Origin: Terebella lapidaria
Taxonomy: Eukaryota; Annelida; Polychaeta; Terebellida; Terebellidae
NCBI GenBank assembly: GCA_949152475.1
Contig: OX424570.1
Coordinates: forward strand, 20,022,694-20,086,693
Reading direction: 5' to 3'
Length of the DNA stretch: 64,000 nucleotides
Under the pieces are notes generated by a model. The model saw nothing but the letters and a program-made list of their open reading frames with translations. It had not been told where the DNA came from and made no database searches. Every line of letters begins with the position of its first letter. Position 1 is the stretch's first letter. The translations under genes and the position numbers were made by a program. Shown here piece by piece: positions 1 to 64,000 of this stretch.

Positions 1-2283
1 ATTCGATTTATGAGTTAGACGAAGCATTATGGCATCCCAATCATGCACTGAGAGGTAAAAAAAAGGTGAAGATCGTTCCTTGCACTTATCCGAATGTACT
101 AAATGCATTTTATTTCCTTCCAATGAATCAGCTATGGACTGAAAATGAGCTTTAGCATATTGGCAGCTCATTTATTATTAAGCATTGAAAGGTAAAAGTT
201 AAAGCCCAAATGTTGAATTAAACATACCTGTCAGTCAGGCAACAATGATAAGTTTGGTATCATTGACGTTAGTTCGTCATGCTTGACGTTATTGAAAGCC
301 ATGTTATAAATTCGTTCGTTATTTTGGGGGAATGATTGTGATTTCCTCTTGCAGATAATCGAGATGACAAATACACGATGCCACATCTATGTAAAAACAA
401 ATTTGGAAATATTTATGACGTATCACAATATGCAAGAAATAAACATCCTGACACATCTAGGATGTCATATAAAACATTGAACTAGGCTACAGTGTATTCC
501 CATACGAAAGCACCAGACCAATTTCTATACAATTCATAAAGAACGTCACACAATCAGTCACATCAAAGTGAACAACACGGCAAATCGTGAACACCCTCAG
601 CAAAATTATCTACCCCAAGTCTACTTGGATGTGCCATATGCCATAGATGTGATATGCCATATATGTGCAAGACCGCCAGGAATGGTGAGCTTTCACCCTG
701 AGCTTTCGTAGCCGTCGGCAATTCTGTTAAAAAAACATCCTACTAAATTCATGCTCAAAACCAATGTATCACTGTCCATCGCTGCAATACAACACATTTC
801 TGGTGGTAACTTTGTTGGCGTGATTATATAACGCAAATTGATGAAACTTCGAGAGCTCCGAAATAAATAACTGGCAGGAGAATACATAAAGAAACTGTCG
901 CATACCAGCCGCGAACTAATTTAAAATATCACTTAATTTTGTCACCAAATTTAAGAGAATAATAATAGTAGTAAATTTGTATGAGATTACTGGAATGTCT
1001 CAGCTTTTATTACAAATTCGCGAGATTTACACCAATGCGGGCCTATGCTGAATCTAAAAGAGTCGTCGGAAAAGTCGGAAAGCAAAAAAAAATACTTATA
1101 GGGTGATGTCAACGACCATTGGTCAATCACATATACCCTAAAAGACTTTCTTCACGCTGGGAAAAACATTTCTGTTGCGTATATAATAGATTTCTAGGCC
1201 ATGGAATGAGTACACGGTTGTTATGTAGCACCATGACGCTTTATAACAGGTTAAACGTCAATATATATTAAATACTTATCAATAATACATTCAATACTAC
1301 AATTACATTTTTATTTCTTTTATAAACATGTTTTTTTTCTTTAAATCAATGAAAACCAATATCGTCAAGCATGACGAACTTCTCTGTGATATAACGTCAA
1401 GCATGATTAACTTGTGTAATCATAACGTCAATAATTTAGCGACCTGCAAAATTGGGGATGCATAGGTTTCCCTATTTCACTTTTCCGCATGTAACATCAT
1501 TGTACAAATTACTGATGAATCAAATAATCATTCTGTATACTTATTGACCGTTTTTGCGCCTTTTCAAGAGCTGGAGAACAATATTTAGAGTTAACCATCG
1601 AACGCTCATTGTGTATAACTTACAATGGTGCATGAATCCACAGTGGCCCATATATCTAGATATATATAGTATCTGCGTACTGTGCGCATAACTATCACGA
1701 TATTTATTGTTCCATATCAGGTTTATTTCATTAATAAACGTACTCAATTGTCCTTTCTGTGGCTACACAAAAGTATTTAAAGCCGATAACGTCAATAATT
1801 GATTTACCGCTGTGCAGCGAGCAGGGGGTGCATCATCTCGTCCACAAAACAATTATTAGTATAATAGAATGATTGGGTATAACCCTGTATACAAGCTCAT
1901 CACCCCGTAAACATACAAACTTATCTAGGTTAATCAATACCATACTTGTGTGATCAAGTCCATACATGATCCGATGATGAGGCTTCAGCTATGCAGAGTT
2001 TATACCGTATACAGTTTATCTTTTCATCTTGCACACACAGTACTTTCAACGTGTGAATCCCTGACCAGGAAGGGAGAACAATTGATGAACATGTTGCACC
2101 GATCCTAGCGCAGAGTAACGGTTTTAGATATTTTCTTTATGAAAATATCGCCACCGCATCTGAGGCAGCGTCCCAAGTCTACGTATTCAAATTATTCGGA
2201 CCAAATGGAACAAATGCAGAAGCAAAATGGTTTTCAGTTCACTCCAACATCTACGTGTGTCATCCTTGGGAATATCGTTATTA
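1..2283. other. 3' flank of the ankyrin gene, no gene seen
   Basis: AT-rich sequence in which no coding exon is recognised. The 2283-1700 part is likely 3' UTR or downstream flank of the minus-strand gene. TTCGTCATGCTTGACGTTA near 271-290 recurs inverted near 1362-1380 together with several AACGTCAATAAT motifs, suggesting the subterminal repeats of a small non-autonomous element. Confidence 0.4.
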
Positions 2284-2444
2284 TCACTGTGAGGGTTGGT
2301 GATATGTGGTGAATTTTTCGAGACGTTCACAGATTTCACCCAGTTTTCGACGTTCCTCACTTTCGATGGAGTCATCTTCAAGTTTTCTGTTGACATGCCA
2401 TAGAACTGAGTGGCCTTTGGAATCCACAGCATTGACGTCAGCAC
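2284..2444 (-). CDS. Terminal exon with stop codon
   Basis: Acceptor CCGCAG at 2445-2450, phase 1, then GADVNAVDSKGHSVLWHV, a charged helix-like tail (EDDSIESEERRKLGEICERL) and TTYHQPSQ followed by TGA at 2284-2286. The first half begins another ankyrin repeat that is not completed, so this is a C-terminal capping segment. Possible poly(A) signals in sense (AATAAA) lie at 1722-1727 and 1703-1708. Confidence 0.75.
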
Positions 2445-5400
2445 CTGCGGATTATTTCCATACGAACTATCAATAAATGTCCATGAATAATTGTAATTGA
2501 CCCTGAACCGTGGAAAATACACATTCGATTACCTCTACCATGTTTTAGGGTATCTGATATCTGCTGAGAACCTTGTTAGGGAATAAGGTAATAACTACTG
2601 TTATACTGGTACTGTTATACGGAACTCAAATACACTCAAACCTAGCTTGAGCTAGCAGTGTTAAATGTCCTTTTTTGGGCGGGTTGCGTGCAACCAACCC
2701 GCCTATTAGATTGGCGTGTCCGTCTGTCTGTCCGTCCGTCCGTCCCTCCGTCCGTCAACAATTTCTTGTGAACGCGATAACTTACAAAGTTTTTAACGAA
2801 ATATCGCCAAAATCATACCAGAGGTACATCATGAGCAGATCTCGGAAAAGTTCGATGATGGGTGACCTTGACCTATTTTTCAGGTCGTGGCAGGACTTCG
2901 AACTTGACAATACATGAAAACAGGACTTTGTACCTTGTGAACGCGATAACTTACAAAGTTTTTAACGAAATACCGCCAAAATCATACCAGAGGTGCATCA
3001 TGAGCAGATCTCGGAAAAGTTCGATGATGGGTGACCTTGACCTATTTTTCAGGTCGTGGCAGGACTTCGAACTTGACAATACATGAAAACAGGACTTTGT
3101 ACCTTGTGAACGCGATAACTTACAAAGTTTTTAACGAAATACCGCCAAAATCATACCAGAGGTGCATCATGAGCAGATCTCGGACAAGTTCGATGATGGG
3201 TGACCTTGACCTATTTTTCAGGTGGTGGCAGGACTTCGAACTTGACAATACATGAAAACAGAACTTTGTACCTTGTGAACGCGATAACTTACAAAGTTTT
3301 CAACGAAATACCGCCAAAATCATACCAGGGGTGCATCATGAGCAGATCTCGGGCAAGTTCGATGATGGGTGCGTGCAACCAACCCGCCTATTAGATTGGC
3401 GTGTCCGTCTGTCTGTCCGTCCGTCCGTCCGTCCGTCAACAATTTCTTGTGAACGCGATAACTTACAAAGTTTTTAACGAAATATCGCCAAAATCATACC
3501 AGAGGTACATCATGAGCAGATCTCGGAAAAGTTCGATGATGGGTGACCTTGACCTATTTTTCAGGTCGTGGCAGGACTTCGAACTTGACAATACATGAAA
3601 ACAGGACTTTGTACCTTGTGAACGCGATAACTTACAAAGTTTTTAACGAAATACCGCCAAAATCATACCAGAGGTGCATCATGAGCAGATCTCGGAAAAG
3701 TTCGATGATGGGTGACCTTGACCTATTTTTCAGGTCGTGGCAGGACTTCGAACTTGACAATACATGAAAACAGGACTTTGTACCTTGTGAACGCGATAAC
3801 TTACAAAGTTTTTAACGAAATACCGCCAAAATCATACCAGAGGTGCATCATGAGCAGATCTCGGACAAGTTCGATGATGGGTGACCTTGACCTATTTTTC
3901 AGGTGGTGGCAGGACTTCGAACTTGACAATACATGAAAACAGAACTTTGTACCTTGTGAACGCGATAACTTACAAAGTTTTCAACGAAATACCGCCAAAA
4001 TCATACCAGAGGTGCATCATGAGCAGATCTCGGGCAAGTTCGATGATGGGTGACCTTGACCTATTTTTCAGGTCGTGGCAGGACTTCGAACTTGACAATA
4101 CATGAAAACAGGACTTTGTACCTTGTGAACGCGATAACTTACAAAGTTTTTAACGAAATACCGCCAAAATCATACCGGAGGTGCATCATGAGCAGATCTC
4201 GGACAAGTTCGATGATGGGTGACCTTGACCTATTTTTCAAGTCATGGCAGGACTTCGAACTTGATAATACATGAGAACAATGCCAATTCCTTCCACTAAC
4301 AGCCCTCCTCGATGCAACCCGCCCAATTGTCGCGGGCGCGACTTATACTTGTTTAGGAGTATACTAGTACTTTTCAGCAAATACACATTTGACCTATCAT
4401 TCTACCGTGTAATCCCAATGGCACAAACATATTATTTAAACATAATATGTGATGAAATTCAAAGGATTTTGCTATTATTTCAATAACATTATGGCTTACT
4501 CACCAAGTTCTAGGAGCCAGGTTGCTGTCTTTGCGTGTCCCCCTAGAGCTGCCATAGTCAAAGGCTTGTACACCCCGAGATCAACCCTAGCCCCGTGCCT
4601 GACCAACTCCTCAGCCACCTCGTGGTGACCATGGGCACATGCGCAGCACAGCGCCGTGAGGCCAGCTTTGTTCTTTGCATTCACATCAGTGCCTGGTATA
4701 AAAATGGTTAACCCAATGTATTATGATAAACCAATGGTTTTATTTACATCCAGACCTCAGACGTAATTGTTGGAATAACATGCACAGTAGAAACTACTCT
4801 ATTTTACACATTGTCTATTGCCCCCCCCCCCTGTCATGTTGGAATTCCGTGTTCAACCAGCGAGTCACACCTCATACCACCCCCCCCCCCACCCACACAA
4901 ACACACACAAACACACACACACACACACAGAGAGAGAGAGATGGGGGAATTATATGTATTCCCCTTTGCGCTTATATCGATATAATCTTTTCACTCATGG
5001 GTAAGTGGTGTAGAAGTTGTCTTGATTTTTACATACTTACTGGGGGTCAATGAAAATTTTACCATATCTGTCAATTTCTGCTCGAAATGTACCTACATGG
5101 TAATCCCAGAGCCAATCACAATGTGATTTTGAGTCTGATATAAGTGGCTACAATACACCCGGAGTCCTCTGGTTCAGCCCTCCAATAATATGTTATTTAC
5201 CCGTGAATATCAACAGAACCAATTTCTTAAATTCATTGAAATTTCTGATATGCTATCGTGGCCAGAATGATATTTTTGGGGTAAATTTACAACTTTTAAA
5301 AATTTCAGAGAAAGTTCCAGAAAAAAACTGTGTAAAAGGGCAGAAAAAATGTTTTTAATCCAGGTCAAGAGCATGTATGATATGGTTCAAATAAAAGCCA

Positions 5401-8400
5401 CCATTAGCTGTGCCTATATCCCGACACACCCACACAAATCCACACATATGACACATATCCTGACACATCCACATCTATTTCAGCTGGCAGGATGAACACA
5501 CATATTATGATATGAAAAAGTCTTATTCATTTTTTTGTTCAGATATACATTAACCAACTACATAATCATAGGTTAAAAGGTTAACATTGATAATCCTATT
5601 ATTATCCTCATTTTATTAAATGCTGTAAGTGCAAGTTTGTAGTGTGAAAGTCTCACCTTGTTCCAACAACCACTGTACTACTTGCATGTGTCCTCCAGTT
5701 GCTGCCGTCTCCAGAGCAGAATATCCTCCTTTCTCTATCTCTGCTCCACGAGACACCAACTCTTTTGCCATATCCAGGTGCCCTCTCCCACAGGCGTATG
5801 AGAGCGCTGTGAATCCGTGCTTGTCCTCAGCATTGACGTCAGCACCTGTAGCACACTGAGAATTACACTTGGGAAAATCTTGTGAATATTGCTACACTAT
5901 GTTTAGAACTTTATTTACATTAATTTTTATGAAGTGTGTACTATTAGGCGGCCGTTGATAATCATAGGTTGTCAGGTTAACATTGGTAATCATGTCATCT
6001 TCATACCATCCCCCCTCCCATCATCTACATCATCCTCCCTACCTCTCATCAACATCATCATCCCCCTCATCATTACTTGAGTGATCATTACTTGAGTGCA
6101 AGTTCGAAGCCTGACAAACTCACCTTGTTCCAACAACCACTGCACTACTCCCATCTTCTACATCATCCCCCCTACCTCTCATCAACATCATCATCCCCCT
6201 CATCATTACTTGAGTGATCATTACTTGAGTGCAAGTTCGAAGCCTGACAAACTCACCTTGTTCCAACAACCACTGCACTACTTGCATGTGTCCTCCCATT
6301 GCCGCGCTCTTCAGAGCAGGATATCCTCCTCTCTCTATCTCTGCTACCTGAGACACCATCTTGTTTGCCACATCCATGTGCCCTTCCAAGCAGGCTGCCA
6401 AAAGCGCTGTGAACCCGTGCTTGTCCTCAGCATTGACGTCAGCACCTGTAGCACAATGAGAATTACACATGGGAAAATCCCTTTATTATTGCTGTACTAT
6501 GTTTAGAATTGTGTTTACATTATTTTTGTATGGAGTATGTACTATTAAGCGGCCGTTGGTAATGATAGGTTATTAAGTTAACATTGATAATCATGTCATC
6601 TACATCATCATCATCCCCCTCATCAATAATAAGTGTTGTGAGTGCGAGTTCGAAGCCTGACAAACTCACCTTGTTCCAACAACCACTGCACTACTTGCAT
6701 GTGTCCTCCCATTGCCGCGCTCTTCAGAGCAGGATATCCTCCTTTCTCTATCTTTGCTCCCTGAGACACCAACTTGTTTGCCACATCCATGTGCCCTCTC
6801 CCACAGGCGGAAGAGAGCGCTGTGATCCCGTCCTTGTCCTCAGCATTGACGTCAGCACCTGTAGCACAATGAGAATTACACTTGGGAAAATCCTGTTATT
6901 ATTGCTGCACTATGTTTAGAATTGTATTTACATTATTTTTGTATGGAGTATGTACTATTATGCGTCCGTTGATAATGATAGGTTATTAGGTTAACATTGA
7001 TAATCATGTCATCTACATTACCATCCCCCTCATCATCCCCCTCATCATCATCCCCCTCATCAATAATAAGTGTTGTGAGTGCGAGTTTGAAGCCTGACAA
7101 ACTCACCTTGTTCCAACAACCACTGTACTACTTGCATGTGTCCTCCATATGCTGCCGTCTTCAGAGCAGGATATCCTCGTCTTTCTATCTCTGCTCCACG
7201 AGACACCAACTCTTTTGCCACATCCAGGTGCCCTTCCAAGCAGGCTGCCAAAAGCGCTGTGAACGCGTGCTTGTCCTCAGCATTGACGTCAGCACCTGTA
7301 ACACAATGAGAATTACAATTAAAAGATTTGTTATCATTTCTGTACTGTTCTATTGGCATCATCGAAATCTGGTTATCACCGGTAATAGGCTGATACATAC
7401 ATTACATCTGTATTAAGGATGTATCGATTATGTACTATTAGGTTACCCTGAAAATCATAGATTATAAGGTTAACAATATTTATCATTATCATTATTAGTA
7501 TGTTTTGCCGTGAGAGGAATTCCGCAGTGTGAAAGTCTCACCTAGTTCCAACAACCACTGCACAACTTCCACGTGCCCTTCCGAAGCTGCGCTCACTAGA
7601 GCCAGCTCTCCTACTTTCTCTATCTCTGTCCCCTGAGACACCAACTCTTTTGCCACATCCAGGTGCCCTTCCTGGCAGGCTGCAGAAAGCGCTGTGAACC
7701 CGTCCTTGTTCTCCGCATTGACGTCAGCACCTGTAGCACAATGAGAATTACAATCGAATATGTCTCCTTATTATTACTGCACTGCATTAGGAACTGCATC
7801 TGTATTATCAATGTGTCGATTATGTACTCTTGGACTACCGCTGATAATCAAGAGATTATCAAGTATAAAATGATTATCTTTATTATTTTTAGTTTCCATT
7901 GCTGTGGGAGGGAACTCGCAGTCAGAAAGTCTTACCCAGTTAGAACTGCATCTGTATTATCAATGTACTGATTATGTACTCTCGGGCTACCGCTGATAAC
8001 CAAGAGATTAACAAGTTGAAAATGATTATCTTCATCATCGTCAGTTTTTATCGTTGTGAGAGGAAACTCCCAGCCTGAAAGTCTCACCTTGTCCCAACAA
8101 CCAGTGCACAACTTCCATGTGTCCTCCAAGTGCTGCTCTCTCTAGAGCTGGATATCCTCCTTTCTCTATTTCTGCTCCCCGGGACACCAACAGTTTTGCC
8201 ACATCTAGATGCCCTCCCTGGCAGGCTACAGAGAAAGCTGTGTTCCCGTCCTTGTTCTCAGTATTGACGTCAGCACCTTGAGAATTACAATCGAATATGA
8301 TTCATTATTATTCCACTGTATTCAGAACTGCACCTGCATTAACGATGCATCGGTTATGTACTTTCAGGCTGCTGCTTATAGTCAAGAGATAATCTAGTTA

Positions 8401-11400
8401 AAATTGATCATCCTCATCATTGTCAGTTTTCATTGCTGTGAGAGGAAACTCGCAGCCTGAAAGTATCACCTTGTCCCAACAACCACTGCACAACTTCCAT
8501 GTGTCCTCCAAGTGCTGCCCTCTCCAGAGCCGGATATCCTCCTTTCTCTGTCTCTGCTCCCTGGGACACCAACAGTTGTGCCACATCTAGATGCCCTCCC
8601 TGGCAGGCTACAGAGAAAGCTGTGTTCCCGTCCTTGTTCTCAGTATTGACGTCAGCACCTTTAGAATTACAATCGAATATGATTCGATCAATAATGTATT
8701 TTTATTAGACTAAGTGTTGCACTATACTTTGAAATATATTTGTTTATACAACAACTATCTGTTATATTTCATGTATTATGACGGGTGCATAGAGTCAGGT
8801 AATCATCCAAATTATGATGTTGTTATTACAATATTGATGGGGACATTAGGGTTGGCGGTCGGGATTTGAGATTGAGTAAAGCCAGAATGAAATGTTTGGT
8901 TTTTTCCATAGTTTCAGGCTCTCCTGTTTTATTCTAGAGTTTAGTTTGGAAAAGCTAATTGTCCTCACTCAAATGGGTAAGTGCTACCGAACTCTCACAT
9001 AATGGTATTGATATTATTATCATGAGCATAATAACAAGACAATCATGACCAAGGTGCATCAATGGGGTTAAGCTGGTATCGCACCAGATAACGACCGCAT
9101 AGCGACTGTGACGACTACATTTTAGACGACTACCAGACGAATTCAAGCAATTTTTAGTCGAATGTGATCGATAAATAACGAAATTGCAGCGACATGTTTG
9201 TGACCCTTTGACAATAGTTAAAGAATCAGATCTTTACTCGGCGTCTTGTTGGCGATTTCCATATGAATATTCTCAGAGCATTCATATGACAGTGATTCAC
9301 AAGTCGTTAATCAGTCTCTAATGACGGGCGACCGCATTTCAACTGCAATCCAAACTTGATGAGAATGAAGAATGACATGCAACTGATTTCAGACTTGTTT
9401 ACGACTATCTACTGACGACTGGTCAGATGACGACTGGTTCCTCTTATTCTGTAATTGGTTGCTAACTATTTGCCATGCACTCGCCTAAAATCTTTATGAG
9501 ATGACTGGAACAGACTGGTAAACGGCGTGGTAGCTAAACATTGAAGACTACTTGCGAATCAAAAATTAGTGACTGATTAGAAATGAATACAGACAAATTA
9601 GTGACAAGTCTCTTCCTTGGCAAAGAAATTTTCTTGGAAGGCTTCTTGGAAGTCGAAATTGTTGACGTAATTGTTGGAACAACATGCACAGTAGAATGTA
9701 AGTATCAATCTATTACCACCCACACAGCCAAATTGTAAGAGACTACTCTATTTTACACATTGTCTATTGCCCCCCCCCCCCCTGTCATGTTGGTCCATGT
9801 TCAACCAGCGAGTCACACCCCACACCACCCCTCCCCCCCCCCTCACACACAGAGATAGGGGAATTATATGCATTCCCGTTTGAGCTTATATCGTTATAAT
9901 AGACTTTCACATTCCCATACCTTTTCACTCATGGGTAAATGATGTAGAGGTTGTTTTTCTGATATTCTATCGTGGCCAGAATTATATTTTTGGGGTAAAT
10001 TTACAACTTTTCAAAATGTCAGAGAAAGTTCTAGGAAAAACTGTGTAAAAAGGCAAGAAAATTGTTTTTAATCCAGGTCAAGAGCATGTATGATATGGTT
10101 CCAATAAAAGCCACCATTAGCTGTGCCTATATCCTGACACACCCACACAAATCCACACATATGTCACATATCCTGACACATCCACATCTATTTCAGCTGG
10201 CAGGATGAACACACATATTATGATATGAAAAAGTCTTATTCATTTTTTTGTTCAGATATACATTAACCAACTACATAATCATAGGTTAAAAGGTTAACAT
10301 TGATAATCCTATTATTATCCTCATTTTATTAAAAGCTGTAAGTGCAAGTTTGTAGTGTGAAAGTCTCACCTTGTTCCAACAACCACTGTACTACTTGCAT
10401 GTGTCCTCCCCTTGCCGCCCCTTTCAGAGCGGGATATCCTCCTTTCTCTATCTTTGCTCCCCGAGACACCAACTTTTTTGCCACATCCAGGTGCCCTCTC
10501 ACACAGGCGGAAGATAGCACTGTGACCCCGTCCTTGTCCTCAGCATTGACGTCAGCACCTGTAGCCCAATGAGAATTACACTTGAGAAAATCTTGTGAAT
10601 ATTGCTACACTATGTTTAGAACTTATTTACATCAATTTTTATGAAGTATGTACTATTAGGCGGCCGTTGATAATCATAGGTTGTTAGGTTAACATTGATA
10701 ATCATGTCATCTTCATTACCACCCCCCCCCCCCCCCCCTTCCCATCATCATCATCTTACCCCTCTCCCCCTCATCATCATCCCCCATCATCATCATCATC
10801 ATCCTCCTCCTCATCATTACTAAGTGTTGTGAGTGCGAGTTTGAAGCCTGACAAACTCACCTTGTTCCAACAACCACTGCACTACTTGCATGCGTCCTCC
10901 CATTGCCGCTCTCTTCAGAGCAATATATCCTCCTTTCTCTATCTCTGCTCCACGAGACACCAACTCTTTTGCCATATCCAGGTGCCCTCTCAAACAGGCG
11001 GAAGCTAGCGCTGTGGACCCGTCTTTGTCCTCAGCATTGACGTCAGCACCTGTAGCACAATGAGAACTAGATGCTTCCGGTCGCCTACGACCGCTTGGGT
11101 GTATCCCCCGTAGCCCTGTCATCTCTGTTGCCCCAAATATATCACTGTCAAGTGTGAAAAACTAGAGCAAGGGCTAAAAAAGACTACCAGAGAAATGTTA
11201 AATCTCAAGTCACAACTGTTTTCTTTTCCCCACCAAAATTGCTGCACTAATTTTCCGAGGTTATTGAAGGCCGAATTCAAAATCACCACTGAAATCTCTT
11301 TACATGTATGAATTTCCATTCGACATGTTTGATAAAATAACGAAAATACAGATAGATCAATCTTTTCACCAATTTATATTTCAACTCAGAATATTTTACA

Positions 11401-14400
11401 AACTTGGTTCCAAGTTGAAATTCAAAGTAAAATTTGACCAAAAATGCATTTCAAGATGACAAAATTGGAGCCAGATTGAACTTCTCACCATAAGTTATAT
11501 TTCGATTCATAATACATGTATGTGCCAAACATGGTTTCAAGTTGAAATTCAAAGTAAAAGTTAATCAAAACTGCATTTCAAGATGACAAAATTGGAGCCA
11601 GATCAAACTTTTCATCATGAGTTATATTTTAACTCATAATACCTGCCCAACTTGATTTCAAGTTGAAATTCAAATTAAAGTTGACCAAAACTGCATTCCA
11701 AGATGACGAAATTGGAGCCAGATCAAACTTTTCGCCATGAGTTATATTTCAACTCATAATATGTGCCAAACTTGGTATTAAGTTGAAATTCAATGTAAAA
11801 GTCGACCAAAACTGCATTTCAAGATGACGAAATTGGAGCCAGATAGAACTTTTCGTCATAAGTTATATTTCAACTCATAATATGTGCCAAACTTGGTATT
11901 AAGTTGAAATTCAATGTAAAAGTTGACCAAAACTGCATTTCAAGATGGCGAAATTGGAGCCAGATAGAACTTTTCGTCATAAGTTATATTTTAACTCATA
12001 ATATGTGCCAAACTTGGTTTCAAGTTGAAATTCAAGCTAAAAGTTTACCAAAACTGCATTTCAAGATGAAGAAATTGGAGCCAGATCGAACTTTTCACCA
12101 TAAGTTATATTTTGACTTATAATATGTGCCAAACATGCTTTCAAGTTGAAATTCAAAGTAAAAGTTGACCAAAACTGCATTTCAAGATGACGAAATTGGA
12201 GCCAGATCGAAATTTTCACCATAAGTTATAATTTAACTCATAATTTGTGCCAAACATGGTCTCAAGTTGAAATTCAAAGTAAAAGTTGATCAATGTTTTC
12301 ATAAAAAGCTATTGTGATCAGTAATAGACTTAACTAGCAAAAAAATAATGTTAACTTATTTGGTCACAGCCATAAAATCTCTACTGGACAAAGCCTTCAC
12401 CTTGTTGAGCCCAATAATAAATATTTCTTGTCTTAACTATTTTCATTGTGGTCAATAATAGACTTAACATGTAAAAATAAAGTTAACTTATTCGGTTACA
12501 CCCAGAAATTTCTACCGGACAAAACCTTAACCTTGTTGAGCTCAATAATAATTGTTTCTCATCTTAACTATTTTTATTGAGGTCAATAATAGACTTAACT
12601 AGCAAAAAAAATGTTAACTTATTTGGTTACAGACATAAAATGTCTACTGGACAGAATCTTTACCTTGTTGAGCCCAATAATAAATATTTCTTGTCTTAAC
12701 TATTTTTTATTGTGGTCAATAATAGACTAAACTAGTGAAAATAATGTTAACTTATTCAGTACACCCATGAAATCTGTACTGGACATACTTTCACCTTGTT
12801 GAGCTTAATAATAATATTTCTCATCTTAACTATTTTTATTGTGGTCAATAATAGACTTAACTATTTTTATTGTGGTCAATAATAGACTTAACTATTAAAA
12901 ATAATGTTAACTTATTCAGTGACACCCATGAAATCTGTACTGGACAAAACCTTTACCTTGTTGAGCTTAATAATAAACGTTTCTCGTCTTAACTATTTTT
13001 ATTGTGGACAATAATAGACTTAACTAGTAAAACTAATGTTAACTTATTCAGTAATATTGTCCTGTTTTCACTGAAAACTTCAGTTCTCCATTCTGAACAA
13101 GAAACCAGTGTCATTACCTTCCATTGTACAGGCTATTGGAATGATCGTACATGTCAAAATGGATATTTCAAAATTCTGTAATAAGTTAGGCTGTTAACAT
13201 ATTAATATTTATATGATCATTCTAAAAAACGATTGGTTTCGTGTGACAGCCCTTCCCAACAACACTTCCAAATATTATCGAAATTCGTCAAAAATTGCCA
13301 TCTGTAGAGCGTTCACAAGCCATGTGTCTCAAACAGGCTGTTTTCAATGCAAAATGTGTCCCCAAACGACCAATTCAGTTGCCACGGCAACCAAAATCGA
13401 TTGGTGTCGGGATCTTACCATAATATATGTGCTTGCAAAAAATAATGGTGATCGGGTGAGAATTGCGGCCTGTAGCGCGTTCACAAGCCATGTGTCTCAA
13501 ACAGGCTGTTTTCAATGCAAAATGTGTCCCCAAACGACCAATTCAGTTGCCACGGCAACCAAAATCGATTGGTGTCGGGATCTTACCATTATATATGTGC
13601 CTGCAAAAAATAATGGTGATCGGGTGAGAATTGCGGCCTGTAGCGCGTTCACAAGAAAATCTCTGCGGACGCGGACGACGAAGCCAAATCCATAGTATCT
13701 GCCGAACTTTGTTCGGGGGATACAATTACACTTGAGAAAATCTTGTGAATATTGCTACACTATGTTTAGAACTTTATTTACATTAATTTTTATGAAGTGT
13801 GTACTATTAGGCGGCCGTTGATAATCATAGGTTGTCAGGTTAACATTGGTAATCATGTCATCTTCATTACCACCCCACCCCCCCTCCCATCATCTACATC
13901 ATCCCCCCCCCCTACCTCTCATCAACATCATCATCCCCCTCATCATTACTAAGTGTTGTGAGTGCGAGTTCGAAGCCTGACAAACTCACCTTGTTCCAAC
14001 AACCACCGCACTACTTGCATGTGTCCTCCCCTTGCCGCTCTCTTCAGAGCGGGATATCCTCCTTTCTCTATCTCTGCTCCCTGAGACACCAACTTTTTTG
14101 CCACATCCCGGAGCCCTCTCCCACAGGCAGAAGAGAGCGCTGTGATCCCGTCCTTGTCCTCAGCATTGACGTCAGCACCTGTAGCCCAATGAGAATTACA
14201 CTTGAGAAAATCTTGTGAATATTGCTACACTATGTTTGGAACTTAATTACATCAATTTTTATGAAGTATGTACTATTAGGCGGCCGTTGATAATCATAGG
14301 TTGTTAGGTTAACATTGATAATCATGTCATCTTCATTACCACCCCCCCCCCCTTCCCATCATTACCACCCCCCCCCCCCCCTTCCCATCATCATCATCTT

Positions 14401-17400
14401 ACCCCGCTCCCCCTCATCATCATCCCCATCCCCCTCATCATCATCCTCCTCCTCATCATTATTAAGTGTTGTGAGTGCGAGTTCGAAGCCTGACAAACTC
14501 ACCTTGCTCCAACAACCACTGCACTACTTGCATGTGTCCTCCAGTTGCTGCCGTCTTCAGAGCAGGATATCCTCCTTTCTCTATCTCTGCTCCACGAGAC
14601 ACCAACTCTTTTGCCATATCCAGGTGCCCTCTCAAACAGGCGGAAGCTAGCGCTGTGGACCCGTCTTTGTCCTCAGCATTGACGTCAGCACCTGTAGCAC
14701 AATGAGAATTACACTTGGGAAAATCCTGTTATTATTGCTGCACTATGTTTAGAAATTATTTACATTATTTTTGTATGGAGTATGTACTAATATGCGGCCG
14801 TTGATAATGATAGGTTATTAGGTTAACATTGATAATCATGTCATCTTCATTACCATCCCCCTCATCATCCCCCTCATCATCATCCCCCTCATCAATAATA
14901 AGTGTTGTGAGTGCGAGTTCGAAGCCTGACAAACTCACCTAGTTCCAACAACCACTGTACTACTTGCATGTGTCCTCCCCTTGCCGCTCTCTTCAGAGCA
15001 GGATATCCTCCTTCCTCTATCTTTGCTCCCCAAGACACCAAATCTTTTGCCACATCCAGGTGCCCTTCCTGGCAGGCTGCAGATAGAGCTGTGAAGCCGT
15101 CCTTGTCCTCAGCATTGATGTCAGCAGCTGTAGCACAATGACATTTACAATAAAAAAAATGTTTTTATTAGTGTACTGTTTTATTGGCATCATCAAAAAC
15201 TGGTTATCACCGGTAATATGTTGATACATACATTACATCTGTATTAAGAATGTATCGATTATGCACTATTAGGCTACCCTGAAAATAATAGATTATAAGG
15301 TTAACACTGAATATCATTATCAGTATTAGTATGTATTGCTATGATAGGAATTCTGCAGTCTGAAAGTCGCACCTTGTTCCAATAACAACCGCACAACTTC
15401 CATGTATCCTCCCGATGCTGCCCTCACTAGAGCCAGCTTTCCTCCTTTCTCTATCGCGGCTCCTTGGGATAACAGCTCCTTGGCCACATCCAGGTGCCCT
15501 CTCCCACAGGCAGAAGATAACGCTGTGAACCCGTACTTGTCCTCAGCATTGACGTCAGCACCTGTAGCACAATGAGAATTACACTTGGGAAAATCCTGTT
15601 ATTATTTCTGCACTATGTTTAGAATTGTATTTACATTATTTTTGTATGGAGTATGTACTATTAGGCGGCCGTTGATAATCATAGGTTGTTAAGTTAACAT
15701 TGATAATCATGTCATCTTCATTACCACCCCCCCCCCCCTTCCCATCATCATTATCCCCCCCCCTCTCCCCCTCATCATCATCCCCCATCATCATCATCAT
15801 CATCATCCCCCTCATCATTACTAAGTGTTGTGAGTGCGAGTTCGAAGCCTGACAAACTCACCTTGTTCCAACAACCACTGCACTACTTGCATGTGTCCTC
15901 CAGTTGCTGCCGTCTTCAGAGCGGGATATCCTCCTCTCTCTATCTCTGCTCCCCGGGACACCAACTCTTTTGCCACATCCAGGTGCCCTTCCTCGCAGGC
16001 TTCAGAGAGCGCTGTGAAGCCGTCCTTGTCCTCAGCATTGATGTCAGCACCTGTAGCACAATGACATTTACAATAGAAAAAATGTTTTTATTACTGTCCT
16101 GTTTTATTGGCATCATAAAAAACTGGTTATCACCGGTAATATGTTGATACATACATTACATCTGTATTAAGAATGTATCGATTATGCACTATTAGGCTAA
16201 CCTGAAAATAATAGATTATAAGGTTAACACTGAATATCATTATCAGTATTAGTATGTATTGCTATGATAGGAATTCTGCAGTCTGAAAGTCGCACCTTGT
16301 TCCAATAACAACCGCACAACTTCCATGTATCCTCCCGATGCTGCCCACGCTAGAGCCAGCTTTCCTCCTTTCTCTATCGCGGCTCCTTGGGATAACAAAA
16401 CTTTTGCCACATCCATGTGCCCTCTCCCACAGGCGGCAGATAACGCTGTGAACCCGTCCTTGTCCTCAGCATTGACGTCAGCACCTGTAGCACAATGAGA
16501 ATTACACTTGGGAAAATCCTGTTATTATTTCTGCACTATGTTTAGAATTGTATTTACATTATTTTTGTATGGAGTATGTACTATTATGCGGCCGTTGATA
16601 ATGATAGGTTATTAGGTTAACATTGATAATCATGTCATCTACATTACCATCCCTCTCATCATCATTTCCCCTCATCATCCCCCTCATCATTACTAAGTGC
16701 TGTGAGTGTGAGTTCCAAGTCTGACACACTCACCTTGTTCCAACAACCACTGCACTACTTGCATGTGTCCTCCCCTTGCCGCGCTCTTCAGAGCAGGATA
16801 TCCTCCTCTCTCTATCTCTGCTCCCTGAGACACCAACTCTCTTGCCACACCCAGGTGCCCTTCCTGGCAGGCTGCAGAGAGCGCTGTGAAGCCGTCCTTG
16901 TCCTCAGCATTGACGTCAGCACCTGTAGCACAATGAGAATTACACTTGGGAAAATCCCGTTATTATTGCTGCACTATGTTTAGAATTGTATTTACATTAT
17001 TTTTGTATGGAGTATGTACTATTATGCGGCCGTTGATAATGATAGGTTATTAGGTTAACATTGATAATCATGTCATCTACATTACCATCCCTCTCATCAT
17101 CATTTCCCCTCATCATCCCCCTCATCATTACTAAGTGCTGTGAGTGTGAGTTCGAAGTCTGACACACTCACCTTGTTCCAACAACCACTGCACTACTTGC
17201 ATGTGTCCTCCCCTTGCCGCGCTCTTCAGAGCAGGATATCCTCCTCTCTCTATCTCTGCTCCCTGAGACACCAACTCTCTTGCCACACCCAGGTGCCCTT
17301 CCTGGCAGGCTGCAGAGAGCGCTGTGAAGCCGTCCTTGTCCTCAGCATTGACGTCAGCACCTGTAGCACAATGAGAATTACACTTGGGAAAATCCCGTTA

Positions 17401-20400
17401 TTATTGCTGCACTATGTTTAGAATTGTGTTTACATTATTTTTGTATGGAGTATGTACTATTATGTGGCCGTTGATAATGATAGGTTATTAGGTAACATTG
17501 ATAATCATGTCATCTTCTTTACACCCCCCCCCCTCCCATCATCATCATCATCATCATCACCCCCTACCCCTCATCAACATCATCATCCCCCTCATCATTA
17601 TTAAGTGTTGTGAGTGCAAGTTCGAAATCTGACACACTCACCTTGTTCCAACAACCACTGCACTACTTGCACATGTCCTCCAGTTGCTGCCGTCTTCAGA
17701 GCAGGATATCCTCCTTTCTCTATCTCTGCTCCCCGAGACACCAACTCTTTTGCCACATCCAGGTGCCCTTCCTGGCAGGCTGCAGAGAGCGCTGTGAAGC
17801 CGTCCTTGTCCTCAGCATTGACGTCAGCACCTGTAGCACAATGAGAATTACACTTGGGAAAATCCTGTTATTATTTCTGCACTATGTTTAGAATTGTATT
17901 TACATTATTTTTGTATGGAGTATGTACTATTATGCGGCCGTTGATAATCATAGGTTATTAGGTTAACATTGATAATCATGTCATCTTCATTACCATCCCC
18001 CTCATCATCCCCCTCATCATCATCCCCCTCATCAATAATAAGTGTTGTGAGTGCGAGTTCGAAGCCTGACAAACTCACCTTTTTCCAACAACCACTGCAC
18101 TACTTGCATGTGTCCTCCCCATGCCGCGCTCCCCAGAGCAGGATATCCTCCTTTCTCTATCTTTGCTCCCTGAGACACCAACTTGTTTGCCACATCCATG
18201 TGCCCTTTCCCACAGGTGGAAGAGAGCACTGTGATCCCGTCCTTGTCCTCAGCATTGACGTCAGCACCTGTAGCACAATGCGAATTACACTTAGGAAAAT
18301 CCTGTTATTATTGCTGCACTATGTTTAGATTTGTATTCACAATATTTTTGTACGTAGTATGTACTATTATGCGGCCGTTGATAATGATAGGTTATTAGGT
18401 TAACATTGATAATCATGTCATCTTCATTACCATCCCTCTCATCATCATCCCCCTCATCATCCCCCTCATCATTACTAAGTGCTGTGAGTGTGAGTTCGAA
18501 GTCTGACACACTCACCTTTTTCCAACAACCACTGCACTACTTGCATGTGTCCTTCCATTGCCGCGCTCTTCAGAGCGGGATTTCCTCCTCTCTCTATCTC
18601 TGCTCCCCGAGACACCAACTCTCTTGCCACACCCAGGTGCCCTTTATGGCAGGCTGCAGAGAGCGCTGTGAAGCCGTCCTTGTCCTCAGCATTGATGTCA
18701 GCACCTGTAGCACAATGACATTTACAATAAAAAAAATGTTTTTATTACTGTCCTGTTTTATTGGCATCATCAAAAACTGGTTATCACCGGTAATATGTTG
18801 ATACATACATTACATCTGTATTAAGAATGTATCGATTATGCAATATTAGGCTACCCTGAAAATAATAGATTACAAGGTTAACACTGAATATCATTATCAG
18901 TATTAGTATGTATTGCTATGATAGGAATTCTGCAGTCTGAAAGTCACACCTTGTTCCAATAACAACCGCACAACTTCCATGTATCCTCCCAATGCTGCCC
19001 TCACTAGAGCCAGCTCTCCTCCTTTCTCTATCGCGGCTCCTTGGGATAACAAAAATTTTGCCACATCCATGTGCCCTCTCCCACAGGCGGAAGATAACGC
19101 TGTGAACCCGTCATTGTCCTCAGCATTGATGTCAGCACCTGTAGTGCAATGAGAATTACACTCGAGAAAGTCTTGTGAATATTGCTACACTATGTTTACA
19201 TGGTTTAGAACTTTATTTACATTAATTTTTATGAAGTATGTACTACTAGGCGGCCGTTAGGCTTCACAGCGCTCTCTGCAGCCTGCCATAAAGGGCACCT
19301 GGGTGTGGCAAGAGAGTTGGTGTCTCGGGGAGCAGAGATAGAGAGAGGAGGATATCCTGCTCTGAAGAGCGCGGCAATGGGAGGACACATGCAAGTAGTG
19401 CAGTGGTTGTTGGAAAAAGGTGAGTGTGTCAGACTTCGAACTCACACTCACAGCACTTAGTAATGATGAGGGGGATGATGAGGGGGATGATGATGAGAGG
19501 GATGGTAATGAAGATGACATGATTATCAATGTTAACCTAATAACCTATCATTATCAACGGCCGCATAATAGTACATACTACGTACAAAAATATTGTGAAT
19601 ACAAATCTAAACATAGTGCAGCAATAATAACAGGATTTTCCTAAGTGTAATTCGCATTGTGCTACAGGTGCTGACGTCAATGCTGAGGACAAGGACGGGA
19701 TCACAGCGCTCTCTTCCGCCTGTGGGAGAGGGCACATGGATGTGGCAAACCAGTTGGTGTCTCAGGGAGCAAAGATAGAGAAAGGAGGATATCCTGCTCT
19801 GAAGAGCGCGGCTATGGGAGGACACATGCAAGTAGTGCAGTGGTTGTTGGAAAAAGGTGAGTTTGTCAGGCTTCGAACTCGCACTCACAACACTTATTAT
19901 TGATGAGGGGGATGATGATGAGGGGGATGATGAGGGGGATGGTAATGAAGATGACATGATTATCAATGTTAACCTAATAACCTATCATTATCAACGGCCG
20001 CATAATAGTACATACTCCATACAAAAATAATGTAACTCTTTTAATGCCCTCTTTTGCCACATTAGGTTAACATTGATAATCATGTCATCTCCATTACCCC
20101 CCCCCATACCCCCCCCCCCCCTCCCATCATCATCATCATCATCACCCCCTCCCCCTCCCCCACATCATCACCCCCCTCATCATTACTAAATGTTGTGAGT
20201 GCAAGTTCGAAGTCTGAAAAACTCACCTTTTTCCAACAACCACTGCACTACTTGCATGTGTCCTCCCCATGCCGCGCTCTCCAGAGCAGGATATCCTCCT
20301 TTCTCTATCTCTGCTCCCCGAGACACCAACTCTTTTGCCACATCCAGGTGCCCTTCCTCGCAGGCTACAGAGAGCACCGTGAAGCCGTCCTTGTCCTCAG

Positions 20401-23400
20401 CATTGATGTCAGCACCTGTAGCACAATGACATTTACAATAAAAAAAATGTTTTTATTACTGTCCTGTTTTATTGGCATCATCGAAAAATGGTTATCACCG
20501 GTAATATGTTGATACATACATTACATCTGTATTAAGAATGTATCGATTATGCACTATTAGGCTACCCTGAAAATAATAGATTACAAGGTCAACACTGAAT
20601 ATCATTATCAGTATTAGTATGTATTGCTATGATAGGAATTCTGCAGTCTGAAAGTCACACCTTGTTCCAATAACAACCGCACAACTTCCATGTATCCTCC
20701 CAATGCTGCCCTCACTAGAGCCAGCTCTCCTCCTTTCTCTATCGCGGCTCCTTGGGATAACAAAAATTTTGCCACATCCATGTGCCCTCTCCCACAGGCG
20801 GAAGATAACGCTGTGAACCCGTCATTGTCCTCAGCATTGACGTCAGCACCTGTAGTGCAATGAGAATTACACTCGAGAAAGTCTTGTGAATATTGCTACA
20901 CTATGTTTACATGGTTTAGAACTTTATTTACATTAATTTTTATGAAGTATGTACTACTAGGCGGCCGTTGATAATCATAGGTTGTTATGTTAACATTGAT
21001 AATCATGTCATCTCCATTACCCCCCCCATACCCCCCCCCTCCCATCATCATCATCATCATCACCCCCTCCCCCTCCCCCACATCATCACCCCCCTCATCA
21101 TTACTAAATGTTGTGAGTGCAAGTTCGAAGTCTGAAAAACTCACCTTTTTCCAACAACCACTGCACTACTTGCATGTGTCCTCCCATTGCCGCTCTCTTC
21201 AGAGCAGGATATCCTCCTTTCTCTATCTCTGCTCCCCGAGACACCAACTCTTTTGCCACATCCAGGTGCCCTTCCTCGCAGGCTACAGAGAGCACCGTGA
21301 AGCCGTCCTTGTCCTCAGCATTGATGTCAGCACCTGTAGCACAATGACATTTACAATATAAAAAATGTTTTTATTACTGTCCTGTTTTATTGGCATCATC
21401 GAAAAATGGTTATCACCGGTAATATGTTGATACATACATTACATCTGTATTAAGAATGTATCGATTATGCACTATTAGGCTACCCTGAAAATAATAGATT
21501 ACAAGGTTAACACTGAATATCATTATCAGTATTAGTATGTATTGCTATGATAGGAATTCTGCAGTCTGAAAGTCGCACCTTGTTCCAATAACAACCGCAC
21601 AACTTCCATGTATCCTCCCGATGCTGCCCTCACTAGAGCCAGCTCTCCTCCTTTCTCTATCGCGGCTCCTTGGGATAACAAAAATTTTGCCACATCCATG
21701 TGCCCTCTCCCACAGGCGGAAGATAACGCTGTGAACCCGTCATTGTCCTCAGCATTGACGTCAGCACCTGTAGTGCAATGAGAATTACACTCGAGAAAGT
21801 CTTGTGAATATTGCTACACTATGTTTACATGGTTTAGAACTTTATTTACATTAATTTTTATGAAGTATGTACTACTAGGCGGCCGTTGATAATCATAGGT
21901 TGTTAGGTTAACATTGATAATCATGTCATCTCCATTACCCCCCCCCCCCATACCCCCCCTCCCATCATCATCATCATCATCACCCCCTCCCCTCCCCCAC
22001 ATCATCACCCCCCTCATCATTACTAAATGTTGTGAGTGCAAGTTCGAAGTCTGAAAAACTCACCTTTTTCCAACAACCACTGCACTACTTGCATGTGTCC
22101 TCCCATTGCCGCTCTCTTCAGAGCAGGATATCCTCCTTTCTCTATCTCTGCTCCCCGAGACACCAACTCTCTTGCCACACCCAGGTGCCCTTTCTGGCAG
22201 GCTACAGAGAGCGTTGTGGTGCCGTCCTTGTCCTCAGCATTGACATCAGCACCTGTAGCACAATGAGAATTACACTTGGGAAAATCCTGTTATTATTGCT
22301 GCACTATGTTTAGAAATTATTTACATTATTTTTGTATGGAGTATGTACTAATATGCGGCCATTGATAATGATAGGTTATTAGGTTAACATTGATAATCAT
22401 GTCATCTTCATTACCATCCCCCTCATCATCCCCCTCATCATCATCCCCCTCATCAATAATAAGTGTTGTGAGTGCGAGTTCGAAGCCTGACAAACTCACC
22501 TTGTTCCAACAACCACTGTACTACTTGCATGTGTCCTCCCCATGCCGCTCTCTCCAGAGCAGGATATCCTCCTCTCTCTATCTCTGCTCCCCGAGACACC
22601 AACTCTCTTGCCACACCCAGGTGCCCTTCCTCGCAGGCTTCAGAGAGCGCTGTGAAGCCGTCCTTGTCCTCAGCATTGATGTCAGCACCTGTAGCACAAT
22701 GACATTTACAATAAAAAAAATGTTTTTATTACTGTCCTGTTTTATTGGCATCATCAAAAACTGGTTATCACCGGTAATATGTTGATACATACATTACATC
22801 TGTATTAAGAATGTATCGATTATGCACTATTAGGCTACCCTGAAAATAATAGATTACAAGGTTAACACTGAATATCATTATCAGTATTAGTATGTATTGC
22901 TATGATAGGAATTCTGCAGTCTGAAAGTCGCACCTTGTTCCAATAACAACCGCACAACTTCCATGTATCCTCCCGATGCTGCCCACGCTAGAGCCAGCTC
23001 TCCTCCTTTCTCTATCGCGGCTCCTTGGGATAACAAAAATTTTGCCACATCCATGTGCCCTCTCCCACAGGCGGAAGATAACGCTGTGAACCCGTCATTG
23101 TCCTCAGCATTGACGTCAGCACCTGTAGCACAATGAGAATTACACTTGGGAAAATCCTGTTATTATTGCTGCACTATGTTTAGAAATTATTTACATTATT
23201 TTTGTATGGAGTATGTACTATTATGCGGCCGTTGATAATGATAGGTTATTAGGTTAACATTGATAATCATGTCATCTACATTACCATCCATCTCATCATC
23301 ATCCCCCTCATCATCCCCCTCATCATTACTAAGTGCTGTGAGTGTGAGTTCGAAGTCTGACACACTCACCTTTTTCCAACAACCACTGCACTACATGCAT

Positions 23401-26400
23401 GTGTCCTCCCCTTGCCGCTCTCCCCAGAGCAGGATATCCTCCTTTCTCTATCTCTGCTCCCCGAGACACCAACTCTCTTGCCACACCCAGGTGCCCTTTC
23501 TGGCAGGCTACAGAGAGCGTTGTGGTGCCGTCCTTGTCCTCAGCATTGACATCAGCACCTGTAGCACATTGAGAATAACAATAACACAATTGTGATTATA
23601 ACTGTACTGTTTCATTGTGATCATCAAAATATGGTTATCACCGGTGAAAGGTTGATACATACATTACATCTGTATTAAGGATGTATCGATTATGCACTAT
23701 TAGGCTACCTGGAAAATCATAGATTATAAGGTTAACATTGATTATCATTATCATTTTTAGTATGTATTGCTGTGAGAGGGAATTCTGCAGTGTGAAAGTC
23801 TCACCTTGTTCCAACAACCACTGCACTACTTGCATGTGTCCTCCCCATGCCGCTCTCTCCAGAGCAGGATATCCTCCTTTCTCTATCTCTGCTCCCCGGG
23901 ACACCATCTCTCTTGCCACACCCAAGTGCCCTTCCTGGCAGGCTACAGAGAGCGCTGTGAAGCCGACCTTGTCCTCAGCATTGACATCAGCACCTGTAGT
24001 GCAATGAGAATTACACTTAAGAAAATCCTGTTATTATTGCTGCACTATGTTCAGATTTGTATTTACATTATTTTTGTATGGAGTATGTACTAATATGCGG
24101 CCATTGATAATGATAGGTTATTAGGTTAACATTGATAATCATGTCATCGACATTACCATCCGCATCATCATCATCATCATCATCCCCCTCATCATTACTA
24201 AGTGGTTCAGATAAAAGCCACCATTAGCTGTGCCTATATCCCGACACACCCACACAAATCCACACATATGACACATATCCTGACACACCCACATCTATTT
24301 CAGCTTACAGGATGAACACACATATTATGATATGAAAAATTCTTATTCATTTTTTTGCTCAGATATACATTAACCAACGACATAATCATAGGTTAAAAGG
24401 CCAACATTGATAATCATATCATTATCCTCATTTTATTAAAAGCTGTTCGAGGCTAAGCCGAGAAAGCCTTCGTTTCTAATAATGACCTGTGTCGAGCCCA
24501 ATATCTGACTCAATGGATGCCTGCCATTAGGTTATTATTGCAAATAATGACCTCCGTTGAGGTTATTCAACAAAAATAATAACCTCTGTAAAACAATGCA
24601 AGCATCCATTAAGTGTCCAAAATGTCAAACTCATCCATATAGTTTTGCGTAACTGTCCTGGCCATTATGGATTATGCACACACATCATTATATCTTCCAA
24701 TCCGTATACTCAGATCTTCATGGGTATAACTAATTTTGCAGATTATATAGGAAACATATCTCAGATATATAGTCAAAATGGATAGTACTGGGATCGTCAC
24801 CATGAACGTTAGGGGATTGCAATCAAAAAGTAAACGGCAAAAAGTGTTTGAATGGATTCGAGTACATAAATATGGCATTATATGCATACAAGAAAGCCAC
24901 TCAACAGCCGATAGTGAAAATACGTGGAAAAATTATTTTCAGGGAGACATAATATTTTCTCATGGAAAATCCAATGCTCAAAAAGTGATGATTTTATTTA
25001 ACCCCAGGTGCAACAAAGTAATACATGATAAATTTTTAGATCCAAGGGGCCGATATGTCATCCTTTATATTACCATTGATCATAAAAGGATCACGTTAGC
25101 TAATATATAAATTATGGTCCAAATCACGACAGTCCATCTTTTTTTGCAACTTATATGAGCTTATTGAAAATATTCCCAATGACAATCGTATTATATGCGG
25201 CGATCTTAATCATATACTGAATCCCGTTCCAGATAAACAAGGTGGTAGATCTGATCATGCCCACATAAAGGCCAGGACAGTTACGCAAAACTATATGGAT
25301 GAGTTTGACATTTTTGACACTTAATGGATGCTTGTATTGTTTTACAGAGGTTATTATTTTTGTTGAATAACCTCAACGGAGGTCATTATTTGCAATAATA
25401 ACCTAATGGCAGGCATCCATTACGTCAGATAATGGGCTCGACACAGGTCATTATTAGAAACGAAGGCTTTCTCGGCTTCGCCTCGAAAGTCCTTCGTTTC
25501 TAATAATGACCTGCGTCTCGCCCTCGGTCTCCAATACCAATAGGTATTGGAGCGCTCCTGGGCTTCAACTACTACGTTCATCCATCAGTGAAACACGCTC
25601 TTCGGACGTAGTTTTGTTTTAAATAATCGGTCAACTTGAAATTGTGTGTGTCTTAATTGGGTATCATGCCGTAATTTTTCACCAAATTTCAGAATTCTAT
25701 CCCGAAAATTGAAAAAATTGGCAAGCGTGTTTCACTGATGGATGAACTTGACTCTGGCTTCGGGGGAAGCGGGGGGGGGGGGTGGATTTGAAGGCGGTGG
25801 ATACAGGGGCGCGAAGGAATGGACGTGCGATTAACAAACAAGTTTAGAGCCGGATTATAACATTTTGCGGAGGAAAAACTACCGTATTATTGTAAAAGCA
25901 GATCTATCTAAATCCATGCAGATACTGAAAACAAACGACCCACGAGACACGCAGATGCCTTGCGAGGTTTCAGCGGAGGGGTGAAAGAGGAGGCAAATGT
26001 ATGATTCCGTCGATACTTGCTACATACACGCCCAACGTCATATCTAGGCCAGCCAATCAGGGCGCACAGGAAACTAAGTATTGATGGGGCCAATATTAAG
26101 AGAATCACAAGAAAAAAGCCATTTTTCGAACAAATTAATCTTCTACACGCATCCATTGGCATTGTAACTGATAGAGATGAACATTTCACACCTTCACAAA
26201 CGACCGTGTGCCGATCCGACCCGTGCTGGATTTTTTCTTCTGTTTTCTTACTTTCTGTCCATTCGAACGGACGGACGGAGGGACGGACATTTCGTCCTTT
26301 GGATCCCTATAGCTCATATCTGATGAGCTAAAACATACGCGAAAAATGTATTGACGGGTACCATGAAAACGGGTATTTTTTCACAATGAACAAACGGATT

Positions 26401-28651
26401 TTTTTCACCACATCCATATTTTTCGGAAAGCCGATACAATTCTGAAGATGATGATGTAGGGTGTGTTTTGTTATACCTCGGGTAGGGGTATCTCCTATTT
26501 CTAAGCCCCTTTTCCAGAATGGCCACTAACCTATATGGAGGCATGGCTTGTTCAGCAGCTACACACGTCATCACGTGGATCCGAGCTCGCTCCTAACAGA
26601 GCTCTATTATCACCATAGCAACCAGTGTTAGGAATTATAAGAAATTTACCAATTTTAAAATCTAGGTCGTCTACCACACCCTTCATCGTGATCATAGACT
26701 GTGCAGTATTAACATCACGAACTAGGATTTTTATCAATCATAGGCCTACATCTCCGTTGCTAAGGGGTTGCTTAAAAATTTTAATGGTTGCTAAGCTAAA
26801 CCAATATATGATACAAGTACTACAGCATTTTAACTCAGATATACCCATATGATAACTGCTAATTCATTTCAGATTAAACTATATATATTGTATATGGCTT
26901 TTGTTACCTTTTATCGTACTCGAAATATGTGGTATCCTTTGTCGTATTCTAATATTTGGTTGTTTCGTATTTTCGCAAACTGGTTGAATCGAATCTATTA
27001 TACATGCATTCAATGATCTTATAAATGAATATCCGTATATATTGGTTATCTGGTACGATTACTGAAATATATTTCAGGTAATACGTTTCCAATAGTATAT
27101 CTTTTTTGTTACTTTGACATCTGGTCCTTGTGGTAACATGTTCTGATCCTCAACTTTAATGGCCATTAGTTTCCATGGCAACAGATCGTAACTATGGCAA
27201 AAGTTCCAATATCTTTTCGAAAGTTATTGATGATGATTCCTTGGCATCTAAGTAATCATATGCAATTAAATGCACCTAAATAATCAGGTTATGTTGTTTT
27301 ATATGATACCATATGATTTCTGTAGGAAATCACTCCCATTTTCGATGCCTTTTTTCATAAATGACACCATGTTTTCATAAAGCCATAAAAAAAATTGCCC
27401 AGATATGCCAAGGTGGCATCTACCAGTTTATGTTAGCTGGTCAGTAAAGTTCACCTCTAATATTTATTTCTTAAATAAAATTGCATTAGTACGCACTTTC
27501 ACGCTTACTCCGATTTTACCACTTTTGCCCTCTGACTATAAAGCAAAAATTGAGTAAAGTTCATCGTTTCTAAGCTTCATGGCAAGTAGTGAAAAGTCTT
27601 AGTAAGTGATACTCACTCTTTGCCAATTTGAAATAATGGTCGTCAGTTTTCAAGTGATTCACAGACTTGCATTTTCATCAAATGATCACTGCCTAGAGCT
27701 TGGTTTAACTCAATATTTTTGAGCCATGGTCATGTATTATCGGTCATAATGTGTTTCTAATATATATGTACATTTCGGGTATATCTATATCGATCTATCA
27801 TTCACCTCTCTCAAATCTATTATTCACCTCTCTCAAGCAACATCCTGACTATTTGGAGATCTCCTTTCCGTGCTGTCTCTATCAGTAGATTCTTGTCTCC
27901 AAGATCCAGGTCTGCTCCGTGATCGATCAACATTTCAGCCACTGCCTCATGACCAGCTTCACGGGCAAAATGCAGTGCCGTGCCTGTCTTACCATCGACT
28001 TCACACTCCGTATTGACACTGGCACCTGAATATGTTTTGTCAAAATATATTATTGGCCTAAATCAGTCCTTTCTACATAATTCCATAACACTAAAATTGA
28101 TGATAACAAAATTATTACCATGATCGATCAACAACTTTGTTATTCCTAAGTGCCCATTCTCAGCTGCCGTCACCAACGGTTTTTTGTTTCCCAGTTCCAC
28201 ATCTGCTCCATGCTCGATCAGCAGTTTTGCCACAGCCTCGTGCCCGTTAGCACAGGCGGACCACAGAGCTGTGGCAGACTCAGCTCCAGGTTGACGCTCA
28301 ACGTTGACATTGGCACCTGTACCAGTTGTGTTACAATATAGGAAATCGGTTACGTGATACTCATGAGAACACAAGAAATTACGCTAGACCCTAAATGGTA
28401 GGACATGATTACCATGAACTATCATTAAGTTGGTTATATCCAGGTGTCCCTCCTGTGCTGCCGCCACCAGAGGTTTGATGTCTCCAAGTTCTGGGTCAGC
28501 TTCATGATTGACCAGGAGCTCTGCCACATCTACACTACCACTAGCACATGCGGCACATAGAGCTGTGATTATTTGGCCATCATCTTTGCTCTCAGCATTG
28601 ACAGCCGCACCTGAAACATTAGGCCTACTTGTTTTGTTATATGTAAATCGA

Positions 28652-28721
<70 letters not shown>

Positions 28722-30871
28722 GACCTCGCTCGAGTAGCAGCCTGGCTACATTCAAATGTTTTCCACGTGCAGCCACGACCAGTGGCTTGATGTCTCCGAG
28801 CTCCAGGTCTGCTCCATGGTCGAGCAGCACCACTGCCATGGTCACGTGACCAACATCACACGCAGCGCACAATGCAGTGACTGATAAATTATTGACACTG
28901 CATTTAGCATCGATATTAGCACCTGTAATCATAACAATAGTTTTGTCATAACATACTAAGTATGTCATATAATATACCTCCTACTCTCGTTATCACAGTA
29001 ATACAGATGAAATGAGATACATGTGGCCATAATAAAATACACAGAATTGCAAGCGACCAATACAGACCAACCTGACTCAATCAAGGCTTGAACTATCAAG
29101 ACCTGGCCCCATGACGAAGCTTCTATCAGAAGTGTGTCACGTTCCATGCTGATGTTCTCACTTTGCTCATTCTGAAAGACATAAGTATGATTTCTTACAT
29201 TTTTTGTCTTTATATTTGGTGTATGTGAGATACAAGGAGACGAAGATGAATCAATCCTATACCGAATGTGCACTTGCGTCCAACAATTATTTCATATGGA
29301 CATTTTTGCAGATCAATGGTAATGAGTCGTCCATGAATCCTCCACCGAAATAAGCCATATGTTTTAATGTTCATGTTGGAAACGTCACATAAATACATAT
29401 CATACTTTAGTAATCCCGAAGAACAAAAACATCTGAACAAAACCAATTGCAATATACCACATCATATATGTAAAATGTTGCTAACCTTATCAAACAGCTG
29501 ATGGATTAAAGCACACTTTGCTCTCATATCTCTCTTCAACTCCAGTTGCTTCTCCGCACAAAGCAGAACAGGTTTCGCCATGGCAAAGACATTGATGAGA
29601 CATCCAGTAATCAATGAATGTGGAATGTGTGATGATTGCAGATTAGCACAAATTGCAAATGTGCCAAGGACCAAGTTTCTGAAATCTTGTTGTGTGTCTC
29701 GGCCTTCTTGGAAGAAAATTGGTTCTTCTAATGATTTCGCAAGCAGTATATGCTTCAGGGCAGCGGCATTCAATGTGATATCTGCTTTCGTGCACTCTCC
29801 CAGTCTGCTTGCATCTTTCCAGGAGAGGAAACAATGAGCGAACCTCATAGATCTATTGAGGTTATCTACTGCTCTCTTCTGCTTAGCAGTTTCGAGTTCT
29901 TGTGCCAACTCAGTTTGAAGAGGTGTTTTGGTTTCGTGATCTGTGTGTGCGCTGTGATAGCTGACTATTTTGCAGAGAGCAAAAGCCATTTTGACCGATG
30001 AGTTGTCTGGTAGAGTGGAGAACAATTTTGCCTCAAGACGAGCTGTTGTCAGGAGCCATCCGTCATTTTTGATATCAGGTACCAAATGAATGTCTGTCTT
30101 CGATATTGCCTTTCGCGGCAGTGCTTGTTGCAAAGGCATCAATCTCGAACGAACATATTCTACCACTCCATCGTCTGCTCTCAGTTTGAAAGCCAATGTG
30201 AAGTCGATCGAAATGTCAATATCGCCTTCAGTCTTTGATAACAATACACCAGGCAATACGTTCACTACGTTTTGTGTCGAGTTTTTCTCTGTTGAGTACC
30301 TGAGCAGTATAGTGACTGCTGGCCCACTGTATCGTACTCCACTGAATTCAGGACTTCTGTAGCCACCATGCTGCACTGCTGCTGAACCAATGTGTGGACA
30401 GTTCCGCACAGCGGTCTCCACTGCATCAGCGAATTGATGAACTACTGACGATGGGAGTAACGTTTCGCCAGCTGTTGTGGAGATCTCGTATGTCTTCCCA
30501 TCAACTGACTTAGTAAACGTGAAATCTTCAGTGATGACATACAAAAAGTCCATCTCTGAACTCCGCCCCACGCGGCACTCGTCGGCGCAGCTTCCGACTG
30601 GCTCCAAGCTGCCTTTCAAGGGGAATGTTCGCAGGACTCTACGATGCGTATCATCTACAACATTCTCCACTTTGCTAATAACAGGATGATCACGGTCGAA
30701 TTTGACCAACCTTTTATGACGTGATTTCAAGTCGCCATGTGCCACGAGAGCACGTGCCATTATCCTCCCCTCCTTGAAATCCTGAGGTGTATATGGCTCA
30801 GAATGTGGCGGACCCATGTCACTGTCGTCACTTCGCAGAGCTGTGTAGAACAATTCTTCTGTTGTTTCCAT
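2284..30871 (-). CDS. cGAS-like receptor fused to a giant ankyrin-repeat exon array (whole gene model)
   Basis: Model of 38 coding exons read from splice borders and reading phase: nucleotidyltransferase exon 29486-30871, linker exon 29072-29171, four 198-nt ankyrin exons, 31 array exons of 189 nt, terminal exon 2284-2444. The first junction is phase 0 and all later ones phase 1; the sum is 8298 nt, an exact 2766 codons (2765 aa plus stop). The enzyme half belongs to the cGAS/Mab-21 family, which makes cyclic dinucleotide or similar second messengers after ligand sensing in the cytosol. Ankyrin repeats are protein-binding solenoids, so the array is plausibly the recognition or scaffold part (inference). 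No exon of the model contains an internal stop. Alternative inclusion of exons is possible. A SAM exon at 44857-45331 may be the true 5' end. It could also be transcribed as several shorter isoforms or split into more than one gene. Confidence 0.75.
2677..4324 (+). mobile_element. Non-autonomous element loaded with 169-bp tandem repeats (family A)
   Basis: The ends are GGGCGGGTTGC at 2677 and its reverse complement at 4314-4324. Just inside the left end is a palindrome (GGTTGCGTGCAACC), then GTCCGTCTGTCTGTCCGTCC, then TTTCTTGTGAACGCG. The body is about nine units of a 169-bp repeat containing GTGACCTTGACC. A 681-bp block (about 2684-3364) is duplicated at about 3365-4045, including the GTCCG motif, so the head of the element sits internally as well. 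The reading frame slips by one base per unit, so it does not encode a repeat protein. It lies in the last intron of the ankyrin gene. Confidence 0.7.
4504..4692 (-). CDS. Array exon 31 (divergent, last ankyrin pair)
   Basis: 189 nt, phase 1-1, acceptor TACCAG and donor GTGAGT. It reads GTDVNAKNKAGLTALCCAC, AHGHHEVAEELVRHGARVD, LGVYKPLTMAALGGHAKTA, ending WLLELG. It keeps LG..KPL like exons 3-5 but has the 30-residue second repeat of the array. It shares little DNA identity with its neighbours, so it was probably not part of recent expansion. Confidence 0.8.
4745..5640. repeat. Segmental duplicate, copy 1 (intron)
   Basis: Sequence from GACGTAATTGTTGGAATAACATG through poly-C, CA/GA microsatellite and TTCAGCTGGCAGGATGAAC recurs at 9662-10345 with internal deletions. 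Its last about 240 bp recur again at 24206-24450. Each copy sits beside an array exon, so the blocks moved together with ankyrin units. Confidence 0.7.
4880..4943. repeat. Poly-C, (CA)n and (GA)n microsatellites
   Basis: Run of C, then CACACA with AAACAC interruptions, then GAGAGAGAGA. The copy near 9830-9850 retains only a short remnant. Confidence 0.8.
5657..5845 (-). CDS. Array exon 30 (A type)
   Basis: EDKHGFTALSYACGRGHLD, MAKELVSRGAEIEKGG, YSALETAATGG, WLLEQG. Confidence 0.8.
6124..6149 (-). pseudogene. Remnant of a duplicated array exon (3' end only)
   Basis: The donor and the last about 26 nt of an exon (TTGTTGGAACAAG|GTGAG in sense) are followed on + by intron sequence. The whole block with the upstream CATTACTTGAGTG repeat recurs intact about 133 bp to the right as part of the 6257-6445 unit, so this is an incomplete local duplication. 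Confidence 0.6.
6257..6445 (-). CDS. Array exon 29 (A type)
   Basis: EDKHGFTALLAACLEGHMD, VANKMVSQVAEIERGG, PALKSAAMGG, WLLEQG. SQVAE replaces the conserved SxGAE turn. Confidence 0.8.
6670..6858 (-). CDS. Array exon 28 (A type)
   Basis: EDKDGITALSSACGRGHMD, VANKLVSQGAKIEKGG, PALKSAAMGG, WLLEQG. Close relative of array exon 12 and of the reversed copy at 19668. Confidence 0.8.
7107..7295 (-). CDS. Array exon 27 (A type)
   Basis: EDKHAFTALLAACLEGHLD, VAKELVSRGAEIERRG, PALKTAAYGGHMQ, WLLEQG. Confidence 0.8.
7542..7730 (-). CDS. Array exon 26 (mixed type)
   Basis: AENKDGFTALSAACQEGHLD, VAKELVSQGTEIEKVGE, LALVSAASEGHVEVVQ, WLLELG. It combines A-type ends with the ELALVSAAS core of B exons. Confidence 0.8.
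7936..7945 (-). pseudogene. Minimal exon remnant
   Basis: A GGAACTCGCAG-type intron block and a donor-like CTTAC|CCAGTT (on +) are followed at once by upstream-intron sequence, with the remaining about 180 nt of the exon missing. The spacing suggests a unit collapsed by deletion. Confidence 0.4.
8088..8276 (-). CDS. Array exon 25 (A-like)
   Basis: VNTENKDGNTAFSVACQGG, VAKLLVSRG, PALERAALGGHMEVVH, WLLGQG. The acceptor is TCTCAAG, weaker in pyrimidines than the other units. Confidence 0.75.
8470..8658 (-). CDS. Array exon 24 (A-like)
   Basis: VNTENKDGNTAFSVACQGG, VAQLLVSQGAETEKGG, PALERAALGGHMEVVQ, WLLGQG. Donor GTGATA and acceptor CTAAAG differ from the array standard. It pairs with array exon 25, 382 bp away. 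Confidence 0.75.
8710..9660. other. Unique intronic insertion between array units
   Basis: No exon or coding region is recognised and there is no match to other parts of the window. GACGACT-like motifs recur (about 9105-9130, 9405-9440), which hints at a degenerate inserted element, but no clean inverted ends were found. Confidence 0.35.
9662..10345. repeat. Segmental duplicate, copy 2 (intron)
   Basis: Matches 4745-5640, shortened by deletions (for example around 9950). It is followed directly by array exon 23, just as copy 1 is followed by array exon 30. Confidence 0.7.
10370..10558 (-). CDS. Array exon 23 (A type)
   Basis: EDKDGVTVLSSACVRGHLD, VAKKLVSRGAKIEKGG, PALKGAARGG, WLLEQG. It belongs to the segmental duplicate of the exon at 5657-5845, sharing the left-hand flank. 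Confidence 0.8.
10861..11049 (-). CDS. Array exon 22 (A type)
   Basis: EDKDGSTALASACLRGHLD, MAKELVSRG, GGYIALKRAAMGGRMQVV, WLLEQG. Its acceptor is intact although the intron just upstream in transcript order carries the 11067-13723 insertion, which ends only 17 bp from the exon. Confidence 0.75.
11411..12300. repeat. 121-bp tandem repeat, about 8 copies
   Basis: CAAGTTGAAATTCAAAG recurs at 11538, 11659, 11779, 11900, 12021, 12142 and 12263, a step of 120-121 bp. It lies inside the family C insertion. Confidence 0.85.
12310..13055. repeat. About 130-135-bp tandem repeat, about 6 copies
   Basis: GTCAATAATAGACTTAACTA with ACCTTGTTGAGC recurs at roughly 130-135-bp steps. One copy carries an extra 33-bp internal duplication near 12850-12885. 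Confidence 0.8.
13313..13660. repeat. 174-bp tandem repeat, two copies plus partial
   Basis: TCACAAGCCATGTGTCTC occurs at about 13313 and 13487. The long open frame through it exists only because 174 is a multiple of three. Confidence 0.8.
13990..14178 (-). CDS. Array exon 21 (A type)
   Basis: EDKDGITALSSACGRGLRD, VAKKLVSQGAEIEKGG, PALKRAARGG, VVRWLLEQG. GLRD replaces the consensus GH[LM]D. A 2.66-kb insertion lies in the intron between this exon and array exon 22. Confidence 0.8.
14503..14691 (-). CDS. Array exon 20 (A type)
   Basis: EDKDGSTALASACLRGHLD, MAKELVSRG, PALKTAATGGHMQ, WLLEQG. First repeat shared with array exon 22. Confidence 0.8.
14939..15127 (-). CDS. Array exon 19 (A type, altered start)
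   Basis: The exon begins CTGCTGACATC, so the split codon becomes GCT and the protein starts AADIN instead of GADVN. It continues VAKDLVSWGAKIEEGG, PALKRAARGG and ends LLELG. Loss of the turn glycine may weaken this repeat. Confidence 0.8.
15373..15561 (-). CDS. Array exon 18 (B type)
   Basis: EDKYGFTALSSACGRGHLD, VAKELLSQGAAIEKGG, KLALVRAASGGYMEVV, RLLLEQG. The KELLSQ segment is intermediate between A (KELVSR) and B (LLSQ). Confidence 0.8.
15862..16050 (-). CDS. Array exon 17 (A type)
   Basis: GADINAEDKDGFTALSEAC, EEGHLDVAKELVSRG, ERGGYPALKTAATGGHMQ, WLLEQG. Confidence 0.8.
16296..16484 (-). CDS. Array exon 16 (B type)
   Basis: EDKDGFTALSAACGRGHMD, VAKVLLSQGAAIEKGG, KLALAWAASGGYMEVV, RLLLEQG. 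Donor GTGCGA. Confidence 0.8.
16734..16922 (-). CDS. Array exon 15 (A type)
   Basis: Same protein as array exon 14. The flanking introns differ from that copy by only a few bases (for example GTTCCAAG versus GTTCGAAG just downstream of the donor). Confidence 0.8.
17172..17360 (-). CDS. Array exon 14 (A type)
   Basis: EDKDGFTALSAACQEGHLG, VARELVSQGAEIERGG, PALKSAARGGHMQ, WLLEQG. The protein is identical to array exon 15, 438 bp away, and the introns are nearly identical too: the most recent duplication in the array. Confidence 0.8.
17642..17830 (-). CDS. Array exon 13 (A type)
   Basis: EDKDGFTALSAACQEGHLD, VAKELVSRGAEIEKGG, PALKTAATGGHVQVVQ, WLLEQG. Confidence 0.8.
18079..18267 (-). CDS. Array exon 12 (A type)
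   Basis: EDKDGITVLSSTCGKGHMD, VANKLVSQGAKIEKGG, PALGSAAWGGHMQ, WLLEKG. Confidence 0.8.
18516..18704 (-). CDS. Array exon 11 (A type)
   Basis: GADINAEDKDGFTALSAAC, HKGHLGVARELV, ERGGNPALKSAAMEGHMQ, WLLEKG. GGN and MEG replace the usual GGY and MGG. Confidence 0.8.
18950..19138 (-). CDS. Array exon 10 (B type)
   Basis: GADINAEDNDGFTALSSAC, GRGHMDVAKFLLSQGAAI, GGELALVRAALGGYMEVV, RLLLEQG. It lies in the loop between the two arms of the inverted duplication. Confidence 0.8.
19259..19419 (+). pseudogene. 5'-truncated array exon copy in reverse orientation (on +)
   Basis: It begins abruptly at GGC TTC ACA GCG (the GFTAL part), lacks the acceptor and first codons, and runs to LLEKG with an intact GTGAG donor at 19420. 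It is nearly identical to array exon 11 read in reverse and marks the left breakpoint of the inverted duplication. Confidence 0.75.
19668..19856 (+). pseudogene. Array exon copy in reverse orientation (complete, on +)
   Basis: A full 189-nt exon with GCTACAG acceptor and GTGAG donor but on the plus strand, reading GADVNAEDKDGITALSSAC, NQLVSQGAKIEKGG and WLLEKG. It lies in the inverted segment and matches array exon 12 closely. In the sense of the host gene it is antisense and cannot contribute protein; no plus-strand gene around it is visible. Confidence 0.75.
20227..20415 (-). CDS. Array exon 9 (A type)
   Basis: GADINAEDKDGFTVLSVAC, EEGHLDVAKELVSRG, PALESAAWGGHMQ, WLLEKG. It is the last exon before the inverted duplication at 19259-20062. 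Confidence 0.8.
20661..20849 (-). CDS. Array exon 8 (B type)
   Basis: EDNDGFTALSSACGRGHMD, GGELALVRAALGGYMEVV, RLLLEQG. Donor GTGTGA. Confidence 0.8.
21145..21333 (-). CDS. Array exon 7 (A type)
   Basis: GADINAEDKDGFTVLSVAC, EEGHLDVAKELVSRG, PALKRAAMGGHMQ, WLLEKG. It is 918 bp from its near-identical counterpart array exon 9. Confidence 0.8.
21579..21767 (-). CDS. Array exon 6 (B type)
   Basis: EDNDGFTALSSACGRGHMD, GGELALVRAASGGYMEVVRL, LLEQG. Forms an A/B dimer with array exon 7. Confidence 0.8.
22064..22252 (-). CDS. Array exon 5 (A type)
   Basis: EDKDGTTTLSVACQKGHLG, PALKRAAMGGHMQ, WLLEKG. Same first repeat as array exon 2 but a different second repeat, consistent with exon-internal recombination or conversion. 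Confidence 0.8.
22500..22688 (-). CDS. Array exon 4 (A type)
   Basis: GADINAEDKDGFTALSEAC, EEGHLGVARELV, ERGGYPALERAAWGGHMQ, WLLEQG. The start is GADIN because the exon-start CpG reads TG on + (GACATC in sense). Confidence 0.8.
22934..23122 (-). CDS. Array exon 3 (B type)
   Basis: EDNDGFTALSSACGRGHMD, LLSQGAAIEKGGELALAWA, then GGYMEVVRLLLEQG. Donor GTGCGA. Confidence 0.8.
23370..23558 (-). CDS. Array exon 2 (A type)
   Basis: EDKDGTTTLSVACQKGHLG, then PALGRAARGGHMHVV and WLLEKG. The TTTLSV segment is shared only with array exon 5, which suggests these two are recent relatives. Confidence 0.8.
23805..23993 (-). CDS. Array exon 1 (A type), two ankyrin repeats
   Basis: Starts GADVNAEDKVGFTALSVAC; middle GHLGVAREMVSRGAEIEKGG; then PALERAAWGGHMQ; ends WLLEQG. 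It is the first array exon in transcript order. The downstream intron begins with the block typical of B units, so this is a hybrid unit. Confidence 0.8.
24206..24445. repeat. Segmental duplicate, copy 3 (partial)
   Basis: Corresponds to about 5388-5625 (GATAAAAGCCACCATTAGC through CATTTTATTAAA). It marks the boundary where the array meets unrelated sequence. Confidence 0.65.
24446..25487. repeat. Fold-back element with 218-bp inverted arms
   Basis: Arms 24446-24663 and 25270-25487 are near-perfect reverse complements, beginning TTCGAGGC(T/G)AAGCCGAG. The centre is a LINE endonuclease fragment, and the right arm itself continues that endonuclease frame (VTQNYMDEFDIFDT). Confidence 0.75.
24778..25322 (+). 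pseudogene. L1/Tx1-like LINE endonuclease fragment
   Basis: The frame opens MDSTGIVTMNVRGLQSKSKR, then GIICIQESHS and ILFNPRCNK, the N-terminal half of an apurinic-type endonuclease (N, then E in QES). After small insertions near 25105-25140 the frame shifts and resumes as IICGGDLNHILNPVPDKQGG, the GDxN motif. No reverse transcriptase follows, so this is a dead fragment. Confidence 0.65.
25488..27827. other. Intronic sequence without recognised genes
   Basis: It contains a short inverted repeat, GTTCATCCATCAGTGAAAC at about 25576-25599 and its complement at about 25727-25751, a poly-G run near 25771, and GGACGGACGGAGGGACGG near 26271. No exon with ankyrin signature was found. In the model this is part of the intron between exon 6 and array exon 1. 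Confidence 0.4.
27828..28025 (-). CDS. Exon 6: two ankyrin repeats (33+33)
   Basis: 198 nt, phase 1-1, acceptor ATTCAG and donor GTGAAT. It reads GASVNTECEVDGKTGTALHF, AREAGHEAVAEMLIDHGADL, then LGDKNLLIETARKGDLQIV and ends MLLERG. The last 15 nt of the exon with its donor are repeated about 27 bp further downstream (near 27801), offering a decoy donor. It is the last exon before a roughly 3.8-kb intron that leads into the 189-nt exon array. Confidence 0.8.
28119..28316 (-). CDS. Exon 5: two ankyrin repeats (33+33)
   Basis: 198 nt, phase 1-1. It reads GANVNVERQPGAESATALW, then SACANGHEAVAKLLIEHGAD and LGNKKPLVTAAENGHLGI, ending LLIDHG. Donor is GTAATA. These repeats match the ankyrin consensus (G-x-TAL-xxA-xxGH-xxVA-xLL-xxGA) better than the array exons do. 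Confidence 0.8.
28413..28610 (-). CDS. Exon 4: two ankyrin repeats (33+33)
   Basis: 198 nt, phase 1-1, acceptor TGTTTCAG and donor GTAATC. It starts GAAVNAESKDDGQIITALC, continues with ASGSVDVAELLVNHEADPE and ELGDIKPLVAAAQEGHLDI, and ends MIVHG. The LGDIKPLV segment in the second repeat is shared with exon 3 and, as LGNKKPLV, with exon 5. Confidence 0.8.
28652..28720. repeat. (ATT)n microsatellite abutting a splice donor
   Basis: About 23 trinucleotide units end four bases from the donor of exon 3, so in sense the intron starts GTCAATAATAATAAT. Confidence 0.9.
28725..28922 (-). CDS. Exon 3: two ankyrin repeats (33+33)
   Basis: 198 nt, phase 1-1. It starts GANIDAKC and contains TALCAACDVGHVTMAVVLL, then HGADLELGDIKPLVVAARG and ends RLLLERG. 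The donor is GTCAAT, a weak site directly followed by an (AAT)n microsatellite (28652-28720), so splicing here may depend on repeat length. Acceptor is GATTACAG. Confidence 0.8.
29072..29171 (-). CDS. Exon 2: linker plus ankyrin half-repeat
   Basis: 100-nt exon, phase 0 in and phase 1 out, bounded by a TTTCAG acceptor and a GTTGGT donor. It reads NEQSENISMERDTLLIEAS then WGQVLIVQALIESG, the second half of an ankyrin repeat. It converts the frame of the enzyme exon to the phase-1 frame used by all following ankyrin exons, so it is the adaptor between the two parts of the protein. Confidence 0.75.
29486..30871 (-). CDS. Exon 1: cGAS/Mab-21-like nucleotidyltransferase domain
   Basis: 462 codons from the ATG at 30871, which has a strong initiation context (A at -3, G at +4). 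The frame is open further upstream to about 30946 without another ATG. Residues G93-S94 followed by E106-x-D108 match the G[GS]...[DE]h[DE]h nucleotidyltransferase signature. D223, in an acidic strand reading DIDISIDFTLAF, sits where the third metal-binding aspartate of cGAS lies. SGPAVT near residue 182 and the segment DGWLLTTARLEAKL are typical of Mab-21 proteins. I see no clear H-C-C-C zinc thumb like that of vertebrate cGAS. The exon ends in phase 0 at a GTTAGC donor (29485). An acceptor-like AG at 30913-30914 or 30916-30917 would join in frame to the upstream SAM exon. Family assignment is firm; enzymatic activity is inference. Confidence 0.85.
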
Positions 30872-31345
30872 GTTTGCGTCATAACAATCTGAAATATCAT
30901 CCAAGCAAATTGCTACTCGGGTACATTCACTACATGTAGTTATATGTCAACGGTCAGTACATCATTGATGTATGTTGCATATTTAGAAACCATTCTGTGT
31001 GCTGAAGCCAGACAATCGTAATATTGTATCTATGTTTTTGTTCCATATAACAATGGTTTTAATTTGGGGTTTACCCATTAGGTTTCTGCTCTTCGGTCTA
31101 ACAGTCATGTGAAAAATGAAATTTCCATTATATACTAAACTACACTCAAATTCAACACAAAACCTCTAATGATTGTTGAGTGAACTTGAAATTTCATATG
31201 TACCCAATTATATCGTCATACTGTACGTCAGTATGCCACTGACCTATGCGAACTTGCAGATAACTGTGACTATGGTGCACTAACTAATAAATTACCAGGG
31301 ATCGGTTGTTTAAAAAAAACGAGCATATCTCGTGTTCGTGAGAGT

Positions 31346-32345
31346 TTGCTAAAGAAAGCTTATCCAATGATACTCATGTGTGCAGTGATGCTAGGAGCCC
31401 AAATTGAGACTGCTCTAGCTGACTCAACTGTGATAAACATTGGTGCCACTAGTCGCAATCCCACTAGTGTAAACCATGCATCCACACAAGAACCTGCTGA
31501 CGTGAACAATGTCCAACAAATCAACAAATCAACAAATCCAGGTGCAGGTGCACCAAGCCCAGGCAAGCTCATCCAAGACCATGACAAGTTTCTGGATCCA
31601 CGACACAGCAATCAAAGAGGTGTGCAAACTGGTATCGCCCAGGTCATGTAGCCTATGACAAACAGTGTCTTGCAAACGGGAGGAAGTGTGGCGCTTGCCA
31701 TAAATTGAACCATTTTGAACCATTCCTCCATTAGATATGTGCAAGAAACCTATAATGATGATGGTCATGATGATGAACCTTACTGTGTATACTGTACATT
31801 CAGTTGTTGACAATGCTCACTGTGTATTTCGTGTTTGCCTAACTATAGATAATGGTTCGCAAGTGATGATAATTCCTGAACAACTGTACACTAGGTACAC
31901 AATAATTCTCCACGTACACATACCGGTTACCTAGAGAAAACTCACCACATATAATAATGGTAAAAATCATGTTTTAGGTATACTGTCAGTGCAAACTGGA
32001 ATCTGTCAGTAATTCCAGTTTGTTGGGAGTTGACCTGTTTCACTCACCAAAACAAAACCAAGATCCAGTTTGTCAAAGATGACATCATTTCCCAGTATCC
32101 CCAAGTGTTCACGGGGTTTGGCGAAATGAAGAAATATGCTCACAAGGAGCATATGCTGCTCACAGTTATCGACTCCTTACTTCCACTAGAATCACCATCT
32201 ATGAGAGACGAGGTCTCCAAGAAGCTTCATTGCTTAGAAGAGCAAGGAATCATCGAGAAGACTGACTCCTCGCCTTGGATCTCTAATTTGATGATCGCTC
32301 GACATAAGACAGGGCAGATTCGACTCGTTCTGCTGTATTGGTCAC
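31346..32345 (+). pseudogene. Decayed Ty3/Gypsy gag-protease-RT fragment
   Basis: Three separate stretches in the order of a Gypsy polyprotein. About 31346-31710 reaches a zinc-knuckle-like CLANGRKCGACHKLNHF. About 31815-31900 reads CLTIDNGSQVMIIPEQLY, protease-like with DNGS instead of DTGS. 32030-32330 reads DIISQYPQVFTGFGEMKKY, then DEVSKKLHCLEEQGIIEKTD and PWISNLMIARHKTGQIRLV, the start of reverse transcriptase. Frameshifts and stops separate them. No LTRs seen. Confidence 0.6.
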
Positions 32346-33278
32346 TGAAACTTACAGTGCTTTTCAAATGTGTTCATTCCATTGTATAGACATTTTGAAT
32401 GTACCTTCAGTTGTAACCCTCAAGATATGTCATGTAAAGCATGTAAACAATAAGTTCTGGTTCAACGAGGGAAAACTGTTGTGTCGCATTATGATTATGA
32501 CATTATGATTCAGTTTACCATAACCGCTAGCGTGATACCATGTTTAATTCATCATATAGGCCCACTGTGACAATGACTGTAACAATGACAATGATTTTAA
32601 TTGTTGAGCTTATGTCATGTAATTGCATTGAAATTTACCAATCTAATGTGCGTTCATTTAGTATATTCGCCATTATATTGGACTATACCGAAAAGAATGA
32701 GATTCGTTGTGCTCTCCAGTGAAATTTAAAGTGAGAACGGGATCAAAACCAAACTGAATTTACAAGCTGAATAATTTGGGGAACAATATTTTTTAAACAA
32801 AGTCGATTTCTCTATTTTCTTATGGAGATTCAACATGGGAAGGCCAAAGCCATGTTCAGGCCTGAACTGGGGCAGAGCTGACTGAACGGCACAGCGTAAC
32901 TTTGATAGGGGCCATCTCAAAATGCCCAAAACACCATAACGCATGTGACAATTCCATACGTTGTGATCAATCTTTGTAATGTTTGTGATCCCCTATATAT
33001 TCATTCATTTGCATGCGAACAAACATTTTTAAACTTCTGGCTGACATTCTTGATACGGGCCCCAAGCCACTATAGCTCATGACTGTTGGCCATGACCATA
33101 ATAGCTCATGACCGGTGAGACATAGCAAATACACCGTCCGAAGATAATTTGGTGATGTATGTGGTGTAGGTATATATCAACGGAAGGCAATGAAGTTTGT
33201 GAAACGAAAGAGCCGAGTATATTTTTTATGGTATTACAAATTATGTCAAATAGCATACAAAAGTCACATGGATGTTGC

Positions 33279-33403
33279 GGCCCAAGTATCATACACTGCG
33301 CCTTGATACTACTCGTCCACTAAATGAATGCCATTTAATCCGTCTGTCACCTTTTTAATCCTTATTGAATATAGAGGAAGGCGCAGTGTATGATACTTGG
33401 GCC
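33279..33403. mobile_element. Palindromic mini-element GGCCCAAGTATCATAC, copy 1
   Basis: The ends GGCCCAAGTATCATACACTG and the reverse complement enclose ACTACTCGTCCACTAAATG and AATCCTTATTGAATATAGAG. Confidence 0.75.
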
Positions 33404-33432
33404 GATGTTGCTATGGGCAGAGAACTCTTTCC

Positions 33433-33554
33433 GGCCCAAGTACCGTACACTGCTCCTAATACTACTCGTCCACTGAAAACATACCATTTAATCCGTCTCG
33501 CACATTTTTAATCCTTATTGAATATAGAGGAAGGCGCAGGATGATACTTGGGCC
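33433..33554. mobile_element. Palindromic mini-element, copy 2
   Basis: Same family; the left end reads GGCCCAAGTACCGTACACTG and part of the right end is deleted (GGCGCAGGATGATACTTGGG). Confidence 0.7.
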
Positions 33555-33767
33555 CTCTTGGCTAGAGTAAGGTGCGGTATTCGACTTTCACCATGGTGAT
33601 CTAACCCCCCTCATTGGTTAGATAGGCCCCGAGCACCAACTCAAATATACTATAGCTCACTAATGTGCTCATACCGCACCTTAAACCTTGGCTATGGGTC
33701 GTGAGTCTGGTCAGACATCTCGAAATGATCAATCATGACAAACCTCATTCAGTACATGCAACGGCTG

Positions 33768-33772
33768 TTCAT

Positions 33773-33803
<31 letters not shown>

Positions 33804-33806
33804 TTT
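33768..33806. repeat. (ATTT)n tail of the LINE
   Basis: Tetranucleotide run at the LINE 3' end, at the junction with the interrupted element sequence ACGGCTGTTC. Confidence 0.85.
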
Positions 33807-36421
33807 GGTCATTTTTCCACAGGGAACCCCATCAGTGTATAACACTGTTCTCCCTGGGGTCCCTGACATACATGAACATATACATAGTTGGAAATATATA
33901 AAACGACATATAAAAGTAATGTAAAAATGAGACAAAAACGAGTTTACACGACATAGAATATAAACATAACATAATAGTACAAATAAATGTAATACTGAAG
34001 ATGTAGAATGACTTATGTTAGATAACGAAGGACAACAAGTAAAACTAAACCACAATAATGATAAAGATAATACAGGACAATACGTAAAACTAAATCATAA
34101 TAATGATAAAGATAATACAGTACAATAAACCATAATAGTGTTAAGGTAACAAGATAATAATGTTTATAAAAAGTGACGTTTAATACTTGACTTAAAATTA
34201 CACAGAGAATTTGCCTCCCTGATGGAGGCAGGAAGACTGTTAAAGTCGGTAGTACGTTGGTGTTTAAAAGTTCTCTGACCAAAAGAGGTTCGACTGCGTT
34301 TGACATAGATCTGGTTGCCTACAGATGCCCTAGTTCTGTGATGGTGTTCCTGACTAGACAATTTAAAACTACCTTGTAAATAACTGGGAACATTACCATC
34401 AAGACATTTACGTACCATGACACACCTGTTATATCTCCACCGGTTATTAAGTGGTGCCCACCTTAACTTATCATACACCTCAGTGGTAGGGGTTTGACAA
34501 GGAACACCCAACAACAGCCTGCCAGCACGTTTCTGTAGTTTTTCCAGCACATCTAGATATTTGGCATTTGTAGTGGACCAGACATTAGAACAGTAGTTAA
34601 GGTGGGGGAGTACCATAGCATTGAACAACGTTTTGCCATGAGTTATTGACAAATACTTTGATATCCTTCCAATAGCACCTATACACGATGAAACTTTGGA
34701 AGCCACCTTGCTGACATGCGTCGAGTATTTTAGGCTGTCATCTAACCAGACACCTAGGTATTTGAAATTTGACACTTGTTCTAATTGTACATTATCGACC
34801 GAGATGTTAAGGTCATCACACTTACTCAGTTTGGGTTTGCTGCCAAATAACCTACACTTTGTTTTTTTTGGTGTTTAGGGTTAGTTTGTTCCTGTCAAGC
34901 CAGGATTTCACACTGTTTAATTCAATCTGAAGAACGCTTTGAATGACATTTTTGTCTTTATGGCTGTACAATAGAGCCGTGTCATCTGCGTACAGAAAAA
35001 CTTTACACTTGGTAGAGATATTTGGAAGGTCATTTACAAATAACGAGAACAGTAAGGGGCCTAAAATTGAGCCTTGAGGTACCCCGTAACTGATACCCAT
35101 TTTGTCTGAGGTTACATTGTTAAGATACAGTTTGGGATCTATTAGATAGATAACACTGAAACCATTTATGTTCAACACCAGAGACACCATATGCATTAAG
35201 CTTGTCAAGCAGCTTCCCATGATCAACTGTATCAAATGCCTTCTTGAGGTCAAGGAAAATGGCACCTGTCATCTTTCCGGACTCCATCTCCGAAAGTAGG
35301 AGGTCAGACATGTAAGTTAAGGCTGTATCCGTGGAGTACCCTGGTCTGAATCCAGACTGCCATTCGCTCAACAGGTTGTTGTGATGTAGGAATTGATACA
35401 GCTGATCATGGGCCGCCCTCTCGGCAATCTTACTTAGTACAGGTAACACAGAAATAGGCCGGTAATTGTTAATATCATCGACTTTACCATCTTTGTGTAA
35501 TGGAACAACTCTAGCAACTTTCCATTCATCTGGGAATTTACCTTGTTGTAGTGACATGTTAATGATATGTGCAATGGAATCAGCAATAAGATCAACAGCC
35601 ACCTTTAAAAGTCTTGTACTAATTTTGTCCACACCAGTGGCTTTGGCAATGCCAAGTTTACGGATATTGTTGGATACAAACTCAGTTGATACCGGCTGGA
35701 ACTTGAAAGCAGGAACATTACCACATACCACATCATTGTACATATCAGGATACACCACATCCCTAAACTTACTTGCAAGAGTGCTACCAACTTGTGTAAA
35801 AAACGAGTTAAAACAGTTTGCTATAAACATGTTATCAGTATTCAAATTATCATCTACACATAGACTTTGTACAACCTGTTCTGATTTTTTGGAACCAATC
35901 ATTTCGTGAAAAACCTTCCAGAGTTTGGAGCCATTATTTTGATTGTCACTGATTTTAGTTTCGAAGTATTGTTTTTTGAGAGTCTCTCTGGTGTTGTTCA
36001 CTTGGTTTCGCAGTTTTCTGTAATTGCACCACAAGTTAGCATCGTTGGTTTTCTCAGCTTTGCGTTTCGCGTAGTCCCTCTCATATGTCAGTGAGATGAA
36101 CTCGTCTGTGACCCAGGGCGTGTGTTCACCGCGGACTGTCATGGTTCTGTAGGGAGCGTGCGTGTCACATACGGCGAGGAACATGATTTTCCACCGGGCC
36201 CACATGGTGTCAACACAGTTGATGTCCTTCACACTGTCCCAGGGCTGCATGGAAATGTCATGAGTGAAGCTACGCTCATCAAAACATTTGTAATTGCGCG
36301 TTGTCACTTGTCTTGGTTTGGTTCTGGGTTTGACGGCTTTTCGAACGCACCACACCATTTTGTGATCAATGAGACCAGTTGACGTGACATCACAACGAGT
36401 AAAGTTCATGTGTTCGTTCAT
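33768..36421 (-). pseudogene. 5'-truncated LINE (jockey/CR1-like) reverse transcriptase
   Basis: It starts at the end of an endonuclease (GLIDHKMVWCV) and runs through RT motifs (YRPISVLPVLSKIAERAAHD, GAIFLDLKKAFDTVDHGKLL, GVPQGSILGPLLFSLFVND, FLYADDTALLYS). It ends with a C-terminal LQKRAGRLLLGV and NSLPASIREANSLCNFKSS region. Frame breaks occur near 35120 and at an A-run near 34866. In sense the tail is (AAAT)n at 33768-33806. No RNase H is seen. A TGTTC duplication at both ends fits target-primed insertion. Confidence 0.8.
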
Positions 36422-36663
36422 GTGCAGTCAAGCACCCAGCGGCGGAATACATGGCTGTGGCCCTCCCATGTTAAATATCCATAAGAAAACAGAGAAATCG
36501 ACTTTGTTAAAAAAATATTGTTCACCAATTAATTCAGCTTGCAAAATCAGTTTGGTTTTGATCCCGTTCTCTCTTTAAATTGCATTAGAAAACACAACGT
36601 GTCTCATTCTTTTCGGTATAGTCCAATATGTTGGCGAATATACTAAATGAACGGACATTAGGC

Positions 36664-37648
36664 CTACATGATATGCTTCATTGTGCAACGTATAAACTTG
36701 TCTGCATAATTCTTGATAAGTTTGTCAATCCCAAGTACAGACTGTAGCTATATGTACGACAACCAATACAATCGCTCATTTTAGAACTGTTTCAACCAGT
36801 CTACTTAGCCGACGTTGCTCCCTCTTGAACTTGTTTATATAGGGGTTAACAGTTCCTGTTAACAATTAGACTAGGAATACACAGACATTAGTCACAGCAG
36901 ACTGTGACTAATGTCTTGTATTTCCAGTCTAATAACTCAACTTTGGTGCTGTCTTTCATTCTCCTGGGGTTTTTTTGTCTTTCTTGACGACTTTTCTCAT
37001 CGACTATTATGGTAGCATTCGTGGAATTCGAAGATGTATATTTGGTGCAGTTTTCATTTGAATTTGACATTGAATACAGGGTAGAAATTTTAAATTACTT
37101 GCCATTTTCAATTGTTGATACATTCTAGACCCTAATTTTCACATTTACACTGTACATGGACGCTCATAATTTTTCATTAATGGATCAAAGACTGAATCAA
37201 TGTATGATGTACTATGTACCTCATTTTTCCATACATGGCAGAATTGGTCTAAAAGCTGGGTAGGTTTAATCAACACAGATAAAACGAAATCCCAGCTGAA
37301 TATATTCTGATCAGACAGATCTCCAATAATTAAATTTTGTTAAATTGTACAGATTCAATTGAAGTGGTCAAGATTCATTACTGCTAATTAGTCAATTTAT
37401 ATCATTGTTACTGTCAATATAATCACAAAGATTCAGTGATGAAGAACGAATTCTTCACTAGTTGTGTTCTCCTTAACTTGAGTTAGCCGATGAATAGTTG
37501 TTCAATTTTTTAATCAAAATTAATGTGTATGAAATCCATGTTTCAGTAGTTCTTATCAATTATCATTGCCACCCATGTACTAGGCAAGTTCAGGTGAAGT
37601 GGTTACTAAGAATGTGTTTCGTTCATTCTTTTGAAGAATGATATAATC
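36664..37648. other. No gene recognised; one strong hairpin
   Basis: AT-rich sequence without coding evidence. The only structure noted is the 36867-36932 hairpin. Confidence 0.4.
36867..36932. repeat. Extended perfect-core hairpin
   Basis: AGACATTAGTCACAG at 36883-36897 and its exact complement at 36902-36916 flank a 4-nt loop. The stem continues outward with TTAGACT and GGAATAC-like arms, about 31 bp in all with few mismatches. Confidence 0.75.
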
Positions 37649-37772
37649 GGCCTAAGTATCATAACTGCGCCTTCCTCTGTGTTTAATAAGGATTTAAAAG
37701 GTGACAGACGGATGAAATGGCATTCATTTAGTGGACGAGTAGTATTAAGGCGCAGCGTATGATACTTGGGCC
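37649..37772. mobile_element. Palindromic mini-element, copy 3
   Basis: GGCCTAAGTATCATAACTGC at the left and GATACTTGGGCC at the right, in opposite orientation to copy 1. Confidence 0.7.
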
Positions 37773-37800
37773 ATAACATCAAACGAGTTAAAATGTTGAT

Positions 37801-37827
37801 GGCCCAAGTATCATACGCTGCGCCTTA
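37801..37827. mobile_element. Palindromic mini-element, truncated copy 4
   Basis: Only the end GGCCCAAGTATCATACGCTG plus CGCCTTA is left, fused to the TGACCTTGACC-rich repeat that follows. Confidence 0.6.
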
Positions 37828-39960
37828 GGTGTATGACCGATAGCCTTTACAAGCGCCTGAGGTCGAAATTGACCTCAAAAATGACATTGACCTTGACCTT
37901 TTGTACAAATATTGAGTAGTAGCTCGTTTGAAAGGTCTTTGAGAGTACTTTCCAAATATGTTGTCATTTTTGGGATCGGAAAAATGACGTCAAATGTGAT
38001 TTCAGACTAACATTTAGGCATTTTGAGTGTCAGATGTGCAAAATTATAACATTTACTGCAGATCTAGCACATGCAAACGATATGGAGTCGTCCTGTGATG
38101 GTTCCTATCAATTTTTAGCTCAATCCATATATCCGTTTTGACGTAATTGACGTTTCTATGGCAACTAAATCGGCCCATTATGAGCAAAATTGCATGTTTC
38201 AAGATGTCCATGCTGACAAAAGCGTCAATAATGTGCGTGAAAATCTAATGATGAACCTGTTTGTAGCCAAGGATGAGTTCTTTTGTTCCCCGAAATTTCA
38301 AGGTCAAAGGTCGAAAGTCAAGGTCAATATTGACCTGCAAGTGATAACCATGTAGGGCACTATATCTCAGGAAGTAAGCAAGATAGAGACACGAAAGTAA
38401 ATCCACAGTATTGCACTCACTTAGCCCAACAACTTTTGCATACACCTAAGGCGTATGACCGATAACCTTTGCAAGCACCTGAGGTCGAAGTTGACCTCAA
38501 AAATGACCATGACCTTGGCCTTTTGCAAAAATATCGAGTAGTAGTTCATTTGAAAGGTCTTTGAGAATATTTTCCAAATCTGTGTCATATTCGGAATCGG
38601 ACGTCAATTGACGTCATAATGACGTCAAACGTGATTTCAGACTGACATTTAGGCCTTTTGAGTGTCAGATGTGCGAAGTTATAACATTTACTGCAGATCT
38701 AACAGATGCAAACGATGTGGATTCTTTCTATGATGGTCTCTATCAATTTTTAGCTTAATCGATATATCCGTTTTGACGTAATTGGCGTTTTTGTGGCAAC
38801 AAATCGGTGAAATTTCAAAGGGAACTCATTATTTGAAGATATTATGATTTTGTACGGTGATAATATAACATATATAAACAGACTTTTATCATGAATATTC
38901 AAAACTTCACTCACAGTATGTTCGCAGCATAGAATTTATGACAAATGATGAAAGTCAAGGTCATGCAGAATGTCTAAAACACATAAATGGCCATAACTCC
39001 GGTTCTAATTGTCGCAGAGACTTCAAATCAAGTGCATATTGTAGATAAACTCGTGTTCTATCTTCTGTGACCTTGACCTTGATATTTCACCTTGACTTCG
39101 AGAAGTTCGCCTAAGGTGAAATTCAAGGTTAAGTACGAAGGTCAGCGCACCACATTGAGTAGTATATCGTTGGAAAGGCCTTGAGCCTCTGATTCCAATG
39201 ATATTTTTTTTGGCGCTATAACGTACACCGACGTCACAGTGATGTCATAAACGTCAAATTCCCGAAGTTTCAAAAGGTCATAACATCGTCAATACTGTAT
39301 AGAAACACTTGAAACTTGATATGCATATTACCAGTCTTGATGTCTACGAATTGAAGTACAAAAGTCAAAGGTCAAAGGCACCAAAATCCCGGAAAAACAC
39401 GCTTTCGGTAATAACATCTGCTCAGGCTCATGAAACTTGAACCATATCATTCAGAAGAGGTATCGTGATCAGACATATATGTCATTTCCATGATTGAACT
39501 TGAACTTGGTCGAAAAAATTAGGTCACATGAGCAAAACTTCAAGGTCAAATTTTCAAACTGACTAAAACCTATCAAGTAGTATATCAAATAGAAGGTCTT
39601 GATCCTCGGATACTTACTATTCCATTAGTCTTCAGATGTGATGTTTATTGACGTCATAGTGACGTCATAAATGTCAATTTTTCACAATTTAAAAAGGCCA
39701 TAGTGTCCACGATTCTCGTTCAATTCTGATGAAATCATGCAAGTATAATCTATAGCTCCATGCACAGGCAATGCACAATTTTCGTGACCCGAGGTGAAAG
39801 GTCACGGTCAAAATCAAGAGAAAGGTCAAAATAACATAAATGACCATAACTTGGGAACTAATTGTCGTAGAGCGTTCAAACCAGAACCATGTTGTAGCAT
39901 ATCAAAAGGCCGTTCTTAGGTGACCTTGAATGTGACCTTTGACCTTCAGAATTCCGGCAA
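37826..39960. repeat. TGACCTTGACC-rich degenerate tandem repeat
   Basis: A roughly 620-bp unit starting (A/T)AGG(T/C)GTATGACCGATA occurs at about 37826 and 38447, followed by more diverged copies. Each contains several AGGTCA half sites and GACGTCA motifs. Scattered short open frames here are not conserved between copies. Confidence 0.65.
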
Positions 39961-40253
39961 GTGCGTCGCCTATGGCGTCTCGTTTTTTTATTGCACAACG
40001 AACATTTTTAGATTTCTGGCTGACATTCTTGATAGGGTCCCCAAGCCACTATAGCTCATGACTGTTGACCATGACCATGATAGCTCATGACCGGGTCATA
40101 GCAAAAAATACACCGTCCGAAAAAAAATTGCTGATGTATGTGGTTAAGGTATATATCAACGGAAGGCACTGAAGTCTGTGAAACGAAAGAGCCGAGTATA
40201 TTCTTTCAGGTATTACAAATTCTGTCAATGGATGATGTTGCTATGGGTAGAGA

Positions 40254-40378
40254 GGCCCAAGTATCATACACTGCGCCTTCCTCTATATTCAATAAGGATT
40301 AAAAAGGTGCAAGACGGATTAAATGGTATGTTTTAAGTGGACGAGTAGTATTAAGGAGCAGTGTACGGTACTTGGGCC
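40254..40378. mobile_element. Palindromic mini-element, copy 5
   Basis: GGCCCAAGTATCATACACTG to GTACGGTACTTGGGCC. The flanks resemble those of copies 1 and 2, so the whole block 33010-33560 and 39985-40565 is duplicated. Confidence 0.7.
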
Positions 40379-40395
40379 GGTAGAGAGCTCTTTCC

Positions 40396-40520
40396 GGCCC
40401 AAGTACCGTACACTGCTCCTTAATACTACTCGTCCACTGAAAACATACCATTTAATCCGTCTCGCACCTTTTTAATCCTCATTGAATATAGAGCAAGGCG
40501 CAGGATATGATACTTGGGCC
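40396..40520. mobile_element. Palindromic mini-element, copy 6
   Basis: GGCCCAAGTACCGTACACTG to GATACTTGGGCC; equivalent to copy 2. Confidence 0.7.
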
Positions 40521-40522
40521 CC

Positions 40523-40564
40523 TAATTGAATATAGAGGAAGGCGCAGCATATGATACTTGGGCC
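40523..40564. mobile_element. Palindromic mini-element, truncated copy 7
   Basis: Only the AATATAGAGGAAGGCGCAGC half and the terminal GATACTTGGGCC remain. Confidence 0.6.
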
Positions 40565-40897
40565 CTCTTTCCTATGGGTCGTGAGTCTGGTCAGACCTGT
40601 GGAAATGACCAATCACGACAAACCTCATTTATTACATGTAACGGCTGTTTGTTCATGTGCAGTCAACCACCCAGTGGCCCAAAACATGGCTATGGCGCTC
40701 CCATGTTATATCTCCATAAGGAAATAGAGAAATCCACTTCGTTTACACAATATGGTTCACCAATTAATTCAGCCTGGAAAATCAGTTTGGTTTTGATCCC
40801 GTTCTCACTTTAAATTTCATTGGATAGTACACCGTGTCTCATTCTTTTCGGTATAGTCCAATATGTTGGCGAATATACTAAATGAACGGACATTAGC
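40565..40897. repeat. Right half of the inverted-repeat element, intact insertion site
   Basis: Homologous to 33690-33767 plus 36408-36663 but without the LINE, ending TAAATGAACGGACATTAG. Confidence 0.65.
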
Positions 40898-41310
40898 CTG
40901 AGTATTTATCGCTAATACGGCCCGACGCACGCAGCGCCGTATTTGGAATAGGCCTAAATGCCAGGACGTGGGCCTTATTCGACACTAATGTATAATTGAT
41001 CTTTCGACGGTGTATGCTTTGAGTGTATGCTTTGATTTGAGGGAATTACTATTGTTCTGCAATATTTGTCCGAGGTGTACGCTCCACAGCAAAGGTGTTC
41101 AACCATGACAGTCATAAGGTCAATTCCCCCAACAATATTGCTCTAAGCATTTAATGACAGTCCGGTCTGTACATAATCATACAACTACACGTGGTCACGC
41201 GTGAATGAATTCAGCGCCTCACATGTGAACGAGTACATACATAAGCCAATAGGTCAGGTCATATATCATAATATCGACAGCATTTACACATTTGGTATCC
41301 TGGCTACGAG

Positions 41311-42973
41311 CACTGGCGGATTCAGTGCACCCGGCGCGCACCCCCCCCCCCCCCCCCCCTATTGGGCCGTGAAAAAAAGAGAAAAAGAAAAGAAAAAAGA
41401 GAGAGCAAGAAGAAAAGAAAAAAGAGAGAGCAAAAAGCTATAGAAAATGTGGGTATGCACCTATGTAACGAAATATGAGTGTAATTTTCCTCGTTTGATA
41501 TTTTTTACCATGCGGGGGGGGGGGGGGGTATTGGCAGGGGGGGGTATTGGCAGGGGGGGGGGTAAAGTGATATTGGCAGTAAGTTATGGATTTTCCCATA
41601 CCCTTCTGAAGAAAACAAAGCAGAACGAAGAAAACATAGCAGTTATAAATCTGTACCTGTATGTCCAAACAGATGCCCATTTCTACTTGATTTCGTTGCG
41701 AGTTTCTGATGGAGATATTTTGAGTTTGTTTACATTACCGCCATTCTCGGTGCTTTGTACCCCTTGATGCAGTGCGATTCCAGCTTACTCGTGTATGTTC
41801 GAGTCAATCGAGCGTGAAATAGGTCAAGTCAGAGGTAACTCTGAGTGGCGCACAAAACAAAAGAAAAGCGGCTGCTAGTACTGTCAAATGCTTGATTTAT
41901 CCATTTTTGACCTATTTTTCTGAGACCACAGGCATATATGTAATTGATTTGGAAAAAATAGTTTTCCTGTCAATATCACTTTAATCATGAGTTCTTCAAG
42001 TTATATGACATATGATATGTAAAGTGACAATGAGTAGTTTTGGGATGAATAAATTTAAATACCAGCAATATTAACATGCATGTGTGGAATGAAAAATACT
42101 CAATCAAAGCCAGAGAGAGCTCAGAATCAACCACAGAACCTTGAGCGGGCCCCAGACCCCACGCCGTGTAAGCTACCACCTATCCACCTCACTTCGCTCG
42201 GTCGCTTGACTCCTCTAACCAGCTTGCCACCCCCCCCCCCCCCCCCCACCCACCCACCCCTCCAATAATAAATCGAGACCGACACACTTGAATTCATACT
42301 GAAACTGTCATTTAATATACACAGGGGATATTTTTTATTTTATTTATTTGTTACAGACAGTGTTCTTTAAAACTCTGGATATAATTCTGGATGTCGGCAT
42401 AACTTGGAAGATAATTATATCTTCTTCTTTTTTTAAACGATTGACCTTCACCATGTCTGGTGCATAAGAACCTCAGAACAGCCTTAGAATGGTAGGACTA
42501 TTAGACATTCCTTTCTTTGAAAATCTATCCTTCATTTACAACAGAACTAAGCAGACTTCTAAAGTAAAATTCTACTCATTGATTTCACAAGGTACAGTTG
42601 TAAAATACACCTTAGAAACCATCTCAGAGACACTAAATTAAAACAAATATCTCGGGGGCGTACAGCGCCCCCGAACCCCCAGACCGCATAAGGCTTCACT
42701 CGCTAGTCAGTGATGTATCCTCCATTCACAACAAAAACAGACTCCTAAAGTGAAAATCTACTTAGTGATTCCACAAGGTACAGTTGTAAATACACCTTAG
42801 AAACCATCTCAGAGACACTAAATTCCAAAAATTTATCGGGGGGCTTACGGCGCTCCCCAACCCATCAGAGCGCATAAGGCTTCGCTCGCTACGCTCGCTC
42901 ACACTATTCCAAGATTACGTACATTTAAGAAGAGCACCCCCCCCCCTATTCAAAAATCCTGGATCCGCCCCTG
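41311..42973. mobile_element. Non-autonomous DNA element with 5-bp TSD
   Basis: Ends CACTGGCGGATTCAG at 41311 and CAGGGGCGGATCCAGG in reverse at 42973 form short imperfect inverted repeats. ACGAG at 41306-41310 is repeated at 42974-42978. Poly-C and poly-G tracts lie inside (41341-41360, 41515-41562, 42229-42247). No transposase. Confidence 0.65.
42585..42905. repeat. Tandem pair inside the element
   Basis: ACAAGGTACAGTTGTAAA...CACCTTAGAAACCATCTCAG followed by a GGGGGC-rich block occurs twice, at about 42588 and 42773. Confidence 0.65.
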
Positions 42974-43247
42974 ACGAGAGCGGAATGTATTTTGACCACC
43001 ATTACCGTAAAAATTCTTGGTTAAAGCCCTGGCTGTATACTGTCCATGTACATGGCAGATTTGATGTGTTTTGCATACATTCCTCACTGACTGGAAGACA
43101 GATAATTGTGTTCCATTCTCGGATCGGAGATGATGCAAGCCATTCCAATTGAATAATCATGTGGTGGATACGATCATCCAGTTCAATATGTATATCATAT
43201 TTCATATCTCAATATGAACACCACCAACATAGTATGACCTGGTATCT

Positions 43248-43292
43248 ACCATAGACATATAACCCATATATGTCTATTATGTCTATGGTATC
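43248..43292. repeat. Short palindrome
   Basis: TACCATAGACATA and its complement TATGTCTATGGTA flank a short AT-rich centre. Confidence 0.7.
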
Positions 43293-43398
43293 TACATAGT
43301 CCGGCACAGCGTGCAGTCTTCTGTACACTCGCAGTCGTTACAGGTAGGTTCAACATTTTGGGCAATGAGAGGGCCGTATTTAAAATATGGCCCTGGTC

Positions 43399-44483
43399 AC
43401 CCTGCAGCTAGCCGCCGAACGTTATCTGACTCAATTCTATTGTGTTGGAGTCAGGTCATGTTTATGTTAACGTTCTTTTGCACCAAATATAAAGATATAC
43501 GCGAACAAAATATATTTTTCTTCATCATATTGTTGGACTTGTGCATCGACTACATGTGGATTCCATGTCCCGAACACCCTAGAATTGTATGTTTTGCTAT
43601 TAGTCTTAATTTTATAGCCCATTATTGAGAAAAGTGTCATGTAATGTTGACACTTTGCTCATTTCCACGAACATCGTTCACTATTCAATGTATTTTTGCA
43701 CCTAATTTTAGTCATATATCAATATTGCGAAATGTCATATGTAACATTGAATGCACATATTGGACAGTATTTGACAACAGGGTATGAATAGGTGTAATAC
43801 ACGAATAATAATTGTTTTGTTGTTGAAATGACGTTCTGCTACCGTGGTTAACGTTCTATGGATCGAATTATAGTCAGGATTTAATATATGTGAGTGCTGT
43901 TCAGTCTCGTTCGTCCTATACAATGTACCGAACAATGAACCTACAAGTTCAAGGATCTAAACCTCATAAATGTTGCTTCCATATGGCTAGAGGAGGGATC
44001 CATGATTACATTTCAAGCATCAACAGAACGTTAACCCGAGCCTCAGAACGTTATCATGTCACGGATAAAATGACAACACAAAATATCGGACAGATACAAC
44101 AATATATTGTATATAAACTTCAAACTGAACAACCTTTGTACATATATGCTAAATTTATCTAAAAAAGATTTTTCATGCTCCAAATTGAGGGAAGATCACA
44201 TCCACCCCGGACTTTAGTGTTACATCGTCGCAGTACAAGACACTTTTCTTCCAAACTCTTAGTCCCAGTGTAGCAATCTCAATGCATAACTTTTCATAAC
44301 TTCCTCAGACGAATCAAAATCAAATAGATTATAAAAGTGTACTTACTTGGAAATTGCTATTTTTCACCTGTTTACATCATGTGTCGGACTTTTGAAGACA
44401 ACAGAACGTCAACATAAACATGACCTGACCCCCAACACAATAGAACTAGGTCAGATAACGTTCGGCGGCTAGCTATAGGGTGT
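43399..44483. mobile_element. 1.1-kb element with about 75-bp inverted ends
   Basis: Left CACCCTGCAGCTAGCCGCCG and right (in reverse) CACCCTATAGCTAGCCGCCG continue through GAACGTTATCTGACT, AATTCTATTGTGTTGG and TCAGGTCATGTTTATGTT. TGGT lies just outside both ends, a possible 4-bp target duplication. No coding region. Confidence 0.65.
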
Positions 44484-44856
44484 GGTGCGAACATTATGAA
44501 AAGAAATGTGTCAAAGAGATTCTGCGAGGACACCAATTTCTTTTCACGTAATGTAACCAGTCAAGAGTCAAGATGGGGAAACAAAAACGAGATATTCTGA
44601 GTTTGAGATAATACTTTCTCCCATGTGATATTGAAATCTAATCTGCACAACAAATTAAGGAGCAAATACAAGTTCTAATTGGATTCTTGGTATGATGGAG
44701 CACAACTGGAAACGATGATGCTCAGAAGCCCACTTGCACGATGCATTCACTTGCAATGTTCTGAATGCTTTGTCGTGGCACAAAATCGACAAACACGTCT
44801 CATATACTTAAGTATTGGTGAACCAAACATAGAAAGTTCAAAGTTATTACAGGTAC

Positions 44857-45331
44857 CTGTGGCAGGCATGGCGGCAGGCTCGGTACTTGCAACTGCACTG
44901 TGATCGTCAGGCAACAGGGTCGACACAGCATGCGAGACATCTTCGAGATTGAACGTGTCAGTGGGAGCTTGTTTACGAGGGCTTGGTTGAGACGGCGGTA
45001 CTTCTGTGGCTTGGTTTTCTGTACCTGGAGGGGATGCGGTGTCGGAAGGTTGACTTTCAGTACTCGACTTCCGTCGTAGATCAGCAACAGCAGCCTCCAG
45101 GAGTTTTCGTTGGCCTAATGACAATGGGAGTGTGGCAATATCACTGGGGTCGAGCAGAGTTAAAGCCCTATCTGTAGTAAGCTCCTCATTGAAGAGAATT
45201 TCCTCTGTCTTTCTGGTCAATCCTGTTTCTTTGAACCAAGTATCGAACACAAAGAAGTGAGTGTCTGCAGCCGAGCCGTTTGACTGTTCGACCGTTCCCA
45301 CCACATCAGTACGGACCTCTAGTGTCTCCAT
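44857..45331 (-). CDS. SAM-domain exon, possible 5' exon of the cGAS-like/ankyrin gene
   Basis: 158 codons plus one base. The ATG at 45331 has a strong context (A at -3, G at +4), just inside an acceptor-like TTTTGTGTTGTAG (exon start about 45347). Residues about 30-87 fit a SAM domain: FDTWFKETGL, then EEILFNEELTTDRALTLL, DPSDIATLPLSLGQRKLLEA, VADLRR. A Ser/Pro/Thr-rich linker follows. The exon ends ACAG|GTACCT in phase 1. A phase-1 join to the open frame at 30912 or 30915 keeps the nucleotidyltransferase in frame (634 codons to its phase-0 donor). SAM domains oligomerise or bind other SAM domains, so this could cluster the receptor. It could instead belong to another gene whose remaining exons I cannot see. 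Confidence 0.6.
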
Positions 45332-45347
45332 TTTCCCGATGTCGGCT

Positions 45348-46460
45348 ACAACACAAAAGCAGTTGATTTGTGTTTTAATAGATAAATAGATTACCCTTAG
45401 TGAGTAAGTAATGTGACCAATGACCAGTAAGGTGACTGAAATTTGTCAACAATACTTGACTTCGCTATGCATGAACGATTTTCCTGGGAGAAGGCATGAA
45501 ATGCAAGGTGGGCCTATACTGAATGACTTCAATGAATTTGCAGTTGGTACAGGTATCCCATTGTGTTATTGCACGTTCACGTTCTTGTTATGGAACATTG
45601 TAATCTGATAATTGGATACTGGAATAGTGCCATTTGTTGGGAATGAACTGTGCCAAACTTATTTGAATAACAGGGGAACACCTTCATGCAGGACATGAAT
45701 GACATTCGATAGGATGCCGAAAATAAATCCCGAGACGTGAACTCCAGTCGTATCTTATTAAGGGGTGCACCTCGTACTGGTGAACTTTAGTGTATACGTG
45801 AACTAAAGGAAGCGCAATAAGTGATCCCACATCCCATCGCCAAGTCAAGCTGTCCAATGTTAGGTTCACAATTGGCTGGTGCTATAGGTAAAAAAATTGT
45901 CTACAATATTATACAATCATATTAATGTATTGAGTGAATGTAAAAGTGTCTGCTCGCCTTTGTACATGTATACTACAGTTCAAATAAGTTAACAAATATG
46001 TGTGTGTAGACCGATTTGCTTCAATAAATGATGATGTATGTGTTGTAAATGCAAAAATGGATATCTGTTTGCCATAAACCTGGATCACATATGTCTTTTG
46101 TCCAGTTAACTAACAATAAATGGGCCGATTTCATAAAGACGGTCGCGAAAATAGGTGAATTTAGAGGGGGTAGGCCTGCTTAGTACATGTTTTCTCTTTG
46201 AAGAATGATACTAGACTAAAAACTTTTTTCACCTATGAGTGCCTAATACATAATTATGTGGAATGCGCATATCAGGTAAGTGTGTTTTTCCATGTTAATA
46301 CCGATAATTCACCATATTTGCCAAAACTTACAATTTATTGCCCATTTCTTTGGATATTTGCTGCGTAAACATACGGGTAGTTTATTAGCTTTCAATATCG
46401 TACGCAGCAAATAGATCACCCTTAGTGTTACTAGTTTGATCAATCAAACATCCCGAACAA
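45348..46460. other. No gene recognised
   Basis: Upstream flank of the SAM exon and further AT-rich DNA. A small inverted repeat with TTTGCTGCGTA/TACGCAGCAAA lies at about 46359-46412. Confidence 0.35.
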
Positions 46461-46463
46461 CCG

Positions 46464-46630
46464 GGAAATGACCCGGTTACAAAAAATCCATGGAAATATA
46501 ATCAGAAGAATAATTCAAAACCGAAGTCCACGCCAAGAGAAATCCTACTGATCGAAACAAGACAAATCGACATTCAAGCGCTCTACGATAGAAAACGGAT
46601 ACTTCACTACTACAAAACCCTCAACCAATA
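46464..46630 (+). pseudogene. Possible LINE RT C-terminal scrap
   Basis: MTRLQKIHGNIIRRIIQNRS and, after a frameshift, EILLIETRQIDIQALYDRKR resemble the region after the RT domain of non-LTR elements. Similar low-complexity coding-like sequence resumes at 48250 after the inserted repeat element. Weak evidence. Confidence 0.35.
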
Positions 46631-46747
46631 AAAATCGAATGTCGAACACCCCTGATCTACAAATTAGCAAACAACGCCGATAACCACTGGACCAAACATG
46701 TCCTGATTGTCATGACAGAGACAAAATTAGGCCTAGGGCCAAAGATA

Positions 46748-48246
46748 GGTTACCGGACAATGTTTAATATTTTAGATGTTAGCCAGGTCACTGGTTAAAT
46801 TCAAGGTGAAGAGAATATTCAGCATATATAATATTAAGCATATATCATGTCCACAGTTGATTGCTAAGCTGTAAATTCAATAATCAGAGAGATATTAGCA
46901 ATTTTGTGTTGTGGCCTTGAAAATGAAGGCAAAGGTCAAATTCAAGGTCATCAAAATATTCAGTGTATATCATGTTCTATATGTCCACAATTGATTCCCA
47001 AGCCATGCAGTCAATAGAGGAGCAAGATAAGAGCCAGTTTGTCCTTGGACCTTGCAAATGATGTCGGAGGTCAAACTCAAGGTCACGAGAATTTTCAGCA
47101 TATATCATTTCCTATATGTCCACAATTGATTCCTAAGCTGTAAAATCGATAATAAGTGAGATATTAACCATTTCGTCCTGTGACCTTGAAAATGAGGTCA
47201 AAGGTCAAATTCAAGGTCATGACAATAGTTTGCATATATCATTTCCTATATGTTCATTCCTGATTCCTAAGCTGTAAAGTCGATAACAAGCAAGATATTA
47301 GCCATTTTGTCCTATAACCTTGAAAATGGGGTCAAAGGTCAAATTTAAGGTCATCAGAATATTCAGCATATATCATTTCCTATATGTCCACAATTGATTT
47401 CTAAGCTGTAGAGTCGATAATAAGCGAGATATGAGCCATTTTGTCCTATAACCTTGAAAATGGGGTCAAAGGTCAAATTCAAGGTCATCAGAATATTCAG
47501 CATATATCATTTCCTATATGTCCACAATTGATTCCTAAGCTGTAGAGTCGATAATAAGCGAGATATAAGCCATTTTGTGCTCTGACCTTGAAACTGAGGT
47601 CAGAGGTCAAATTCAAGGTCACGAGAATATTCAGCATATATCATTTCCTATATGTCCACAATTGATTCCTAAGCTGTAGAGTCGATAATAAGCGAGATAT
47701 AAGCCATTTTGTGCTCTGACCTTGAAACTGAGGTCAGAGGTCAAATTCAAGGTCACGAGAATATTCAGCATATATCATTTCCCATATGTCCACAATTGAT
47801 TCCTAGTCTCTAATCTCAATATTTAGTGAGATATTAGGCATAATGTGTCCCATTATAAAGCATAGGAGAATTTAACATGGGAAAGTCCCATTTGGGACGA
47901 GTTTAGGCCAACTTCGAGCGATTCAAGCGCAACGAAATTTATGGACATCATAGGAGTACATTAGAAGAGTGTTATGTATCAAAAAGAAAAAAAGTTACTG
48001 AACAGATTTTGAGAAAATGGCCGCCGAAGTCCATATCAGGCATTTTTCGTCAAAAACGGCCGCCATTTTGAAAATAATGCGAAAATCAAAAAACTAAAAA
48101 ATACCTCCTTCTTGAAATATTTTTAATTATTTTTGTGCAAAATTTTAGAAAAATTCGCCCGTAAACAAAAAAAGATAAAAATGTGGACGACGGACGCCGG
48201 ACGCAACGCCATGCCAATAGGTTATCGGACCATAGGTCCGGTAACC
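46748..48246. mobile_element. Hairpin-ended tandem-repeat element, family B copy 1
   Basis: Ends GGTTACCGGAC are flanked by TA on both sides (46746-46747, 48247-48248). The right end folds as TAGGTTATCGGACC / GGTCCGGTAACCTA and is preceded by GTGGACGACGGACGCCGG. The body is eight 134-bp repeats. Confidence 0.7.
46840..47835. repeat. 134-bp repeat carrying AGGTCA motifs, about 8 copies
   Basis: CCACAATTGATTCC recurs every 133-134 bp (47387, 47521, 47655, 47789). Each unit has GGTCAAAGGTCAAATTCAAGGTCA or a near variant, that is a direct repeat of AGGTCA spaced by one base in several copies, followed by TCAAGGTCA. Confidence 0.8.
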
Positions 48247-48522
48247 TAAAAATAGACAAAGAACGTCTACTCAAAATGACTAAAAACCCAGGCGAAAACG
48301 TACATAAAACACCAAACTGAAACAGCCTTCGAACAAAGGATACTGACCATGGCCTACCAACATTTAAAAACCTATGACCTAATAACAAGGAAACATAACA
48401 TAACAGGCAAAAACCCTGTACATGTTGAAATTCCCCCGCAAACATTGCACTAATATATTTCTTGTAAGATCATGGATGCTACCAATGAAGACAAACTTCA
48501 AACAAATGTACCAAAAGCTTGA

Positions 48523-48990
48523 GCGCAGACAGCCCAAGCGACGCACAACGCGTCCAAGATGGCCCACATTGGTGCTCGGGACGAAAACAAACAAATCACG
48601 ATCATGACAGTTATCTGGATTGACACACCAAATTGTCTTTTGTATTCACTCAGATACACGAGTGGACCCAATTATGTATGACAACGCAATTTAATACCCG
48701 GAAATATTGTTGAAAATCCCCTCAAACATTGACTATAGCCTTGGCAGTCACCGACCACAAATTTTACCTGGAAGGATTAGCGATCATTGGAGGGGCTTTT
48801 GAGCAATATATCAAGGTATTCAGTTGAGTTATCATATGTTATTCGGGTTCTCTCGTGTATTAGCATACATACAATACTAACAGTTTGTGTGTCAGCCCGC
48901 AAATCGGTCATAATCGTGATTTGTTTGTTTTCGTCCCGAGCAGCAATGTGGGCCATCTTGGATGCACTCCGCGTCGCTTGGGCTGGAGTG
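48523..48990. repeat. Inverted repeat with about 75-bp arms
   Basis: AGCCCAAGCGACGC...CCAAGATGGCCCACATT..CTCGGGACGAAAACAAAC at 48530-48600 is repeated in reverse at about 48915-48985. Confidence 0.65.
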
Positions 48991-50280
48991 CAGATGGTGC
49001 CAAACTAGAGAGCAGAGAACACAATGAATGCAGAGAATTCAAGCACAAGGGAACTCCCATATAAAACATACATTCAAGACGACACGATATCCCTAACAGC
49101 ACAAAAACCATACTGGAAAAAAAACCTACAAAAGTTAAACTCAAATGACGCTCCTACCAATGTTGGAAGTTAAGCGACCTGGCCGAACCAGGGAATCACA
49201 AAAAAGACCCTGTTCTATGAATATTGATTGATTTAGTCATGTATGATTGAATTGTGAATATTGGAATGTCTTTATGACAAGGTGGGTCTATATACAGAAA
49301 GACACAAACGATTTGTACCTTTCCACAATGTACCCCATTGCGTCATTTTGTCAACCAATTGTCTCTTGTACGTTGCAAACCATGGATAGGATAATTGATT
49401 GAAAGATTATGCAATCCTGTTATCACCCGTTCTGGTTGAAGTTTTCGTCACTCGGCTTAAACTCTCTAATATCAAGTGGATTTGGTTGGTCAGTCCACAT
49501 GCATGTCCTTGTCATGTAGGATGTCAATCAATGCCAAGATGTGCTGGTATCGTGAGGAAGAGGACCGTGTCCGGGGCGATTATGCTATCTATAGGTCTCA
49601 GTCGCCTGTTATAATGGCTACCACAAAAAAATCAAATGTCTGGTATTCCTACGCCAAACACACGTGTTTTGAGGGCAGATAAGCTGTCAGAGACTCGGTG
49701 CCCAAACTGTAAAAAAAACTGGACTTTTTCTTTCTCTGGAAATATGACGAATTCATTTTTATATTACTGCCCACCAATGTAGTGCTCAGAAATAATAAAC
49801 AATATGCCGCTTGTTGACCATATTTCATATACATAGAATGGTCCGACGTCGAACAATTTACACTGATTCATAATAGGCTTTCTACCTGCATTGGGTACTC
49901 TATTTACTTAAGCGCACTGACGTTGGGTGTGTTATTTTCCCCTCTTGCAAAAGCCCAAACACAACATGTGCTGTCGTCTTCAATGGCGTGAACCATTATA
50001 AATGATATTAAAAACTACAACTATTTATCTTATACACGCAGTTCCAATGTTTTGTAATATGGTTTTGCTTTAAGCATTTTGACAGAATACCAAACCAATG
50101 CGACAACTAAAATCACAGCCCGCAATGCACCAATAGCCAATATATGTAGTCAAGATTTCTGAGGCGCGATTGTCAATTTCCAGTGGAGCATAAAATTGAC
50201 GAGCTTTGATGACTTCACTTTAAGCGCAGTGAATTCAATGAATGTTAAGGAGTTGGCCCCAGCTAATATGTTTGATATAA
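48991..50280. other. No gene recognised
   Basis: Both strands inspected; only short unrelated open frames, no motif, no repeats beyond simple ones. Confidence 0.35.
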
Positions 50281-50760
50281 GTGAAAAATCGATATTCATT
50301 TCGCTATATATCTAGAATTTATTACGGCACAACTCGAGGGTTACAGACCTTGCAAAATAGAATGATTAAGATATTATTTTGTAAACCAGCTAGATTTCCA
50401 ACAAATTTATTGTACATCTCTGCTGAATTGTTAAGAATCAATGACATCCATCTCCAAAGATTGTATGTTTTCTTATACAAATGATCGAAATATTTCAAAG
50501 CTGCTGCCTTCGTATGTATGCAATATTTTTTTGAAAACCAATATTTTGTTAAACACATCTAATGCAATATATATAACAAAAGGTGTGCTTAATGATTTTG
50601 ACGATGCCAGTCCGTCCGAGTTGTCTTTTCATCCGTTTTAGTGCCCATGTTGTACCGGTATTGTAAATAATTAAACAAAGTGTATCCATCAAACCCGAAT
50701 GTAAACAAATTCTCAAATCGCGCTTAAAAGTCCACATGGAGTTCGATTTCAAGTTCATAT
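50281..50760 (+). pseudogene. LINE reverse-transcriptase 3' end, degenerate
   Basis: IYYGTTRGLQTLQNRMIKIL followed by LLYISAELLRINDIHLQRLY is the usual post-RT segment of non-LTR elements. Stops and frameshifts follow (KYFKAAAF, DFDDASPSELSFHP). It probably extends to the (TTA)n tail near 51279. Confidence 0.55.
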
Positions 50761-51266
50761 GAGCATATATAGTGTAGTTGTGAGAAAATAATCAGTGATA
50801 CACCATGATGTACGTGGAATTGTCAGTCTATCTCGCACTTCTATGCTTTGTTTACATATGCGTGTGATGGATACAATTCCAGTATTTACGCGAGAATCGT
50901 TTGCTCAAATGAGCAAAATTTCCCTAAGGCCTGGATATTTTCATTACATTTGATGTGAGTTTGTTTCCTTCAGTTAGTTTAGCATGTTTAATATGAAATA
51001 TAGTTTTCGAGAAATATTAACTGGTTTCGAAGGCAGCTGCTTTAAGTTGTTATTAGATATCCCACAAATCATTTCACATGTTTTAAAATGATTCATGTGA
51101 ACTTTCGCTTGTGAATACGCATATTATGTTGTATGTAATGTAAATGTTTTTTGTTTGTTTGATTGTTTTTGTTTTCTTCTTTTTTTATTATTATTAATAT
51201 ATTTCGTTATTATGATCATTATCCCAATTACTGTAAATACTCATTTTCCTTGTCTCTCTCTTTATT

Positions 51267-51278
<12 letters not shown>

Positions 51279-51335
<57 letters not shown>
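51279..51335. repeat. (TTA)n microsatellite
   Basis: About 19 trinucleotide units, possibly the tail of a LINE. Confidence 0.85.
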
Positions 51336-51336
<1 letters not shown>

Positions 51337-52104
51337 CTTTTGCTTTCTTTGATCACCAGTACAAATTGTAGACCAACAAATGAAATAATCTTCTCTGGTA
51401 TCAAATGCTCTTGCATGTGTACATGCTATTGGCAGGTATTTTGTTGTGTAGACATGTAAAATAAATTCCTTCCTTATATTCGGTTTCGTTTGTAATATCA
51501 TTGAAAGGGGATTGGGTAGGGCCATCATTTTGCTCCGTTATAAGTGGGTACTTCAATATATTCGACTTTGAAATAACGAGAGTTTATCATATCAGATTTT
51601 CATATTCATATAATCATTTCTGTATAACAAATGTCGTAAATCAACAATTCATCACTTCTGTCTGTAATGCTACCTGAATATGCTTATGAATGCATACGTC
51701 TACCTTACCTTTGATCTTAGACAATTCCTGATCCGAGACAGGTATTGACGCCATGGCGCCTCGTTCCTACATGCGGATATGGTAACGACAAAAAGCGGTA
51801 TGTTATTGGAGTTGCTTTATTCAAGAAGGAGCCACGTACATGATCTTGTCGAGACTCGCATTGCTGTTCACATAAAGAAACACGAACGGAGCCCTCTGGT
51901 AAGCCAAAATTTACCTGAGTTGTATATTCGGAATAAAGGTCTGACTTGCCATGCTCGTAGAATAGTCACACTTAACGCTCATGGTTGAATGGGGGCTCCG
52001 TATTCGTTATAACTACAACCTTCCAATGTTAGGAAGTGAGTGTGTATATTTGTCAGGTTATTATGATCGTGAGCGCAGAAATTATCGTTTAGTAGGCCCC
52101 GCCA

Positions 52105-52165
52105 GCCCGAGTATCATATACTGCGCCTTAATACTACTCGTCCACTAAATGAATGCCATTTTAAA
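52105..52165. mobile_element. Palindromic mini-element, truncated copy 8
   Basis: GCCCGAGTATCATATACTGC and TAATACTACTCGTCCACTAA match copy 1 but the sequence stops after AATGCCATTT. Confidence 0.6.
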
Positions 52166-52628
52166 AAAATACAATGCACAATCCATGAATCTGAGCTTTG
52201 TATGTATTGATATTGATGTGTACAAAGTTAATTCAGTGGAAAGATATATTTTGAGGCAATTTTACATCTTGTGTTACTTGAATACTGAAGCTACTGTTAC
52301 GTGAATATTCAAGCGCCTGTTACGTGAATCCTGCAGCACATATCTCGTGTGCGCTACGATAAACACTTGCTTGACAAAAACACAAACAGACGAGTGTCAC
52401 CTTCCATTATCTGTTGAATTTGATCAACTGTGAACCAATCAACCCCCATGCACATTAGCAGTGGGCAAAAGTTCCATTATATGGTGATTACATGTAGACA
52501 AATAGGCAATCGGACGGTAATTGAGGAATAATCTCACTTCATGTGTTTATAGTTATTAATAACGAAGGTGTCAACAACAAATGAAACTACCACGCAAAAG
52601 AATATCATTATGTTAGTCTATCTGCTAA

Positions 52629-52700
52629 AGGCGGGAACACACCTGTCCGATTTTTACCATCCGCATCCGCATCCGTATCCGCATCCGTCATCAGTTAAAT
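52629..52700. repeat. Harbinger left terminal inverted repeat
   Basis: AGGCGGGAACACACCTGTCC followed by repeats of CCGCAT and ending ATCAGTTAAAT. A second, partial motif GTACACACCTTGTCCGG follows just inside. Confidence 0.9.
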
Positions 52701-52828
52701 CAAGAGCGTGTACACACCTTGTCCGGTTTATTCCGTCCGTTGTCAGTTTTTTCGTGTACGGATAAAGTGAAATTACATCACGTGAGCATGAACTGATAAA
52801 AATACTGCATAGAAGCAGACGTTTTGAG

Positions 52829-53160
52829 ATGATTGATGGGTTGAATGTTTTCAATGTAATGTCTGATGAGGAGATTGAAGATTTGCTTATTTTAGCAAGG
52901 TACAAGGCCAAAAACAGAAGTGTAACAAAAAAAAGAAGATACTGGGTACATAGCATTGTACAAAAGCGCAAGAAATATGGAGAGTACCATCGGCTGGTTA
53001 GGGAACTGGAACTGGACAGCGAACGATTTCATAATTACATAAGAATGTCCAAGGAACAACTAGGCCAGATTTTGGAACTAGTCGAGCCTGCAATCGCCAA
53101 GGCTAACACCCAGCTCAGGGAGAGCATTTCTGCTCGACAGCGCCTAGTGCTGTGTTTGAG
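52829..53160 (+). CDS. HARBI1-like: Harbinger transposase, exon 1
   Basis: 110 codons plus two bases, beginning MIDGLNVFNVMSDEEIEDLL and ending ARQRLVLCL, the helical N-terminal part with the FHNYIRMSKEQLGQILELV segment usual before the DDE domain. The intron should start at 53161, where the sequence reads AG|ATGAGTAC; a G-to-A change would turn the consensus GTGAGTAC donor into this. With no other usable donor in frame (TGA follows at once), correct splicing is doubtful. Confidence 0.75.
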
Positions 53161-53178
53161 ATGAGTACAAAGTTTTTA

Positions 53179-54040
53179 GGTTACCGAACCTATGGTCCGA
53201 TAACCTATTGGCATGGCGTTGTGTCCGTCGTCGGCGTCGTCCGCCCACATTCTTATATTTGAAGTATACAGGTGAATACTTCTGAAATTTTGCACAAAAA
53301 TGGTGAACAAAATTTTGGAAAGGGTGTATTTTGTTTTTTGATTTTCGCAATTTTTAAAAATGGCGGCCATTTACGACGAAAAACGGCCAATTTCTTACTT
53401 TGGCGGCCATTTTTCCAAAAAGTGTTCAGACAGTTTTGACATTTTTGTGTCAAAAGATTGCCCTCATATACCTCTACGATGTGTATAAGTTTCTTTTCCC
53501 CTGAATCGCCGGTCTGCGTATGGCGGCCATTTTCATTTTCTCGAATGGTCCCAAATGGGACTTTCCCATGTTAATTTCTCCTGTGCTTTATAATGGGACA
53601 CATTTTTCCAAATATTTCATTTAATATTGAGATTAGAGATTAGGAATCAATTGTGGACATAGAGGAAATGATATATTCTGAATATTCTCATGACCTTGAA
53701 TTCGACCTTTGACCTCATTTTCAAGGACACAGGACAAAATGGCCAATATCTCGCTTATTATCGACGTCACAGCTTAGGAATCAATTGTGAACATATAGGA
53801 AATGATATATGCTGAATATGTTGGTGATATTGAATTTGACCTTTAACCTTATTTTCAAGGCCAGATCACAAAATGGCTAATAGCTCACTTATTATTGACT
53901 TTACACCTTATAAATCAATTGTGGACATACTAGAAATAATATATGCTGAACATTTTCGTGACCTTGAATTGACCAGTGACCTTATTTTCAAGGTCACGGG
54001 ACAAAGGGCTAATATCTCAAATATATATTGTCCGGTAACC
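53179..54040. mobile_element. Hairpin-ended tandem-repeat element, family B copy 2 (reverse)
   Basis: It is nested in the transposase intron. GGTTACCGAACCTATGGTCC folds with GGACCATAGG-type sequence at the left end; the right end is GTCCGGTAACC. It has three diverged 134-bp units (AATTGTGGACATA...TGACCTT). TA precedes it, TT follows. Confidence 0.7.
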
Positions 54041-54084
54041 TTTCCTAGCCTTTGGGCAAATTTTATTTACTACAGCCATCATGT

Positions 54085-54432
54085 GCCAGAAAGTCACTCA
54101 ATGTTTTTAAAGAAGTTCAGTCTCGATGATTTTCATGCTGTGATATGTGTAAATCCCCCACCCCCACCCCAGAATAAATTGCGTGACCCATCTATGCCGA
54201 ATATTTCCCGAAACACGGATATGTCACTTTGTGAGAATCAGGATTTTGGATTTTTTTTTTACAAATTGTAATTCTGGTATTTCGCCATAAATGGTGAAAT
54301 TCGTTCTGAGGGGGGGGGGGGGGGTGGCATCACAGCATGAAAATAATGTAGACTGAACTTCTTTAAAACACTGAGTTAGTTTCTGACAATTTGTGATTCT
54401 CACAAAGTGACATATCCGTGTTTCGGGAAACA
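54085..54432. repeat. Head-to-head pair of a roughly 170-bp repeat
   Basis: AAAGAAGTTCAGTCT, TTTTCATGCTGTGAT and CCCGAAACACGGATATGTCA at 54109-54232 recur in reverse at 54320-54430. A poly-G/C tract separates the copies. Confidence 0.65.
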
Positions 54433-54690
54433 TCTGGTTCTACTGACGGGAGCATTCTACCATCCTAAAAACTCATGGCGGTATTTTGCATGATCATACC
54501 GAAGTCTTCGATGATGTAGCGTGAAAAATGGTGGAGATTTCATTTATACTCAATTGGTGACTTTATTGCATTTCTTTCATTGATCACAAAACAATGAGCA
54601 ATACTAAATTATCTTATTTCACATAACGTACATCCATACGGAAGAATAGCCAATATTAGTGTGTTTGTTGTGAACAAAAATCAGTTGAAC

Positions 54691-55258
54691 TCACAGGTTC
54701 GATAAGGATGTGCCAGGTGTTGGGGTTACTGTAGGTTGTGAGAGAACGTGTGTCGAGTAGTCCTGGCTCTGATAGAGCAGATTAGGCTGATCAGTTGGGG
54801 CAGCTTTGTCGGTAACAACAACAGGTGTCAGTGTTGTATACGGATTGTATGATGGGTTCGGGATAGAGATTGATTGCTGAGGGAAAGGGGGAGGGGGTTG
54901 TGAACAAGGATAGCTCAATGGATATAGCTTCTGATACAGTAATTGCATTATTTGCATTTCTGTGGCCATCCTGTCTTGTTTGTCAAGTTTCTTGAGATGT
55001 GACAAACAAGACCTCATGAACAATTCGTCAGCGTCGTCTTCAACCGGGCTCTTCGCCTCCTCGGATTTCTTTTTTCTCTGGGCAGCTATGTATAAAATAG
55101 CCTCATCGACTTCCTTTGTGGCGGGTCTTTTTTTGCCGCGGCCTCCAACAGTTGTTTTTGCTCTTGATGGAGGGTTGGGAAGCACTTGTGTTGATGGTTC
55201 GTCACTGTCACTGTCACTAGTTTTTTCACTCTCTTCCAGGTCCTGCTGTTGCGTCGAT
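54691..55258 (-). CDS. MADF/BESS protein, exon 3
   Basis: It begins STQQQDLEESEKTSDSDSDE after acceptor TATCATAG, followed by a basic stretch (GGRGKKRPATKEVDEA), a BESS-like motif (DELFMRSCLSHLKKLDKQDR) and a Pro/Gln/Thr-rich tail ending TSLSNL and stop. The three exons total 876 nt (291 aa plus stop). BESS motifs mediate protein contacts; in Harbinger elements the MADF protein aids nuclear import and DNA binding of the transposase. The exon lies inside the transposase intron. Confidence 0.8.
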
Positions 55259-55383
55259 CTATGATAATAGATGAAATATACATATAATAATTGTAATTTT
55301 ATTCATCTAATAGAGACAGAAATATGAACACCATCTAAAAATATTAATGTGAGCGGTATAAAAACGTTCCTTCATCATTTCAG

Positions 55384-56335
55384 GTTTTTAGCGACAGGCG
55401 AATCTTTCAGAAGCTTGGCGTTCAGCTATCGAATCGGATCCTCAACTATTGGCATGATCGTTCGCGAAGTATGTGAGGCAATATGGGACTGTCTTTCACC
55501 GGAGTATATGGCTATGCCCCAAAACGTGGCTGACTGGAAATCGATAGCCACCAACTTCGAAGTGACCTGGGACTACCCGCACTGTATCGGTGCACTCGAC
55601 GGTAAACACGTAATGATGAGGGCTCCAAGCAACACCGGCTCAATGTACTATAACTACAAAAGTACATTCTCACTGGTGCTCTTAGCTCTGGTCGACGCGA
55701 GGTATCGATTCATATACATCGACGTGGGTGCCTACGGAAGAAACAGTGATGGCGGAATATTTGGACATAGTTCATTGGGGAAAGCATTGAAAGCCAATGC
55801 GCTTGAAATTCCTGAAGATGAGCCGCTACCGAGAGCTCCATCACTAGGTCCAATGCCCTACGTAATCGTTGGGGATGAGGCATTTCCCTTGATGCGATTG
55901 TTGATGAGGCCATATCCTGGAGGTAAGCGCCAGCTATCGAAAGAAGAACAGGTTTACAACTATCGACACTCACGATCGCGTCGCATTGTTGAGAACGCAT
56001 TCGGGATACACAGCGCCAGATGGCGTGTGTACTACACTACGATAGCCGTAGCGCCTACTCTGGTCACTAAAATGGTGAAAGCAACAGGGACACTTCATAA
56101 TTTCCTGCAACGTACATCAACGCCCTCACGACTCGCAGCTGTAGCCACTGAGGCCACGAATCTGAGCAACTCGAACGAGGGAGGAGCTCTACGTCCTTTA
56201 GACAGATCAGGCACCTACGGTGGTGTGGAAGCCGCTGATATCAGAGACAAGTTCAAATCTTACTTCTCGAACGAAGGGAGGTTAGAATGGCAGGACAAAA
56301 TCGTTCAGAGAGGAGTGTTCGATGTTCAGGACTGA
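55384..56335 (+). CDS. HARBI1-like: Harbinger transposase, exon 2 (DDE nuclease domain)
   Basis: Acceptor ATTTCAG at 55377-55383. Joined to exon 1 it restores LRFLATGESFRSLAFSYRIG, a very typical PIF/Harbinger motif, giving 427 aa. Catalytic residues of the joined protein: D183 in CIGALDGKH, D233 in GRNSDGGIF, E314 in RRIVENAFG, all present. The frame is intact to the stop at 56333-56335. The transposase cuts and pastes the element with help from the MADF partner. It lies wholly within intron 2 of the antisense MADF gene. Confidence 0.85.
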
Positions 56336-56735
56336 ATTGTTACCTACCTCTCTTCCATGTCGGAGTTCGATCCAGCTTCATCATCGGCGAAAGACAAGTT
56401 ACCCTCTGTTCTGTTGACAATGAGATTTATTAATGCTATATACATGTATGAATATTTGATCTGAATGAAATTTGTTTGTAATATACTGAAATACATCATT
56501 GCCTTTTATATTGTGTTATCGCTCACGCATGAGACAATAAATACTATGTTACTGTATTATAGTTCATCATATACCCCCATGTACCATGAATATTATTAAT
56601 GATAATGATATGAATTAGAATATTATAAAAAAAAAATATTTAGACAACTCAAGTATATTATGATGATTTTAATGACTGAACGATTTGTGAGTCATGATAT
56701 TAATGTCATGCAATTAATGAAGATCTACAACTCAC

Positions 56736-56892
56736 TCATTCTCTTCCAAATATGGGTCCAAGAAGTTCAGCACAGAGAACCACCTCCACTTCGTTTGTTT
56801 GGCAGTACCCGCTGATCCACTTGGCTTTTTAACATTCCTCAACTTGCGATAGCTGTCTTTCTTCGACCACCATTTTTTCTTCGCATCCGGAC
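56736..56892 (-). CDS. MADF/BESS protein, exon 2
   Basis: 157 nt: PDAKKKWWSKKDSYRKLRNV, then KKPSGSAGTAKQTKWRWFSV and LNFLDPYLEEN, the third MADF helix and the conserved W-x-[FY]-x-x-L-x-FL ending. Acceptor TTTAAG, donor GTGAGT. It was found by phase and motif. Confidence 0.8.
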
Positions 56893-57376
56893 CTTAAAAT
56901 TCATGAGGTAAAAAAACAATGCTACTAGACTAGAGTAAAAATGTTACACATTTAAAATCGTAATAGGAGAACAGAACACATTTTCCCCTCAGAATCGATG
57001 GCTAACACCAACACTCCCGAACCCTAACAGTGAACGAACCCAAGCTACACTAATGGTTCACTGTTAGGGCACAGTCAATCAGAAAAAGTATACTTGCTGA
57101 TATCTGTTTTAGCGTGGGGACGGGAAGGATGGATGGGGGGGGGGGGGGGGAAGGTCGAAGATAAGGATGAGTGTTGGGGATATGGATATTATTCCCGGCA
57201 TTGAGAGCCAGGTTACACAACGAAATCACGTCGAAATTCGCGAGAATGGTGATTCCAAAGTGCGAAACTTTATTACAATAATTTGTTTCAAAGTATTCAA
57301 AATTGTCACTCGACGGGGGATGAGGAAGACAGGCAAAATTGCCTATCATCATGGACCGTCGTTAAATAAATCTGTA

Positions 57377-57378
<2 letters not shown>

Positions 57379-57421
<43 letters not shown>
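57379..57421. repeat. (ATT)n microsatellite
   Basis: About 14 units, inside MADF intron 1. Confidence 0.85.
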
Positions 57422-57426
<5 letters not shown>

Positions 57427-57803
57427 GAGAAGATAATGCGAGTCGTATGGGGTAAGTGCGACCAAAGTCGTATATCCCGCCATGTGGAGGCACGATTGCG
57501 CTTCCATATATTCATAACTTCAGTACAATATATGGTGTATCTGGTCACTATATCGCATTAATCAAATGAGGTTGATGTAATGATATACATGTCATATGTT
57601 TAGAAAATCATTTTGATATAGTGATAGAGTTAGCACAGTCATGTTGAGGTCGAGTAGTCCTCGACTTTAGCACTAAGGCATGGATATGATTCGTTTAAAT
57701 CGCGGATAGTCTTTCTCAGTAATTTATTTATTAATTTCAATTGTCACAGCGAGGGTGATTTTATCCGCGATATTAATGCACTTGGACCACATGGTAATTG
57801 GAA

Positions 57804-59078
57804 CTAAAGTCGGCGCATAATTTATTGGCGCGAACCTATTTCGTCATATCTCAGAGTGTACTGACTTGTATTATTTGAAATTTATGTAAAGTGAAAAGCA
57901 CTATGACCATTATGAAACAATTGCTGTTTTTCTGTCGAGTGCGTTTCTCGTCGGTATATTTAGGAAAACATATTTCCTTATGGGGTTTTAACATGGCAAT
58001 TCTGGCTTGCCATTTTGATGCTGTATGGGATCGAGACAAATCAATGGAACAGCCGACCTGAATGTGGGCCATCTCAAAGAAAATACAATGGTTACAAATG
58101 AAAGTTTGTCTTATTACTCGTGCTTGAAAATATTTTGTATTCAAGACATCACAGTCACATAATATCCACGGGAGTTATTCAGGCCGAATCTGATCATACA
58201 TCTAACAGTTACTGAAAGATAACTTCGTGTTACGTTCGTATTTATTATATTTACATACATGTACATATAGGGTATATAGGGTATGTGTATTTTGGCTCAT
58301 CTGCCAAGGAATATAGGTCTATGAGCGGTACGTTAAAATTTATTATGATCAATATCATGATCACATTATTATGATCAATATTTTGTTTGATTGATCAACA
58401 GCGCAATCCAGCACATTTTTTACTGAAATCAGGCATGACATCTTTGAGACAATCCCTTAACCAACACTAGGCTGAGCTATATTATAATTTGACTCAGAGC
58501 CAGACCAAGGCGAGCATCGTCAAGGCACGATACAAAGTTAGTCAAAAATTAGACACCCCAAATCCTCAATTCATATATTGCTGAATATTGATTATATTCA
58601 TTTGCTTAGCTATAACATTGTACTGCAATCAAACATAGTTTTATGTCCTATTCTACCTGTTACATATAGTTTTTCACGCAAATATACAATAATACTCTCG
58701 GCCAATCCGGGACATCAAACTGTGACCACTCTCCGTTTTTGAACAGCATAACGGCATCACATGTTATTTGTCGGACTGATGCACACCACTGGTCAGACCA
58801 ATGATTTTTCTTTGCACTAATGAGCTGTTGCATTGGTATTCACCACTGTTTTGACGGTATGCGTTCCCGCTCGTTGTTGCAATGGTGAAATTCCATTTAG
58901 AATCGTATTTATTGAAATAGTAATCTTCTGTGTGAAAAACAAATTTCGAATTCACGTCAGCAACTTTGGTCACAGGCTTGTTCAAACGTTGCCCGAAATT
59001 CATATAATACAAGTCAGTATAATCCGAGATTTCATGACATATGTTTGCGCCAATAAATTAATTATGCGCCGACTTTAG
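57804..59078. mobile_element. Inverted-repeat element nested in Harbinger intron
   Basis: CTAAAGTCGGCGCATAAT at 57804 and its complement ending 59078 begin arms of about 80 bp that continue through TTTATTGGCGC and TACTGACTTGTATTAT. AA lies outside both ends. No coding region recognised in the 1.1-kb interior. Confidence 0.65.
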
Positions 59079-59399
59079 AATGGAAATTTTCATTTACGAA
59101 AAACATTGGCAGATATAAGCCACCGTATTGGACGCGGATACATCTGGAGATGGACCGACGACCCATGCCCCAACTACCTGCCGTATCTTGACTGTAGTTA
59201 TGGCAACGAGATAAATGTGACGTCCTAGCACGCTCATAAGTCTCGTGACGTTCTAATGGTATACATCGCTCATGATTGTATTACAAGTATGGTAATGTTT
59301 ATTATAATGATATGTACCTCCGCAGCCGCAAGTAACGTTAGGCCTACTTGTAAGGTGGTTGTTGGTTAGGACATTCCAGCCAGGTCAAGGAATTATCAA

Positions 59400-59970
59400 T
59401 AAACGTATCTGTACAAGTTGTCGATACACGTAGGTTTATATAAACTGGAAGCAACACCTGCCACCCTAGGATAGGCCCCACACCCTCCCCGAAAGTGGCA
59501 TGCAGTCCCGTTGGTTGAACGGACCCGACGGCTGTATGTAATCGGGCCCGTCCTTAGGGGGGTGAGGGGGTGTTCGGTCGAATGAACCCCCCTTTTCGGC
59601 ACACATTTCCTCATACATACTCGAACCCCCACGAATCCCCCTGAAAATAACTGATTTATTGGTGTGTTTTGTTCCTGGTTTCCCCTGGAATATATATTTT
59701 TTGTGATAATGTACATGACGACATATATAATACCGATTCTATATAGGTGGTCCTCCATGCAGACACCACGTCCGATTGATGGTAAATTTATCAAAAAATA
59801 AATGCTTCTGTCGTTTTAATTATAAAGTATTAAATCAAGTTTTTACAAAACACAGGATAGGACATATCGGGTGAAGGGGTGGGGAAGGGGAGGTGGGGGG
59901 GGGGGGGGGGGTAATTGAGTCAATGGGAATTCATTGTACTCATTAACAACTAGATTCTGAGCATACTTAC
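59400..59970. other. MADF intron 1, no gene
   Basis: A G/C-run patch at 59540-59590 resembles the ends of the 41311-42973 element (CCTTAGGGGGGTGAGG); poly-G at 59890-59911. No exon. Confidence 0.35.
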
Positions 59971-60121
59971 CGCTGACACCGAGGGCCTTCCCAATTGAAT
60001 CCCAGGTGTTTCGCACGAGCTGGGAGTCCTTATATTCTGCATGCTTCGGATTATATAAGTACTCTTTACTTCTCACAAGTTCAATTAAGAGCTCATAATT
60101 AAAATCTTTTTTGGCCTTCAT
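59971..60121 (-). CDS. MADF/BESS protein, exon 1
   Basis: MKAKKDFNYELLIELVRSKE, then YNPKHAEYKDSQLVRNTWDS and IGKALGVSG: the first two helices of a MADF (Myb/SANT-like) domain. Donor GTAAGTAT in phase 1. The ATG lies 364 bp inside the right end of the transposon. Confidence 0.8.
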
Positions 60122-60413
60122 ATTCTGTCACTTGATCACTAGACTACTAGTTATGTTTGACAATATGGCACCGACGGTTCGGTTTGAATTTAAATAGGCC
60201 TATAGGTGGCCTACCGTAGGCCTAAGAGTCGAAGTACATGCACCGTGCACATGTTATGCATCTCACGTGCGTTCTAAAGCACGTGATTTTTTATCCGGAT
60301 GGGTGTCCGCATCCGGAAAAGTCGGTCCTAGACCGAATTTTCCGGACGACAGTGCGGATGCGGATGCGGATGCGGAGAGGTGTGCTCACTGTCTCTCAAA
60401 TAAGCCAGAGCGA

Positions 60414-60485
60414 ATTTAACTGATGACGGATGCGGATACGGATGCGGATGCGGATGGTGAAAATCGGACAGGTGTGTGCCCGCCT
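60414..60485. repeat. Harbinger right terminal inverted repeat
   Basis: Reverse complement of the left repeat with only two or three differences. Inside it are GCGGAT repeats and a palindrome of GTCCGGA(A/T)AA type at 60290-60350. Confidence 0.9.
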
Positions 60486-60984
60486 TAAGTCGCTTTGCTG
60501 AAAACCTCGTTTGGGATGTTTTTCCAACCAAAAATACCCACCTAACATCAATTTTCTCAGATTGTGTTGTTGTTTTTTGCAGGCTTCTTCCTCTAACTCC
60601 GCTACAGGAATACTGTGCCCACGTTGACGAATGTGTGTTTTGTCTCATGGTCTTGTTTTTATTTTTGGAGAATTTCGCCGAATTTTAGTTATGACCATAA
60701 ACTATGACATATGACCCTTTTCGAAATACCCCAAAAAAGTACTTTCATCATTGTCTTCATTTCCGTTATACCCAAGGTCAGAAAATGAGCCCCTTTTTGC
60801 ACTCTTAACATGATTTAAAATTGGAACCATTTTTTTAATTCAGCCTAAATTGTAGCATTTTGTTCATCAAAGTATCAACTGAATGACAATTACTCAGAAA
60901 ATCAAGCACTGAACACACTGGATAGACGGTATCGGCTTGCCGACATTGCAGGTTTACCGCAGTATCCAAACAATTATCAATGAC

Positions 60985-61070
60985 GCCATGAGACTGTGTA
61001 GAAATGTATGTATCAACCTATTACCGATGATTACCAGATTTTGATGATGCCAATAAAAACATGAAATCTG
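60985..61070. repeat. Reversed fragment of the ankyrin-array intron
   Basis: AATGTATGTATCAACCTATT, ACCGATGATTACCAGA and TTTTGATGATGCCAATAAA match the reverse complement of the array intron block (for example 15170-15235). No exon lies beside it. Confidence 0.6.
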
Positions 61071-61079
61071 AAGCCACAC

Positions 61080-61200
61080 TGGTGTCTTCAGGGGCAGACA
61101 GTGTGTAATTATATTTGTTCCTACTGTACACCAAATGGAATGGAATGTACAATTGGCCAACAACTTATCAAGACAATTTAGAATTCTGAAACAAACCCCG
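61080..61200. repeat. Dispersed repeat shared with 63660-63830
   Basis: ACACTGGTGTCTTCAGGGGC and CAACAACTTATCAAGACAAT correspond to ACACTGGTGTCATTACAG and CAACAACCGATCAAACAATT near 63730-63815. Confidence 0.5.
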
Positions 61201-61803
61201 TGGAATAGGTGTATGACAAGTACATGGGTACCCAATCACGAGCCAAATGGCTACGGAGTTGATGGTATCCTCGGCAGCGACACCGGCTCAGTGGTAGGAA
61301 TGTATATATCAACTAGTGTATGTATCAGCTAGTCTACCTGCTAGTGTAGAATTCACTAGCGGCTTAAGGCATACTACAAGTATTCCAGTTACATCCATTT
61401 CCTGTATTAAACCTACCTTACGATGGACAATGTACAGGGTTTCCTGCGATACTTGGGGCTTAGCGTAAAAGCCCACAAATGCCCCCACCAATGTGCCTCA
61501 CAAAAAATGCACATTTCATATGGGATCGGCAGATTCATTTTTTTATACAGTTTGTTGAAAATTACTTAATATATTGATCCACCACTACCCGTGTACCAAT
61601 TCTCACAGGACATTTTTACTGTGCGAATATATCACTTACATTTCACTTTCACATCGTCTATTCACACACATACTATTCTGGCGATTTCGCCCAAAGATCG
61701 CGATAGGAGTTTGGTTGTTAATACTATTCTTGTGTTCGAAGCTCGTGTGTTGCTAAGGCAAGGCACCGTCCTTCTCTCTATCCATTATTATTAAAACAAT
61801 GGT

Positions 61804-61895
61804 CTTACGTCATCCCTTGCTCTCGTGAGCTGGTAGTATAAATACTGCCAGTCCGTCTTGTTTTACTCGGAGTTGTCTCAGAGCTAGCAAGGTGA
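61804..61895 (+). promoter_or_regulatory. Promoter-like patch
   Basis: TTACGTCAT (CRE-like) near 61805, TATAAATA at 61837-61844, then 45 bp to a GC-richer segment with AGCTAGCAAG|GTGAGA near 61884, which looks like a first-exon donor. It could be a gene promoter reading rightward or a solo LTR; flanks do not decide it. Confidence 0.35.
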
Positions 61896-61899
61896 GAGC

Positions 61900-64000
61900 A
61901 CGACGGAGGGCTCGGCCCAGAGCTCCACGTCCCCTTTTACCGCATAAAGTGGACTCGTAAGGGCCCCGGGGGCAATTCTCAATTGGGGGCCCAGAAGGAA
62001 GGTTACGTAGGTCCGCATGGGCTAGCGGCTTCTCGCCCTGGGATGGTGTGACACAGGCTCTGGCAGACCGTCGGGCTGTCCGGGGTTCCATCCTCGTAGC
62101 CGTGCCGTCGGCGAGACTGGCCGGCAACACGGGCTGCATTACCATATCTAATGTATAATGTATTTTGTATGCCTATGATATGATGTATGACGGTCGGATT
62201 CGTCCGGACGAACTGTTACCTGGTTATAGTTTCAGCGATCACGACGCCCGCCGTGACCGTGTCACAGCGCGGGGCGCATGCGCCATGGGTAGCGGGCATC
62301 AGACGTTACACTATACACTACTCATTATACATTACCGATATTGACGAAGCGTATCCTCACCGTGACCACGCGGAAGCCACGTATCTTTGTTCACTTACAT
62401 AATCGTGTTACCTATTCATGCTAATTTGATCAGTAATTGGGGCCGTTCTGAGCAAGCACGGATGAATCGTTTTGGGGCAATTCATTTCGAGCACAGAACA
62501 TTATTTTTAAACAAATTTCTGTGAGAATATAATTCTGAACACAAAATAAAGATACAGCAGAATAAATAAATTCAGGCAAACCTAAAAGTGGTTCTAATTT
62601 TAATTGGAATAGTATAAATGGTTCGTCAGTCATATAACCTGATAACCAACAACAAAATGCAAATAATCATAGGCTTTAGATCTCGAGCACATCAAAAGCA
62701 CCACAACAGCTGAGTGTATTCTACCTTTAAAAAAGCATACAATAATAATAACATAAATGAAAAAATAAAGATATGATCCCAATTTATTTGTTATATTTCG
62801 ATTAAAAAATAATTCATAAAATAATTCGTGAAAATTAATTTTCAACTCGATGAATCAGATACACCTGCTAAAATGATATTGAACCACCATAAAATATTCC
62901 ATAAATATTGAACCACCATGAAAAAAAACCCCATAAATATTGGAAACTATGAGGAATATCTCCATCTGATATATCATGATATAGCCTAACATGCCTACTG
63001 GGCAAGTTGGAAGACCGTTCGGTATATATGACATGTTGGTTATGCAACCCAGGAGGGAACATTTTGTCATAGGTTACGTAAAAATTACGGTAAATGTAGC
63101 CGTGGCTTCGCAGACGAATCGTTGCGTTTATTTTTCATCGCCGAAGGAAGGCCACACTCAAGCTTACATGTGATGCATACACGAATAGCTGCACAGAAAA
63201 TTGTGTGTTTCATAATACACCGCATTGCGGTAAAATTTGTTTTGCATTCTGGGAAGGTGAATTTCCATCGGCTGTGCCATTTTGGACGTTTTCTGAGCCT
63301 TTTACGTAAATTTCTCAAACCCAATACATCGATTCATGCATTATCATGATTATATATCTGTGATTATATATCTTTTATGTCAAAAAAAAATCCTCATTCG
63401 AAGAGATGTCTAAACGTTTGGCATAATACCTCTGAAAAAGTTAGCACAAAGGCCTGTAGATAGTTTGGCGCTTCCGGCCACCGTTCTAATGTCAAAAAAT
63501 GTAAGGCGACGAAAAATGAAACTTTTTGATCCTGAGGATCAACTGTGAACTTCGTGAAGGTGAAGACTGTAAACACTGTGACGTCAAGTTTCCATAATCA
63601 TTGCTGATAATGTTTTATGTTTATATGTATCATCGCCAACACCACTAGATTTCGACATGACAATAAAAAAAACTTGAAACATCATTGACATAGAAACCAC
63701 GCTCGGTCAAACATTTGAATCCAAAACACACTGGTGTCATTACAGACAAACAGTGCACGTATACTGCACACATTATGGAATTAGTATTGAACTGCCCAAC
63801 AACCGATCAAACAATTTGGATCAACATGGAAACAATATCCAAGTATAAAGTATAGTATCCGAGTAAACAAAATCGAGTCCATTATCCAATCTCAAAGTCC
63901 GGTGTCAGGCAAAATCCGTTTCGTCCACCAAATGGCAATCCGAAGCTCGTCTCTGTAGTAACCGATTCTCTGGTCCCCTGAATCAGGGGACAGTGTCAAT
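61900..64000. other. No gene recognised
   Basis: GC-richer to about 62300, then AT-rich. Only short frames with no recognisable domain; the repeat shared with 61080-61200 lies at about 63660-63830. Confidence 0.35.

Follow-up and report, generated by a model that had tools for sequence, protein, structure and literature searches.

In the window, that is, the whole 64,000-nt stretch of DNA analyzed here, 38 exons on the minus strand (30871 to 2284) form a single reading frame in which old ends surround a duplicated core of ankyrin exons; this core carries no stops or length changes, and its changes are concentrated at binding-type positions. On balance, we lean toward reading the gene as a giant, probably cytosolic cGLR-type receptor with ~70 ankyrin repeats, the binding surface of which is diversified in the germline. 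The product of this one gene would begin with a Mab-21/cGLR-type nucleotidyltransferase at the N terminus and continue as a solenoid of ~70 ankyrin repeats. The repeats would bind a variable protein ligand, and ligand binding would switch on second-messenger synthesis by the enzyme. All same-strand exons would probably be included by default, and diversity would be made in the germline through unequal exchange, segmental duplication and selection acting at the binding face, with individuals differing in the number and order of their repeats.

The joined exons total 8,298 nt, or exactly 2,766 codons, and the terminal stop is the only one in this frame. In order, the exons measure 1386, 100, 4 x 198, 31 x 189 and 161 nt (Table 1). 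All of the repeat exons (35/35; 4 x 198 and 31 x 189 nt) have AG/GT borders, are open and are in phase 1-1. A first-pass annotation had described an enzyme exon followed by these two sets of phase 1-1 exons and a stop exon, together adding up to an exact number of codons, and rebuilding the gene from the DNA reproduced this arrangement. The gene ends were inferred from the sequence, with the start ATG at 30871 and AATAAA at 1727 and 1708. On the minus strand of the 19.7-kb array region, 32 open 189-nt AG..GT[AG] frames were found, compared to 1 and 3 frames for the length controls of 192 and 186 nt in the same region and strand. The plus strand of the array region held 2 open 189-nt frames, 50 two-base-block shuffles of the region gave a mean of 0.84 (maximum, 6), and the minus strand from 31 to 64 kb held 0.6 per 19.7 kb. 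As ~1 such frame is therefore expected by chance, the observation of an exon array is confirmed.

Table 1. Positions in the window of the exons and of the inverted segment
Feature	Position	Strand	Basis
E1 enzyme exon, Mab-21/cGLR-type nucleotidyltransferase (probable), 462 codons, ends phase 0	29486..30871	-	frame + Pfam profile
E2 linker exon, 100 nt, phase 0 to 1, first half ankyrin repeat	29072..29171	-	
E3, 198 nt, poor donor gtcaat (GAG/gtcaat)	28725..28922	-	
E4, 198 nt	28413..28610	-	
E5, 198 nt	28119..28316	-	
E6, 198 nt	27828..28025	-	
E7, 189 nt, type A	23805..23993	-	
E8, 189 nt, type A	23370..23558	-	
E9, 189 nt, type B, weak donor	22934..23122	-	
E10, 189 nt, type A	22500..22688	-	
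E11, 189 nt, type A	22064..22252	-	
E12, 189 nt, type B, weak donor	21579..21767	-	
E13, 189 nt, type A	21145..21333	-	
E14, 189 nt, type B, weak donor	20661..20849	-	
E15, 189 nt, type A	20227..20415	-	
E16, 189 nt, type B, weak donor	18950..19138	-	
E17, 189 nt, type A	18516..18704	-	
E18, 189 nt, type A	18079..18267	-	
E19, 189 nt, type A	17642..17830	-	
E20, 189 nt, type A, coding sequence = E21	17172..17360	-	
E21, 189 nt, type A, coding sequence = E20	16734..16922	-	
E22, 189 nt, type B, weak donor	16296..16484	-	
E23, 189 nt, type A	15862..16050	-	
E24, 189 nt, type B, weak donor	15373..15561	-	
E25, 189 nt, type A, junction codon Ala (not Gly)	14939..15127	-	
E26, 189 nt, type A	14503..14691	-	
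E27, 189 nt, type A	13990..14178	-	
E28, 189 nt, type A	10861..11049	-	
E29, 189 nt, type A	10370..10558	-	
E30, 189 nt, type A, donor score 2.65	8470..8658	-	
E31, 189 nt, type A	8088..8276	-	
E32, 189 nt, type A	7542..7730	-	
E33, 189 nt, type A	7107..7295	-	
E34, 189 nt, type A	6670..6858	-	
E35, 189 nt, type A	6257..6445	-	
E36, 189 nt, type A	5657..5845	-	
E37, 189 nt, divergent (52% to consensus), end-cap-like, type A by default	4504..4692	-	
E38 stop exon, 161 nt	2284..2444	-	
Inverted segment, one intact and one truncated ankyrin exon	19260..20035	+	98.3% identity to 17900-18675

The window (40.4% GC, zero N) looks like animal DNA, containing introns, satellites and remnants of transposons. 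Much of the last intron is taken up by a 169-bp satellite (2765-4279; 8.9 copies, 91%). Further tandem arrays occupy 11354-13026 and 46785-47841, and an array related to these is found at 53640-54019. Directly beside the E3 donor begins an uninterrupted (ATT)23 microsatellite (28653-28721). An RVT_1 reverse transcriptase spread across two frames, a BESS-motif frame and a DDE_Tnp_4 transposase (34852-36427, 54691-55302 and 55328-56335) are probable transposon remnants near the gene. Rfam and tRNA scans gave no matches.

With two repeats per exon plus the linker, the array encodes ~71 ankyrin repeats; a simple motif count, which misses a few, gave 67 inner helices. Old, divergent ends flank a young core that was recently and repeatedly duplicated. 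The four 198-nt exons share 40 to 54% protein identity with each other, while the 189-nt exons average 82% identity to their consensus (73 to 94% for E7 to E36, and 52% for E37). At least 85% identity to the consensus was observed for 17 of the 31 array exons, with a unit of 63 residues, compared to 33 residues and 85% identity in the criterion used for fungal NLR-type repeats. Recent direct duplicates inside the core extend over 1,322 bp (96.7% identity) and 841 bp (95.4%), and several array exons are 95 to 100% identical to their nearest neighbor. Nevertheless, 30 of the 31 exon peptides are distinct, the exception being the pair E20 and E21. Exons lying further apart in the array tended to be slightly less identical (r = -0.19; permutation p = 0.007). 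The exons fall into 25 of type A and 6 of type B, and no two type-B exons are adjacent. Exon length is fixed at 189 nt in 31/31 cases, whereas the introns vary, with 24 of the 30 array introns being under 330 nt (193 to 324 nt) and 6 being longer. A search with the ankyrin part of the protein (model residues 463 to 880) returned 6,705 proteins at an E value of 0.001; the best 120 of these 6,705 were all ankyrin proteins, and among these 120 none carried PF03281 and none had a leading repeat period of 63 residues (lags 28 to 139).

Changes among the 31 189-nt exons were counted on a FastTree tree and comprised 223 non-synonymous and 110 synonymous changes (overall omega, 0.77), counts that gene conversion may inflate. 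No stop codons were seen, versus ~14 expected from 333 random changes. Designed ankyrin repeat proteins (DARPins) are randomized at what we take to be positions 2, 3, 5, 13, 14 and 33. These positions were applied after the per-codon variability table had been seen, and alignments made afterwards against DARPin chains are, in our reading, consistent with this mapping. At the 10 DARPin-type codons, 74 non-synonymous and 12 synonymous changes were counted (omega, 1.92), compared to 150 and 97 at the other 52 codons (omega, 0.60). The two classes differed significantly (Fisher p = 9e-6; site permutation p = 0.01 with 31, 30 or 24 exons), and the omega of 1.92 exceeded neutrality less clearly (one-sided p = 0.018). 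Across the 31 exons, the 10 positions display 25 different signatures. The most variable codons were 49, 19, 16, 45, 46, 20, 28 and 11, of which codon 28 lies in the outer helix. For a set of inner-helix codons (15, 16, 19, 20, 45, 46, 49 and 50) picked post hoc from the per-codon table, the permutation result was 0/20,000. A coarse split of groove versus outer helix showed no excess of change (Fisher p = 0.61); here, the groove was defined as finger loops plus inner helices following the available text of PMC4358367, with residue borders set in this analysis. Judging by the substitution pattern, we take the binding face to have been freed from constraint and to be probably diversifying. The earlier suggestion that the exons present different ankyrin surfaces is thereby substantiated, in that they differ at predicted ligand-facing positions.

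The enzyme is probably of Mab-21/cGLR origin, a divergent nucleotidyltransferase with putative catalytic activity. The Pfam Mab-21 profile matched the whole enzyme with an E value of 0.0015 (19 bits) and the enzyme core with 3.1e-4 (21.3 bits), compared to a curated cut-off of 24.1 bits. The match spans profile positions 65 to 134 of 197 and thus part of the domain, and no Pfam match was obtained for the C-terminal half of the enzyme (helix-bundle region). The cGLR motif is given in the available text of PMC9980059 as h[QT]GS, 8 to 20 residues, [DE]h[DE]h, 50 to 90 residues, and h[DE]h. In the enzyme, PVGS (91-94; GS at 93) is followed after 11 residues by EMDF (106-109), so that spacing and acids fit, with V in place of Q/T. 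The third acid could be provided by IDI after 108 residues or IDF (222-224) after 112, versus the published 50 to 90, and the enzyme contains no h[DE]h within 50 to 90 residues past EMDF. Two of the three elements of the motif (PMC9980059) therefore deviate, with the acidic residues present, and because of the third-acid spacing we do not class the enzyme among proven cGLRs.

Protein searches with the enzyme scored 7,993 candidates, with none at an E value of 0.001, and 610 candidates, with none at an E value of 10. A PDB sequence search found none at 0.001, and the weak rows up to 10 (7 and 4) included no cGLR. NCBIfam and PADLOC returned nothing, and 14 and 19 pattern matches in viral and prokaryote contigs contained no relatives. 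AlphaFold2 modeling of the enzyme alone, without relatives, gave no confident fold (pLDDT, 35.5). The computed pI was 6.8 for the enzyme and 5.0 for the repeat part, compared to values of >8.5 reported for nucleic-acid-sensing cGLRs in the available text of PMC9980059. A nucleic-acid ligand is therefore not favored; however, enzyme residues 45 to 462 alone have a pI of 8.3.

The protein could also be a catalytically dead Mab-21-like domain on a giant scaffold, with the ankyrin solenoid binding its partners constitutively and no second messenger being made. Huge ankyrin scaffolds are common, which adds to the plausibility of this alternative. It would also account for the V for Q/T before GS and for the 112 instead of 50 to 90 residues to the last acid, and a figure legend in PMC9980059 describes Mab21L1/2/3 as lacking a predicted functional active site. 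However, the E-M-D-F pair and the later I-D-F acid are retained, and recent amplification with changes at binding positions would be unusual in a static scaffold, and we regard such a scaffold as unlikely, if still deserving of attention. A different question is whether enzyme and repeats belong together. E2 codes for both helices of the first ankyrin repeat, which continues into E3, and the Ank_2 profile matched the stretch from the linker to E5 (E value, 1e-37) as well as E7 to E9 (5e-49) and E37 to E38 (3e-13). As the linker carries the first half repeat and the stretch to E5 scores as ankyrin, enzyme and array appear to be tied into one gene. The fusion proposed in the first-pass annotation was therefore upheld, with E1 being joinable in frame to the array via E2. 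Two genes or two transcripts, that is, a single-exon enzyme terminated by its own stop (29462) plus an ankyrin protein made separately, would fit the enzyme frame reading 7 codons past the E1 donor to that stop, the ATTAAA at 29368 in the first intron and the moderate donors of E1 (3.16) and E2 (2.04; donors were scored with a matrix whose possible maximum is 8.63). Furthermore, an in-frame ATG at codon 9 of E2 could start an ankyrin-only protein. Yet E2 is preceded by an acceptor and reads on in phase with E1 from its first codon, ahead of that ATG, the first half repeat sits directly behind the enzyme, and the introns on either side of E2 are short (E1-E2, 314 nt; E2-E3, 149 nt). We judge a full separation to be quite improbable; a short enzyme-only transcript using the stop at 29462 and the ATTAAA at 29368, and an ankyrin-only product, are possible in addition.

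Combinatorial splicing, in which cells would splice in varying selections from the 35 phase-symmetric exons and thereby build a somatic receptor repertoire, was the use of the array originally proposed. All repeat exons are indeed in phase 1-1, and the donors of the six type-B exons (E9, E12, E14, E16, E22 and E24) read gtgcga or gtgtga and score 3.4 to 3.8, compared to 8.34 for 17 of the 25 type-A exons; E30 (2.65) and E3 (-0.25) are weak as well. We rejected phase symmetry as evidence of skipping, because duplicating one phase 1-1 exon together with its introns yields it; as the array grew by such tandem duplication, its symmetric phases are expected and uninformative on exon use. The type-B exons are close copies of one another, and their weak donor thus probably reflects one event. 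With 17/31 array donors near consensus, and with many exons being near-copies such that skipping would often change little, the claim that exon skipping creates many receptors is not supported, and we consider such a repertoire improbable. A further argument in its favor comes from the inverted segment, which the first-pass annotation had missed. It is a 776-bp copy of about two exons within the 1,088-nt intron between E15 and E16 (19139-20226), in which one exon is intact (19668-19856) and the other (~19260-19418) lacks its start. If real, this copy would give the pre-mRNA two arms that pair in a long duplex around E16 and conceal splice sites of E17 and E18; the predicted folding energy was -673 kcal/mol for 1,101 nt with part of both arms, a value not calibrated against shuffles of equal length. 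Should exons be skipped at all, the first candidates to consider would be the type-B exons, E3 and the hairpin-enclosed E16 to E18. The inverted copy may also be an assembly error, and more broadly the array could be mis-assembled, so that its number of copies is incorrect and the inverted segment spurious, as near-identical tandem units and palindrome-like inverted copies are classic trouble spots. However, all array exons except E20 and E21 differ, the inverted copy is 98.3% rather than 100% identical, and all borders and frames are intact. An artifact of this kind is very improbable in our judgment, and the array itself would remain real even if its length had to be corrected.

The receptor reading can be extended, tentatively and with more doubt than confidence on our part, to a hypervariable, paratope-like ankyrin array on an animal second-messenger sensor. 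Such an array might be rebuilt by exon duplication and exchange and differ between individuals, perhaps also between transcripts (via weak donors and the pre-mRNA hairpin), which would make the gene an animal counterpart of fungal hypervariable NLRs built on cGAS-type chemistry. The cGLR ligands known so far, according to the available text of PMC9980059, are nucleic acids sensed via the enzyme itself. A cGLR whose large repeat domain was recently amplified and diversified at its surface would suggest that animals, like fungi with their NLRs, link second-messenger enzymes to evolvable modules for protein recognition as well, and the ligands of fused cGLRs would become testable through the proteins that the variable repeats bind.

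Dscam1, an immune-related gene, likewise contains tandem arrays of homologous exons. The array described here differs in giving no sign of mutually exclusive choice, in having exons that are all joinable in frame, and in being known from DNA alone. For Dscam1, 38,016 isoforms are cited in the available text of PMC9013439. Among cGLRs, 87% are listed without an extra domain and some with ankyrin or TPR modules; in three from the coral Stylophora pistillata, the fusion partners include ankyrin repeats and death domains (available text of PMC9980059). The initial statement that no such system had been described was therefore too strong, as cGLR-ankyrin fusions are published for S. pistillata (PMC9980059). 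These coral proteins likewise combine a Mab-21/cGAS-type enzyme with ankyrin repeats in one animal protein, but neither amplified near-identical repeat exons nor diversified binding positions are described for them in the available text of that paper, and our enzyme differs from the cGLRs published there in being off-motif in 2/3 elements. In the literature searched, which covered few subscription papers, no cGLR with an ankyrin array this large or with diversified repeat exons was found.

Fungal NLRs with WD, ANK or TPR repeats, such as those of Podospora, also combine an effector module with near-identical repeats, variable concave sites and expansion by repeat exchange. In their ankyrin repeats, variability lies on the concave surface (inner helices and hairpins) and repeat number is polymorphic; for highly conserved repeats of this kind, a figure of 0.8% is given in metazoa (available text of PMC4986451). 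In contrast to these fungal genes (PMC4986451), the present one is an animal gene with a nucleotidyltransferase instead of NACHT/NB-ARC and with a two-repeat unit that forms its own exon, and it is known from one haplotype. Designed ankyrin repeat proteins share with the array a fixed framework and variable beta-turn and inner-helix positions (PDB chains; available text of PMC8683736). The array differs from them in belonging to a natural gene, in its second repeat being shortened to 30 residues and in having extra variable positions, e.g., 16, 28, 45 and 46. Compared to these systems, what is new here is the combination of old ends around a recently amplified core, the absence of stops, and amino acid changes concentrated at DARPin-type positions.
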